Assembly: GCF_001625215.2 (NCBI RefSeq)
Contig: NC_030388.2
Location: forward strand, 20,086,058 to 20,150,057
Length of the DNA stretch: 64,000 nt
DNA from: Daucus carota subsp. sativus
Taxonomy: Eukaryota; Streptophyta; Magnoliopsida; Apiales; Apiaceae
Direction of reading: 5' to 3'
Every line of letters begins with the position of its first letter. Positions within the stretch are counted from its first letter, which is position 1. The notes below the pieces were generated by a model, which did not search any database, had not been told where the DNA came from, and saw only the letters and a list, made by a program, of their open reading frames with translations. Of this stretch, positions 1-64,000 are shown in pieces. The translations under genes and the position numbers were made by a program.

Positions 1-3000
1 AATTTTAATGATATGCAGCAATATTTAGTATTTTCTGATGCATCAGGTGATAACTCTATCAATAACCGGAGGACTGAATGCAATTCTATCGGAAGAACAT
101 AAACGTGAGATTTGTCGGTATTTTTACAATCATCAGGCAAGTATGCTTCGTGATGAAAATACGTTATTTTGTGATTCAAGTTTGGTTTTTAGAACTTGTT
201 GGTGTTTGTTGCTTGAATGATAGTTTTGGTTACATTTTCTTATCCCTTTTATTCCGAAAAGGATTTACTGGATCATAGATATTTTTTGATTTTATCAGAA
301 CAGTGATGGTGGGTGGGGTTTACACATTGAGGGTCCAAATACTATGGTTGTTACGGTCCTGAACTATGTCAGTTTGAGGCTGCTTGGGGAAGGAGCTAAT
401 GACGGCCAAGGGGCAATGGAAAAAGCCCGTCAATGGATTTTGGATCATGGTGGTGCCACTTCAGTATCATCATGGGGGAAAATATGGCTTTCAGTTGAGT
501 GCCGCCGCTGAGTTTTCTGTTCATTTGTCTTGTTATTCTGTAGTACATTTTTTATATTTGCTTATATTTACCTTATGGTGACAGATTCTGGGTGTCTTTG
601 AATGGTCAGGAAATAATCCTGTGCAACCGGAGATATGGATGTTACCTTATATTCTACCAACTCACCCGGGTGAAAATAAATATTTCAACCTTCATATGTG
701 GTTTCTTAGCAAAAATATCATCTTTTTTACTACTTTTCTCGAGGAGAAGTTTAATTAACTGAAAATTTTGACATAACCTAGAACCTCTTATCACCATAGT
801 GTCACGTGTTTTGGTGGTTTCCAGCTAGCTTTTATTTTCAAAAATATGTTAAGGGATCGGAAGCAGCTATATTGTTTTCATGTCTAGGTCCGCTAGATTT
901 GAACATTATTACAATGCTCATGTAGGAAACTCTCTGGCAGAACTGTATCACTTCTTCCCTCTAGTCTCATATCCTCGCTGCTTGTTACTTCTTGCATCCT
1001 TCATTAATTGCACTCTTAACTTCATACTAAATATGTTCTGACCCAAATTTTTCACTAGATGGTGATATTTTTTGTAATATTATGAATACTATACTTTTCT
1101 GACTAACTAAAGAAACCTCTTTTTCCCCACTTCAACAGGGAGACTGTGGTGTCACTGTCGGTTGATTAATCTGCCGATGTCATACTTGTATGGTAGGAGG
1201 TTTGTTGGCCCAATCTCATCAACAGTGCTAGCTCTGAGAGAGGAGATATTTAATGTCCCTTATCATGAAATAGATTGGAATCAAGCACGCAACTTATGTG
1301 CAAAGGTCGGTAAATTGTACAAGAACTAGTGTTGCCACATTGCCACTGTAAGCTACTTAATTAAGAATGCCCAGTTCCATACTGCCATTCGCAAGGCCAC
1401 CAGGCCGGTTTTGCTTATTTCTTCTACCATAAATTGAAATAAAAATCCACCAGAAAAACTAAATATTGCTGAGCCCATGGATACATGTTTCTCTTTCAGA
1501 TGAAGTATTATGGTGAGCAGCAATTTATCCATTTTAGTCTATAAAGGTTAAACCCTCCAATGACTGCAGCAATTAAGCATAACAAATAGGAGACGCACTG
1601 GATTCTTAGTTTAATGTCACACTGTCAGAAACAATTTACAACAAAATAGAGAAGATCTTCTCTGAAATCATTCTATGAAATCAATTCCTCTCCATTCTAA
1701 AGTGTACGTACAAACAGACATGAGTTGATTGAATTAGCCTATATGTATCTGCAGGAAGATCTGTTTCATCCACGCCCTCTCATACAGGATATACTTTGGG
1801 GAACCCTGGATAAGGTCGTGGAACCTCTTTTAATGCATTGGCCAGGGTCCAAGTTAAGAGAGAAATCGCTTCGCACTGTTATGGAACACATACATTATGA
1901 GGATGAAAATACTCAGTACATATGTATAGGACCCATAAATAAGGTCAGTTTATGTTCCATGACACTGTTACTTGTAATTGTGTATTCCTATATTTGAGGG
2001 AATTGTGAGAAGTTTGTAACATTAATCTCTAGACTAAATTTGTGACTGTTATACTCAGCATCACTTTGCAGCAGATTTCCTATACAATACATAGTTGGTG
2101 CTTCAAATCACCTACTATTAAAATTTCCTCTGAAACAATTTTTTGATACCCAGGTGTTAAATATGCTATGCTGTTGGGTGGAAGATCCAAATTCTGAGGC
2201 TTATAAGTTGCATCTCCCACGACTCTATGATTATCTATGGGTTGCTGAGGATGGCATGAAAATGAAGGTTCAAATCTATGGCATGAAAACCGACTTAGTT
2301 TGGTTGGTTACGACAATTTATGGGGCCATTTTTGTGCACATGACAAACTCTTAATTAATGAAAACGCCACGTCAAAAAAAAAAGAGCATGATTTTATCTT
2401 TTCTATTCCTTTTTTTGAATAATTTGTAAAAAGTGTATGATATACCGTCTCAAAGTGCACATGACTGACGGTGTTGGTAGATTTATAATTTTTGTAGAAA
2501 AGGTTTTTAGGCATCTGTGCTGGTTTTTGCAGGGTTATGATGGAAGTCAATTATGGGATACAGTTTTTGCGGTTCAAGGCTTCAAGCATTTATATCAACT
2601 AAACTTACTCAAGAATATGGTCCAACTCTCAGAAAAGCACATATGTTCATAAAAAACTCACAGGTAAAGTTAGCACTTAATCTTCGGCCATTTTCATTCT
2701 AATACGTTTTTGTGCTGTTGACTTGCGAGTTATTTCACATTTTAATACCTTTGACCTGTATGATAATTTATTGTCTTTAAGGTGGTTGATGACTGCTCTG
2801 GTGACCTTGACCTCTGGTATCGCCATATTTCGAAGGGTGGTTGGACTTTCTCCACCGGAGATCAAGGATGGCCAGTTACAGATTGCACTGCGGAAGGAAT
2901 CAAGGTGGTCACCTTTAAATTGTATAGTGTAGTTCGATAGACAAGCTTTAACATATTTTCTCTCAGGCTTTCTTCTATCAAAATTGTCACCAGAGCTTGT

Positions 3001-3839
3001 CGGAGAACCAATAGATGCCAGGCGGCTGTATGATGCTGTTAATCTTCTTCTTTCTCTACAGATAATTAGAGTTTAATCTGATTTTGAAGAATATTCTTGC
3101 TTATTAACAAAATAAAGGCTACATGAGGTTGTTTTTTACATTAAAAGTCACATCATGAATAAGTATTGCATCCTCCTTATTTGTTCATAAGCAAATCAGG
3201 AGGCAAATCTGTTTGGTGCATATACTAATCCATGCAGCGAAAATAAATTGGTATAATCTGGTAAGCCATTGAAGGAAACAAACTCAGCTAACCATCATAT
3301 CTGTTATCATCGATGCTATTTCGACAATGTGCACTGAGAGTTACGCTTCTCATGACTTGCATTGTATTATTTTAATGCAGAACAGTGGTGGTGGCTATGG
3401 AACATATGAACTCACCAGATCCTATAGTTGGATGGAGGTATATCATTATTTTTTTCATGGTTTCTATGCAATCCAAACTGTTCATTTTTGCTCGGTTAGA
3501 GAACTTGAAACTTTATTCTGGTTAAAAAAAGGAAGAAAAAAAACCAAACCCAAGTTTTAGACATGTATTCATGTTGAATAGTTGAATCACATAATGTGCA
3601 CGACTGTATATAACATAACACATTGCTATATAACATACCAGAGCTTTTTTTCCCTCTAATTGTTCCTCACTTGCTACATACGATACCCAGGCTTTTTTGT
3701 TTTTGCCCTCTAAGTTTTTCCTATGTGAATATGGTGCAAAGATATTTCTAGCTTTTCTTTGGTTACATTTAACTTGATTTTGCACAATTGGATTAATTAA
3801 TTTTCAAAGGATTTCAGGCTAAGTTCTTATAAATTAAAC

Positions 3840-3936
3840 AAACAGGAGTGGGAGGAATCAAACCCGAGACCGCTACCTAAACCGAGCTCTGGTATCCGCC
3901 CCCTGTCTAAAGCTTTGATACCATGTTCTGTAACAA
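3840..3936 (-). repeat. retroelement remnant in OSC copy 1 intron 12
   Basis: Read on the minus strand, the block contains ATGGTATCAAAGC, close to the initiator-tRNA-Met primer-binding site of plant LTR/TRIM elements. Sequence like an element leader follows it. The same block sits in the same intron of OSC copy 2, so the insertion predates the tandem duplication. No complete LTRs were identified. Confidence 0.45.
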
Positions 3937-4868
3937 ACTCATCTGGCTAATTACAACCTTAAGTTTTCAGTGGAAATGCCCCAAGTAGATCTTATATTAT
4001 TTCTGATATAATCTTGAGTCATTCATAAGTTTTATATGGTGGCATGCTTTTGGACATCTTTGAACGGCTCGCTTAAGTTCATTACTCGTGCAGTTTTTTC
4101 TACTTGAGATGATGTTTTTGTTCATATGCACTCTTACATGGTTGTATATGTCATTTGGCAGATACTTAACCCTTCTGAGATATTCGGCGACCATTCCATC
4201 GACTACCCGTAAAACTCAGAACTATACAATTATTTAATACAGTAGTTACATAAAAAACTCAGTGATTGGAAAGTGTATTTGCGATGCAGTTATGTTGAAT
4301 GTACATCAGCAGTTATTCAAGCTTTGTCAACTTTTAAGAAATTACATCCAGGGCATCGTGGGGATGAAATAGATATTTGTATTCAAAAAGCTGCTTTGTT
4401 CATTGAAAAATTACAAGCACAGGATGGCTCATGGTTTTCCCCCTCTTTATAATTTTCTCTTCTTTTGCACCCAACAATCTCGCCATTAGACCAGCTCTAA
4501 TTTCCTCAATATTAACATTACTAGGTATGGTTCTTGGGGAATTTGCTTTACCTATGGCACATGGTTTGGCATAAAAGGTTTAGTAGCGGCAGGAAGGAGC
4601 TTTGCGACTTGCTCTGCTATTCGCAAGGCTTGTGCTTTCCTGTTGTCCAAGCAGGTTGCTTCTGGTGGCTGGGGAGAAAGCTATCTTTCTTCTCAGAACA
4701 AGGTGAATTATTATTAAGTAATTTCACATATATTTTCTTATCTAAACATTGTCAAGTTGAGCACTGTTATTTGTTTATCTTATTTAATTCCTAACTGTTC
4801 TAATACTTGTCAAGTGATATTGAAGAAGTTGTTGGGGCCGTTTGGGCTAGCTTGAAAGAAGTTACTTA

Positions 4869-5165
4869 TGTTGTGTTTGGTTGGGATGAATGGAATGGAA
4901 TGAGTAATAAAAGAAAATAATAAAGTGTAGGAGGGAGGACTTTGAAAAGAATAAGTGAGTGCAAATTTTATATGATAGGATTTGGGTAGAAAATAGATAT
5001 GATAAGGAATGGAGCATTACTTCACAAAATGGAGAGTTTGAGCTTTAGTTAAGGATGATAGGATTGGAATGGTGGAAGGAATGAAATTATTATACATTCA
5101 ACTGAATTATAGTTCAAATCTCATTCCATTCCCTCCATTTTCATTCACCCCAACCAAACACAAAA
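4869..5165. mobile_element. PIF/Harbinger-like MITE in OSC copy 1 intron 15
   Basis: A 297-bp element with ends TGTTGTGTTTGG / CCAAACACAAAA and TTA target duplications at 4866-4868 and 5166-5168. It interrupts a GGCCGTTTGGGCTAGCTT-type sequence. OSC copy 2 lacks it, so it inserted after the duplication. Relatives lie at 41298-41603 and, truncated, in the C2'H-B intron at 38379. Confidence 0.75.
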
Positions 5166-5954
5166 TTAGTGCTTAAATTGAAGAAAGGGATTATAAGTAA
5201 TAAGTAGATGTGTACTTATAATTATAAGTTATTAAAATGTTTGGATGAACTTAATTATAAGTAAAGGAATTGAGTTATAAGATAAAAAAGCTAGACATTT
5301 CCACTTCTAGATTCTATCTGATCATTTCAGAGTTGATCGAACTTAATTACACAAACACAAGGGCAGAAGTAGAAACAGCTTTTTAGTCTAAAGAAGCCAT
5401 CTTCTCACCCTGCGAACCAACCACGTTCTCTTGCAGGTATATACCAATCTTGAGGGCGAAAAGTCTCACATTGTGAATACAGGATGGGCTATGCTGGCTC
5501 TGATCGACGCTGGTCAGGTATATGTCAGGCTGGCTGTACCAGTTTGTGCAACAGAGTAGTTTAAATGTTTTATACTCCTACGAGGACTGGAACCTCAAAT
5601 GCATTCACAATGTATGGTGTTTTTCTTTTTACAGGCCGAGAGGGATGCGACACCATTGCACCATGCAGCAAAACTCTTGATTAATTCTCAAATGGACAAT
5701 GGAGATTTTCCACAACAGGCCTGTTCCCTCTCTCTGCCTCGAATACAGAATGATAAACACATCTTCCTTAAATTTACCTGACCGGATTCACCTCTTGATA
5801 CTTTTTCTGTGAAATAATTCAGGAAGTCATGGGTGTCTTCACTTGGAATTGTACTCTCTATTGCGGCATACAGAAACATTTTCCCGATATGGGCTCTTGG
5901 AGAATACAAATGTCGAGTTCTTGGAGGCCTCAAATGACTTGTATCCACTTTATG

Positions 5955-6127
5955 CAGAGGCGGATCTTAGAAGAGGGAAGGGCGCAATTGACACTTAATT
6001 TGTTTTTTATAATATTATACATATTTTTAGGGTGTAAAATTGAAATTGACCCCCTAATTTTTTTTTGACCCCTCTTAATTTATTTTACAAAAAAAATTGA
6101 CCTCCTTAACTTTATAGTCCGCCACTG
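5955..6127. mobile_element. short hAT-like MITE just after the OSC pseudogene
   Basis: 173 bp with ends CAGAGGCGGATC / GTCCGCCACTG. The 8-bp flanks ACTTTATG (5947-5954) and ACCTTATG (6128-6135) match at 7 of 8 positions, as expected for a hAT target duplication. It starts about 18 bp after the end of the last OSC copy 1 exon. Confidence 0.65.
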
Positions 6128-7588
6128 ACCTTATGTAATCATGTTTCCTCCCCTACCCTACATACGATGATCATGCTATTGGTTATCTGTCTCACTGGTG
6201 CTCCATTCATGTTGGAGAAGTTTTAACTTAGCTGGAACTCGATAAATCTGAACAATTGTGTTGGTACATTGGTATTATGGTATACACCCGTGATAAGAAA
6301 TGATACATTTAGCCCATATTTTTTAAGGGAATCTAAGTTCAACCAGGGAGTCTAACAAAAGATATCTCTTAAATGAAAGTGTTGCAAAGTAGAAGCTAAG
6401 TTATCTTGTAAAATTTCGTTTACATATATACTTTTCAAATACTTTTAATTAAGAAGTCAAATCTCCTTCCAATCAAATATCATTATTTGAATTTTTAAAT
6501 TCAAATAATTTGATGTATAAAACAACTCTATAAATTTACTCTAATAATTCAAAATTCAAATAAATAAAAAATCCATTTTGATATTATTAGTTAAATTTAT
6601 ATTATATAAAATTTTGTTGGATATAACTGAATATGAATGCGATTGTGATTTGAGTTCATAATCTGAATTAGTCTATGATTGGATTTGGAACTACGTATTT
6701 TAGAATTGGATTTTGATTTGTCCAAATTTGAGATGTCTATGACATGTGCAAACAGACCAATATATTTCTCTTTTACTAATAAAAATTATTTAATATTTTA
6801 TTAGATTAATCACTTAACTATTTAGCTCTCAGATAAATTTTTTATTTTTTTTCAATCAAAAATGTTATAAAAAAATTTAACAATATGCACAAGTTAAAAA
6901 TTTTTTACTTTTTCGGTCAAATTTTTTTTTTGCACATATTTTAATATATTCAAAAGAAATAATTTAAATGATATTTTTTTATTAAATATAGGATATAGTT
7001 TGAAAAATAATATTTACATGTAGTTTTCTCAAGATTAGAGGTAGCAATTTCGGGTAACATCTTGTGTTCATGTCAGCAATCGGTCAATTTCGGATCTAAG
7101 TCAAAATTGAATAAAATTGAAAATTGATATTTTTAGAAATGCAACACCGATTTTAGATCATTTCGGGTCGGGTTTGGGGAATACTGCCACCCCTGCGCAA
7201 AATACATTAAAGTACCCGAAAAAGTTCTGATCAATCATTATGTTCCGGACGATGGAAGATTGGAAGTATTGATTGCAAATACAACTTGGATTTTATCGAT
7301 GGTCTTAGTACTCTGCACCGACATAATCCTTAGTTTAAACAAAAGAAGTAGTGTCGTAATCCATGAATTAAGGTAGCATGTGAAGCCATCTTCTTGGTAG
7401 AGTAAGTTGCAGATAAGCTGGAGGTGTCTTAAATGAGTCATGGAGGCTGTCAGAAGGTGCAAGAGGCTGACCAGAAAACGAGGAACTTAAATGATACTGA
7501 AACAGAGCAGCTGGAGAGGAAATAACAGAGGAGCTGAAGCTCACTGAAATCGAAGAAAAGAAAAAAGCTCAAGCTTGTTGCAGCAAAG
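6128..7588. other. intergenic region between the OSC copies
   Basis: AT-rich and without a recognisable gene. The last few hundred bases should hold the promoter and 5' UTR of OSC copy 2, but I see no clear TATA box. A possible 160-bp hAT-like MITE sits at 7036-7195 (ends TAGAGGTAGCAATTT / CTGCCACCCCTG), with poorly matching 8-bp flanks. Confidence 0.5.
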
Positions 7589-10500
7589 ATGTGGAAACTT
7601 AAAGTTGCAGAAGCAGGAAGTCCGTGGCTTCGGAGTTTAAACAATCACTCAGGCCGCCAAATTTGGGAGTTTGATCCCAACCTTGGATCCCCAGAAGAGC
7701 TGGAAGAGATCAAAAAGGTTCGAGAAACTTTTCGGGAAAATCGCTTCAGCCAAAAACAGAGCTCTGATCTCCTCATGCGCATTCAGGTCCATTTATCATT
7801 AATATAATTTACCAGACCTTTGTTCACAAATTTTTTTTCCAGGAATTTGAACTATGTTTCCTTATGTCTCATTATGCACTTGATATATGTTCCTATAGTT
7901 CACTAACGTTTTTGGATAGTTCTGTTTCTTTAAACTTTTGTGTCATATGTTTGCATTCCTAGAAATTACAGTCATGTACATAATAATATTATCATAGCAT
8001 TTTTGTAGGCCTCGGTGTGGCTACAATACTCTGATTCTCACAAATGTGGCATTACATTTACAGTTTGCACATGAGAATCGAGATAGAGTAGTCTTACCAC
8101 GTGTCGATGTAAAAGATATAGATGACATATCAGAGGAGAAAGTAACGGCAACATTAAGGAGAGCATTGAGTTTCCATTCAACTCTCCAGGCTCATGATGG
8201 ACACTGGCCAGGAGATTATTGCGGTCCACAGCTTTTTATGCCAGGTCTTGTAAGTCTAAAGTTTACTGCCAGCTCTTCTTGTCGTTCTTCAACTTCCTTC
8301 TGATACCGGCTTTTAGATTTTCGTTGAAAGACACTGTTATTGGTAGAACTGGATTATCCAGTGAATTTAATGATTTGCAGCAATATTTAGTATTTTCTGA
8401 TGCATCAGGTTATAACTCTATCAATAACCGGCCGACTGAATGTAATTCTATCAGAAGAACATAAACGTGAGATTTGTCGGGCTTTTTACAATCATCAGGC
8501 AAGTATGCTTCATGATGAAAGTAGGTTATTGTGTGATTCATGTTTAGAACTTGGTGTTTGTTTCTTCAATGATTTTTTTGGTTCCCATTTTTCTTATCTC
8601 CTTAATTTGCAAAAGGATTAACAGGATCATAGATAATTTGATTTCAGAACAGTGATGGCGGGTGGGGTTTACACGCTGAGGGTCCAAGTACTATGATTGT
8701 TACTGTTCTGAGCTATGTCAGTTTGAGGCTGCTTGGGGAAGGAGCTAATGACGGCCAAGGGGCAATGGAAAATGCCCGTCAATGGATTTTGGATCATGGT
8801 GGTGCCATTTCAGTATCATCATGGGGGAAAATGTGGCTTTCAGTTGAGTGCCACCGCTGAGTTTTCTCTTTTTTTGTATTATTATTCTCTAGTACATATT
8901 TTTATATTTGCTTATATTTACCTCATGGTGACAGATTCTCGGTGTCTTTGAATGGTCAGGAAATAATCCTGTGCAACCGGAGATATGGATGTTACCTTAT
9001 ATTCTACCAACTCACCCCGGTAAAAATAAATATTGCAAACTTCATATTTGGTTTATTAGCAAAAATATTATCTGTTTCACTACTTTTCTCAAGGAAAAAT
9101 AGAATTAACTGAAAATTTTGATAGAACCCAGAACCTCTTATCACCATAGCGTCAAGTGTTTTGGCAGTTTCCAGCTAGCTCTTATTTTCAAAAAATATAC
9201 GGGCCGGAAGCGGCTATATTGTTTTCATGTCTACGTCCACTAGATTTGAACATTATAACAATGTTCTTCCCTCTAGTCCCATATCCTTGCTTGTTGTTAC
9301 TTCATCCATCCTTGATTAATTGCACTCTAAACTCCATACTAAGTATGTTCTGAGCCAAATTTCTCAGTAATTAGTTGGTGATATTTTTGTAATATGAATA
9401 TTTTAGAAGCTCCTCCGCTTAAGTTGTTTTGTGATTGTTATAAGCTTGATGAATACTGTAATTTTCTGACTAACTAAAGAAACCTCCTTCTTCCCCCACT
9501 TCTCCAGGAAAAATGTGGTGTCACAGTCGGTTGATTCATCTGCCGATGTCATACTTATATGGCAGGAGGTTTGTCGGCCCAATCTCATCAACAGTGCTAG
9601 CTCTGAGAGAGGAGATATTTAATGTCCCTTATCATGAAATAGATTGGAATCAAGCACGCAACTTATGTGCAAAGGTCTGTAAATTCTACATGAACTAGTG
9701 TTGCCAAATTGCCACAGTAAGTTACTTAAATAACCATGCCATGTATGTATCTGCAGGAAGATCTGTTTTATCCACGCCCTCGCCTACAGAATATACTTTG
9801 GGGAACACTCGATAAGGTCGTGGAACCTCTTTTAATGCATTGGCCAGGGACCAAGTTAAGAGAGAAATCGCTTCGTACTGTTATGGAACACATACATTAT
9901 GAGGATGAGAATACTCGGTATATATGCATAGCACCCATAAATAAGGTCAGTTTATATTCCATGACTATGTTACTTCTAATTGTGTACTCCTGCATTTGAT
10001 AGAATTGTGAGAAGTTTGTAACATGAATCTAAAATCTAAAATCGTTGTCTGTTTTTATGATTTTAAATAATTAAAACGGTTCATTTTTTTATTTATGAAT
10101 TTTAATTTCTTAAAGCTACAATTTAGAAAAAAAATATTTACAACATATTTCAGCCTGACTGTTGTCTGATGAATGTTGTCTGATTGCGTTTTTCTTGTAG
10201 TGCTTCAAACAACATAGCACTAAAATTTCCTCTGAGACAATGTTTGGATACGCAGGTGTTAAATATGCTATGCTGTTGGGTGGAAGATCCAAATTCTGAG
10301 GCTTATAAGTTGCATATTGCACGAGTCTATGATTATCTATGGGTTGCTGAGGATGGCATGAAGATGAAGGTTCGGACCTAAGCCTTTGCAATATATATAT
10401 TGAAGGCTGACTTTCACTGACTTTAAACAAGGATCAATCTAGAGTGTCAAGACACCTCATGAATGGAACATTTAAATTTATCTACTAATATTATTTAACA

Positions 10501-13500
10501 GAGATCATTGAGAAATAAACACTACAATAAAAGTGACATTTCCGACGGACAACTTCTGACCCATCAAGCTGGTTCAAAATAAAAAATGAGAGCATGATTT
10601 TAATTCCCTTTTTTGAATCTTTGGTGAAAAGTGTATGCTATACAGTCTCAGATGCACATAACTGATGGTGTTGGTAGATTCATAATTTTTGTAGAAAGAC
10701 TTTTAGCCATCTGTGCTGGTTTTTTGCAGTGTTATAACGGAAGTCAATTATGGGATACAGCTTTTGCGGTTCAAGCATTTATATCAACTGAACTTACTCA
10801 AGAATATGGTCCGACTCTCAGAAAAGCACACATGTTCATAAAAAACTCACAGGTAAAGTTAGCACTTAATCTTTCATCATTTTCATTGTGAAACGTATTT
10901 GTTTTATTGACTTGCGAGTTATTTCACATTTTTATACCTTTGACCTGTATGTTATTGTCTTCAAGGTGGTCGATGATTGCCCAGGTGACCTTGACCTCTG
11001 GTATCGCCATATTTCGAAGGGTGGTTGGACTTTCTCCACTGCGGATCAGGGATGGCCAGTTACAGATTGCACTGCAGAAGGAGTCGAGGTGGTCACCTTA
11101 AAATAGTATATGTACAAACATGAAAAAAGAAACCAAGATATCTTTATGAAATTATGTAAGCATAGTTAAGAAACTACGCATTGAACAAAACTACTCTGTA
11201 TAGCTTCATTAACAATCCTTATCTAATTTCCTAAAAATATCCTCAGGGCATTGGATTTTATCTTTCTCCTTCTCTGTTTACATATGTTTACCTGGTTAAA
11301 ATTGTGTGTACAACCCAACTTAATTATTAATATTGTAACCAAATTATTAACATTTGACTGACAGCTCTGCAGTTCGCTAGACAAGCTTTAATATATTTTC
11401 TCTCAGGCTACGCTTCTACTGTCAAAATTGTCACCAGAGCTTGTCGGAGAACCAATAGATGTCAACCGGCTGTATGATGCTGTTAATCTTCTTCTTTCTC
11501 TACAGGTGATTAGAGTTTAATCTGATTTTGAAGAATATTCTTGCTTATCCACAAAATAAAGGCTAAATGAGGTTGTTTTTACATTAAAAAGTCCCATGAC
11601 AAATAATTATTCCATCCTCCTTATTTGTTTATAAGCAAATCAGGAGGCACATATGTTTGGTGCATATACTAATCCATGCAGCGAAAATAAATTGGTATAA
11701 TCTGGTAAGCCATTGAAGGAAACAAACTCAGCTAACCATCATATCTGTTATCATGGATGGTATTTTGACAATGTCCACTGAGAGTTACGCGTCTGACTTG
11801 CATTGTATTATTTTAATGCAGAATAGTGGTGGTGGCTATGGAACATATGAACTCACCAGATCCTATAGTTGGATAGAGGTATATCATTATTATTTCCGTG
11901 GTTATTATGCTCTCCAAACTGTTTATTTTACCACGGTTAGGGAACTTAAAACATCATTCTGGGTTAAAAACAGGAAAAAAATACACCAAAACCAACTTGT
12001 ATTCATGTTGGATAGCTGAACTTAACATGTATTCATGTTGGATAGCTGAACTTAACATGTATTTATGTTGGATAGTTGAATTTAATGGCAACATACTAGA
12101 ATGACATAATGTGCAAGACTGTATATTTCCTCCAGTATAATATTAGAATAAAAGTTCAGTGATCAGTTGTCAAACCTTTAAAATTTGTAAGTGACCGTAT
12201 AAGCATAACACATTTCTATAGACCATACCAGAGCTTTTTTCCCCCTCTCATTGTTCTGCAGTTGCTGCATATGATACCATATGGTGCAAAGATATTTCTA
12301 TCTTTTCTTTGGCTTACATTTAACTTGATTTTGTACAATTGAAAACATTTATTTTTCAAAGGATTTCAGGCTAAGTTCATATAAATTAAACAAACAGGGG
12401 TGGGAGGAATTAAACCCGAGGACCCTACCCAAACCGAGCTCTGGTATCCGAGACCCCTCCATAGCTTTGATACCATGTTCTGTTACCAAATCATCTCGTA
12501 ACAACCTTAAGTTTTCAGAGGAAATGCCCCAACTAGATCTAATATTATTCAACAACATAAACATATAATTATGGGGTCGTAGATTTTATTTCCCATATAA
12601 TCTTGAGTCATTCGTAAGTTTTATATGGTGGCATTCTTTTGGACATCTTTGAGCAGTTAATGTGTAGCTTGCTTAAGTTTATTACGCCTGCCGTTTATTC
12701 TACTTGAGAGATGTTTTTGCTCATATGCACTCTTACAAGGTTGTATTTGTCACTATGCAGATACTTAACCCTTCTGAGATATTCATTGACAATTCCCTCG
12801 ACTACCCGTAAGACCCTGAACTATATAAATATTTATAACAGTAGTTACATAAAAAAACTCAGTGTTTTTATCATTTTTTTGATTGGAAAGTGTATTGGCG
12901 ATGCAGTTGGGTTGAATGTACATCATCAGTAATTCAAGCTTTGTCAACTTTTAAGAAATTCCATCCAGGACATCGTCGGGAAGAAATAAATATTTGTATT
13001 GAAAAAGCTGCTTTGTTTATTGAAAAATTACAAGCACCGGATGGCTCATGGTTTTCCCCCACTTTATAATACTTTCTCTACTTTTGCACCCGACAATCTC
13101 ACCAGTAGACCAGCTCTAATTTCCTCAATATTAACATTACTAGGTATGGTTCTTGGGGAGTTTGCTTTACCTATGGCACATGGTTTGGCATAAAAGGTTT
13201 AGTAGCGGCAGGAAGGAGCTTTGCGACTTGCTCTGCTATTCGCAAGGCTTGTGCTTTCTTGTTGTCCAAGCAAGTTGCTTCTGGTGGCTGGGGAGAAAGT
13301 TATCTTTCTTCTCAGGACAAGGTGAACTATTATTAAGTTTCACATATATTTTCATATCTAAACAATGTCAGGTTGGCACTGCTGTTATTTGTTAATCTTA
13401 TTTAATTCTTAACTGTTCTAATACTTGACATGTAATCTTGCATATAGGAAAAGTTTTTAAATTTGAGAGATAAATTGTTTTAAATATTATAAATTAGCCG

Positions 13501-14132
13501 ATTTGTGAAGATGTGGTGGTGAGAGGGAAGAATGAAAGAGGTGAAAGTGCATAATATTAAAGATGTTCGTGGTGGCCGTTTGGGTTAGCTTAAAAGAAGT
13601 TACTTATTTTCTAAAGAAGCCATCTTCTCACCCTGCGAAACACCCACGTTCTCTTGCAGGTATATACAAATCTTGAGGGCGATAAGTCTCACGTTGTGAA
13701 TACAGGATGGGCTATGCTTGCTCTCATTGATGCTGGACAGGTAAATGTCAGGCTGGCCGTACCAGTTTGGCTGGATAGTTTAAATGTTTAATTTACTAAG
13801 TATGGTGTTTTTGTTTTTACAGGCCGAGAGGGATGCTACACCATTGCACCATGCAGCAAAACTCTTGATTAATTCTCAAATGGACAATGGAGATTTTCCA
13901 CAACAGGCCTGTTCCCTCTCCCTGCCTCTATATATTACAGAATGATAAACACATCTTCCTTACATTTACCTGAATCAGATCAGACTTTTGATACTTTTTC
14001 TGTGAAATAATTCAGGGGGTCATGGGTGGCTTCACTAGGAATTGTTGGGTCACTAATGCCGCATACAGAAACATTTTTCCGATATGGGCTCTCGGAGAAT
14101 ACAAATGTCGAGTTCTTGGAGGCCGTCCATGA
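7589..14132 (+). CDS. oxidosqualene cyclase, cycloartenol-synthase-like with altered active site, 758 aa
   Basis: Predicted to cyclise 2,3-oxidosqualene to a tetracyclic triterpene/sterol precursor on the ER membrane. The 18 exons are 7589-7786, 8064-8249, 8409-8498, 8648-8842, 8935-9019, 9508-9674, 9757-9945, 10256-10369, 10730-10852, 10966-11088, 11407-11505, 11822-11878, 12761-12807, 12907-13050, 13144-13321, 13660-13740, 13823-13906 and 14016-14132. The start MWKLKVAE is typical of the family, and length and collinearity match cycloartenol synthase throughout. Visible are Tyr118, the MWCH motif with His257, Tyr410, the DCTAE acid Asp483, and QW-type repeats. Position 477 is Gln (His in cycloartenol synthase) and 481 is Val (usually Ile). 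Engineered Arabidopsis CAS1 changes there shift the product to lanosterol or parkeol. Further oddities are Cys119, Ser258 and Cys409. Introns 3 and 17 use GC donors. The product is therefore uncertain. Confidence 0.93.
11998..12085 (+). repeat. 30-bp tandem repeat, about 3 copies, in OSC intron 12
   Basis: The unit starts TGTATTCATGTTGGATAGC and repeats at 11998, 12028 and 12058. The third copy is diverged. OSC copy 1 has at most one diverged unit here, so the expansion postdates the duplication. Confidence 0.85.
12395..12486 (-). repeat. retroelement remnant in OSC copy 2 intron 12
   Basis: Counterpart of the block at 3840-3936, with the same ATGGTATCAAAGC-like motif on the minus strand. 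It marks an insertion inherited by both OSC copies. Confidence 0.45.
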
Positions 14133-15344
14133 CTTGTAGTAGTGATGTTTTCTCCCCCTGCATACGATGATTATGTTATTTGGTTATGCGTCTCACTGGT
14201 AATCGAATGTTGAATTAGTATTAAGTTAGCTGGAATTTAATAAATGTGTACTCAGGCAGGTTTTGACGTTTAAAATTTTATTAAAAAAAATAATAATAAA
14301 CATTATGAAACTATACCTCATAGAAAGTACGTAGACAACCTGCTGGGACGGAGAGATTACTTTGTATTTTTTTTTTGATTAAAGATTACTTTGTATTTAG
14401 TGATTTGAACTAATGTGGTGGTACATAGCTACCTGCAAGGAATGATCCATTGAGCTCATATTTCTTAAATGAGAGACTATTACTCCTTGTCCACACAATT
14501 GTATACATTTGAAGATGTGAGTTGGCACGCATTTTAACATTCTAATTGTATACATTTGAGAATATTTTTTTTGAAAGAATTTAAACTTAAAATAGGATCA
14601 AATGTTAAAACATATAAAAAAAATTATATCTAAACAATAATAGTTTAAATAAGTTCATTAAATAGATTGCACTTCTAAAAAATAATAAATTTAAAAAATT
14701 TATATAATCTTGTGTTTGGCACGGATCATAAGCTAGTTATCATATTGAGAGGAGGAAGGTTATTTTTTATTACTTCTATACTTTTACTTGTAACGTTCGC
14801 GAAATTCGCAAGTATGTAAGATACTAATAATTAATTTAATTATTTAATTCATTTTGTAAACGTGTATATCTACGAGAAATATTTTTCCAAGTAATACTTC
14901 TTCACAAGAGAGTTGAATACGTTGATATAAGATTTCCGAATATACTTAAATTATGAAAACAATATGAGAGATCAAACAGCTTTTATTGTATAAAAATTAT
15001 CACAAAATTCTCTCAACAAATTTCAACATTCTTGAGAGCTGCTAGGTTACAAGATACTCGTGAATGTTGATACAAATTATATAACTTATAACTATGTTTA
15101 TATATTACGAAGCTACTCTATAAATTATAATTAAGAGCTGTTATATCAAATATTATGTTAAAATTATGTAAATCTGGATGATAAGTAAAAACACTTATAT
15201 AATTCTCTTGTATTTTATGGTAACTGATCCACGGATGATAGGGTATTGTAACAAAATTAGTACATTTCAGTAAGCTCATAGAGTTAAATTGATTAATTAA
15301 TAATATTGTGATCTATCAACGAATGTGTAGTTAAGACTATTTAA
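14133..15344. other. intergenic region, OSC copy 2 to CACTA element
   Basis: This contains the OSC 3' UTR and AT-rich sequence. I see no gene or complete transposon. A short direct repeat (GATTACTTTGTATTT) occurs near 14355 and 14386. Confidence 0.5.
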
Positions 15345-15489
15345 CACTACGCCATAAGTGCTCATATGCAACGCGTATTCCTAGTGTTGCATGGAAAGTA
15401 TTGCAATAGACCCTTGGTTTTCTATCGCAACAGAAGCATTATAGGAGTTTGTAGTGTTGCATTATAGCAGTAGACATTGCTAGACTCAT

Positions 15490-16050
15490 TTTTGCTGACG
15501 TGGCAGTGGAGCCCACTGTTGGACCCATTTTTGCTGACGTGGCAGTGGGCCCACTGCTGGACCCACTTTGGTGACGTGGCAGTGGGTCCCACGTGCTGAC
15601 GTGGCAGTGCTCCCCACTGCTGGACCCACTTTGGTGACGTGGCAGTGGGTCCCACGTTCTGACGTGGCAGTGGTCCCCACTGCTGGACCTACTTTGGTGA
15701 CGTGGCAGTGGGTCCCACGTGCTGACGTGGCAGTGGTCCCCACTGCTGGACCCACTTTGGTGACGTGGCAGTGGGCCCCACTCCTGGACCCACTTTGGTG
15801 ACGTGGCAGTGGGTCCCACGTGCTGACGTGGCAGTGGGCCCCACTGCGGGACCCACTTTGGTGACGTGGTAGTGGGTCCCACGTGCTGACGTGGCAGTGG
15901 TCCCCACTGCTGGACCCAGTTTGGTGACGTGGCAGTGGGCCCCTGGTCTGGACCCATTCAGGTGACGTGGCAGTGGGCCCTAGAGGCTGACGTGGCTGTG
16001 GGGGCCACCTCCGGACCCATTTTGCCTACGTGGCAGTGGGTCCTACTGAC
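15490..16050. repeat. 5' subterminal array of GACGTGGCA motifs
   Basis: Units alternate TGACGTGGCAGTGGG with CCCACTGCTGGACCCA. The core TGACGTGGCA recurs roughly every 30-60 bp and the tract is much more GC-rich than its surroundings. Subterminal short repeats are the usual transposase-binding zone in CACTA elements. The motif also contains an ACGT core of the kind plant bZIP factors bind. Confidence 0.85.
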
Positions 16051-16189
16051 CCATTTTGATATAAAAATCTTTGAAGGCCAAGGGAATTGAATCCCTGACC
16101 TCTCATGTATCAAAACATGTTACACACCACTCCACCAACCTTACATTTATGTTGTGTGTTGCATAACTAAAATATAATAGTTATCTGTG

Positions 16190-16965
16190 GTCAAAGTGGG
16201 TAGTCCAATTAACCTACGTTGTCCCGAACACGAATTTTATTTTTTTTAAATTTGTTTTCGACGATCCAACCGTACGGATGTTAATATCTATCAAATTTAG
16301 TAATATGAAATTTTTTTCAAAAATTTTGATATTTAGAAGGTGTGAGTTTATAATAGTAAAAGCGGTCCAAGAAGGTAGTCCAATTAACTAGTGTTGTCTC
16401 GAAAGTGAATTCTATTTTTTTAATTCATTTTCGACGATCCAACCGTACGGATGTTAATATCTATCAAATTTAGCAATAAGAAATTTTTTTCAAAAAATTC
16501 CATATTTAGAAGGTGTGAGTTTATAATAGTCAAAGCGGTCCAAGAAGGTAGTCAATTAAGCAATGTTGTCCCGAATACAAATTCTATTTTTTTAAAATTC
16601 GATCCTGACGATCCAACCGTACGGATGTTAATATTTATCAAATTTAGCAATAAAATTTTTTTTTCAAAAATTTCCATATTTAGAAGGTGTGAGTTTATAA
16701 TAGTCAAAGCGGTCCAAGAAGGTAGTCAATTAAGCAGTGTTGTCCCGAATACAAATTCTATTTTTTTTTTTAAAATTCAATCTTGACGATCCAACCGTAC
16801 GGATGTTAATATCTATCAAATTTAGTAATAAGAAACTTTTTTCAAAAATTTCCATATTTAGAAAGTGTGAGTTTATAATAGTCAAAGCGGTCCAAGAAGG
16901 TAGTCCAATTAATCAGTGTTGTCCTGAATACGAATTCAATAGTATAAGATGTGAATTATTGTATT
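16190..16965 (+). repeat. tandem repeat, 173-178-bp unit, just over 4 copies
   Basis: GACGATCCAACCGTACGGAT recurs at 16260, 16433, 16607 and 16785, giving periods of 173, 174 and 178 bp. Each unit also carries a block near GTGTGAGTTTATAATAGT. Open frames through the array arise from the repeat and are not a protein gene. Confidence 0.9.
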
Positions 16966-17149
16966 AATTTTTAATTTAATTTAAAGTAAGTATTTCTCAC
17001 ATATATCATTTAATTTAAATTAAAAATCTAAAATAAAATATATAAATAATAAATATTTGAAATATTTTATTAATAAATAATTTAAGTAGAAGTAAGTCTT
17101 TCTCACATATATTATTTATAATTTACATTAAAAAATTAAAACCAAATAT

Positions 17150-19640
17150 TGAATTTTTTGAAGGGAGCGGGCTCAGAGTAATGAAAATGTTAAGCGGGTA
17201 AAACTCCCCCCATCTCACATTTCAGACACAATCGAACCTCTCACAGTCCGCTCACCTCTGACCTTTCACAATTGCGCTCACCTCTAACCTCTCTCACATC
17301 ACAGTTCCGAACTCCATTTCCTATCAAAACATAATATCTCAACATCGCAGCATATGACATCTTTAATTAGGGTTTTGGTGTTCTCGATTAGGGGATTTTG
17401 TTAACTTCTCGATTGGGGTTTTGTTCTCGGTTCAAGTTCAAGTCAAGTTCAGTTATCTCGATTAGGGTTCTTAAAGTTCTCAATTAGGACATCGCGATAT
17501 ATAGGGCTTTGATTGGTAACTTCTTTATCCTCGACTACTTAAGATTTTGTATATTGTAATTGATATTTTCGCTTTTTTGATTTATATCGTGACTTGATAT
17601 TTCTGGTGGAGGAGACTTTTTGGATAAGAAGCTAGATCTGTATGACTTGAGTTTCATTGCGTGCCTGCTTGTAATGTATGCGTTTCTGTTTTCTTGTACT
17701 GCAAAAGATGTTTTGAAGTTTTTATGTTAATGTTTGGGAGTCAAACATGTCTTGATGTGTTTAAAGTTTAATCAGTAGGTCTTTCTGCCATAATTCTTTT
17801 TGGTTTTCCTTATATTCTTTTGGGCATTGTAGTTCCTTGCTTCCGGCTAGTGTGGTTAGTTTATAGGTCTTCATTCGCTTATGATTTCTATTTTCTTGCA
17901 GATTGATCCACAGTACATCTTATTAATTTCTGAGTTAGAACTTGAAGAAGTGGTAGAAGATATACGACTAAAGTGTGCCAGGTTTCAAAGAATATTGACA
18001 TCACAGATTATAAGAATCTCTGTGCTGCTGCTTTTCTGTTTCTCAGGTCATCAGTTTTTTTAATAATTGTTTTTGTATTCCCATGAAACTCTTCAGGCTT
18101 AGCACTGTTGTATCTGTAAATGTTGTAAAGATTCAGAACCTTATTATTGCTCAAGAAACTAATGAAGTTGACGGTATTGTTTGCTATGGATGAGGCTGAC
18201 CGGATTATGATAATACCAAGACAAGAAAATGCGGACGCAGATTTTTACAGCATTTACGATGATCAAATAAATATGGTGGATCTATATTTAACTATATCCG
18301 ATAGTCACTAGATATATTTCCTTACTCTGCACTATATTAATTAGCAATGTTTGTAATTATTTCAGGTTTTGGAGCAGTCGGGAATACAACCAAGTCTGCA
18401 GGTGGCTTTACTACAGTCTACAGGGCAAAGAGAAAGTGTATGTGATGGAGTGACACTTGCTCTTAAATGTATGCTAAGAACAATTTTTTAAAATCTTAGT
18501 TTTTTTTTAACTTTTTGAATATATATTTGAGAAGCAAGATGCCATTACAAGTTTGATGCATCTGGTTAAACAATACTCTACAGATTTCTATGTTGTGCAT
18601 TGATTCTGGTTCAAGTGTATATGATATATGATTCAGTGTAATTTTGACATTTGATCTATTTGCTCTCTAAACTAATCCCACTCACAACTGTATGGAAGGT
18701 TGAAAATAAGGAGAAAATGCTTTTGGATTCAAGAGAAGACTGGTGTTCTACCCGGAAAAATGCATGACCTTGTGAGTTATCTTCATATATGAGTTTTTTT
18801 ACATTATCTTAAGCATATAATAATGAAGTTCAATACATTTATGAGTACTGAACTTATAAGTTTATGAGTACTCATAAATGTTTTTTACATTTATGATTTT
18901 TTTACATTAGAAAAAAAGGTTATAATATCTTTAAACTCAAAACACAAGTAAGCATATAATAATGAACTTGGTCGTGATTCCGATACTGGCAGACAGGTAA
19001 TTTTTTGGTATCAAGAGCTTAAAAGATTGATGAATACATACGTAAAGAATTATAATGATTTAAGTCTTAAGACATTAGAATCAGTAAATAATCTATTTGA
19101 CCTTATTTATATTCTTTTGGAGGATAATGGCTGATATGTGTCTCGTCTCGTAGGTGGTAATCCAGTCAAGCTAGTTGCCATCCATGGGCATTATGCAGAT
19201 GTAGGTGACTTTTCCGCTCAACTATCTTGTGCTTTAAATGCAAGGCCTTGGTGTTTTATAGGAAGGTGAGGGAAACTTTGTCACCATTGTCATTGCATGA
19301 ACATATATCTCTCCTTTGTGTAAATGATTGATGTTTTAAATGTCTAGTTCACATACGAAGAGTCTTTTCAGGCCAATAGTTCGTTCAGGGTAGAATGTTA
19401 TATCTGAAACTTAATTGTGATTCTTGCTACTGCTATGTTCAGAGGATCAGAGTGTTATAATACCTGTACGTGGGTCTACGAATCTTGATTCTTGGATGGG
19501 TGAATAATAGTCCTGACATTTATAAAGAGCTGATCAGCCTGGCATAGAAGACAATGTACGGAACGAATAATGAAGTAGAAAGTCCTGCTTCTATCAAGAG
19601 AAAGAGGACTCTACCCCCTGCAAAAAAGTGGATAATAACA
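17150..19640 (+). other. gene-like segment inside the CACTA element, possible captured host fragment
   Basis: After a CT-rich, 5'-UTR-like stretch (17200-17470) come several short open blocks with flanking splice-like signals. Examples are a block after CTTGCAG at 17901 (reading IDPQYILLISELELEEVVED), one near 18190 (about 41 codons starting MDEADRIMII), one after 18366 and one near 19160. They cannot be joined into one clear reading frame, and I do not recognise the protein. Capture of a gene fragment by the transposon is an inference; a decayed transposase gene is the alternative. Confidence 0.35.
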
Positions 19641-19959
19641 TCATTTACGTAACTCCAATGCCTTTGCATTCTTCAATAGAAATGAAATTATCACTTAGCA
19701 CCCAACACTTACATGTAAACTTTATTTTAGTTGTTTTGATGTTCTAGTTAGAAATTATGATTGGGTTGCTTTGTAGTTTTCTTGTTTAGGAAGGGATTTA
19801 TGAATGTACAAGACAGATATTGTCAAATTTTTATTGAAAGTGTTGCATTTTACTTTTTTTAGTGTTGCAATTTCTATTTATTTAGTGTTTCATATTTAAT
19901 CTATCAGTGTTGCAAATATAAATAATCTAGTGTTGTATATTGAAAATATGGTGTTGCAA

Positions 19960-20130
19960 AAGATACGTGGGACCCACTAAATATTTGGCTCATGTGGGAC
20001 CCACACATGACGTGGCAAGTGACTCATCAATGACGTGGCAAGTGGACCCAGCTCATGTGTCAGGTGACGTGTGAGGTGGAACCCAGGTGACGTGGCAGAT
20101 AGAGTGGGACCCACCTCTGCTATGTGTCCA
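19960..20130. repeat. 3' subterminal array of GACGTGGCA-type motifs
   Basis: TGACGTGGCAAGTG and GTGGGACCCAC motifs repeat here, in mirror position to the 5' subterminal array. A run of AGTGTTGCA-like repeats precedes it (about 19838-19935). Confidence 0.75.
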
Positions 20131-20375
20131 TCTTTAGTGGCAACACCGGTAGATGTTGCCTTTATTAAATGGTGGTGTTGCATTATAAGTATAATGCAAT
20201 ACATTTTTGGTGTTGCATTAGATAGCCATAAGCGTTGCCTTATAGGTCAAAGGCAAGGCTCGCATATGCAACGCCCAGAAAGTGTTGCATATCTCGATTT
20301 CGGGCCTAAGGCAACACGATTTGGGGTTTAAGGCAACACTATTGGGCGTTGCATATGAGCACTTATGGCGTAGTG

Positions 20376-22514
20376 TAAACTGTATATGTAAATGAAGATC
20401 AACAACTAATCAGATTATCAACGAATAAAAAATAAATATTTTATCAAGCGGTATCCATCAACGACTAAGTGAAAATTGCTATGATATTTCAAAAAACCAT
20501 GACCTGAATTTTGAATATTTGATTAAGTATGAAATTTAATTATTCAATTAAATTTAAAATTTAATCAAATTCTAATACGATTGGACTTCACATTACATAT
20601 TTGTTTTTCTACATAGATATCTGAAAATTCAAATTTATAATGGAGAAGTTTTTAGGAAATACTAATTATTTGAGAGCAAAGGAATAGATACAGATATCAA
20701 GTTTTAGGTGTTAGTACACATTTCTGCTTCGAAGAATTAGAGTTTGTGTCGACACTATATAGCCTACATGGTGAGAACGGGATATATTGTAAAACAAACA
20801 TGTCAAAAATAAATCAACTGATTGCTCATATTTGAATATTTTAGTTTAAATTAATTTTTTATATGTTTTAGTCAGAATCAAATATCAATTAAATTAATAT
20901 TTTAAAATAAATACCTCTGAAATGGAACTAAATTTCGACAAATGTTTTAAGATTTCAAATTTAATAATTTACTCCCATGCGGTGGGATTCATGTATCATG
21001 ACTAACAAAACATTTATAATAATTATTTCATCATACTCAAGACAAATAAAAATATGTGAATATTATATCGTTCACTTTTTATTTTATTTTATTATTTATT
21101 TAAAAATTTTCAACATTTAATATATTTTTTTATCCCGAATGAATTTATAATTAATTTTATTATAAAAGACAATATTTATTCTCACATTCGAAATAAATAA
21201 TTATAACTATTTAGATATTTTAAATAATTTAATTCTAATTAAATAATTATTCATATATTTTATAATCAATATCATAAACATTATTTTCTATACTGTGTGT
21301 ACGAATTGAAATATCGATCTTGAATATATTTTAAAAAGAAAACAGTTTAAAAGCTCCATATCAGTAGATCCAAGATATTTTATTTGGTTTTTTTTTTGGA
21401 ACCAAAGAAGTTTTCTTTGTTTAAGTTAAAGTTCAGTGTCATGATTCTATATTTGTAAGGGGGTCAATGGAAGGGATATCCGCGACCCAATCCGATCTAG
21501 GAGCTAACGTAGCGGATATGGATCATCTAAAATAAATTTAATCTGAAAAGGTTTTGATCCAGAAATAATCCGATTCGTTATATATAGGATATAGATTTAA
21601 TACGATCCGATCTGAGAAAAATCCGATCCGACTTTTATATATATATATATATACACATATATATATAAATAAATAAATAAATATATATATATATATATAT
21701 TTATAATACTTATTTATAATATTTATAATACTTTATTTGCATACCTTATATAAAATAAATAAATAAAAATAGGGATAGAAACATCTGGAGTGGGTAATTA
21801 GGCTTATTAGATATTTGGTTTGGAGGCTTTGGTTTGTATTAATACAACCTATTTAAATTATAAATTTCATATTTTATCGGAGGATTTGTAATATTTTTAA
21901 GTTAATGTAGTATTTTTAATTACATTCTAAGCTTTTAGTATTAGGTTTGTCTAGTGTGCCCATTGGGGCATGCCGAGCACGAATTTTTTTGGTTTGGGAG
22001 ATTTTGATTGATGTGATAGTTGTATAAGCAACGGTCTATGCCAATAAAAATGAGTCAAACTTATAAAATTCTGCATGTGCCCATGACCACACATTAGAAA
22101 AATATCAAAGATACATTAGAGATACATTTGGGCAAAGATGTCATTTGGGTAATATTATGTTTGGGTGGATAAAACTAATTGGAAAAAAGATAATAAAATT
22201 TGAACTGTGAAAAATAATTATTTATAAATATCATTGTTTTCTCGTTTTATTTCGTAAACCTTTTTATTACCGGTAGCACCAATGTTTCATTCTCTCATGT
22301 ATTCCATATTTTCATTAAATCTTATAATAATAATTTTCAAAATTTCCCTCCTTTCTCTGTTATTTACAATTCTTTTTATCGATTGGATTCCAATGTATCT
22401 ACCCAAACAGTCAAACACACAGCTTGATATAATATATCTGTTTGCAGACAAGACGGTGCATAAAAACGAGATATACCCATCACTGTGACATCCTCTTCCT
22501 CTCTGTCCTCCCTC
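20376..22514. other. intergenic region upstream of C2'H-A
   Basis: AT-rich. A fragment rich in GATCCGAT motifs (about 21470-21630) resembles the element at 28046-28951. An (AT)n/(AATA)n microsatellite follows at about 21635-21700. A possible small MITE lies at 21953-22100 (ends GTGTGCCCATTGG / GTGCCCATGACCACAC), related to one at 58998-59212. Confidence 0.5.
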
Positions 22515-22524
22515 TATAAAGTTC

Positions 22525-22538
22525 AATAATCAAGATCC
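22525..22538 (+). promoter_or_regulatory. leader block shared by both dioxygenase genes
   Basis: AATAATCAAGATCC lies 21 bp before the C2'H-A start codon. The identical block precedes the C2'H-B start (39182-39195, minus strand). It is probably conserved 5' UTR. A TATAAA at 22515-22520 is very close to the start codon and may be leader rather than TATA box. Confidence 0.4.
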
Positions 22539-22559
22539 ATATATCCATCACTCTGATCA

Positions 22560-23956
22560 ATGGCTCCATCTTCCTGTGATAAGTACAGAGATTTTGCTGT
22601 CACAAAAGGGTATGGTGTAAAGGGTATATCTGATCTCGGGCTTAAAGCCTTACCCGAGCAATATATCCAACCATCAGAGGAAAGAATAGACATGCGAAAA
22701 GTCTTGGATAAGGAGTCCATACCTGTAATAGACATTTCGAATTTGGATGATCCTGAAGTGGCTCATTCCATTGCAAATGCTGCTGAAAAGTGGGGATTCT
22801 TTCAAATTGTGAATCATGGAGTTCCCATGGAAGTTCTCGAGAATGCTATGGAAGCTACAAGGAGATTCTTTGAGTTGCCGGTGGGGGAAAAGATCAAGTA
22901 TTTGCAAGAGAACTCTCCTACCAAAAATGTTAGGTTTGGAACAAGCTTTCTTCCGAAGGCGGACAAGGTTCTCGAATGGAAGGATTACCTCAGTCTTTTG
23001 TATGTTTCGGAGGAAGAATCTTCTAACTATTGGCCATCTGCATGCAGGTAACATAGATATATATTATGTTCTCCCAGTATCAGCTGGGTGACTGAAATAG
23101 ACACACTTGCTTAAGTTATTAACTAGTTAACCATTCAACTTGCATTATTATTTTTATTTTTTACAATTTTAGACTTAAATGCTTTACATATTAGTACTTA
23201 TGGGTGAGCCAAAGTCGAGTCTGGGTGTCCGCCAGCAATAGATATAAACTCACTACTTGGGCTATTCAATCGCGCTCAGCATACATTATTTGTATTTTGT
23301 TCTCCAGAAAAAAAAAATTATATATAGATCAATGCATGCACTAAAATTTTAAATATTCTAACAAGTTTTTTCCATGTTTTTGTTCTAGGAACGAGGTAAT
23401 GGAGTTTAAGAAAAAGTCTGAGATTGTCGTTGAGAAGCTCTTAAAGATCCTACTGCAGAGGCTGAATGTGGACCTCAACTCAAAAGAATCACTCCTAATG
23501 GGTTCACAGAGAATCAACCTCAACTACTATCCCATTTGTCCGAACCCTGAGCTGACCATTGGAGTAGGCCGCCACTCTGACGTCTCCACACTGACATTTC
23601 TCCTTCAAGACAGCGTCGGAGGATTATACGTTCAAAAAATGGAGACAGACCATTGGATCTATGTGCCTCCTGTTGATGGATCAATTGTAATAAACGTTGG
23701 TGATGCTCTTCAGATCTTCAGTAATGGAAAATACAAGAGTGCTGAGCATCGTGTTGCGGCCAATGGAAGCAATAATAGAATTTCGGTGCCAATCTTTTTT
23801 AACCCGAGACCACATGATATTATTGGTCCCCTACCTGAGGTGCTGAAGAATGGAGAAAAAGCAATATACAAGAGCGTCTTGTATTCAGATTATGTGAAAC
23901 ATTTCTTCAGAAAATCGCACGATGGGAAGCAAACTCTTGAATTCGCAAAGATATAA
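22560..23956 (+). CDS. 2-oxoglutarate/Fe(II) dioxygenase, F6'H/C2'H type (C2'H-A), 351 aa
   Basis: Predicted cytosolic enzyme that ortho-hydroxylates feruloyl-CoA or p-coumaroyl-CoA, the entry step to scopoletin or umbelliferone. There are two exons, 22560-23047 and 23389-23956 (351 aa; Arabidopsis F6'H1 has about 361). The DIOX_N domain spans about residues 50-160 ([12 protein letters not shown]). The catalytic domain has NYYPICP near 208, the iron ligands His225, Asp227 and His283, and the 2-oxoglutarate pair Arg293/Ser295 (NRISVPIF). The C-terminal [14 protein letters not shown] matches known F6'H enzymes closely. The paralogue C2'H-B lies 14 kb away in opposite orientation with an intron at the same place. 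CoA-ester preference cannot be read from sequence. Apiaceae umbelliferone chemistry would favour p-coumaroyl-CoA (inference). Confidence 0.93.
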
Positions 23957-24591
23957 ATGTTAAACATTTGAGTTTTGCTTATTGGTAGGTGGGTAAATTT
24001 GGTAGCATGGAAAACCCAAGGCTACAGGAATAAAAGAAAAGATATATTATTAGGAGATTAGGGGTTTATTCCTCAAAATTTCTGATGATATATTTGGTTC
24101 AGTTTTAAATATTTGATTTATCGATTCGATCATTAGCAGTTTAATATCTTACTCATTTGCAGTACAATATCTTCCCGGATTGAATGATATGTCTGATGAA
24201 TTTTTCATTTGATAATTATCTCTTTTTGAAGTGCTTCGTTATGTTTTGGTTTTTTCGATGTTGGATTTATTAAGAATGATTTTATCGATATTTTGTGAAT
24301 TTGGGAAACCTGCTTCAAATCTGAGCCGGTGTTAATTATGGTAAGAGGTCATCTTCCACCATAGAAAGAATATCGATTATCTGTTAGGGATTTACAAATT
24401 AGATATGTATGTTATGCGACATAGATAGCTCGGATGCCCGTCTTTTAATCTCAGTTTGTGCTATTAGGATTTGTGAACACAAGTCTAATAATGATTTTAT
24501 ATGATAACACGGGTCTAATAATGGTTTTATAGGATAAGGTCAATTGTCATATTATTGCTTTCTTGAATATTGGTAGAATTTGGATCGCTTG

Positions 24592-24751
24592 AAATATTTT
24601 TGATTTCATTTTTCAACTTTAACACCCGTATTCTTTAAATTACAGGAATACAACAGAATTCAAAATTCAAAAAATATTTTTTATTTCATTTTTCAACTTT
24701 AACACCCGTATTCTTTAAATTACAGGGATACAACAGAATTCAAAATTCAGA
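24592..24751 (+). repeat. 80-bp tandem duplication
   Basis: Two near-identical units, each containing AACACCCGTATTCTTTAAAT, begin near 24592 and 24672. They lie downstream of C2'H-A and have no evident function. Confidence 0.8.
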
Positions 24752-24789
24752 AAATATTAACTTATGACAAAATTATTAGTCAAAAGTTT

Positions 24790-25148
24790 AAGGCATCTCA
24801 AAATAATCCGTTGTAAGGAGTCATTAACGACGGAATCCTCGTCGTAAATTCCTTTCTACAAATTTGGTGGACGTGGCCTCATATGCATACATACGACGGT
24901 TTTTTTGTCATAAAACGGAAGAAATTTACGAGGGAATAATTTCTTCGTTTCTTTTTTCCTGGAAAATTGGTTTGTAGAACTCGCTTATACATACGACGGT
25001 TTTTTCGTCAGAAGTTTAGGACACAAAGTTGAACTTCTGATGAAATTTGGACCTCAAAAACGATGGAAAGTTTCCGTCATAATTGCCCCCATTTATGACA
25101 GATGTTGTGTTGAAAATCCGTCGTAAAAAGCTTGTTTTTGTTGTAGTG
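24790..25148. mobile_element. CACTA-like MITE fragment, 3' end intact
   Basis: The right end reads TTTTTGTTGTAGTG, the inverted form of a CACTACAACAAAAA terminus. The body carries repeated ACGACGG/CCGTCGT motifs typical of small CACTA derivatives. The left end and target duplication are not recognisable, so the start is approximate. Confidence 0.5.
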
Positions 25149-25445
25149 GTTTGTGGTACTTCCGTAGTAGGATTTTTCAAACTCAGACGTTCAAACAGTA
25201 ATTATTTTTCAAGCAATCTCTGAAAATTAGTGATTTGTGGTACTTCCGTAATATGGGTCGGTTTACACACGACAATCCCTTTTCATGCAGTACTGTTGGG
25301 TTTTTGTTAGTTTTTATACCAAATAAAATCGATTGTTTGTCTGGTTAGTTTTGTTCCTTAACCACGATTAAATAGACTTAATCGACGAGTCTAAAAGTAA
25401 TTATTTCGGGTGGCACTATTGGGCCCTTTGCTGGGTAGTTCTTAT

Positions 25446-26299
25446 TAGGGGTGAGCAAAAAATCAATTTTAAACTGAATCGAAACCGAAACCTGAAAAAA
25501 TCGGGTAAAACCAAACCGTCAAAAACCGAAACCGAAAAAACTAAACCGAACCGTTTTAATTGGTTCGGTTCCGGTTATATTGCAAAACTGAACCGGAAAA
25601 AACCGAACCGATTATTAAAAAAATAATTAAATATTATTTTATATAATTTTTATAATCTATATAATAAAGTATAAACTTATGTAAATTTTTTTAAAAAAAT
25701 ATGTGCAAATCAATAATAAGCTGCCATACAGATTTTAGCTTTGAATCTGCTAGGCTCTGTACTTGAATTTTTGATATGAAAAGTGCAATCCTATATATCT
25801 GGGTGAGCAATTTTTTATTATCCAGTTGCTATAGTTGTTGAGAACTTCACTCAATGCCTTGCTAATTGTCTGCATTCTGATGTTGTGGTTCCTGTCTTCC
25901 TGATGCTTGTTGCATTTACATGTTGCGATGGATATGCAGAAAATCTTTTTCTGCAGGCTGTTAGTAGAATCTTTTGTGAGAGACAATTTAGACTCACTGC
26001 TAGGAGTTTGAACCTAAAATATACTCATATTATTTGTGCTGAACTACACTCTTGTATTAATTACTCTATGTATGAATTGCGTGTATTAATTTATCTTACT
26101 TGTATATTTTTTTTACATTTTATATTTATCGGTTTGAAACCGAAACCGAGCCGATTATAACCGAATCAGAGTTTTTTAACCGAAACCGAAACCTAATCCG
26201 AACCGGCGGTTGCGGTTTTCGATTTTAAAACCCGAAGAAATATAATTGCGGTTTCAGTTTTGTCCAAAACCCGACCCGAACCGGCCATGCTCTCCCTTA
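25446..26299. mobile_element. non-autonomous hAT-like element, 854 bp
   Basis: Ends TAGGGGTGAGCAAAAA / GCCATGCTCTCCCTTA with a perfect 8-bp target duplication GTTCTTAT (25438-25445 and 26300-26307). Internal CCGAACCG/CGAAACCG arrays occur at both sides. No transposase was found. Confidence 0.85.
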
Positions 26300-26307
26300 G
26301 TTCTTAT

Positions 26308-28010
26308 ATCAAAGAAAATCGACCGTTTGTCATGCCAGTTTTGTCCTTTAAACACGACCAAATATACTGAATCGACCATTCTAAAACTTTTTATAATTAT
26401 CGTATTTTCAAACGGAGAGTGGTCAAAAGGGTGCAAAGCGAAACGCTTTTCAAACTTTAGGATGCATACTTAAAAAAAATTATTTGAAATCAAATTGAAA
26501 AAGCGTCTAAATATAATGAGTGCAAGGTGTCAATCACTGTTAAAATTGCGTGTAAATTATTAAACGATTTCTAAATGAGACAAGCAAGAGTACACTTGAA
26601 CATCAAACTCATTTTGTATACCCATATCACGCACATTTCCAATAATACTCATTTGAATATCAACTCATTTTCTGTGCCCATATTACTTAAATTCCCAATC
26701 ATCTTCCTTAATGTACAGCTCATTCGGATTCCCTCCATACTCAATCACTCATGGACCATCCCCTGCGTAAATTAATCGTTTGTCGATATCATTGACGATT
26801 GACCTGTCTGGACGTCCTCTTTTCTGATAATTTTGTTCGGACTTGATTATAAAACTAAAAAATATTACCGAAAGGACGAAAAGATTGATCATACTTTCAT
26901 TTTATACTTCCACGTGCTTGGCGCTTCAGCGTATGTAAACCAAACCAAACCAAACCAAACAAACTCAGTATATCCCGAGCAGGGTTTGGGAGGGTAAACT
27001 GTACCAGACCATGCCCCTATTCATTTAGAGTAAGGAGGCTGTTTCCGTGAGACCCCTGGCTTAGTGCAAGACAAAATTTTGTGTGAAATATAAGTAGATT
27101 GTACCTTGGCGCCTCAGCGTATGTCTTGTTGCTATTTCTCGGAAGTTCTGCATGACTGGACTCATCTTAAAAGAAAAAATCATTATTTATGTAACGGTTC
27201 GGATTATAAATCAGAAACAGACAAAAGAACCAGTACTCCCTCCGTCCGCCTGAGTTATATGGACGTGGCACGAACTTTAATACTCTCATACTTATTTTTA
27301 AAATTTTTCTTTTCTGTATAAAAGTTTGAATGTTATATTTTTATTCAGAAAAAGAAAATTTTGAAAATAAGTTATCAAATTATGTTTTTTAAGAGCATTG
27401 AAAAAAAAAACATATATAATTAAATCACATTCAACAAGCACAGTAAATCCTGATCACCTTACCTCTTTATTATTACGCTCTGTTTTTTAAATCGGTAATG
27501 ACCATTAATTATTGATTAATGACCAATCAATACTTGTTTCGTAATTAAATTTTTGATTAATTTATGATTAATGTACGATCAATTCAAATAATGTTTTATT
27601 AATCATTATTTCATGGCTTCATCTATTAATTTTGATTTCCAACTTCGACAACACGAATTATTGAAGATATCAGAGTACTAATCATGTTGTAATCTGTCTG
27701 TAAAAAAAAAATCATGTTGTAATCTGGCCATTGATTATCTACACTGAACTGGTCAGTGGTCAGGTCATCGGTGATCACCAAAACTAAATATTAAATCACT
27801 GCCTACCACGTGATGCAGATTGCAGATAGATGCTTTGTCGATAATCCAAATTGCATCGTGAAAAAGATTGCGAAAGATTGTGTCGATATTTTAAGTCTCG
27901 ATAGGCCAACACCCGTCTTATTTTATGTCCTTTTGAATTGCTATTTGAAAGTCCACATGCTTGTTGTTTACTACTACTTAATAGTATTAAGTTAATACTA
28001 CTCCCACCGC
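26308..28010. other. intergenic region, no gene seen
   Basis: AT-rich. A CCAAA microsatellite lies at about 26937-26962. A 19-bp direct repeat, TTGGCGCYTCAGCGTATGT, is at 26918-26936 and 27106-27124. A Stowaway-type terminus (TACTCCCTCCGTCC) starts near 27234, but its partner end is missing. Confidence 0.5.
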
Positions 28011-28045
28011 CCCGGAAGAGCATAGTTGGCTCGTGTATCTCGCTA

Positions 28046-28951
28046 GGCCCGTAAATGGATTAGATATCCGATCCAATCTGATCCGTGTTTAAATAAATAG
28101 ATATGAATTTTTATTAAAATAATCTAATCTGCTAATAATCCGATCCGATAATAATCCAATCCGATAAAGAATGGATATGGATATGGTCAAATCCGATCTG
28201 TTAACGATCCCGATCCGATTCATGCTTAACTATATTATATATTTTATGTTATATTTTCTTATAATATATTATATTATATTAATATATTACATACAAAATA
28301 AAAATTTCAAGACAGAACCCTATATCATATTTTCTTATAACTCATCAGCCCCTTCTAAGCCTTGACCCGACTCTCACTCTTATTATCTGGTTAATCTAAT
28401 AATCACTCATTTCTTATGTAGAGTGAGTATAACACATGAGAGCTAAACTCTTCCACTTAACACCTCCTTAATCACTTAGTTTTGTATTTATGACATATTT
28501 ATTGATGTTAATCCTTATTGAATAGAGGAGCAGATCATAATTTGCTTCCTCCAAAAATATTAAGCAACTTATTTATAATTTTTCTATTCACTTAATACAT
28601 TATATGTTAAAGGTTTTTTTATAGGAACAACCAACAAAGTTTTTCAGTTACATTTTTTTTAATAACATGAAATTGCAGACTTTACTTTACTGCTTTATTA
28701 GTTCTTTTTTGTTCTTGTTATGTTAAAACTCATGAATTAATATAGCTAGAAAATATCACTTTTTTTCTTTGTGAAAGGTTAAAACATTGTCCACGGTGAA
28801 AAAATATATTTCGTAAATTTTAGTGGATCGGAGATCCGATCCGATTATCCATGATCCGAATGGACCGGATATGAATTGACTTGTAAAATATCCGACTCCT
28901 GATCTGATCCGATCCGAATCCGATAAAATTAAATGGATTAGGATATTACCC
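28046..28951. mobile_element. GATCCGAT-rich element inserted in a MITE remnant
   Basis: Both ends carry AAATGGATTAG-type and GATCCGATCC arrays in opposite orientation. It is flanked by a direct repeat of about 32 bp (28014-28045 and 28953-28984, containing GAAGAGCATAGTTGGC), far longer than a usual target duplication. The left flank begins CTCCCACCGCCCC, like a Stowaway end. Superfamily uncertain. Confidence 0.5.
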
Positions 28952-29529
28952 GGGAAGAGCATAGTTGGCTCGTGTACCTAGCTACGCCAGTTTCCGTAAC
29001 TTGTCCTCTTAAATTTTTTATTAATAAAAATATTTATTTTAGTTTAAGAAAACTGTTTATAATAAATTATACGACTACGTAAAATATCTTAATAATTATG
29101 AATTCGAAATTAATTAGTTCATCAAATAATATTATACAACTTACAAAATATGTCATTATAGACGGTGAATTGGAGTTTTGAAATTTTAAGAAGTTGTAAA
29201 TATTTCGTAGAAAGTAAAAATAATTGTAGTTCTCTCAGAATCAATATAGATTTGAAAATATCACACTCTAATCATATTTCTTCCCTTGTGTATAATTATA
29301 GTGAAGTCCTACAAATGGCTATATTTGTTGAACCTATTTAGCCTTGTACTAAAATTACACATCATTTATTATGATATTAAAGTGATATATTTTATATTTA
29401 GCAATCTAAGATATTAGTAAATATATTATTTTTAAATTATAGTCAACCACTATACTGACGGTCTGGTCTGATACATAATGAACTTATAATTATATGGAAT
29501 CGACTCCATTATCATATTATACATTATAA

Positions 29530-29863
29530 GGTTGCATGTGTTCACTTGGTGTGAATGGAATGGAGGGAGAATGTAATGAATTTTATACTCTAAATTAGTG
29601 TTGATCAAAGAAAATGTATATAATTTTCATTCATTCAATTATTTCAACCTTACTATTTTAACTATAACTCTAACCCACATGTTTTGGAAGAAATGCTCAT
29701 TTCATTTTAATATCATGTTTCTTCACAATCTTTCTCACAAAAAAATTAACTACATTCATATTGTGTCACCATTATCTCATACTTTCTTCTTTTTCCTTAA
29801 AACTTCTATATAATTTTTCATTGCATTTTCCCCTCATTCTATTCCATGAAGTGAACACAACCT
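29530..29863. mobile_element. MITE with GTGTTCACTT ends
   Basis: The ends AGGTTGCATGTGTTCACTT / AAGTGAACACAACCT are imperfect inverted repeats, followed inward by GAATGGAATGG and CATTCTATTCC. It directly abuts the TRIM element on its right. The target duplication is unclear. Confidence 0.5.
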
Positions 29864-29864
29864 A

Positions 29865-30181
29865 TGTAACATCCCACATCGGTTAGATAAAGGAGTATTT
29901 GGGCCTTTATAAGCACAAGCAAATAACTAATGTATACCAATTTGCTAGCACTTTTGGGCCGACCTGTGGTGGGTTGTTGGGTCCGGTATGCATCTAGTTG
30001 CGGGCTTGGGATGTTATAAATGGTATCAGAGTTTGTAACATCCCACATCGGTTAGATAAAGGAGTATTTGGGCCTTTATAAGCACAAGCAAATAACTAAT
30101 GTATATCAATTTGCTAGCACTTTTGGGCCGACCTGTGGTGGGTTGTTGGGTCCGGTATGCTTGCGGGCTTGGGATGTTACA
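29865..30181 (+). mobile_element. TRIM-type retroelement with two LTRs and almost no interior
   Basis: LTR1 (29865 to about 30018) and LTR2 (30034-30181) both start TGTAACATCCCACATCGG and end GGGATGTTAYA. They differ by one 6-bp indel and a few substitutions. TGGTATCAGAG at 30021-30031 matches the initiator-tRNA-Met primer-binding site. Only about 15 bp separate the LTRs, so it encodes no protein. The 5-bp flanks ACCTA and GCCTA match at 4 of 5. The high LTR identity points to a young insertion. Confidence 0.85.
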
Positions 30182-30412
30182 GCCTAAGTTCATAACCTAA
30201 CTCATTCCCTCCAAAGTTAATGGTCTTGTGTCTACAACAAGATGTTACAAAATGCTGTTGGCATTATGTTGGAATTTAGTTACCCGATACTAGTCAACGT
30301 AACAAAACTGTTTTGGCGAGTTGCTGTACTAATTCCGTTGCTAGATTGCCGACGGACATAAAATTCCGTTGGTAATGCTTTGTCTAAGAGTTCTCCACTG
30401 CCAACAAAAAAT

Positions 30413-30737
30413 TAGGGCTGTTCACGAGTCGAGCCGAGTTTTGACCGAACCGAGCTTTAAATTTTTTCTTATCGAATCGAGCCTAGCCCAGCTTTCTTGT
30501 CGAACAAAAGAGTGTGTTCGAGCTCGAGCTCGTTAACTAACGAGCCGAACACGAGCTTGTTCACGAACAAATACGAGCCGAGTTGAGCCGAGACGAGCCG
30601 GTGAAAATAAAGGTCAAACCGCTACTTTCCTCTTAAAATAGCAAGCCAAATAAAATTTTAAGTGTGTTTTGAAGGTACCATATTATAGTTAATATTCTCC
30701 TGATTGATTTGATATATTATATGTTGAATTCAGCGTT

Positions 30738-30780
<43 letters not shown>

Positions 30781-31014
30781 CGAAATTATCATGAAAATAT
30801 TGCATTTTTTCGAGTTTTAACGAGCCGAACTCGAGCCGAACGAGTTCGAGTCGATCTCGAGCCGAGCTCGAGCTGAACACACTAAAAGCTCGGCTCGAGC
30901 TCGTTTTCTTAACAAACACATTTATGTGTTTGAGCTCGATCTCGAGTTCTTAAGGAACCGAGCCGAACCGAGCTTTTATCAAGCCGAGCTCGAGCTTATT
31001 CGCGAGCAGCTCTA
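30413..31014. mobile_element. non-autonomous hAT-like element with CGAGCC arrays, 602 bp
   Basis: Ends TAGGGCTGTTCACGAG / CGCGAGCAGCTCTA with a perfect 8-bp target duplication CAAAAAAT (30405-30412 and 31015-31022). The arms are built of CGAGCCGA/GAGCTCG motifs in opposite orientation. An (AT)n run of nearly 40 bp sits in the middle (about 30743-30779). Confidence 0.88.
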
Positions 31015-31101
31015 CAAAAAATAGCTTTTATACAGACTTTGTGTCACTGAATGTGAGTTCTCTTGTAAAGGCGTTTTAAATGGAGCCAAACTGGCTCCTT
31101 A

Positions 31102-31449
31102 GAGCAAGTCCAATGCAATGTTATAAGTGGTGCTATTTCTATAATTTGAAATCAAATGCTAAAAAACTCAACTCCATACATATATGCATCCTTGGTTCTA
31201 AATTTGAAACCAAGGATGCATTTATGCATCCATGCCACATCATCAACTAACTATAATTGGTATGTATAGTGGTGAACTTTTAATAAAGTTTAGGAGAGAG
31301 GGACTAAAGTTACTTAAATTTGGAATTATTTGGATGCAAAATGCATCTAGAATTGGAGTTGAAGTTCTATTTTAACAATAAAAAACACTTTTTAGTGCTA
31401 AATTATAGCAATAGCTATAGCTATTTTGCATCTTGCATTGGACTTGCTC
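31102..31449. mobile_element. PIF/Harbinger (Tourist-like) MITE, 348 bp
   Basis: A perfect 17-bp terminal inverted repeat GAGCAAGTCCAATGCAA and TTA target duplications (31099-31101, 31450-31452). It lies about 300 bp beyond the 3' end of the PT1 coding region. Confidence 0.88.
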
Positions 31450-31760
31450 TTACAAGAGCATTGTGAAGATGATGAGAAATCTATTGGCTAATTAAAAGGA
31501 AAAAACCTTTAATAAGTAAAAAGAGAAAAAAGGAAAATCAGCTAAAACAACAATAACGTCAACACTCATGTACTATAAAAGAAGACATATATTATTGTAT
31601 AAATATGCCAGTATGAACGATTGTAACAACTTGAATACTGAAAACAGTTCATACTAACAGAAATGTGAACAATTCTTTCAAAGTAGCAAGTCACTACTAA
31701 GAAAGGAGCAGAAAAAATTAATTACAACTTTCTATTGAAGGAGAGTACTCGCATTTCTTG

Positions 31761-34700
31761 TCAGCGTATAAACTGAATAAGCACATACTCTGCCGTAAAC
31801 AACTGCATAAAAGTTTCAAAATATGGAATGATAAGATGAACATAGTATGTAGAACACTGGTAGTATAAATGTTGCTGTTATTTATGAAAACTTAAATAAT
31901 ATACATGGTTATATTTTTTAAAACTATAAGCTTTTGGTAATAATGGGTTAACTAATTTTATATAGTTAAGTAGGATATGAAATTTTATGGGCGATATTTA
32001 ATAGGAGGGTGTAATACCTTCCATAAAAACATATAAAGTGACTCCAGAGAAGAATCATCATCAAGATTAACGGATTTAGCTCGACGCCAGAGCAAGGAAG
32101 CAAGTGTACAATGACCTACTACCTGAAATAAGGAAAAACTTAAGTAAAAATGGACAAATATTATTGAAAATTACTGCTACTCTGCTCTATATAAAACTTC
32201 TTTGGCATATGCATTAATCATTTTTAAGGACGTTGCTATATATAAAACTGATTTTACATAGGCATTTATCATGTGTCAGGATGCCCTTCACATTAAAAAA
32301 GTAAACGAAGAAAAATAGCTACAGTTATAATATATAATTCAAATTTTCAGGTGAATTTGAAAGTAAAACTTACCGTCACAAGTTTGTTCAGTAGAAGTGA
32401 AGATAACGATGCTCCAGTCACCACAGCAAATGCGTAGTTGATAAACAGAGTGAAAATACAAATTGAAAAGACCTGTAAAATGAAATATATGAAGCAAGTG
32501 TATGTAAATATAAATTTCATGTAACACAATGACTTCGGAGTACAATCTAAGGTGCCCCCTTGTGAACCACATTTGAAAGATTTTATGATTTATTGTAACC
32601 AAATTTGTGGTTTGATGCTGATCCTATATTTCTACATACAGAAAGAACCAGATTTTAGTAACTATGCTGATATTACTAACTTTCTTTTTCCCATGCCTGA
32701 CACTGTATGTTTGGTTGCCAAATGCTTCATCACCTGCTACATCTGGTATGTCCTGCCACAGTTCATTGAACACATTTACGTTATTCGGTTAAAACCAAGT
32801 TTGTATCAACAATTAAAATATATTTAAGGACGTAAAATTTAAAGATAATTTAAGGATTATAATATTTGAAAAAAAAACATTTATCTGATTGAGCCTTGAG
32901 GACTTACTTTGAATACACCCAAAACGGTTGCAAACAAGATGAAGAAAATGAGAACAAAGCCGAAGGACTTGGTGTGTACTAATGGTCTACCAAGCACATA
33001 TTTCTGCAAGCGTTCACATATATATTATATGTCACAAGTGTTTCACATCTTTTACATAGTTCCCCTTCATGCAGTACATGTTTTTACCTGAATGTGACAG
33101 AATACAGCAAGCTGGAAATTGAATGCATGGAGGCCGATACCTAATGCAGCAAGGAATGGCTTTGTTTTCCATCTCAGCAACGGCAGCTGCAAAAAATATA
33201 TTCTCAATATGATATCTTTACAAAACTGTCAAGGGTGTGTAAAAGTTGACATGGATATGTAAAATTACCAAAGCATCATCCAGGAGATTTTTAATTCATG
33301 AGTTTAACCCCTCTGCAGCCAAGGCTCTAATCAACTTGTTTTTATTTTTGTTTATCAGAGCATCTCCAAGGGTGATTTCTAAATTTGTTAGCTATAATGA
33401 TTATGTAAATTGTTTATACAAGTTTTTTGCTAACAGTTGAGAAAAACACTCCAATGGGGTTATGTATAATTATGTCAAGTTAAAATTATACATAACAACT
33501 TTCCTAGTTCAACAAATCTATTGAATCAAATATGATTATCTATATTGTTTTTGCTAAAAGGTGATGGTTGGAGAGTATTTTTTTTTACATATCATTTAAA
33601 AGTGCCACTTAGATGACACATGGGATGACGCATAGATATTTTACCTAACAGGACTCAACCTTTGGAGGGGGTGTTTGTTTCCCGGAAGCTTCCGGCTTCT
33701 GTTTTTTTTACCCTTTTGTGAAAATAAGCAGTAGCATTTTTAAAAAACTGAGAATGCTAGTTTTTCTCTCAGACTTTCTGCTGATTTTGCAAAAACTTTA
33801 TTAACTTATTTACTTCTCACTTCTACTCCACTTCTTTGATTTAAGTAAGAAATCACTTTCTTTAAGCTAACCCAAACGGCCTCAATATCTGTTTAACTCT
33901 ACGGTAAACTACTCTCTATTAGTAATCAAGTTGGTTTGGTTGATGGAAAACATTTTTAGTATTATAACCTTTTCTCTATTAGTTTATTATTGAACTAATT
34001 TATTATGTAAAATTGATATTTTGTAACTTTAAAGTTTTGCCAACAGAGAAAACAATCCAGTGAAGCTTACCTCGACCGAATATGCAGTTCCAACCAAAAA
34101 ATGTATAAAAATTCCATAAAGTAATGGAGGGGAGCGGAACATGATTGCCATAGCCAAGCACTGCAGCCAAAATATTGTTTTTAGAATGTAAATAATTTAT
34201 TTATGCGTATACTGTACAAATACACCATTTTCTCATACTCTTGAATTGAAAGCAGAAGGTAGTAACAATGTCTAACCATAAATCCAAATGCCGAAGTAAT
34301 AGCCTTTCCTTGTCGCATCGTATATTCTCCAGACGCCAGAACAAGATAGGGTTTGTTTATCTGAGCAATGAAAATAATAATATATTTACTATGAAAAACA
34401 CATAAATATATATCACTTTGTGAAAATCATCGAGTTCAAACAGATTTATCACTTTGTCAATTCCGACATCGAGCAATTGATTGAGTGTAACCACATAGAT
34501 GTTCACGAAAGCAAACGGAAGCACCGCCTGCATTTAGACAACTACTAAAAGATTTAGTCGTCAATTAAGTAAACAAATAATCCCAACTTTGATTCGAAAC
34601 AAAATCATGATTAGGTAACCTGGAGCAAACCCAGAAAAAATGCAGGTGACAAATCTCCGAATGAAGTCAAAGGCAGAAGCGAAACCGAAATTACCCCAGT

Positions 34701-35099
34701 AACCTGTTGGTATCAATTGTAAATAATCTTCGCATAAGTTCTAATCGTAGATACGTCCCTGTATAGAGCTGCATGAAATAAACGAGAAGATATAGAGCAG
34801 AACTCACCGTGCCAGTAACACTATGCAGACGACAAAACCTGTAAAATACATCCCATTTCCTCCATAAATCACTCTGTACCGTTACTTTGTGATCACCATC
34901 TTTTCGAAATACAACTTCACGTTCTAAAGTTGGACCAGAAGCCTGTACAGTCTGGTCTGCGATTGCACGCTTGTGAAGGCTGCTGCCTGTATAGTAGAAA
35001 AGGTAAAAGAACTGGATCGTGAGACAAATGCAAAGATGTAGCAGTGTTTGCTAAGTGAAAAGATAAGTACCTTCTCGCAGAGTATGTGTTTGGCTCATG
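31761..35099 (-). CDS. UbiA-family aromatic prenyltransferase PT1, 350 aa as modelled
   Basis: Membrane enzyme likely adding a dimethylallyl or geranyl group to a phenolic ring; plastid coumarin and homogentisate prenyltransferases are the nearest type. The 12 exons on the minus strand are 35072-35099, 34808-34986, 34620-34703, 34453-34527, 34277-34360, 34071-34160, 33088-33186, 32908-33003, 32681-32752, 32374-32472, 32018-32122 and 31761-31802. The first Asp-rich motif is NQLLDVGID, followed by KPYLVLASG; the second is DIPDVAGD. Exon phases match PT2 exactly. The chosen ATG follows an in-frame stop and gives MSQTHTLRE, with no Ser-rich transit peptide. PT2 has about 37 more N-terminal residues, so a distant true first exon or a relocalised protein is possible. 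Catalytic exons 3-12 are secure; exon 1 is not. Confidence 0.88.
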
Positions 35100-35500
35100 G
35101 ATCGAGTTTCGGCTTCAGGGCAGAGGGATAATTAAGTCAGAAATTTGCCTGTATACACTTCTGGGTTCATGCATGTATATGCATTGTGATTTAGTAAACG
35201 ACACACGATTAGGGAGACATACACAACACCAAATCGAGTGAGAACATAAGGTTAAAATTAATTTTATTTTACAAAAAAAGTACTATGTCTAACTGTTTCT
35301 TTGATTGGTTTCTAACAACAATAATATCATTATAATAAGCTATAATTTTTCTGAATAAACGACTAAATAATGCATTTCACACATAACACTTTAAAAAAAG
35401 AATAACAAAGAGCAATATTCTAACACTTTATTTTTCATAAAAAAAGATTTGTAAAATATAAGTTACCAACTTTCTAAATTTTTTTACACAGCGCTACAAT

Positions 35501-36117
35501 CAGGGGTGTAAATGAGCCGAGCCGAGCCGAACTCTAGAGTGCTTGTGTATCGTTTGTTAAAAAATTAGCGAACTCGAACTCGAGCTCGAGCTTGGATCGA
35601 GCCAATATTAATATTGCTCACGAACCGCTCATTAACTCACGCTCACGAACATGTCTCCCGAATTTTTGCTCACCAATTGCTCATTAATTTTGTTCACGAA
35701 CTTGTTTAATAAACTTTTCTAACGAGCTAACTTATGCTCATAAATTTATTTACGAGCTTGTTTGTTATTTAATTTAATTAAATAAATAAATTAAAATTCT
35801 AACAATATTTTAAATCATAATAAATTCATAAATTCCACATCCACATCCATTAATAAAACTTCCACGTCCACGAACCAAGTACACGAACCATGTTCATGAA
35901 CTACGCTCACGAGCCAAGCTCACGAACTCATAATTCGAACTTGTTCGTGAACTATCGAGTCGAACTCAATTGTGCTCAAGTTCAGCTCGTTTATAAAACG
36001 AACCTTAAAATTATGCTAAAGATCGACTCGTTTATAAATCGAACCAAGCTCGAACCGAACTTTTTTCGAACCGAACACCGAGCGGTTATCGAGCGTATCA
36101 ACTCATTTACAGCCCTA
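35501..36117. mobile_element. non-autonomous hAT-like element with CGAGCC arrays, 617 bp
   Basis: Ends CAGGGGTGTAAATGAG / CTCATTTACAGCCCTA with 8-bp flanks GCTACAAT and GCTACGAT (7 of 8). Same family as 30413-31014 and 63732 onward. It lies about 400 bp upstream of the modelled PT1 start. Confidence 0.8.
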
Positions 36118-37774
36118 GCTACGATCAATAGACGAGTTAGTTCTCCCAATTAGACTATACTAAATACAAAAATACAAGACAGCTGAAAAACTTAAATTTT
36201 CTTTGCGCATCACTATTTTACTGAAAGACGTCACTAGTATACGTACTATATTGATATTTGATAGTGGTGTAATAAAATTGTGCATCTGCATGAAGGTGGG
36301 TATCAGCCATCAGGGCATGCAAAGTTTAAAATATACCGTGATAATAGGCCGGTAATAATAAAATATATTACCCCATATCGAAAGTGAGAAATTATCTCAA
36401 AATTTTAACGTCTGCGTGGATGTCGAAACTGCGGTCGGCAATTACGAGGAACCGTAAACTGCCAACTACGATAGGCGAAAAGAGATACAGTAGACTGCTA
36501 CATCTCCACAAGGACCACAATATGGTCCAAAAGCATAATAATGACACAAATATTACAAAATTACATTACGAGAAGCATAAATATATAGACAAACACAACG
36601 GACGTAAAATTTTTTTCTCAATATATTTTAAATAATTAGTTTGACTTGGAGATGCAGACGTTGCAATTTGGACGTTGAAAGACCTATTTAACGTTTTAAA
36701 CAGCAGCCAGGTATTTGTATCCCACGGCGTACAAGATAAAAGAAACAATTATGTGTCGATAGAAGTCAAACTAATAACCAATCATAGATGAACAAAGATC
36801 ATGAATAATAATTTATTTGTACACTCTTTTATAAAAAAAATGTTGACAAAGGTATAGGTCAAAAGATTTCCATATATACGTCTTTATCATCGAACGATGT
36901 GATGAGGTTAATAGGTATGTCATGAAACTTGGCTGGTGATAAATAGTTTTCAACAGATTTAACTCATATTATCACAAACTAGCGCAGAGACCGGCTGGTC
37001 ATCCGATCCTTCTCTCGGTTGGAGGCTAATCAAACAAAGAAAACTGAAAATTTATAGTAAATTTCTATCTTTGCTCCCCTGACTAACTTATTAAATATGA
37101 GTAAATATAGATCATACGAAATTTAGATTTCATTTCTTTGTCGGATATTAAATCTAGATTTCGATTCCATGATTCTAATATAAATTTTCCGTCAAATGTT
37201 ATAATGATATATACAATACATATCATGTCACAACTCACAACACTATATAAGCATTATCTAGTGAAGAATTAAAATAAGAGAGTTGATTTCTAGTATTAGG
37301 TATTGCTTGATGTGTTGACTGGCTAAAGACTTGCCAGATGGTAGACGACAACGTAAACAAGTATATTAGATGACTTAAGTTGAATGTCTAACTACAGGGG
37401 CAAAACAACTTGAGATATGATCTGTCACAAGTACCATTTTTCTCTACCATTACTAATAACCGACCCCTGTCTGCTGGTTTCCTAGTACATAAACATATAT
37501 TGCTTTTGTCTACCACCAGTTTCTTTTATCTAAATTTTTTCTGATAAGTCTGAAACAAGCAGTTCTCGAACAATAAATTAACCTGTATATTATTTAGGTA
37601 ATTCCTTATCATATATATATATTGATGTCTATAATATTTGATTGAAAACATTTTCTAAGTTAAAAATATGATTGTTTTCCAGAAACTAATTAAATATTTT
37701 CCGACTTCTCCCATAAAAATGTGCCCAAAATTATAAGTAAAAGATGAGTGTAACAATAACTGTTGCAAGAATAA
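36118..37774. other. intergenic region between PT1 and C2'H-B
   Basis: AT-rich and no gene recognised. I looked on the minus strand for a Ser-rich first exon of PT1 and saw none. Confidence 0.5.
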
Positions 37775-39166
37775 TCATATCTTTGCAAAATCAACAGTTT
37801 GCTTCCCATCATGCGATTTTCTGAAGAAATGTTTCACATAATCCGAATACAAAACCCGCCGGTATATCGGTATTTCTCCATTCTGCAACACCTCAGGTAA
37901 GGGGCAAATGATATCATCAGGTCTCGGGTTGAAAAAGATTGGCACCGAAATTCGATTTTTGTCTCCATTCGCAGCAACTCGATGCTCCACACTCTTGTAC
38001 TTGCCATTACTCAATATCTGAAGAGCATCTCCAACGTTTATTACTATTGATCCAGTTATAGGAGGCACATGGATCCAATGGTCTGTCTCCATTTTTTGGA
38101 CGTATAATCCTCCGATACTATCTTGAAGAAGAAATGTCAATGTGGAGACGTCAGAATGCCGGCCTACTCCAACCGCCAGCTCGGGGTTTGGGCAAATGGG
38201 ATAGTAGTTCAGGTTGATTCTCTTTGAACCCATCAGAAGTGATTCTTTTGAATCGAGGTCGACGTCTAATGGCTGCAGTAGGACCTTTAACAGCCACTTG
38301 ACCACGGACTCCGACTTCTTCATGTATTCCATTACTTCATTCCTGACACAAATACGTCAAGAAAAACAATTGAAATTATGTTGTGTTTGGTTGGGGAGAA
38401 TGGAATGGAATGGAATGGAATGAGTAAAAATATTTGGAATTAATAGAGATAGGAAGAAAGTTTGAAAAAAAATTGAGGGAGTGCATTAGTTTATAGTCAA
38501 GTGCATGTAATGGGGCATTCCTTAAACAGATGCGTCAAGAAAAACAGTTGAAATTAATTTATACTCAAGTGCATGTAATGGGGCATTTCTTAAACAGACG
38601 CGTCAAGAAAAACAGTTGAAATTAATTTATAGTCGGGTGCATGTAATGCAGTGTATGTTAACGTGACATGCATGTTACCTGCATGCAGATGGCCAATATC
38701 TAGAAGATTCGTCATCCGAAACATAGAAGAGACTAAGGTAGTCTTTCCACTCAAGAACCTTGTCTGCTTTTGGAATAAAGCTCGTTCCAAACCTAACATT
38801 TTTTGTAAGACAGTTCTCTTGCAAATACTGAGCCTTCTCCTCTACAGGCAACTCAAAGAACGTCCTTGTAGCTTCCATGAGATTCTCCAGAACCTCGGTC
38901 GGGACTCCATGATTAACAATTTGAAAGAATCCCCACTTTTCCGCAGCATCCACAACGTAACGAGCCACATTCGGATCATCCAAATTCGACATGTCGATGA
39001 CCGGGATGGACTCTTTATTCAAGACTTTTCTCATGTCTATTCGCTCCTTAGGAGGTTGAACATATTGCTGTGGAAGAGTATTGAGTCCGAGATCAGAGAT
39101 GCCCTTTACTCCATGCCCTTTTGTTACTGCAAAATGTCTGTAGTCATAATCGGAAGATGGAGCCAT
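37775..39166 (-). CDS. 2-oxoglutarate/Fe(II) dioxygenase, F6'H/C2'H type (C2'H-B), 351 aa
   Basis: Paralogue of C2'H-A with the same length and the same predicted ortho-hydroxylation of a hydroxycinnamoyl-CoA. The two exons are 38679-39166 and 37775-38342. The HxD ligands (GRHSD), the distal His (VEHRV) and the NRISVPIF 2-oxoglutarate motif are all kept, and both frames are open. Differences are mostly in the N-terminal half (around residues 6-8, 29-40 and 70-72) and near the C-terminus ([18 protein letters not shown]). It therefore looks functional with possible substrate drift, but this cannot be judged here. The intron carries a truncated MITE and a local tandem repeat. It lies head-on to C2'H-A, with PT1 between them. 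Confidence 0.93.
38379..38490. mobile_element. truncated Harbinger-like MITE in the C2'H-B intron
   Basis: It starts TGTTGTGTTTGGTTGGGG after a TTA, then GGAATGGAATGG repeats, as in the elements at 4869 and 41298. The other end is missing, so the right limit is approximate. Confidence 0.5.
38505..38652. repeat. imperfect tandem repeat in the C2'H-B intron, about 70-bp unit
   Basis: The blocks CGTCAAGAAAAACAGTTGAAA and GTGCATGTAATG recur twice here, and a third diverged CGTCAAGAAAAACAATTGAAA lies before the MITE near 38355. The pattern suggests local duplication around the MITE insertion. Confidence 0.65.
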
Positions 39167-39282
39167 TGACTTTGATGGACTGGATCTTGATTATTAAATA
39201 TATAGTTTCTATTTCAAGAATGTAAATACAGAGAAGAACCTAAGGAAAGGGACGACCTTCAAATGCATGTAACTAAAGGGTT

Positions 39283-39290
39283 TTTATATA
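39283..39290 (-). promoter_or_regulatory. candidate TATA box of C2'H-B
   Basis: TATATAAA on the minus strand, about 117 bp before the start codon, which would allow a leader of roughly 90 bp. The leader block shared with C2'H-A is at 39182-39195. Confidence 0.4.
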
Positions 39291-39863
39291 CGGTGGAGTC
39301 CGTGAGCATCGTATCAAGGGAACATTATAATGTCGAGTTGCAATTTCTTGTTGCAATTTCTTATTACATAAAGCATCTATTTGACTATGTATAATTAATA
39401 CAAGAAATAAGAAAAAAAATGATTGATTCTTAATTCTTATGTGACCGATGAAAAAGTTGACGGCCATTCTTGTGCAAGTATATTCCTATTCGTCTGTGGA
39501 CTTCTACTCCAACATAAGTAAAAATTCAGCCGCTAACATGATTAAATTGCATGGACTGATCAGCATTCTAACACATATAGTAATATGAGGAGATGCATGA
39601 GGGGAAGATGTTAGAACATGATCCTGATAAGCCCTAGGCTTCCTAGCATGTCGAGGTTTAAGGAGAATTGCTCACTTAATATGATATCATGTTGTGACTC
39701 CTAATATTCTCAGAATTCAACAGAAGAGTATATCAAATTCTGATTCTGAATCAAATAAAAAATATAAAGATGAACTTTTAACACCATGAATGCCAAGATT
39801 AGATTTGTACCACAGATGAACTTGATATTTTTTGACAGACTAGCATCCTAACACCTATAGTAA

Positions 39864-40257
39864 GAGCATCTCCAACCATCTAAAACCATTGGCTAAAAGG
39901 TGAGTTGGCATACTTAAAATAACAAAATTTAGCCAACAGCTCCAAAAACTCCATTCCAACCATGCTCACCTGTTGTCTGTAAATTTAGCCAACCTCTTAT
40001 GGATGACTAAATTTGTCGAACCTCTACAGGTCTGTAAGAAAATCTGTAGGAAGATTGTACATCATTTGTTACCATATTGAACTGATATATTCTATTTTAA
40101 CAATTTAAAATATTAATAACATACTTTTTTAAATTATAGCCAACCAATATAGTTAGTACCATTGAAGTAAAATGTCTTACAAGTTCAGCAAATTTTACAT
40201 AATGTCTTACCGGTTTAATTTAGCTAACGATTATATCCAACGCCGTTGGAGATGATC
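39864..40257. mobile_element. PIF/Harbinger (Tourist-like) MITE, 394 bp
   Basis: Ends GAGCATCTCCAAC / GTTGGAGATGATC (12 of 13 matching) with TAA target duplications at 39861-39863 and 40258-40260. Confidence 0.8.
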
Positions 40258-40260
40258 TAA

Positions 40261-41297
40261 TCGTTCTTTATTTAAATAATACGGTAGATTTAATACCTGT
40301 ATTGAAATTTTCTACATGTATCAATATTCGTTCAAAAAAACATAGAACTTTTAATATCAGATTAATTTATTGCAACGCCATTTCCGATCATAATTTCATG
40401 AAGTAACTTCAACTTTATTTTTGACTATATCTTCATTTCATCTCCGACCATTCTTTAATTGTTACTCTATATATCATTTCAAACATATAAATTTTGATAA
40501 GCAGTACATATAAGTTTTGACTTCCTCAAATTTATAAAGAAATAGAAGAGCCCATACGTCAAACTTATAAAGGAGAATAATATGCTTCCTGCTTTTACTG
40601 GTCGAACATATACATCACATATTGAATATGGTCTCCAAATTCTTTTTGGTACACTGTGAATTTGAAGTTCCTTCATGGCGTTTTGCTTATCGTAAAGCAC
40701 ATAGTTTGGCTCGAATCGAGGCGACACGAGACATAACAATAGCCAACAGGCTCGGCAACACGATGCTAGAACAACAGCATGAGTTAAGTTAGTTTCCGAA
40801 TAATGCCATTGACAGTTCATTATCTTCTTTCGAACTTTTTTTAATTTGAAATGTTCAACATCTTCTTATTTATTAGAATATTTTGGTTCTTAATTATATT
40901 CCTGTTATAGTAGGTCGGCTGTGTTTTTTTACTTAAATTTATCGGCAGAAGTTCGTCGAATGTGTCGTGAAGTTGCAAGTGGTTTACTGATTAGTAAAGT
41001 GTCGTATCGCAAAAAGAAAAAGAAAGGTGATGAAGCCACCGATATAATTTGATCATTTCTTAGTAGGATGGTCAACTATGTGTTGCGTTTTATATACAAC
41101 AATTAAAGATCGAGGTTTGAATTTATTATTCTTACTAATTGTCATGCACCTTCTAGTGATAAATAGGACAAAAAGTCCGGTCCGAGATCATGTTATGTTA
41201 GAATCTCAAAGGGGGCATAAGTATGAGATGCAGGATGTTGTATAAACTACGTAAAATGAATAAAGCTGACTGAGCCCACCGGTGACCATCCGACTAA
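40261..41297. other. intergenic region, no gene seen
   Basis: AT-rich. The longest open frame (about 113 codons, minus strand, 40479-40820) shows no recognisable domain, and I treat it as chance. Confidence 0.45.
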
Positions 41298-41603
41298 TGT
41301 TGTTGTGTTTTGTTGGGGAGAAAGAATGAAATGAAATTGAATGTGTGAAAATATTTAAAAATAATAGAGATAGAAAGAAAATTTTGTAAAAAATTTGAGA
41401 GTGCAAAATTGCTATGATATATGAGATTTGAGAAAAAATTGAGGATAGAAGAGAATAGAGCATTCCCGCTCAAGTTGAATGTGTGATATCTAACATATAA
41501 TGTAAGGAATGAAATGTAGGAATGAATGAAATTTCTTAACAATTAATATAATTTACTTTTAATTTCAATTCGTCCTGAATCATTCAGCCAACCAAACACA
41601 ACA
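41298..41603. mobile_element. Harbinger-like MITE, 306 bp
   Basis: Ends TGTTGTTGTGTTTTGTTGGGG-like / CCAACCAAACACAACA with TAA duplications at 41295-41297 and 41604-41606. Same family as 4869-5165. Confidence 0.75.
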
Positions 41604-41959
41604 TAATTTTAGAAAATAATATTTTGTTTTTGAAGTAAAGCGGTGGATTATATGTGATAGGTAAATTATGATTTATAAGTATCTTTTTAAATATTTGGGT
41701 AATTTTATTTTAAAATTTTGTTAATTAGAAAAATAGAATGTTAATTACTAGAAAGTAAGAAGTTGCACAAAAAACAATAGCTGTATGAGTTTCATACTTA
41801 TAAAAACTCTTTAAAACACTTTTTAAAAATGTTTCAATTTTTCTATACAAACGGATCTAGCAAAATATAAGGGACTTCTTAAGCTCTACTTTTGATTTTT
41901 GAAACAAGAGCTTAATAACATTTGATTCTTTCGGTTTTTAAAAATCTAACCCATTAATC

Positions 41960-42751
41960 AAAAAATATATGACTAACCCAACCCTACCCTTTTTATGTTG
42001 GGTTGGGTTGGTTCGGATTGTTTTGGTCGGTTTAGAATTTTATATTGTCATGTCAAAAAATTAAGTATTGGACTTGTGAAAAGTAATAAACAATTAATTG
42101 TTTTGTTTGTGACATGATAATATAAAAATTTATATTTTTAAAAATAAAATAAAAATAGATACTCCTTCTCTATCAACTTTTAAGAAAGAAATTTGTTCAA
42201 TTTAATTGTCCACTTCAACTTTCATATTTCCAAAATCAACTCTATTTCGCATATCTCTTATCTATATTTCCTAGATCAATCTCATTTCACATATTATGAG
42301 CGTAATGAGTCAGGAAACCAAGGTAATAAAATATTTATAAATTATGAATTATGTGGATGCACTTAATATCAGAAAGCTTGATGTTTACAAAAAATACTCT
42401 GCTAGATTGATGTCATTGATACTTCCAGAACATAGCTAACAGGTGCACTAAAAAAGCTAGTACGAATTAGACAAATATTACTCAGCAAAACAAATAAAAA
42501 TACTGAAATACAATCAAATGAAACACAAACATGATGTGGCGGAAACTAATTTATTTGTTTCGTATATAAACGAGTTGGGTTGGGTTGGTTGAGGGTTATA
42601 ATATGTTAAACCCTGACCCAACCCAATTTATTCGGGTTTTTTGAAAATGAACCCATTTAACTATCGGTTTTGAACGGTTCGGTTTAATCGGTTCAAAAGA
42701 GGGTTGGTTTGGGTCGGGTTTCGCGGGTTGGGTCGGTCATGTTCACCCCTA
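41960..42751. mobile_element. hAT-like element, right end clear, left end approximate
   Basis: The right terminus CATGTTCACCCCTA is the inverted form of TAGGGGTGAACATG. GGTTGGGTTGG and AACCCAACC arrays lie near both sides. A partial Stowaway-type sequence (42163 to about 42300, related to 46788-47035) is nested inside. Confidence 0.5.
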
Positions 42752-43150
42752 GTGCTCTGTGTACAGGCTTAGTAGCATAAGTATAATGAACAATTTTTAT
42801 GTAATTTATATCTATATTAAGTATTAACGAGAGTCTAACATCCAAAGAATGAGAAGTTATGGCAGAACGTCCAGGATAATATGAAATGATAGATATATTT
42901 GAACAACAGTATTATTCTCATGTTGAGCCCTGTCCTGCTTACTTGTACACTACGTATCAAAATATGTAATTCGGGTTCGTACAAATGTAAACTATATGTG
43001 TCAGGATATTTGTTTATTCAGGGTTCTCCTTATTCGACGTATCATCGGGCTCAAGTTTCACCTAGTTTTCGATTACAAGTTGCTGTGATAACAGAGCTGA
43101 CCAGCATAAAGTGTATATTTACTTTTTTAATTAATCTATCAAAACATTTA

Positions 43151-43520
43151 CTCCCTCTCTATCGATCATTTCTTTATATTTTTTATATTAAATTGTTTTC
43201 CCCAATTCTCTACTTTCAAAAACTACCTAAAATACAAATTATTTAACCACTGTATTTCTTTTTACACTCAATTTGTATTCTCTCCCTGTTCTCATGGATT
43301 GTTTACATTTGGATCTTGACATGTATCGTAAAGAAATGAGAAAAGAGGGTATTAGATTTTCATACATCTCATTATTATATTCTTTATTCACTTTTTTTCC
43401 TAATCTTTTTTCATTTTCCAACTCTCTGCGTAAAACCCAAATATCTAATCTTTTCTCATTGTTTTAAATTTTTAATCTCTGTGTCAAACCCAAAATACAA
43501 ATATTTGAATAAGACGGAGG
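43151..43520. mobile_element. Stowaway-like MITE, degenerate
   Basis: Ends CTCCCTCTCTATCG / GACGGAGG between TA dinucleotides. The inverted repeat is weak. It lies about 190 bp before the P450 start codon. Confidence 0.4.
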
Positions 43521-43712
43521 TAATATGGTTTTGCAAAAATATTAAATCATTCTTTGGCAAGTTCTATTAGTATTCTTACTGTCATAACAACGTTGCTTTC
43601 AACGTACTTTGTATCCTCCACCAGGGAAAGCAACAAGTAGCAGAAGCCCAAATAAATCTGTTAACACTTCAATTAGTTCCTCTGGAATAAACCTACAAAC
43701 CAAGAGCCAAAG

Positions 43713-45486
43713 ATGATGGCAATATTGTTACCTTATCTCTTTCTTGTTATTGGTGTCCCTCTACTATTCATGCTTGCTCTTCCTAAACTTCTCCGTAACA
43801 ATAGATCAAAGCTGCCACATCCACCTGGTCCCCGGGGACTTCCGTTTATCGGAAACTTGCATCAGCTTGACATCTCTGTCCTTCCACACAATCTATGGAC
43901 ACTAGCAAAAATATACGGCCCAATCTTGTATCTCAGGCTTGGCTATTTACCAGCTATTATAGTCTCGTCACCAGAAATGGCTAAGCAATTGCTGAAAAAC
44001 CATGATTTAATATTCTGTAGCAGGCCTAATTTCACAGGATTAAGAAAAGTTTCGTACAATGGCACTGATATTGCATTCGCTCCGTACAATGATTATTGGA
44101 AGGAAATGAGAAAGATTCTTACTGTTCATGTTTTTAGTTCGAGAAGACTACGTTCCTTCCGTTCAATTCGCGAAGAAGAGGTTTTTCAGATGATTAAAGG
44201 AATTTCTGAAAAGGCTTCGGAGAATGAAGTCTTGAATTTGAGTGAAATTATGATGCCACTTACAAACAGTATAACTTGTAGGCTTGCGTTCGGGAAGAAG
44301 TTTGATGAGGTGCACATGAAAAGATTTGAGGGTCTGCTTAAGAGATTAGGGGTTGTGATGGCAACTTTTTACTTTATGGACCATTTTCCTCTGTTCGGAT
44401 GGCTGGATAGGTTCACTGGCTCTGCTGCGCGGCTGGAAAGAAGTTTCAGTGACATGGATTTGTTCTATCAAGAACTCATCGACGAACATCTCAGCCCGAA
44501 TAGGCCAAGTTCGATGGAGGGTGATGTTATTGACATCTTACTTCAGTTGAAAAAAGATGGCGAGACATCTTCAATAGATTTCACCTTTAATAACATCAAA
44601 GCAGTTATAATGGTAAATTACATGCACTCTATGTACACTCACACACACAGCTTTTTTTTTAAAGCATAGGAAGACCTGCTTTTTCCAAAAGCAGTTTTTT
44701 AGCTAGAAGCATCTGTTCGGAAAAACTGTTTTTAAATTTAATAGACAGTTTTTCACCGGTTTTTCAGTAAAAAACTGTTATTGCTGTCTGCAACAACAAT
44801 ACCAAATGGTACCTTTGTTCTATATGCACCTAATCGTGAGTTTACATGTTGTGATAATGCAGAACTTATTTTTTGCTGGAACGGAGTCAACAGCGAACAC
44901 AATAGTATGGATCATGACAATCCTGGTGAAAAACCCGCGAGTGATGCAGAAAGCACAAGAAGAAGTGAGGACTATAATGCATGGAAAAGAGAGAATATAC
45001 GAAGAGGATCTTCAAACTCTAAAGCTTCCTTATCTCGAAGCAGTTATCAAGGAAGCTATGAGAATCTTCCCCATTCTTCCTCTTATTCCGCGGGAATCAT
45101 TGGACAGGTTGGTCATAAATGGATACGAAATCGAACCTAAAACAATCGTTTATGTGAATGTTCTGGCCATTCATAGGGATCCCCAGGTTTGGGAAAATCC
45201 TAATGAGTTTTTTCCAGAGAGATTCCTGGAAAATGACATTCAATATAAAGGACATGATTTCGAATACATTCCCTTTGGAAGCGGTCGCAGAATTTGCCCC
45301 GGAATGAATATGGCGGTTATGACCCTGGAGCTTGTGATTTCAAATCTTTTATTTTCATTTGATTGGGAGCTGCCTCCGGGGATAAAGAAGGAAGATATCG
45401 ACATAGAAGATGGCCATGTTGAGGGCTATGGTGTAACTTTGCATAAGAAATACCCACTTCGCCTTCAGCCCAAAAATTATTTCTAG
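43713..45486 (+). CDS. cytochrome P450, CYP71 clan (CYP71/CYP83-like), 507 aa
   Basis: ER-anchored monooxygenase using O2 and electrons from NADPH-P450 reductase. The two exons, 43713-44612 and 44863-45486, are joined before the I-helix, the usual CYP71 position. The N-terminus is a hydrophobic anchor (about residues 3-25) followed by the hinge HPPGPRGLPFIGNLHQ. Visible are the I-helix AGTEST (305-310), ExxR Glu364/Arg367, PERF 418-421, and the heme loop FGSGRRICPG with ligand Cys445. Length is normal and the frame intact. Overall it resembles the CYP71A/CYP71AZ/CYP83 branch. Some Apiaceae CYP71AZ enzymes hydroxylate coumarins, but the subfamily cannot be fixed without alignment. It is not obviously CYP71AJ (psoralen/angelicin synthase). 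Position among prenyltransferase and dioxygenase genes suggests a coumarin-tailoring role (inference). Confidence 0.93.
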
Positions 45487-45558
45487 TACTGTGTATCTAA
45501 TTCAGCTAAACAACAAATATTCGAGATTTTATTTATTTAAATTGTCAAGGGAAAATAG

Positions 45559-46708
45559 ATTTTTTTGCCACTCAACTTATAGTGTTTTTAGAAACTTACC
45601 ACCCAACTAATTTTTTTATTCTTTTAGTCACTAATGTTAGGTTTGGTTTTGTTTTTAGCCACCAGCTTAGGTTTGGATTTGATTACTAGCATTATGATAA
45701 TTTTTTGTATCATCATTTATACATAGTGATAGTATCTAATATTTTGATGGTGTGTCGTATGTTTATATCCTTATATATAGCAATAGTAATATAAAATGAG
45801 CCGATGAAAAATTAAAATTAGGAATAATAGTAATTAGATTCTAAAAATTCAATAAATCATGAATATGAAATCAATGACTTCAAACAATTCACCCTCTCTC
45901 ATAAGATAAAGTGTAATTGAGTGATATGACGCATCATCTTTCGCTATTAAACTTTCAATGGACTAGATCAGTCTAAGATCTTTCTTAAATTTATCTTCAA
46001 AAATTTTAATAACTTTATCTTATTACAATTTCTGAGATAAATAAATAGAGAGGAAAACTTAATTTTCGATGATTGTCCTCTATATATAATGCATCATTTT
46101 ATATTATTATTACTCCCTCCGTCCCTCTCATTAGTTTACAAATTTTCTCTAGTGCTTAGCATGTATTTAAGATTCTTATAAAACATAGTTTCATAACTTA
46201 TTTTTGTGTGTAAAAATTCAAACGCTGAATTTTCATTCGGAAGAAAAAAAATAAAGTTATATATGAAACTACATCTTTTAAAGGCCATATAATGCGTGTA
46301 AAATTCTTATCATCCAAGGTAAGCGATCTTGAAGACATAAAAAGTACTACATATAAAAATACAAACATATATCAAATCATCAAAATATTACCGACTACCA
46401 CTCTATTTTAATAATGATACACATAAAATGTAATGCTAATAATCAAATTTGAACCTAACTTCAGTGACAAAAAAAAGAGCTAAATCTAACACTAGTGAGT
46501 AAAATAAAAAAATTATAGTTCAGTGGTTAGTTTCTAAAAACGCAATAAGTTTAGTGACAAAAAAATTATCATACTGCTGGTAATCAAATCCAAACCTAAG
46601 TTGGTGGCTAAAAATAAAACCAAACCTAACATAAGTGACTAAAAGAATAAAAAAATTAGTTGGGTGGTAAGTTTCTAAAAACACTATAAGTTGAGTGGCA
46701 AAAAAATT
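45559..46708. mobile_element. foldback or MULE-like element with about 150-bp inverted arms
   Basis: The left arm (about 45560-45706) and the right arm (about 46561-46707) are inverted copies containing GCCACTCAACTTATAGTG and AGCCACCARCTTAGGTTTGG. A second, diverged copy of the right arm follows inward (about 46430-46560). A Stowaway-type end is nested near 46127. The exact termini and target duplication were not fixed. It starts about 70 bp after the P450 stop codon and may lie in its 3' UTR. Confidence 0.6.
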
Positions 46709-46787
46709 GTCAAGTAGTCCTTGCACCTGTATGCGCGACATATTCTGTGTATCTATTATCAGTTGTCCGTTTATGAGAAATTTATTA

Positions 46788-47035
46788 CTCCCTCCGTTTC
46801 AATAGATGTCCATTTTAAAAAAATCACACAGTTTATGAAAAGTGGATGTTGACAAATTAGATGCATTAAATGACTATAATATGTGGAATGAGATTGATTT
46901 GGGAAATATAAATAAGAAATATGTGGAGTAGAATTGACTTTGGAAATATAATTTTGCATTGAAAGTTGAAGTGGACAACTAATTTGAAACAAAAAATTTT
47001 CTTCAAAGTGGACATGTAAATTGAAACGGAGGGAG
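46788..47035. mobile_element. Stowaway (Tc1/mariner) MITE, 248 bp
   Basis: Perfect ends CTCCCTCCGTTTCAAT / ATTGAAACGGAGGGAG flanked by TA duplications. Confidence 0.88.
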
Positions 47036-47663
47036 TATTGTTTTATAGATTTGACCATTTATCGGATTAAGTTGAGAGGTGGGTGTTTTTATAGTTAACA
47101 AGAAGAATTGTATTATTTGTGTTTTTAAGTATGTCTTCATTTTGTTTTTATAGGATGTGTTTGAATTTTTTTTTGAGAATGTATGTGTTTGAATTTGTTC
47201 ATTTTGATAGTATGTGTCACAATCTTAAGATAATTTGAATCTACCATTTCAAGTGGGCATGCATGTATCACGTTCTTATTGGCTCGTACATCGAGTGATA
47301 GGGTTTACGTAATTTTTAGATAAGAAATTCTTATTTGATAATAGTAAATTTTAAACCAATCAAAAATTTATATATAACACCACTTATATTTATATAACAA
47401 GTAATTACTCCGGTTTCGCTCTAGTTCAAAAATCAATTATAATCTATCTGATCCTCAATCCATTGAATACATAAATTCGATTTACGATACGGCTCTTTTT
47501 GACCATGGTGCAACCTTTTAGATAACAAGCTTTTAGTTCAACTCCATTATTTTGGTAAAATATATAATTTAATTATTATATTTTCAAGAATCTCGTTTAT
47601 ATAAATGAAATTTCTGAATATACACACACACATATAACATATATTCGTATGCATGTTTGTATG

Positions 47664-47668
<5 letters not shown>

Positions 47669-47697
<29 letters not shown>

Positions 47698-47701
47698 TGT
47701 A
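47669..47701 (+). repeat. (TATG)n microsatellite
   Basis: About eight uninterrupted TATG units. Confidence 0.9.
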
Positions 47702-47763
47702 TATTGGTCTTCCATATTCCGATAGATATAAATATGGTGTGTTATGTCCAAAATTTGATTATA

Positions 47764-47990
47764 CTCCCTCTATCTAGGTAGTTTACCTCGGCGGACGAGA
47801 GTTTGGCACACATCCTAATGTTCCTAAAAATCATAGTTTGGTAACTTATTTTTAATCTTTTTTCTTTTGAATAAATATTTGATGTTTGAATTTTTATACA
47901 GTAAAAGAAAATCTCAAAAATAAGTTTCGGAACTATGTTTTATAAGAACCTTAAAATGCATGTCGAGCGAAATGAGAGCAACAAAGGAAG
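47764..47990. mobile_element. Stowaway-like MITE, degenerate
   Basis: Starts CTCCCTCTATCTAGG after TA and ends ACAAAGGAAG before TA. The body shows the mirrored ACTATG/CATAGT blocks seen in related elements. Confidence 0.5.
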
Positions 47991-48661
47991 TATATATTTA
48001 TCAAAAGGACTATTACTCATGAATCCTGTAATGTAGTTGGACAGGAAAGAGCATGCACAATCCTTAAGCGAGGGGCCGTCCTTCCAGAGATGAAGACACG
48101 GCCCTTAAGCGAGGGGCTGTCCTAAGAAACCATAGAGGAGTGTCATCCGGTCACCGGTTGATGCAGTGTAACAATTGAGTTTAACATCTTCCATACTTAT
48201 AAATTAAAAGCCTTCGCGATTAGCAGTTGATGATCTACAATTGCCAATCCTATTTATTAATGATTTATAAGCAACTAAACGCTTAAAAATCATTCATCAT
48301 TTTAAGCACCAGATCTAAATGAATTAATCTTTATTATATTAGAAATAAGAAAATCATCATTTAGTCAATAGAAAAACATCATTAATTTTATTGTACATAG
48401 TGCAGGCCCTTCAGTAACGATGAAGCTCATAATTTATCAAACAAACTCTAGCAGGCAAGCAGCGACAACCACTTAGAATATAAACTACAAATTGATGAAG
48501 GGTCAATCATTTTTATTAAAGTTATTTAATATTGATAATCATTGGATAAGATACAAGTAAATTATGATTTATTATTTTTTAATTATAGTGCATGTAGAAA
48601 TACTCATATATAAAAATATGTTATCTCATGTTAAGAGAAACGCCCCTTTTCTCATGTCTTG
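47991..48661. other. intergenic region downstream of PT2
   Basis: A direct repeat CCTTAAGCGAGGGGC occurs near 48062 and 48104. No gene seen. Confidence 0.5.
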
Positions 48662-51600
48662 TCACCGGATGAAATGAATAAGGGCATACTCGGCATAAAA
48701 CAACTGCACACACAGATGAAAATCAGAATATTATATATAATAATTTATATTCGCCGAGTTGGGTGTATATAGAGAATGTAGTATGTGTTGAATTAAACAT
48801 ATTATGTCCTAATGAGTCAAGTTCTATGGAGTTAAGAAACTATTTTGTTCACTTTGTGCGTACCTTCCATAGAAACATGTAAAAGGACTGTGTAGCCTCA
48901 TCGTCATCTAGATCAAGAGCATACGCTCGAAGTAAAAGAACCGAGGCAAGTGTACAGTGGCCTATCACCTGCAACAAGACCAAAACAATATTACTAAGAA
49001 GATACTGGTATGGTGTGAAACAATTAAATAGATTGACCACGACCACATAGTGACAAGGAACCATACATAAATATACATCAAGGCAATGATTTCGGGGTGA
49101 GCCAGGGAGCCCCAACCCCGGGCATTTAATAAAGTTAGGCATCTATTTTAAGAACTAAACTTTTTGGAAGATTCACAGGATCAGTAACTGTGGCCCAAAC
49201 CTTAACCTCTAATGGAATGGCAATTAGGCTTAAATTTTCATTACTTCTTCAAATACCATAAAGTTTGTTGTCGTGATTGGTAAAATTTGAAGTTTATTCA
49301 ATTTGTTTAGGATTTTTTATACTTGACTCAAAGTCATTTAATTATATAGTGGTGCAATGTAACACTACTCATGTTTCCTAGATGCTTGCACGGGTTTGTG
49401 ATATGTATTTTTATGTTGATATACCCAAGAAACTTAGCCAAAACAACTTACAGACACAAGCTTGCATATGAGAAATGAGGACGAAGCTCCGATCACTATA
49501 GCAGAACCATATGCACTCAACAGGATGACTAAACATAGAGAAAACACCTACAGAAATCAAGAAAACGTAGTTAGGAAAAGAATAAAATTTGAAGAGAAAC
49601 TTAAACATGTTTAATGCTAGAATGGCTCATGTCGGTTATACATAATGAAATGCAGTTCGGTTGATACAAGGAGAGGAAAAGAACATTGTTTAGAATATTG
49701 AAAAGGATGAAAGTGGAGTGCTCATTGTTATTGCTATAAAGGACTAGTAACCAAAGGAAAAAACCAAGCCCTACCATCCATTCTTTAATGCATTACAATA
49801 GTTTGTGCATATTTTCATGTAGTGGCTCGTGTAACTACTAATGTTTCAAGAAATACACTGAAAATGATATTAACGGGAGGATCAGAACCCTGGCTGCTTA
49901 AAGTGTGCACAATGCAAACACTAATAAGATCATAAATGAAGCCAGTTATAGATGAGGTTAATGTTCAATTTCAGACGAGTCCACAAGCTTAATCAGGAGT
50001 AGTCAGTTAATGAATAAATAGAAGTTTTTCAGTTACTACCATTGTAGCTTATACCGTTTGAAGGAGTGATGCAAGGGAGGTTCATAGATAATTATTAGAA
50101 AAAATAGTTTCTTGCGCTGATGTTCTAAAAATATCTATGAATTATGAAATAAGCTAAAATTCACCTCTAGTAGCTTAGATTGGGATTCATAAACATATAA
50201 AAGTTAGTGTTCATGTAAAGAGAGGTGTTCATTATCGAAGTGATTTGTACACACCTTCTTTTTGCCATATTTGACACTAAATGTTGGGTTTCCAAATGCT
50301 TCGTCTCCTTCAACATCAGGTATGTCCTGTACCGCACATTAGATGATGATACTAAGATTACTATATTGAATCCTAATACCTTCACTTTCATGCTATAAAA
50401 TCTTATAATCTTCAACATTGTTAGATATTTTCATGTTCTTACAACCGAACAAACAATTTCTTATCTCAAAATATCCTGTAGAAGAAAAAAAGTATATATC
50501 CAATAAGGTACCTTGAACAGGGCAATAACGGCTGCAAACAAACTGAAGAAACTAACAGTAAATCCCAAGGACTTGGTGAGTACTATTGGTCTACCAAGCA
50601 CATAGTTCTGCATATGTAATTGGTCAATCCGGTTATATATATATAACACATCATAACACTAAAGAAGAAGTCATAACAAATGCAATGCGCGGAGTCTGTG
50701 TAGTTACCTGCATGTGGTAGAAGACGCCAAGATGACAACTGAATCCATATAAACCCACAATAGTTAATACAGCAAGGGAGGGCTTGGTTTTCCATCTAAG
50801 CAAAGGTAGCTGTGAAGAAACATATTTGGTGAAACCCTTTCAAATCAAAGGTTAGAGAATGTAAAATTATGGCAACAAAAAAGTGTTATGGACTATAAGA
50901 TGTAAAGAGTAAGGAAACATATGATAGATACATCAGCAGAATATGCAGTTCCAAGTAGAAAATATGTAAGAACTCCAAGAAACAATGGTGGAGACTGGAA
51001 CAGCATTGCTACGACCAAGCACTGCACGCCAACACAAAACATCCTTTTAGATGATACTGTAAATCTTATTTATCATCATAAAACTTCATGAATTAACAAT
51101 ACAGAAATAATATAAGTAAGGAGATGATAATTGATTTTTAACCATAAAACCACATGCGGAGACAATTGCTTTCCCTTGCCCCATGGAAAGTTCTCCCGAA
51201 ACTAGAGGAAGGTAAGGCTTATTTATCTGCCAAATGTGTAAACCAAATAGGGTTATATAGATGACTTAAACATACTCTAAAAACAATACTAATGTTCTTG
51301 AAGTCTTAAGTAGAACATATTTTTCTCCAAACTGTACATGTCATGTTTTACACGGGACTCCAAGAACTTTAGTACAATTTTGTAAACTTGATTTGAGCAT
51401 ATAAAACAAGTAGTTTTATTACTCTGTCTATTTCAACATCAACCACTTGATTTATTCCAGCATTATAGACTTTCGCAAACAGAAATGGGATCAATGCCTG
51501 CATTTAAGATTAAACTCATAAATTGTGTAGCTACAAAAAAATAAAAAATCATTTATTATATGTAGAATAAGCTGTAACATAGCGTCCCATTATTTTATCC

Positions 51601-54600
51601 TCTACTCAAAACAAAACTGCAGTATTCTACCTTGAGGAATCCTACAAAAACAGCAGGTGATAAATCTCCCAGTGAAGTCAAAGGCAGTAGAGAAACCGAA
51701 CTTATTGCAGTAATCTGTTTTGCAGAAATAAGAAAATTTATAGAGTTAATTTCAAATTTTTTTCTTAAAGTTCAGTAATGACGGATAATACTTACTATGC
51801 CAATGAATGTGTATGGACGAGAAAACTTGTATATAGCCGTCAACGTTTTCTGGATATCATTTGTTGGTTGTAACACAAACTCACCATCTGATGAGGCCCC
51901 AATTACCTGTGCTATTCGCTTGTCACAACTTCTGCTAAAACTCTTGTTTGAATCGAAGATTTTGTTGTCTAAAAAGCCCCTGTAATTATTCTTTTTATCG
52001 CCATTCAGTATTACCCTATGTCTTTTCATGTGTCGAACCGATGCAACAGAGCCTACAAATATCAGTACAATTTGAGTACTTATATAATGTAAGTTCAATC
52101 TCAATCAGTAATGGCTAATTTTTTATTTGCAAAATTTTCCAAAAAGCACACAAATATACATCATTTTACTCATTGGTCCCTAATATCAACCAACATATAT
52201 TATGCATAGTTGCAATTGATGCATGTGGATGTGTAAATAACAAGTGAACATCTATGTCTACTTTATATATACTCACTCCGTCCTACTCATTTCTATGCAG
52301 TTTTCTTTTTGAGACATCCAATCATTTCTATACATTCCAAAAATAATAACTTTTTATAATATAAAACACTATTACACCCACTACTTTCTTCCGCTACCTC
52401 AATCCTATAATCTTTCAAGTTTCATCCACTATCTCAAATCTATTTATTAAAAATAAATGGGTTTCCACCATCCAAATGTATGCAAATGGTTGTGACGGAC
52501 GGAGTATACATCTTTAAGACCACGCGTGCAGCTTAGGCTGCTTTCATCTGGCTTTAAGTGTTAATCAAATACACATCCCCGCAGTTGAATCCTAACTTGG
52601 GATTTTAGCTGCCTCGATCGGATTGCGCTCAAAAGTTAAATGATAAAAGTTTGAACATTGCAATAGAATGTGCTGAAGATGACATAGACATGAAGGTCAA
52701 CAACTAATGCTATTTATTTATGTCTGCCTCTTTTTTCTTTGTGACATGAACACTGAACAAATCTACGACAATAAAAAACATGCTTACTTGGAAGATCATG
52801 CAGGTGAAGAGCTATCTCATAAGGATCTTGAGAAACTTATATTATAGCATTCTTCATTGTTTTTATGAAAACATAGATTAGGAGAAAGTGCTATGAAATC
52901 TAAGGAGGATAAGATATTTCAGAGTCAACTGCACGGAAACCATTCATTAAAGAATGGAATATTTCTATTAAAAAGAACTTGAGTATATTTGAATAAATAC
53001 GTTGATAGAGTAAGTGAGAATTTTAAATGAAAACTTATTTCATAACATTCTAAATTAGCTAGCTTTCTTAAATGATTTATATGTTTTCAACTACAATCTT
53101 AATTAATTTGTCTAATTTTTAATAATAGTAGCTTATAACACATGTCAAAAATGGTTCAAATATTATATATAAAAAATATTATTTGTTATAATCATAAAGT
53201 TTTTTATTCAATTATATTAATATCTTTTTGAAATACTTATTTACACTATCGTTCATTTGATATAAAAGTTGTTGGCGTGGGACATTTTCTTCAATAGCTT
53301 TGATAAATTAAAGCAACTTTTAAGTTTAAATAACTTAACTTTTAAGTTAAATAGTTTAATGTAAAACTATGTTCATATCAATTTTTTTAACAATATTTGG
53401 TGTTTCATTCCTTTGTTTATATGATGTATTAATATTCCTTTTATTCCCAAATTGATCTTATTGATTTAAATTTAAACTTGTAATATTTCCAATAAAATAA
53501 ATATTTTAAAATTTGAAAATAACAATAGTCATATTATAATATAATTTAATATACTCAAATTTATACATTACATGGTCAACATTATTTTGATGATATTCTT
53601 GAGGTAAGGCACCAGACTCCAGCTCCCAACAATACACTTGCTTGACCAACCAATAATGGACATGCCACTTTTGTTCCCTTTCCATTCGAGTGGCAGAGGA
53701 CGACTAAAATTGTCGAACTTTTGTCTGACCATCATATTAAAGAACAGAATCGTGCATTTGTTAAAGACACATACTTATGTACTCTGTCGGTCGCAATTCT
53801 TTTGCCTTTTTAAATTTTTACAATTAAATTGACTAAACACTGAAATTTATATGTATTAATTAATAATTAAAATAATATGAAAAGATATATTACTAGAATT
53901 TACATTTAATCTATTTTAAAATGTATTTTTCGATTTTTAGAGATCATTTAAGAATAATTTTTTGTTATCGGTCAAAATTTGGTCAATTTGACCATAAAAT
54001 GTCAAACAATACAAAAGAAACGGGACATGGGAGTATTTATTTATAAAAATGGTTATATGAATAATTAGGCAAATTTGAACGTTAAGAAAAGCCAAAATTA
54101 ATATTAAGAAGAGGATAAAATAACATTATATGAATAATTAGGCAACTTTGAAAGTTAAGAAAAGCCAAAATTAATATTAAGAAATGGATAAAATAACACT
54201 ATCTGTGATTTACTAATATTATAACTTTGATCACACACACGTATATATATTTTTTATCTAGCTGCATATTTATTATTATATTTTAAATTTTTATTGTACT
54301 AGAAAAGTAATTCTAAATCTGAGAAAAAGTTCAAAGAAATTTCATAAATATTGGACTATCAATCCAAGGAATATTATTCCCCCGTATCAAGAGTTCTAAA
54401 AGTTAGATTTGAGCAGTTTAATAACCCACGCGAAAGTAAATAATTTTTCAATTATTTATGATGTGTCCTCTCAATATCATAAGCCAACTTCGTCAACTAT
54501 GAATTTTGACTTGAAAATCTATTCAATTTTAGAAATCACTTATAATTAAATTCCGACCAGTATTAAAATATTTTTTCGCTAGGTATAATTAGAGGACCTT

Positions 54601-56402
54601 ATTACATATGTATTACTCAAAGGAGTCACCTCGAGCAGAACAAAAAGGGGGGAGAAAAGGAGTTTGTTCTTCAAAATTGCAACATCAACAACATAACGAA
54701 AATTATTCTGCCTCTATACACATTTTATTGTATGTCAATCTGTTCATGATTCTGATTTGTTTAATTATTATTATGGCCTCCTAAACTTCTATTGCTCAAC
54801 GGTTGTTTTCAAACCCTGAACTTTATGATCATTATACAGTTTTGAGTTATGGAGATCTGTTTTGATTTTTGTACATATACGTTAATGCTTGAATTAAAAT
54901 GTGTATGCGTAAATCCCAGTATGTTATATGATTGTTATATTTACAAGCCAATTAATTGTATGGGTGTACGTGTAATTTAGTTCAAATATTTTACTCTATA
55001 TATGTTGTTGATTGGTACAAATAGTACAACTTCTTCTTATACAACTCCTTCTTATATGGTCCATGATAAACTCTCTATATGTATCTCTTTAGATACATCA
55101 AAAATTTAGAGTTGTATTATTGATTTAGAGCATGTTTCATTGAGCGTATGATTTATAACTTAACGTGACATAAGCTGAGAGTCTAAAATGTCTTTTTAGA
55201 TAATTTTGATTTATTGATGACTTATGAGTTATAAAAAATATAATATGAAAATAAAAGTGATTTATAAGTATTTATGATTTAGGAGTAATTTTTATCAAAA
55301 AAAAGTTCATAAAATAAAATAGTCCCCGAAAAAAATATCTCAAACTAACTTCTGGCTTTAAGTCAGCTTCTGGCTTATTTCTGATTTTAATTCGGCTTCT
55401 GACTTATTACACAAATAAACATTTTTCAGCTTAAAACTAGAGATGACTTACGATCTGGGTTTTAAGCCGAGACAAACACGCTCTTAGTGATGGATATTCA
55501 TGATTTCCAGCATATATATTTACTTGCTTTGGAAAAAAAGTTGGACCAATACTCGGATTAGTTATTATAAACAAAATTAAAATCAAACCAATTGCTTATC
55601 TTAGAAAAATAGAAGACAAACAAATTCATGATCCTCAGCGTTGAATGATATCCATACTTATTGTATATTATAGATAACATAAAACAATTTAAATTGAATC
55701 AGACCAATATTTATGTTGTGACAATTATTTGAATGGGGTCATAATATTATAGTTTTAAATGACATTTTAGCACCTAATCCTTTTACTTATTAAATGTAGT
55801 TTAAAATAACCATCGAACTCATGAGCTTCTTTGTATCAACACCAAAATATGTGTATGTTTGACAATAAAGAAACATAACTTTTTTGAATAAAAGTGGATT
55901 GATGTCATGTTTCTTTATCTCTTCGTGTTAAAGAGCATAAGCATTTCTACTTTGAATCTTTAACTGATTTTTCACATTCTGAATGTGTAAAAAATTTCAT
56001 GCATTAATAAAACTGTGTATTATAATTAATAATTTGATTTTTGACGTAAAGGAATATAAATTTATATTACGAGACAATTAGGTGACTTATATGTGAAATT
56101 CTAAAACTTAAATAAATTATAGGTCACCTTATCCAAATATTTAAATAAATTTTAAATTCTAATTTACAAATTATGTATTACCTTCTAATTTGAAGAAAAG
56201 ATAACCTTCTGTATTACACAGAAGCGAGATCACGCAGAAATTGAGTAAAAAAAAAGTGAGATCACGTAGGGACAACACTAGGAGCTATAGCCTCGGGAGA
56301 AGCAAAAACTCAACACGTAAAAAATGAAAATATGGAGGTACCTTTTGCTGGGTGAAGATGGGCGGTAGAGGACAAGCATGAGGAACTGAATGATAGAATC
56401 AT
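48662..56402 (-). CDS. UbiA-family aromatic prenyltransferase PT2, 387 aa
   Basis: Membrane prenyltransferase of the coumarin/homogentisate type, probably plastidial. The 12 exons on the minus strand are 56342-56402, 51796-52052, 51631-51714, 51423-51497, 51143-51226, 50932-51021, 50708-50809, 50512-50607, 50255-50326, 49453-49548, 48864-48968 and 48662-48703. Exon 1 ([20 protein letters not shown]) is Ser-rich like a transit peptide. It joins exon 2 in phase (G|GC) across a 4.3-kb intron. The Asp-rich motifs are NQVVDVEID and DIPDVEGD, with KPYLPLVSG after the first. Several hydrophobic segments span the remainder. The length fits plant coumarin prenyltransferases of nearly 400 aa. Acceptor and prenyl donor are unknown. 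The distant first exon is inferred from phase and composition only. Confidence 0.9.
52272..52504. mobile_element. Stowaway-like MITE in PT2 intron 1
   Basis: 233 bp, CTCACTCCGTCC to GACGGACGGAG, between TA dinucleotides, just upstream of PT2 exon 2. Confidence 0.6.
53782..54033. mobile_element. Stowaway-like MITE in PT2 intron 1
   Basis: Starts CTCTGTCGGTCGCAATTC and ends GAAACGGGACATGGGAG, between TA dinucleotides. TTCTTTTGCC near the left end mirrors ACAAAAGAAA near the right. Confidence 0.6.
54058..54203 (+). repeat. 73-bp tandem duplication in PT2 intron 1
   Basis: Two units start TGAATAATTAGGCAA at 54058 and 54131 and share AAGAAAAGCCAAAATTAAT. Confidence 0.85.
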
Positions 56403-56667
56403 TGCTCTTCTCTTTCAGCTTTGAGACATAACCAAAACGCAGTGGTTCTTATGTTGCATACAAAGGAGCTTTCTGGTAGTTGCTGTTTCATTGCATAATA
56501 AATAAGGTTGGTCTGATCTACCAGTCTATTCATTTCAGATGAAAGAGGCCACCTACCCAAAATTATACAACCACATTCTTAAAATTCATATACAGGAGGA
56601 TGAGCGGAACACAGGTCAAACACGTTTTTAAAATTGAAATATATTGTTTCTAATATATTCCTCAAGG

Positions 56668-57306
56668 TAGACTTGGCAATCGTGTCGTGTTATGTATATT
56701 CGTGTGGTGTACTATCACGTTTCGTGTACTTAAGGTGAAACCCATATCCGACCCGTTTCGGATTCGTGTACCTAATCTCAAACCCATACCCGTTTTGAAA
56801 TGTGTCGTGTACTTTTCGTGTAGTTTTCATGTACATTTAATATAAATATAATAATTAAATTTGAATTAATTTTTTTTTAAATATACATTTTTTATATATT
56901 ATAAAATGAAATATATACATTTTTTATGTATTACATAATGAAATATGTATTAAATCTTTATATATGTATACAATTGTGTACAAGTTTGTACATGTATATA
57001 TATTACATATATAAATATATATATTTTTACGTTAAAATAGTTATTCTATGTACCAATTCTTACATGTCCTACTGGGGGGTCACTGTTAGTTTTGGTATGT
57101 TGGGAGATATCATTATTGCCGAACCCAATGCCCCACATATTTTTTTAAAAATATATTTATATCGTGTACATTCGTGTATACTTTTGTGTATATAAGATAA
57201 AAACCCGAACCCGACACTAAACTCGACGTGTATTTTCATGTTCGTGTACCGAATATTGAAAATCAAACTCGAACTTTTCGTGTCGTGTTCCAAATTGCCA
57301 GGTCTA
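56668..57306. mobile_element. non-autonomous hAT-like element, 639 bp
   Basis: Ends TAGACTTGGCAAT / ATTGCCAGGTCTA (12 of 13 matching inverted) with the target duplication CTCAAGG at 56661-56667 and 57307-57313. CGTGTCGTGT / TTCGTGTA arrays lie at both sides. It lies about 270 bp upstream of the PT2 start codon. Confidence 0.85.
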
Positions 57307-57313
57307 CTCAAGG

Positions 57314-58095
57314 GTTATTAGGTGCATAGTGCACTCTTAGGGCAAAATGGAGGGTGCCAATTTTTAAAATTGAAATGCATTGTTTGTAATATATAGGAAC
57401 ACTTTATATTATTCTGATTTTTGTCAATTAATTTATAATCGTTGTGGCCCTAATATTTAAATTGTTGAGGATGAAAAAATTGAGGTGTTTCAGCTATAGA
57501 AAAGGGCCTTCAAGAACCTCATTTTTAAAGATGGTTAGAGACTAGAATTCCTTCCCTCAGGATGCGAGAGCACAGGCCAGACAAAATGCTGATAACCAGC
57601 TTGCCTACTGTGTATGGACAAGAAAATGTCCAAGGAGGTAGCCTTGTTGCTGGAAATTACTGAAGATTACCCCGTGCAGCTAACCTAATTAAGCTCCACA
57701 ACTCAAACACATAACTAAACACAAGCCCCTTTGGTGTCTCTCAAAAGGCTAGCTAGTTACAACATCTAAGAAGCCAGGAAAATCTCATGGACCCTCGATT
57801 GAGGACATCTTCACATCTAGCCACCGAACAAAAGGAGACATGAGGTGGACATGGCTAATCATCTTCAATCACTAAACAGCCTCCTCAACAAAAAAGAAGA
57901 ATATTCTTGGCTAAGCTATTAGATAATAATGATGAGGACACTACTACCTTATCATCTACATTCATGAAATTAATATATAATACTACAACTCCAGATAACA
58001 GCCATAGGAGTAATAAGGATACAAATGCTACAACAAAGTTTGATTAAATAGCTGAACACGAGGGTGAAAATAGCTCATAAGAACTTTTTCCCTAA
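57314..58095. other. intergenic region, no gene seen
   Basis: Less AT-rich than its surroundings with scattered short open blocks, for example near 57620. No domain recognised. Confidence 0.4.
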
Positions 58096-58737
58096 AGTGG
58101 TGGAGCAACACATAAAAATCCAGTCCCACACGAACCTCCTCTTCAAAATAGTGGAGAAGACAAAAATCATGACATTCATCTTACTATAAACTTTGGCATC
58201 AATTTTCGAGCATGACTCTCTGTTGAAGCAAGGTGTCGAGCACATATTTTATAGCTAGATTTTTTAAGGGTAAGGCTCATTCTTTTGTAAAAGAACTCAA
58301 TGCCCAAGAAGAGACTACCATGCATATTAAAGAAATTATTGAAGGTCCAATTCTAGAGATGGATCTGGAGGGTGTTGTTCATCCACAGCTGGAGAAAGTT
58401 ATGGAATTACCTCTTAAGTGGTGGAGCAACACATAAAAATCCAGTCCCACACGAACCTCCTCTTCAAAATAGTGGAGAAGACAAAAATCATGACATTCAT
58501 CTTACTATAAACTTTGGCATCAATTTTCGAGCATGACTCTCTGTTGAAGCAAGGTGTCGAGCACATATTTTATAGCAAGATTTTTTAAGGGTAAGGCTCA
58601 TTCTTTTGTAAAAGAACTCAATGCCCAAGAAGAGACTACCATGCATATTAAAGAAATTATTGAAGGTCCAATTCTAGAGATGGATCTGGAGGGTGTTGTT
58701 CATCCACAGCTGGAGAAAGTTATGGAATTACCTCTTA
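58096..58737 (+). repeat. 321-bp tandem duplication containing a short open frame
   Basis: Two nearly identical 321-bp units start at 58096 and 58417. Each holds an open frame (58233-58436 and 58554 to about 58740) starting MSSTYFIARFFKGKAHSF and running through EIIEGPILEMDLEGVV. The second extends to 58856. I do not recognise the peptide. No intron signals or TE ends are evident. A fragment of a decayed gene or retroelement is most likely. Confidence 0.85.
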
Positions 58738-58997
58738 ATTATTACTCCATTGGATGCTCAACAACCACTGACACTATCATATTTATCCAGCATAAGGTTC
58801 CCTCTTATATTTTGTCCAATCAACATTTACTTTTCATTCATATACTGATGGAATGATCATGGACAGTCCTTTTACTGAGGTTCTCTCTATTCATGTGATC
58901 ACAGTCAACTCAGCCACCTCTTATTTCTATAGGACATAATTTTCAGAACCTATCTTGTGAGTATGTGAGAAAAATAAAAATCGAATTTTCTATGGTG

Positions 58998-59212
58998 TGC
59001 CCATGGGCACACAATAGTCACTAACTTTTATGAAAATACTAGCTCCTGATTGGTGGATAGGTAATAAATGTTTGTGGCCCCCTGCATTCACACCAATTCC
59101 ACCAATCAAAATAGCCCATTTTCATAAAAGTTTGTCATTATTGTGTGGCCAAATCAAAATAGCCCATTTTCATAAAAGTTTGTGATTATTGTGTGCCCTT
59201 GGCAACACATTA
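58998..59212. mobile_element. possible MITE with GTGTGCCCATGG-type ends
   Basis: Left GGTGTGCCCATGGGCACAC and right GTGTGCCCTTGGCAACAC. Inside, a block with AAATAGCCCATTTTCATAAA is tandemly duplicated (about 59107 and 59156). The element at 21953-22100 looks related. Ends are approximate. Confidence 0.4.
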
Positions 59213-60164
59213 GAAAGACCGAATAAAAATATAGAGATGCAGGTTCCTATCCTAGAAAAAGGAGAGGTAGATATGAGACAACGTGAAGTTGACAACAGTG
59301 AAGTATCCCATTGTTCCTCCGGTTCCTTCAAATAATTAGATACGTTAACCGGTCATAAATGTACATAAAATTGAACTTTAAACTATAGTATATGTGAATT
59401 TTTAGGTCATTAATAAGCAACATATAATTTAAAATAATTGAGATAAATTTTATCTTAAAGATTTGTGGAAAATAATACTCAATGAAAAGGACATAATTAA
59501 TTTTAGAATATTTTCTTTCTGGGACCGGAATTCACAAATAACAAAAGACCAATCTATAGTCATTTAAGTGGGATGTGGTTCGTGGAAAAAGGAAGGAATA
59601 CCAAGAAAGTATTGAAGATGACCATGTTGTAACAATGTTGCATGAGCCAAAAAATTAAAATCCTCTTTGCCTAAAACCCAGAAAATACTATTAGCATTGC
59701 CTCAGTTTAACGAACCTTGGATTACTTTTGTTTTGAATTTATTTATTTGTCATTTGATTTTGCACGTCTATTGTATAGATTGTTTTCAATAATGCAAAAG
59801 TTTACTTATTCGTCAAGTAAATAGGAGACATTTTTTGTATCTGAGTTGTCCTTTTCAGAAATGTAATATTAACAGGAGCACTAGTTTTATTCAACTCCCT
59901 CTCAACATTATTAATTAAGTGAAGAATAAGAGGCAAGAAAAACAACTTGAAAATTAACTTGAGTTAATTTTGAGTATCTGTAATGACATCTTAAGCTCAT
60001 CTCTCCCTTCAAGGGTTTAAAGCCACATCTAATAGGGTCCTGGAAATATATAATTATCTTTTATGAGTAACATATATATAGGGTCTACTTATATGCATGC
60101 ACACCATTGGCAGGTTCTTCATACCACATCCTGGATCATTTTCTGATGGAGAAGTTGAATCTTC
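59213..60164. other. intergenic region downstream of PT3
   Basis: AT-rich, no gene seen. Confidence 0.45.
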
Positions 60165-61579
60165 TCATCTTATGAGATGAATAAGAATATACTCTGCACA
60201 AAGCATCTGCACACAAAGTTCGGAATTGAGGAAAATATATATCTAAGTCAATTTGCTTTGTATATCGTTTCGTGGTAATTATATATTTTAGTAATATAGT
60301 GATATATATATATATATATAATTTAGAGGAATGTTCTCATCATATATATAAACACTTTTAGTCTATGCAAAAGAAGACAATTAAGCTACTAACCAAGTCA
60401 TTAAGTTTGTATGTTTTGCAAATTTCTTAAATATCTTTTTTATTTCATCCATCTGCACTTCTATTAAGTAGTTGGGCTTATATTCTCTGATATTGTTGAA
60501 GCATATTTTCTGATATAGGCCTTTTGTACTGGTGAACTACTATATAGTCTTCCTTTAAATATGTAACTATTTCTAGAAACTGGAATTCTCACATTCAGAT
60601 GTGGTGTTCAACATAGGTCACATACCTTCCATAATAACTTGTAAAAGGATTGTGTAGATTCATTGTCGTCAAGATTAACAGATTTTGCTCGAAAGAGAAG
60701 CAAGGCGGCAAGTGTAAGGTGGCCTATCACCTGAACCAAGAGAGAAAAGAGATAACTACAAAGAAAAAAGGCCACTACTACAACTGAGTGTACGTATAGG
60801 CATGTGCAGTTGTGCATGTTCTTCGATCTCAATGTGTAGAGTTGTCTTGTAAAGAACCATAAAACTTACAGACACAATCTTGCATATTAGGACTGAAGAT
60901 GAAGCTCCAATCACCAATGCATACCCATAGGCAATAACCAGAATGCTTACACACAGAGAAAAGACCTGCAATGGAGAAAGCAACATAGCTTAAATATATA
61001 ATATCAAATTTGTCCTCGGTTTACTCTACCCAGGGAATTTTGTTTGCAGAACTAGCTAGGGCACTTAGAGCCGGTGCGTAGTACATCATTTCCATGCACA
61101 GTCAATATGTTTGGTTGTGCTCTTTAATAAATTTATCATATTGTCATTTCTTACTTTCTTTTTCCCGTGCCTCACACTGAATGTTTGGTTGCCAAACGCG
61201 CGGTCTCCTTCTACATCAGGTATGTCCTGTAACAGCATAAAATATGTAAATACTAGATTGTGTCAAAATTATAATTTCAAATTAAAGGAAGTCTAATTAT
61301 TACCTTAAACAAAGCAAGAACAAGGGCAAACAAGCTGAAGAAAATTGTAGCAAAGCGGAATGACTTGGTGAATGCTACCGGTTTTCCAAGCACATGCTGC
61401 ATATGTGATTGCCCTCTACATTTACAAATCATATATTATAGAAATGTAGTATCAATTATTTAAGTTTTATTAGTTACCTGTATGTGACAAAAGACGGTAG
61501 GCGGAGTGGTGAATCCCTGTGCACTGACTATACATATGGCAGCAAGGTAGGGGTTCGTTTTCCATCTCAGATATGGTAG
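60165..61579 (-). CDS. UbiA-family prenyltransferase PT3, 3' half (exons 7-12) only
   Basis: Exons on the minus strand are 61478-61579, 61304-61396, 61155-61226, 60870-60965, 60626-60730 and 60165-60206. All join in phase and end in a stop at the same place as PT1 and PT2. The second Asp-rich motif DIPDVEGD is intact. Exon 8 lacks one codon at its start (HVLGKP instead of KYVLGRP). Exons 1-6, including the first Asp-rich motif, are not found between 61580 and 64000. In PT1 and PT2 the exon 6-to-2 block follows within 2 kb. The gene is therefore either truncated or has a very large intron holding the CACTA element at 62269. Closest in look to PT2. Confidence 0.8.
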
Positions 61580-62268
61580 CTGCCAACAAACATATATAAT
61601 TGGCCCTATTAAGAGTAAGGCTAGTAATATAAGATGATTTTAGAGAAGTTCAATATGACAACCTAAGCAGGGGTGAGAATTAAGAAAGCGCTAGAGATGA
61701 AATCACATAGTGTAATTCAGTTGTCACTTTGACGTTAATGTGAAGGAATTGCTGGTGAAGATAGATTACAAGATGTCATGAGAAGCATAAAGATTGTAAA
61801 TGAAAAAGTCAATTACATCAAATATTCAATTAAAGAAATGACCGTTCACTTTAATATCATTAAAGCGGATTCATCTTCATTATTTGGATGATTCTTTAGA
61901 TATCAAGAGTAAGATGATATAGTCATCTTGTCCCACACTTTATTGAAATGATTGTTTGAAGGAGTTCATCAGTATTCACTAGCTAGGCAGTTCATTCATG
62001 GAAAGATGTACTTACTAATGTCCTGCATCTTTGATTAACTTGGAATTATGGGATTATTTAATTAAAGAACCATTTTATGAGGAAGCCTCGAAGATCCCAA
62101 ACTGTATAGTGAGTTAGGAGAGTTTTCATCATTCAAAACTCATACGTGGTACGTGTTTGCAGTTAAGAAAACGAAATTTTGAAACTCATATCTTAAACCC
62201 ATGAGTTATGAACTTTTCACACCCAATTAATAGGGAGGTGAGTTTCATGCATAGGTACGAGGAATCGA
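61580..62268. other. region upstream of PT3 exon 7, no PT exons seen
   Basis: I searched for the conserved exon 6 and exon 5 motifs of PT1/PT2 on the minus strand and found none. If PT3 is complete, this is intron sequence. Confidence 0.5.
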
Positions 62269-63081
62269 CACTACAAGAAAACAGGTCAAAACCGACTGAC
62301 TAAAGCCGACCGTCCAACATTTGCAGCCCTAAAACTGACTGACAGTCACGTGGTCGGTTATATCTCGTCAAAGCAACTAAACGACAATTTTCTGTGTGAC
62401 GTGGCAACACATAAAACTGACCGTAGTGCACGGTCGGTTATGTGTACTATGACATGGCACAAGCATGACCGACCGTTTTCTGTGGTCGGTTATGCGTTCT
62501 GCGAAAATATAATAAAAAATTAATTTAAATAAAAATATATGTACATTAGTCCCTTAAAACGACGTCGTTTTTTTTGTTTGGTACTAAAACCGACCACATA
62601 AGTTATACACAATTCCAGAATACCAACCGTCTTCTTTACCAAACGGTCAGTTATGTGTTGGTCGGTTATACAAATCAGGAAACCGTACTGGGCTAAACCA
62701 GACCGTGTCATAACCGACCGCACATAACTGACCGTGTGTGAAGGTTTGACCACGGTCGGTTTTATATCTGGTCAACAGAGAATAAAAGGGACATAACCGA
62801 CCATAGAGGGTGGTCGGTTTTACGGGTCAGTTCTAACGTGGTATGACACCTGTTGCCACGTGGTGACAGGTGTCAGAATGTGGGACCATATTTTTGAGAA
62901 TCTAAAATCACATAACCGACCATCATTACGGTCGGTTATAAGTGTTAAACACGACCAATTTGCATAACCGATCAGGTTTTAACCGACCACCGTCAGCGGT
63001 CGGTTTTAGCTGTATAACCGACCGATAACCTTCACAACCGACCATTTTTCGTGGTCGGTTTTGACCTGTTTTCCTGTAGTG
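62269..63081. mobile_element. non-autonomous CACTA element, 813 bp
   Basis: Ends CACTACAAGAAAACAGG / CCTGTTTTCCTGTAGTG, inverted over about 28 bp with one mismatch. The 3-bp flanks CGA and CAA match at 2 of 3. The interior is packed with ACCGACCG and CGGTCGGTTATG motifs in both orientations. No coding capacity. Confidence 0.85.
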
Positions 63082-63731
63082 CAATTTTTCTTTTTTATTT
63101 TTCACTATATTTATATAAGTAGATGTATATTTTTTTATATGAAACTCAATCAACAGCTCAAAAAATAAAAAAATATAAATGAAAATAATATTTTAAATTA
63201 TTTAAAATTAATTATACAAAAATATTTTATATCAAAATATACTCATTTCATCATTTAACCAAATACATTATATAAGAAATTATACATTAACTCCATATCA
63301 TACTAATGAGATTCTAACCTCATACCATCTCTAGAATCAAACTAACTTCTTAAAACGATTCAACAAGTTTCTCGTTGATCCCAATTGAACTCAACTGACA
63401 CTGGTCAACCGACAACCTTTGATACCTCAAATGCGTGACTAAAGTACTACTGAAAGGCTTAAAAAGTTTTACTGACCTATGGCCGGTTCAGTACGGGTTT
63501 AAATAATTTTATAAAATATATTATTTATTATAATTATAGTGTTGATATATTTGATTATATTATATGTGATCTTCTTAGATTACCACTACTAGACCTGTAT
63601 ATTAGAACTTTAGACTTCTAAAATGATTACAAATTAAATAAATTGAAATGTCATCAGAGATTAAAGACTCTATTAACGATTCTTATTATACACCTTTGGT
63701 CATAATTTCCACAAATTGGACTCCCCTAAAT
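63082..63731. other. AT-rich region, no gene seen
   Basis: No PT3 exon, complete transposon or RNA gene recognised. Confidence 0.45.
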
Positions 63732-64000
63732 TAGGGCTGTAAACGAACCGAGCTGTTCACGAACAAGTTCAGCTCGACTCGTTTAAAGCTCGACTCGGTT
63801 CGACTCGGTTCGTTATCGAGCTCGAGTTCGAACAAAAAAATTTGATCGTTAAGAAACTCGAGTCGAGTCGAGTCGAGTTTTACTAGTGTTCGACTCGAGC
63901 TCGAGTCGAAATCGACTCGGTTTTTAGCGAACTCGAGTTCGAACAACAAAAAATGATCGTTTACCTCATCAATCATGCTCGACTCGTTTAGCAAAAACTC
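63732..64000. mobile_element. hAT-like element with CGACTCG arrays, cut by window end
   Basis: Starts TAGGGCTGTAAACGA, matching the ends of 30413-31014 and 35501-36117, then runs through GACTCGAGT-type arrays to the window edge. The right end is outside. Confidence 0.7.

Follow-up and report, generated by a model that had tools for sequence, protein, structure and literature searches.

A 2017 study is said to have described a single prenyltransferase (PT) gene-dioxygenase pair, with a clade-related dioxygenase for which the umbelliferone product was demonstrated. The carrot locus analysed here resembles that pair in that a PT gene adjoins a clade-related dioxygenase, but in carrot the genes form an array. 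In Peucedanum praeruptorum, PT-C2'H and PT-PpOC pairs lie on one chromosome, three of the four pairs having similar expression (PMC11152176), and PpCOC2 lies on chromosome 7 (PMC13364408). The PT1-3/PpOC/C2'H region of this species (PMC11152176) and the carrot locus both have proximal arrays, confined to one chromosome, in which UbiA PTs described as close to VTE2-1 are accompanied by a P450 and by dioxygenases of the C2'H type; carrot differs in having CYP83-like P450s among the PTs, a further PT-CYP83-like array on contig 2, and F6'H1-type residues in its dioxygenases. Arabidopsis F6'H1 (PDB 4XAE, PMC4438608), a single enzyme from another plant family, shares 63–64% identity over 342–343 residues with the carrot dioxygenases, including 13 of the 13 active-site residues checked. 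In contrast to both the 2017 pair and the Peucedanum region, the enzyme activities and the product of the carrot locus are predicted from its genes.

Extent and gene content of the carrot locus

The window, the whole stretch of 64,000 nucleotides that was analysed (carrot contig 8, 20.086–20.150 Mb), probably forms the central part of a specialised-metabolism cluster of the Apiaceae type that spans 20.00–20.23 Mb of carrot chromosome 8 and prenylates coumarins, as had been proposed from the window itself. The assignment to carrot agrees with a 100% match to a carrot antifreeze protein. Two dioxygenases, UbiA-A, UbiA-B and one P450 occupy 22.5–52 kb of the window (Table 1), and the PT and C2'H-clade genes are interleaved within this single locus. 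The initial annotation had recognised two intact F6'H/C2'H dioxygenases, two complete UbiA genes and a CYP71-clan P450 within 39 kb, all of which are borne out by the gene models, with Pfam domains in agreement with every assigned class. Its statement that unrelated genes are absent also holds for the 54 other open reading frames of ≥62 aa inside the interval, none of which has a Pfam domain above cut-off, though genes with short exons may escape this search. The locus exceeds 39 kb, as the flanks carry more genes of the same families: the surrounding 224 kb contains eight UbiA genes, of which seven have both Asp motifs; four F6'H/C2'H-clade dioxygenase loci, two of them intact; additional copies related to the window P450; a P450 of a second type; and a UGT. 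Scanning the window for tRNA genes and Rfam families gave no matches. OSC genes were set aside, no link between them and the pathway having been found.

Table 1. Positions of the modelled genes, in window coordinates
Feature	Position	Strand	Description
F1, F6'H/C2'H-clade (DOXC30) 2OG-Fe(II) dioxygenase	22560-23047 + 23389-23956	+	2 exons, 351 aa, intact
F2, second F6'H/C2'H-clade dioxygenase	39166-38679 + 38342-37775	-	2 exons, 351 aa, intact
UbiA-A, aromatic-prenyltransferase-type	34945-31761	-	11 core exons, NQLLDVGID and KDIPDVAGD
UbiA-B	51909-48662	-	11 core exons, NQVVDVEID and KDIPDVEGD
UbiA-C, exons 6-11	61579-60165	-	within window
UbiA-C, exons 1-5	69244-64724	-	flanking sequence
CYP71-clan P450	43716-44612 + 44863-45486	+	2 exons, 506 aa, PPGP, AGTEST, ExxR, PERF, FGSGRRICPG
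P450 pair, second type	135.4-141.8 kb		array edge

Dioxygenases, P450s and the predicted coumarin

The F1 and F2 proteins have DIOX_N and 2OG-FeII_Oxy domains with HxD...H and RxS present, and are identical to AtF6'H1 at 217 of 343 (F1) and 220 of 342 (F2) aligned residues. With F1 as the query, the best solved structure was AtF6'H1 (4XAE, 496.5 bits), followed by a structure at 190.5 bits; F1 had no match among plasmids. The two genes are 83% identical and under purifying selection (dN/dS 0.16), and the other two dioxygenase loci are degenerate, one being split and one carrying a stop. At the two published specificity positions both F1 and F2 have Tyr and Val, the F6'H1 type, instead of the His (F6'H1 position 151) and Ile (238) of the umbelliferone-forming sweet-potato-type C2'H; the residues argue for feruloyl-CoA as the predicted substrate and for scopoletin over umbelliferone, while accounting only partly for specificity (PMC4438608). 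Since these residues fit scopoletin, the use of umbelliferone by AgPT1 (PMC13364408) and PcPT (PMC10710134) counts against the coumarin cluster reading.

An open second copy of the window P450 group was found, as was one degenerate copy. The window P450 is, by its motifs, presumably CYP83-like, and UbiA and CYP83-like genes occur together again on contig 2 (11.78–11.81 Mb). The psoralen 8-hydroxylase of Angelica dahurica, CYP83F95 (PMC12019236), apparently belongs to the same CYP83 group on motif grounds and comes from the same plant family; no PT array is described around it in the passages of that paper covered here, whereas the carrot P450 sits within one. The P450 pair of the second type has tandem relatives on contig 3 and its closest relatives on contig 6 (76–79%).

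Homologues of the oxidative cyclase COC have been reported on carrot chromosomes 8 and 3, and the edge pair together with its contig 3 relatives would fit them. This, along with gene classes that match the Peucedanum PT-C2'H and PT-OC pairs, favours a working furano- or pyranocoumarin cluster like that of celery and Peucedanum, in which C2'H would supply umbelliferone, a PT would yield demethylsuberosin or osthenol, and P450s would cyclise and hydroxylate the product. Such a cluster is nonetheless unlikely given the F6'H1-type Tyr/Val of F1 and F2 and an edge P450 pair that is closest to contig 6, not contig 3. Carrot is not known as a furanocoumarin-rich plant. Thus, of the prenylated-coumarin/furanocoumarin cluster originally proposed, the enzyme classes, their intactness and the direction toward coumarins are retained, the last on the strength of the F1 match to AtF6'H1, UbiA genes unlike the homogentisate enzyme and the Peucedanum pairs (PMC11152176), while 'furanocoumarin' is unsupported because both dioxygenases carry F6'H1-type residues.

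Prenyltransferases and their possible acceptor

All inner splice sites of UbiA-A and UbiA-B are GT/AG, with no stop or frameshift, and PF01040 is matched by both genes and by the UbiA-C fragment. UbiA-C had been taken for a partial gene; it is instead cut by the edge of the window, and its core is complete because exons 1–5 are present just beyond. The transit-peptide first exon was not located in the UbiA copies examined. Both Asp-rich motifs are found in UbiA-A, B, C, p1, p2, D, and E, while the degenerate copy F fails in both. The activity of UbiA-A, p1, and p2 is uncertain because their motif residues are changed (motif 1 without Glu; Ala replacing Glu in motif 2). Where VTE2-1 has RPHT, UbiA-A, p1, and p2 have RLHS, C has QLYT, and both D and E have RIYT, the proline being retained by UbiA-B only. 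Conservation is highest in UbiA-B, followed by C, D, and E, and lower in UbiA-A and its relatives p1 and p2. The dN/dS ratio was 0.34 between UbiA-A and UbiA-B, indicating purifying selection, and 0.46 for the UbiA-C branch (95% range 0.25–1.10, one codon at exon 7 of C being misplaced). Among the modelled genes, UbiA-B is closest to a dispersed copy located on contig 6 (80%).

UbiA-A, B, and C have 45–46% identity to AtVTE2-1 and 31–35% to AtVTE2-2, below the 63% at which contigs of fig were accepted as VTE2-1 orthologues (PMC7028039). The best match in the genome to AtVTE2-1 lies on contig 5 (30.854–30.858 Mb, up to 78% per exon). The UbiA genes of the array resemble VTE2-1 more closely than they do VTE2-2, but differ from the VTE2-1 that the genome itself carries. 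From these identities the carrot homogentisate enzyme is likely encoded on contig 5, and the UbiA genes of the window are unlikely to encode it. The homogentisate phytyltransferase model NF009525 (cut-off 226 bits) scored UbiA-A at 205.5, UbiA-B at 239.6, and the UbiA-C fragment at 134.3 bits, and does not separate the classes because AtVTE2-2 (269.0) also passes the cut-off, as does AtVTE2-1 (307.3). UbiA-B, which passes, was considered as the carrot homogentisate phytyltransferase and rejected, as both Arabidopsis sequences score higher and contig 5 carries a better counterpart of VTE2-1. The VTE2-1 type of the carrot genes is unlike the rule in the Moraceae and Cannabaceae, where VTE2-2-type PTs prevail (PMC7028039), and this argued against an origin of the window in those families.

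Specialised PTs close to VTE2-1 also prevail in the Fabales, with acceptors that include flavonoids (PMC7028039), and the UbiA-P450 array on contig 2 has no F6'H-clade dioxygenase among the matches listed. Both are consistent with UbiA enzymes that prenylate a non-coumarin phenolic, the dioxygenases being adjacent by chance or serving free scopoletin only. Against this, four of the at least six F6'H/C2'H-clade dioxygenase loci found in the genome sit in this single locus, and PT-C2'H pairs recur in Peucedanum, making a non-coumarin acceptor improbable. Under a uniform placement model, chosen post hoc and ignoring gene density, the probability that at least one of two independent dioxygenase loci falls ≤250 kb from one of four UbiA loci is 0.009, and that at least two of three P450 loci do so is 6e-5, though a single duplicated block could explain the P450 result. 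A decaying relic, in which tandem duplicates of an ancestral cluster have no present product in carrot, is highly improbable despite UbiA-F, the split and stop-bearing dioxygenases, one broken P450 copy and a retroelement within an intron of UbiA-E, as F1, F2, the window P450, its second copy and seven UbiA cores are all open and dN/dS is below 1 in the pairs tested (F1/F2; UbiA-A, B, and C).

The product class of the preferred coumarin cluster is likely to be prenylated coumarin, and we infer a pathway shared by the clustered genes, with the substrates, step order and co-regulation as putative elements. As soluble 2OG-Fe(II) enzymes, F1 and F2 would carry out ortho-hydroxylation of feruloyl-CoA, perhaps also of p-coumaroyl-CoA, to a product that would lactonise to scopoletin (or umbelliferone). 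The membrane UbiA enzymes may then prenylate this coumarin in an Mg2+-dependent reaction, with either DMAPP or a prenyl diphosphate of greater length as donor, and the CYP83-like P450, perhaps along with the second-type P450 at the edge, would oxidise or cyclise the prenylated product.

Implications for prenyltransferase clusters in the Apiaceae

A 2026 study of celery detected no PT homologues in the syntenic region of carrot chromosome 8 and, because of this, placed the origin of the PTs after carrot diverged (PMC13364408). The locus on carrot chromosome 8 appears to contradict the reported absence. No description of this carrot locus was found in a literature search that covered titles and the first part of abstracts, with most subscription papers outside its scope; the same search found no mention of PsDIOX. 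The locus probably belongs among the PT-C2'H-P450 clusters already known from the Apiaceae. More tentatively, carrot may hold a full PT/F6'H/CYP83-like supercluster in the syntenic region, together with the PT-CYP83-like array on contig 2, in which case the cluster would be older than the divergence between Daucus and the lineage of celery and Peucedanum, and might make an undescribed prenylated scopoletin-type coumarin, with a CYP83 replacing or preceding the usual cyclase.

The repeated pairing of PT and CYP83-like genes on chromosomes 8 and 2 flags this P450 clade as a candidate for the biosynthesis of prenylated coumarins. Together, F1/F2, UbiA-B/C, and the CYP83-like P450 provide defined candidates for prenylated coumarins in a major crop, and the locus bears on the date at which the Apiaceae prenyltransferase cluster originated.

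Extent and gene content of the array

The locus is a 224-kb array that exceeds the window, which is plant DNA from Daucus carota contig 8 (taken as chromosome 8), positions 20,086,058–20,150,057; in the same genome, an open frame on contig 5 matches a carrot antifreeze protein at 100% over 333 residues. Genes in the window were modelled by joining open frames at GT/AG splice sites, and 80 kb were analysed on either side (224 kb in all). The gene content initially claimed, two dioxygenases, two complete aromatic-prenyltransferase-type (UbiA) genes and a P450, was borne out by the gene models and by Pfam, which confirmed each enzyme class; 'complete' refers here to the catalytic core, because the transit-peptide exon lay outside the UbiA models. 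The claim that no unrelated gene lies within the cluster also held, as no Pfam domain passed the cut-off in any of the other open reading frames of ≥62 aa in the cluster interval (54/54), a scan that genes consisting solely of shorter exons could escape. UbiA-C had been called partial, which proved incorrect, since its exons 1–5 are present past the window end.

The 224 kb hold eight UbiA genes, every one on the minus strand; the 11 core exons align free of stops in all eight, and both Asp-rich motifs occur in 7/8. The flanks hold two further dioxygenase loci: one is split by ~5 kb and extends off the edge of the analysed sequence, and the other carries a stop.

Features of the array in window coordinates (negative, left of the window start; >64,000, beyond its end)
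Feature	Coordinates	Strand	Description
Retrotransposon	-63124 to -53215		directly past UbiA-p1 3' end
UbiA-p1	-39654 to -52016	-	11 core exons, both Asp-rich motifs
Second CYP83-like P450	-26 to -27.9 kb		open
UbiA-p2	-17542 to -21938	-	11 core exons, both Asp-rich motifs
Broken CYP83-like P450	-1.6 to -4.8 kb		fragments out of order
Tandem oxidosqualene cyclase genes (n = 2)	1-6065, 7590-14136	+
Minisatellite arrays (n = 2)	15478-16048, 16199-16937		GC-rich 63/38-bp unit and 174-bp unit
F1 dioxygenase	22560-23956	+	351 aa, one intron, open throughout
UbiA-A	34945-31761	-	11 core exons, inner introns all GT-AG, open throughout
F2 dioxygenase	39166-37775	-	351 aa, one intron, open throughout
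P450	43716-45486	+	506 aa, one intron, open throughout
Inverted repeat, 148 nt	45559-45706 / 46560-46707		97% complementary, 853 nt apart, directly downstream of P450
UbiA-B	51909-48662	-	11 core exons, inner introns all GT-AG, open throughout
Tandem 321-bp units (n = 2)	58095-58738		99% identical, between UbiA-B and UbiA-C
UbiA-C exons 6-11	61579-60165	-	in-window portion of gene
UbiA-C exons 1-5	69244-64724	-	flanking sequence
UbiA-D	81004-73418	-	11 core exons, both Asp-rich motifs
UDP-glycosyltransferase	94941-96344	-	open frame with Pfam domain UDPGT, 468 aa; flanked by UbiA-D and UbiA-E
UbiA-E	116098-97432	-	11 core exons, both Asp-rich motifs
Retrotransposon frames	106619-111280		within intron 4 of UbiA-E, a long intron; exons of the gene still open
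UbiA-F	129808-122734	-	11 core exons, both Asp-rich motifs lost
Other P450 type	135.4-141.8 kb		one two-exon gene plus extra copy of last exon

The 148-nt inverted repeat could be a small inverted-repeat transposon, and the 321-bp units are a recent duplication. The oxidosqualene cyclase genes form a duplicated 8-kb unit (~90% DNA identity; 88–94% per piece) with a 13-residue motif (not shown) that we take to resemble plant lanosterol synthase. The best solved relative of the first gene is a plant terpene cyclase/mutase (8J5Z).

Identity of the enzymes and constraint

The window P450 possesses every signature motif checked, and among solved structures ferruginol synthase matches it best. Judged by their motifs, it is a putative CYP83 and the P450 type at 135.4–141.8 kb a putative CYP736, the group of the Apiaceae cyclases.

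The best solved relative of F1 is AtF6'H1 (4XAE, 496.5 bits; runner-up, 190.5), with 217/343 identical residues in F1 and 220/342 in F2, and all of the active-site residues checked are kept in both (13/13 each). In the available text of PMC4438608, mutagenesis identified two positions (151 and 238) affecting substrate choice, and sweet-potato C2'H has His and Ile where F6'H1 has Tyr151 and Val238. Both F1 and F2 have Tyr151 and Val238, the F6'H1 type, unlike sweet-potato C2'H. These residues, which account for specificity only in part according to the same text, lean towards feruloyl-CoA as the predicted substrate and scopoletin as the product.

UbiA-A, B and C are 45–46% identical to AtVTE2-1 and 31–35% to AtVTE2-2 (both as working reference sequences); for fig contigs, 63% identity was used for calling VTE2-1 orthologues (PMC7028039). 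Among the matches listed, the carrot genome's best VTE2-1 match was C5:30.854–30.858 Mb (up to 78% per exon; C2–C8 denote carrot contigs). The homogentisate model NF009525 does not separate the classes, because UbiA-B passes and UbiA-A fails, while the reference VTE2-1 and VTE2-2 sequences also pass. A point that tempers confidence is that the reference VTE2-1 motif RPHT is altered in all C8 copies, with the proline retained in UbiA-B only. When the reference VTE2-1 was included in a tree, where it formed a long row, three groups of C8 copies emerged: {p1,p2,A}, {B,C6} and {C,(F,(D,E))}. Support for the third group was 91/94, and the basal order was unsettled.

Pairwise dN/dS was 0.157 for F1/F2, 0.343 for UbiA-A/B and 0.336 for UbiA-B/C. 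Over the shared half, branch dN/dS was 0.25 for UbiA-A, 0.26 for B and 0.46 for C (95% range for C, 0.25–1.10; one codon misplaced at the start of C exon 7), reaching ≥1 in 0, 2 and 20 of 500 bootstrap replicates, respectively. F1/F2 and UbiA-A/B are therefore under constraint, UbiA-C less clearly so.

Relatives across the carrot genome

All counts from the genome searches are lower bounds. Among the matches listed, dioxygenase loci ≥72% identical to F1 were the C8 locus (at least 4) and C6:23.733–23.739 Mb (at least 2), the remainder of those listed having ≤54% identity. P450 relatives ≥61% identical, among the matches listed, occurred at the C8 locus (at least 3), C2:11.802–11.806 Mb (at least 2) and C6:16.855 Mb (at least 1), and the next-best listed reached 41–46% in exon 1 and at most 56% in exon 2. 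Related UbiA genes beyond chromosome 8 were located at C6:8.634–8.639 Mb (at least 1), C2:11.781–11.797 Mb (at least 3) and C2:51.77 Mb (at least 1). UbiA and CYP83-like genes are neighbours on both C8 and C2, and the families are thus co-located twice. The second array (C2:11.781–11.806 Mb) has at least three UbiA genes adjoining two CYP83-like P450 genes; the genome-wide F1 search placed no F6'H-clade dioxygenase there among the matches listed.

With tandem copies collapsed and loci placed uniformly at random, at least one of two dioxygenase loci fell ≤250 kb from one of four UbiA loci with P = 0.009 (post hoc; gene density ignored), and at least two of three P450 loci did so with P = 6e-5 (post hoc; gene density ignored; one duplicated block would count twice). 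For the P450 pair at C8:20.22 Mb, the closest relatives among the matches listed were a tandem set at C6:39.51–39.53 Mb (76–79%), and a three-gene tandem of relatives lies at C3:51.79–51.80 Mb (63–71%); the sole other C8 match >50% among those listed was at 15.79 Mb (55–58%).

Comparison with reported clusters

In the available text of PMC13364408, a 2026 celery paper covering prenyltransferases (PT) and oxidative cyclases (COC), PT homologues were not detected in the D. carota syntenic region (chromosome 8), the PTs were inferred to have arisen after carrot diverged, and COC homologues were placed on carrot chromosomes 8 and 3. That text does not contain the name CYP736, and its COC passage does not mention the C6 tandem set, though this is closest to the C8:20.22 Mb pair. 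Since that pair has relatives on C3, the C8 array probably lies within the region examined in that paper. Gene models missing from the annotation used would account for the discrepancy.

The dioxygenase of the 2017 parsnip study is reportedly the PT's neighbour. Partial clustering in parsnip is reported in the available part of that paper, as is a 2OGD multi-gene cluster for Citrus in the available part of its source; in Peucedanum praeruptorum, the available text of PMC11152176 places PT1–3 on one chromosome and describes a PpOC–PpPT2 pair and three more PT–C2'H pairs, with similar expression in 3/4 pairs. Judged by these reports, this kind of cluster is already known. Of the initial prenylated-coumarin/furanocoumarin reading, the furanocoumarin part is unsupported, and that of a prenylated-coumarin cluster, with a shared pathway predicted from sequence, is right in kind.
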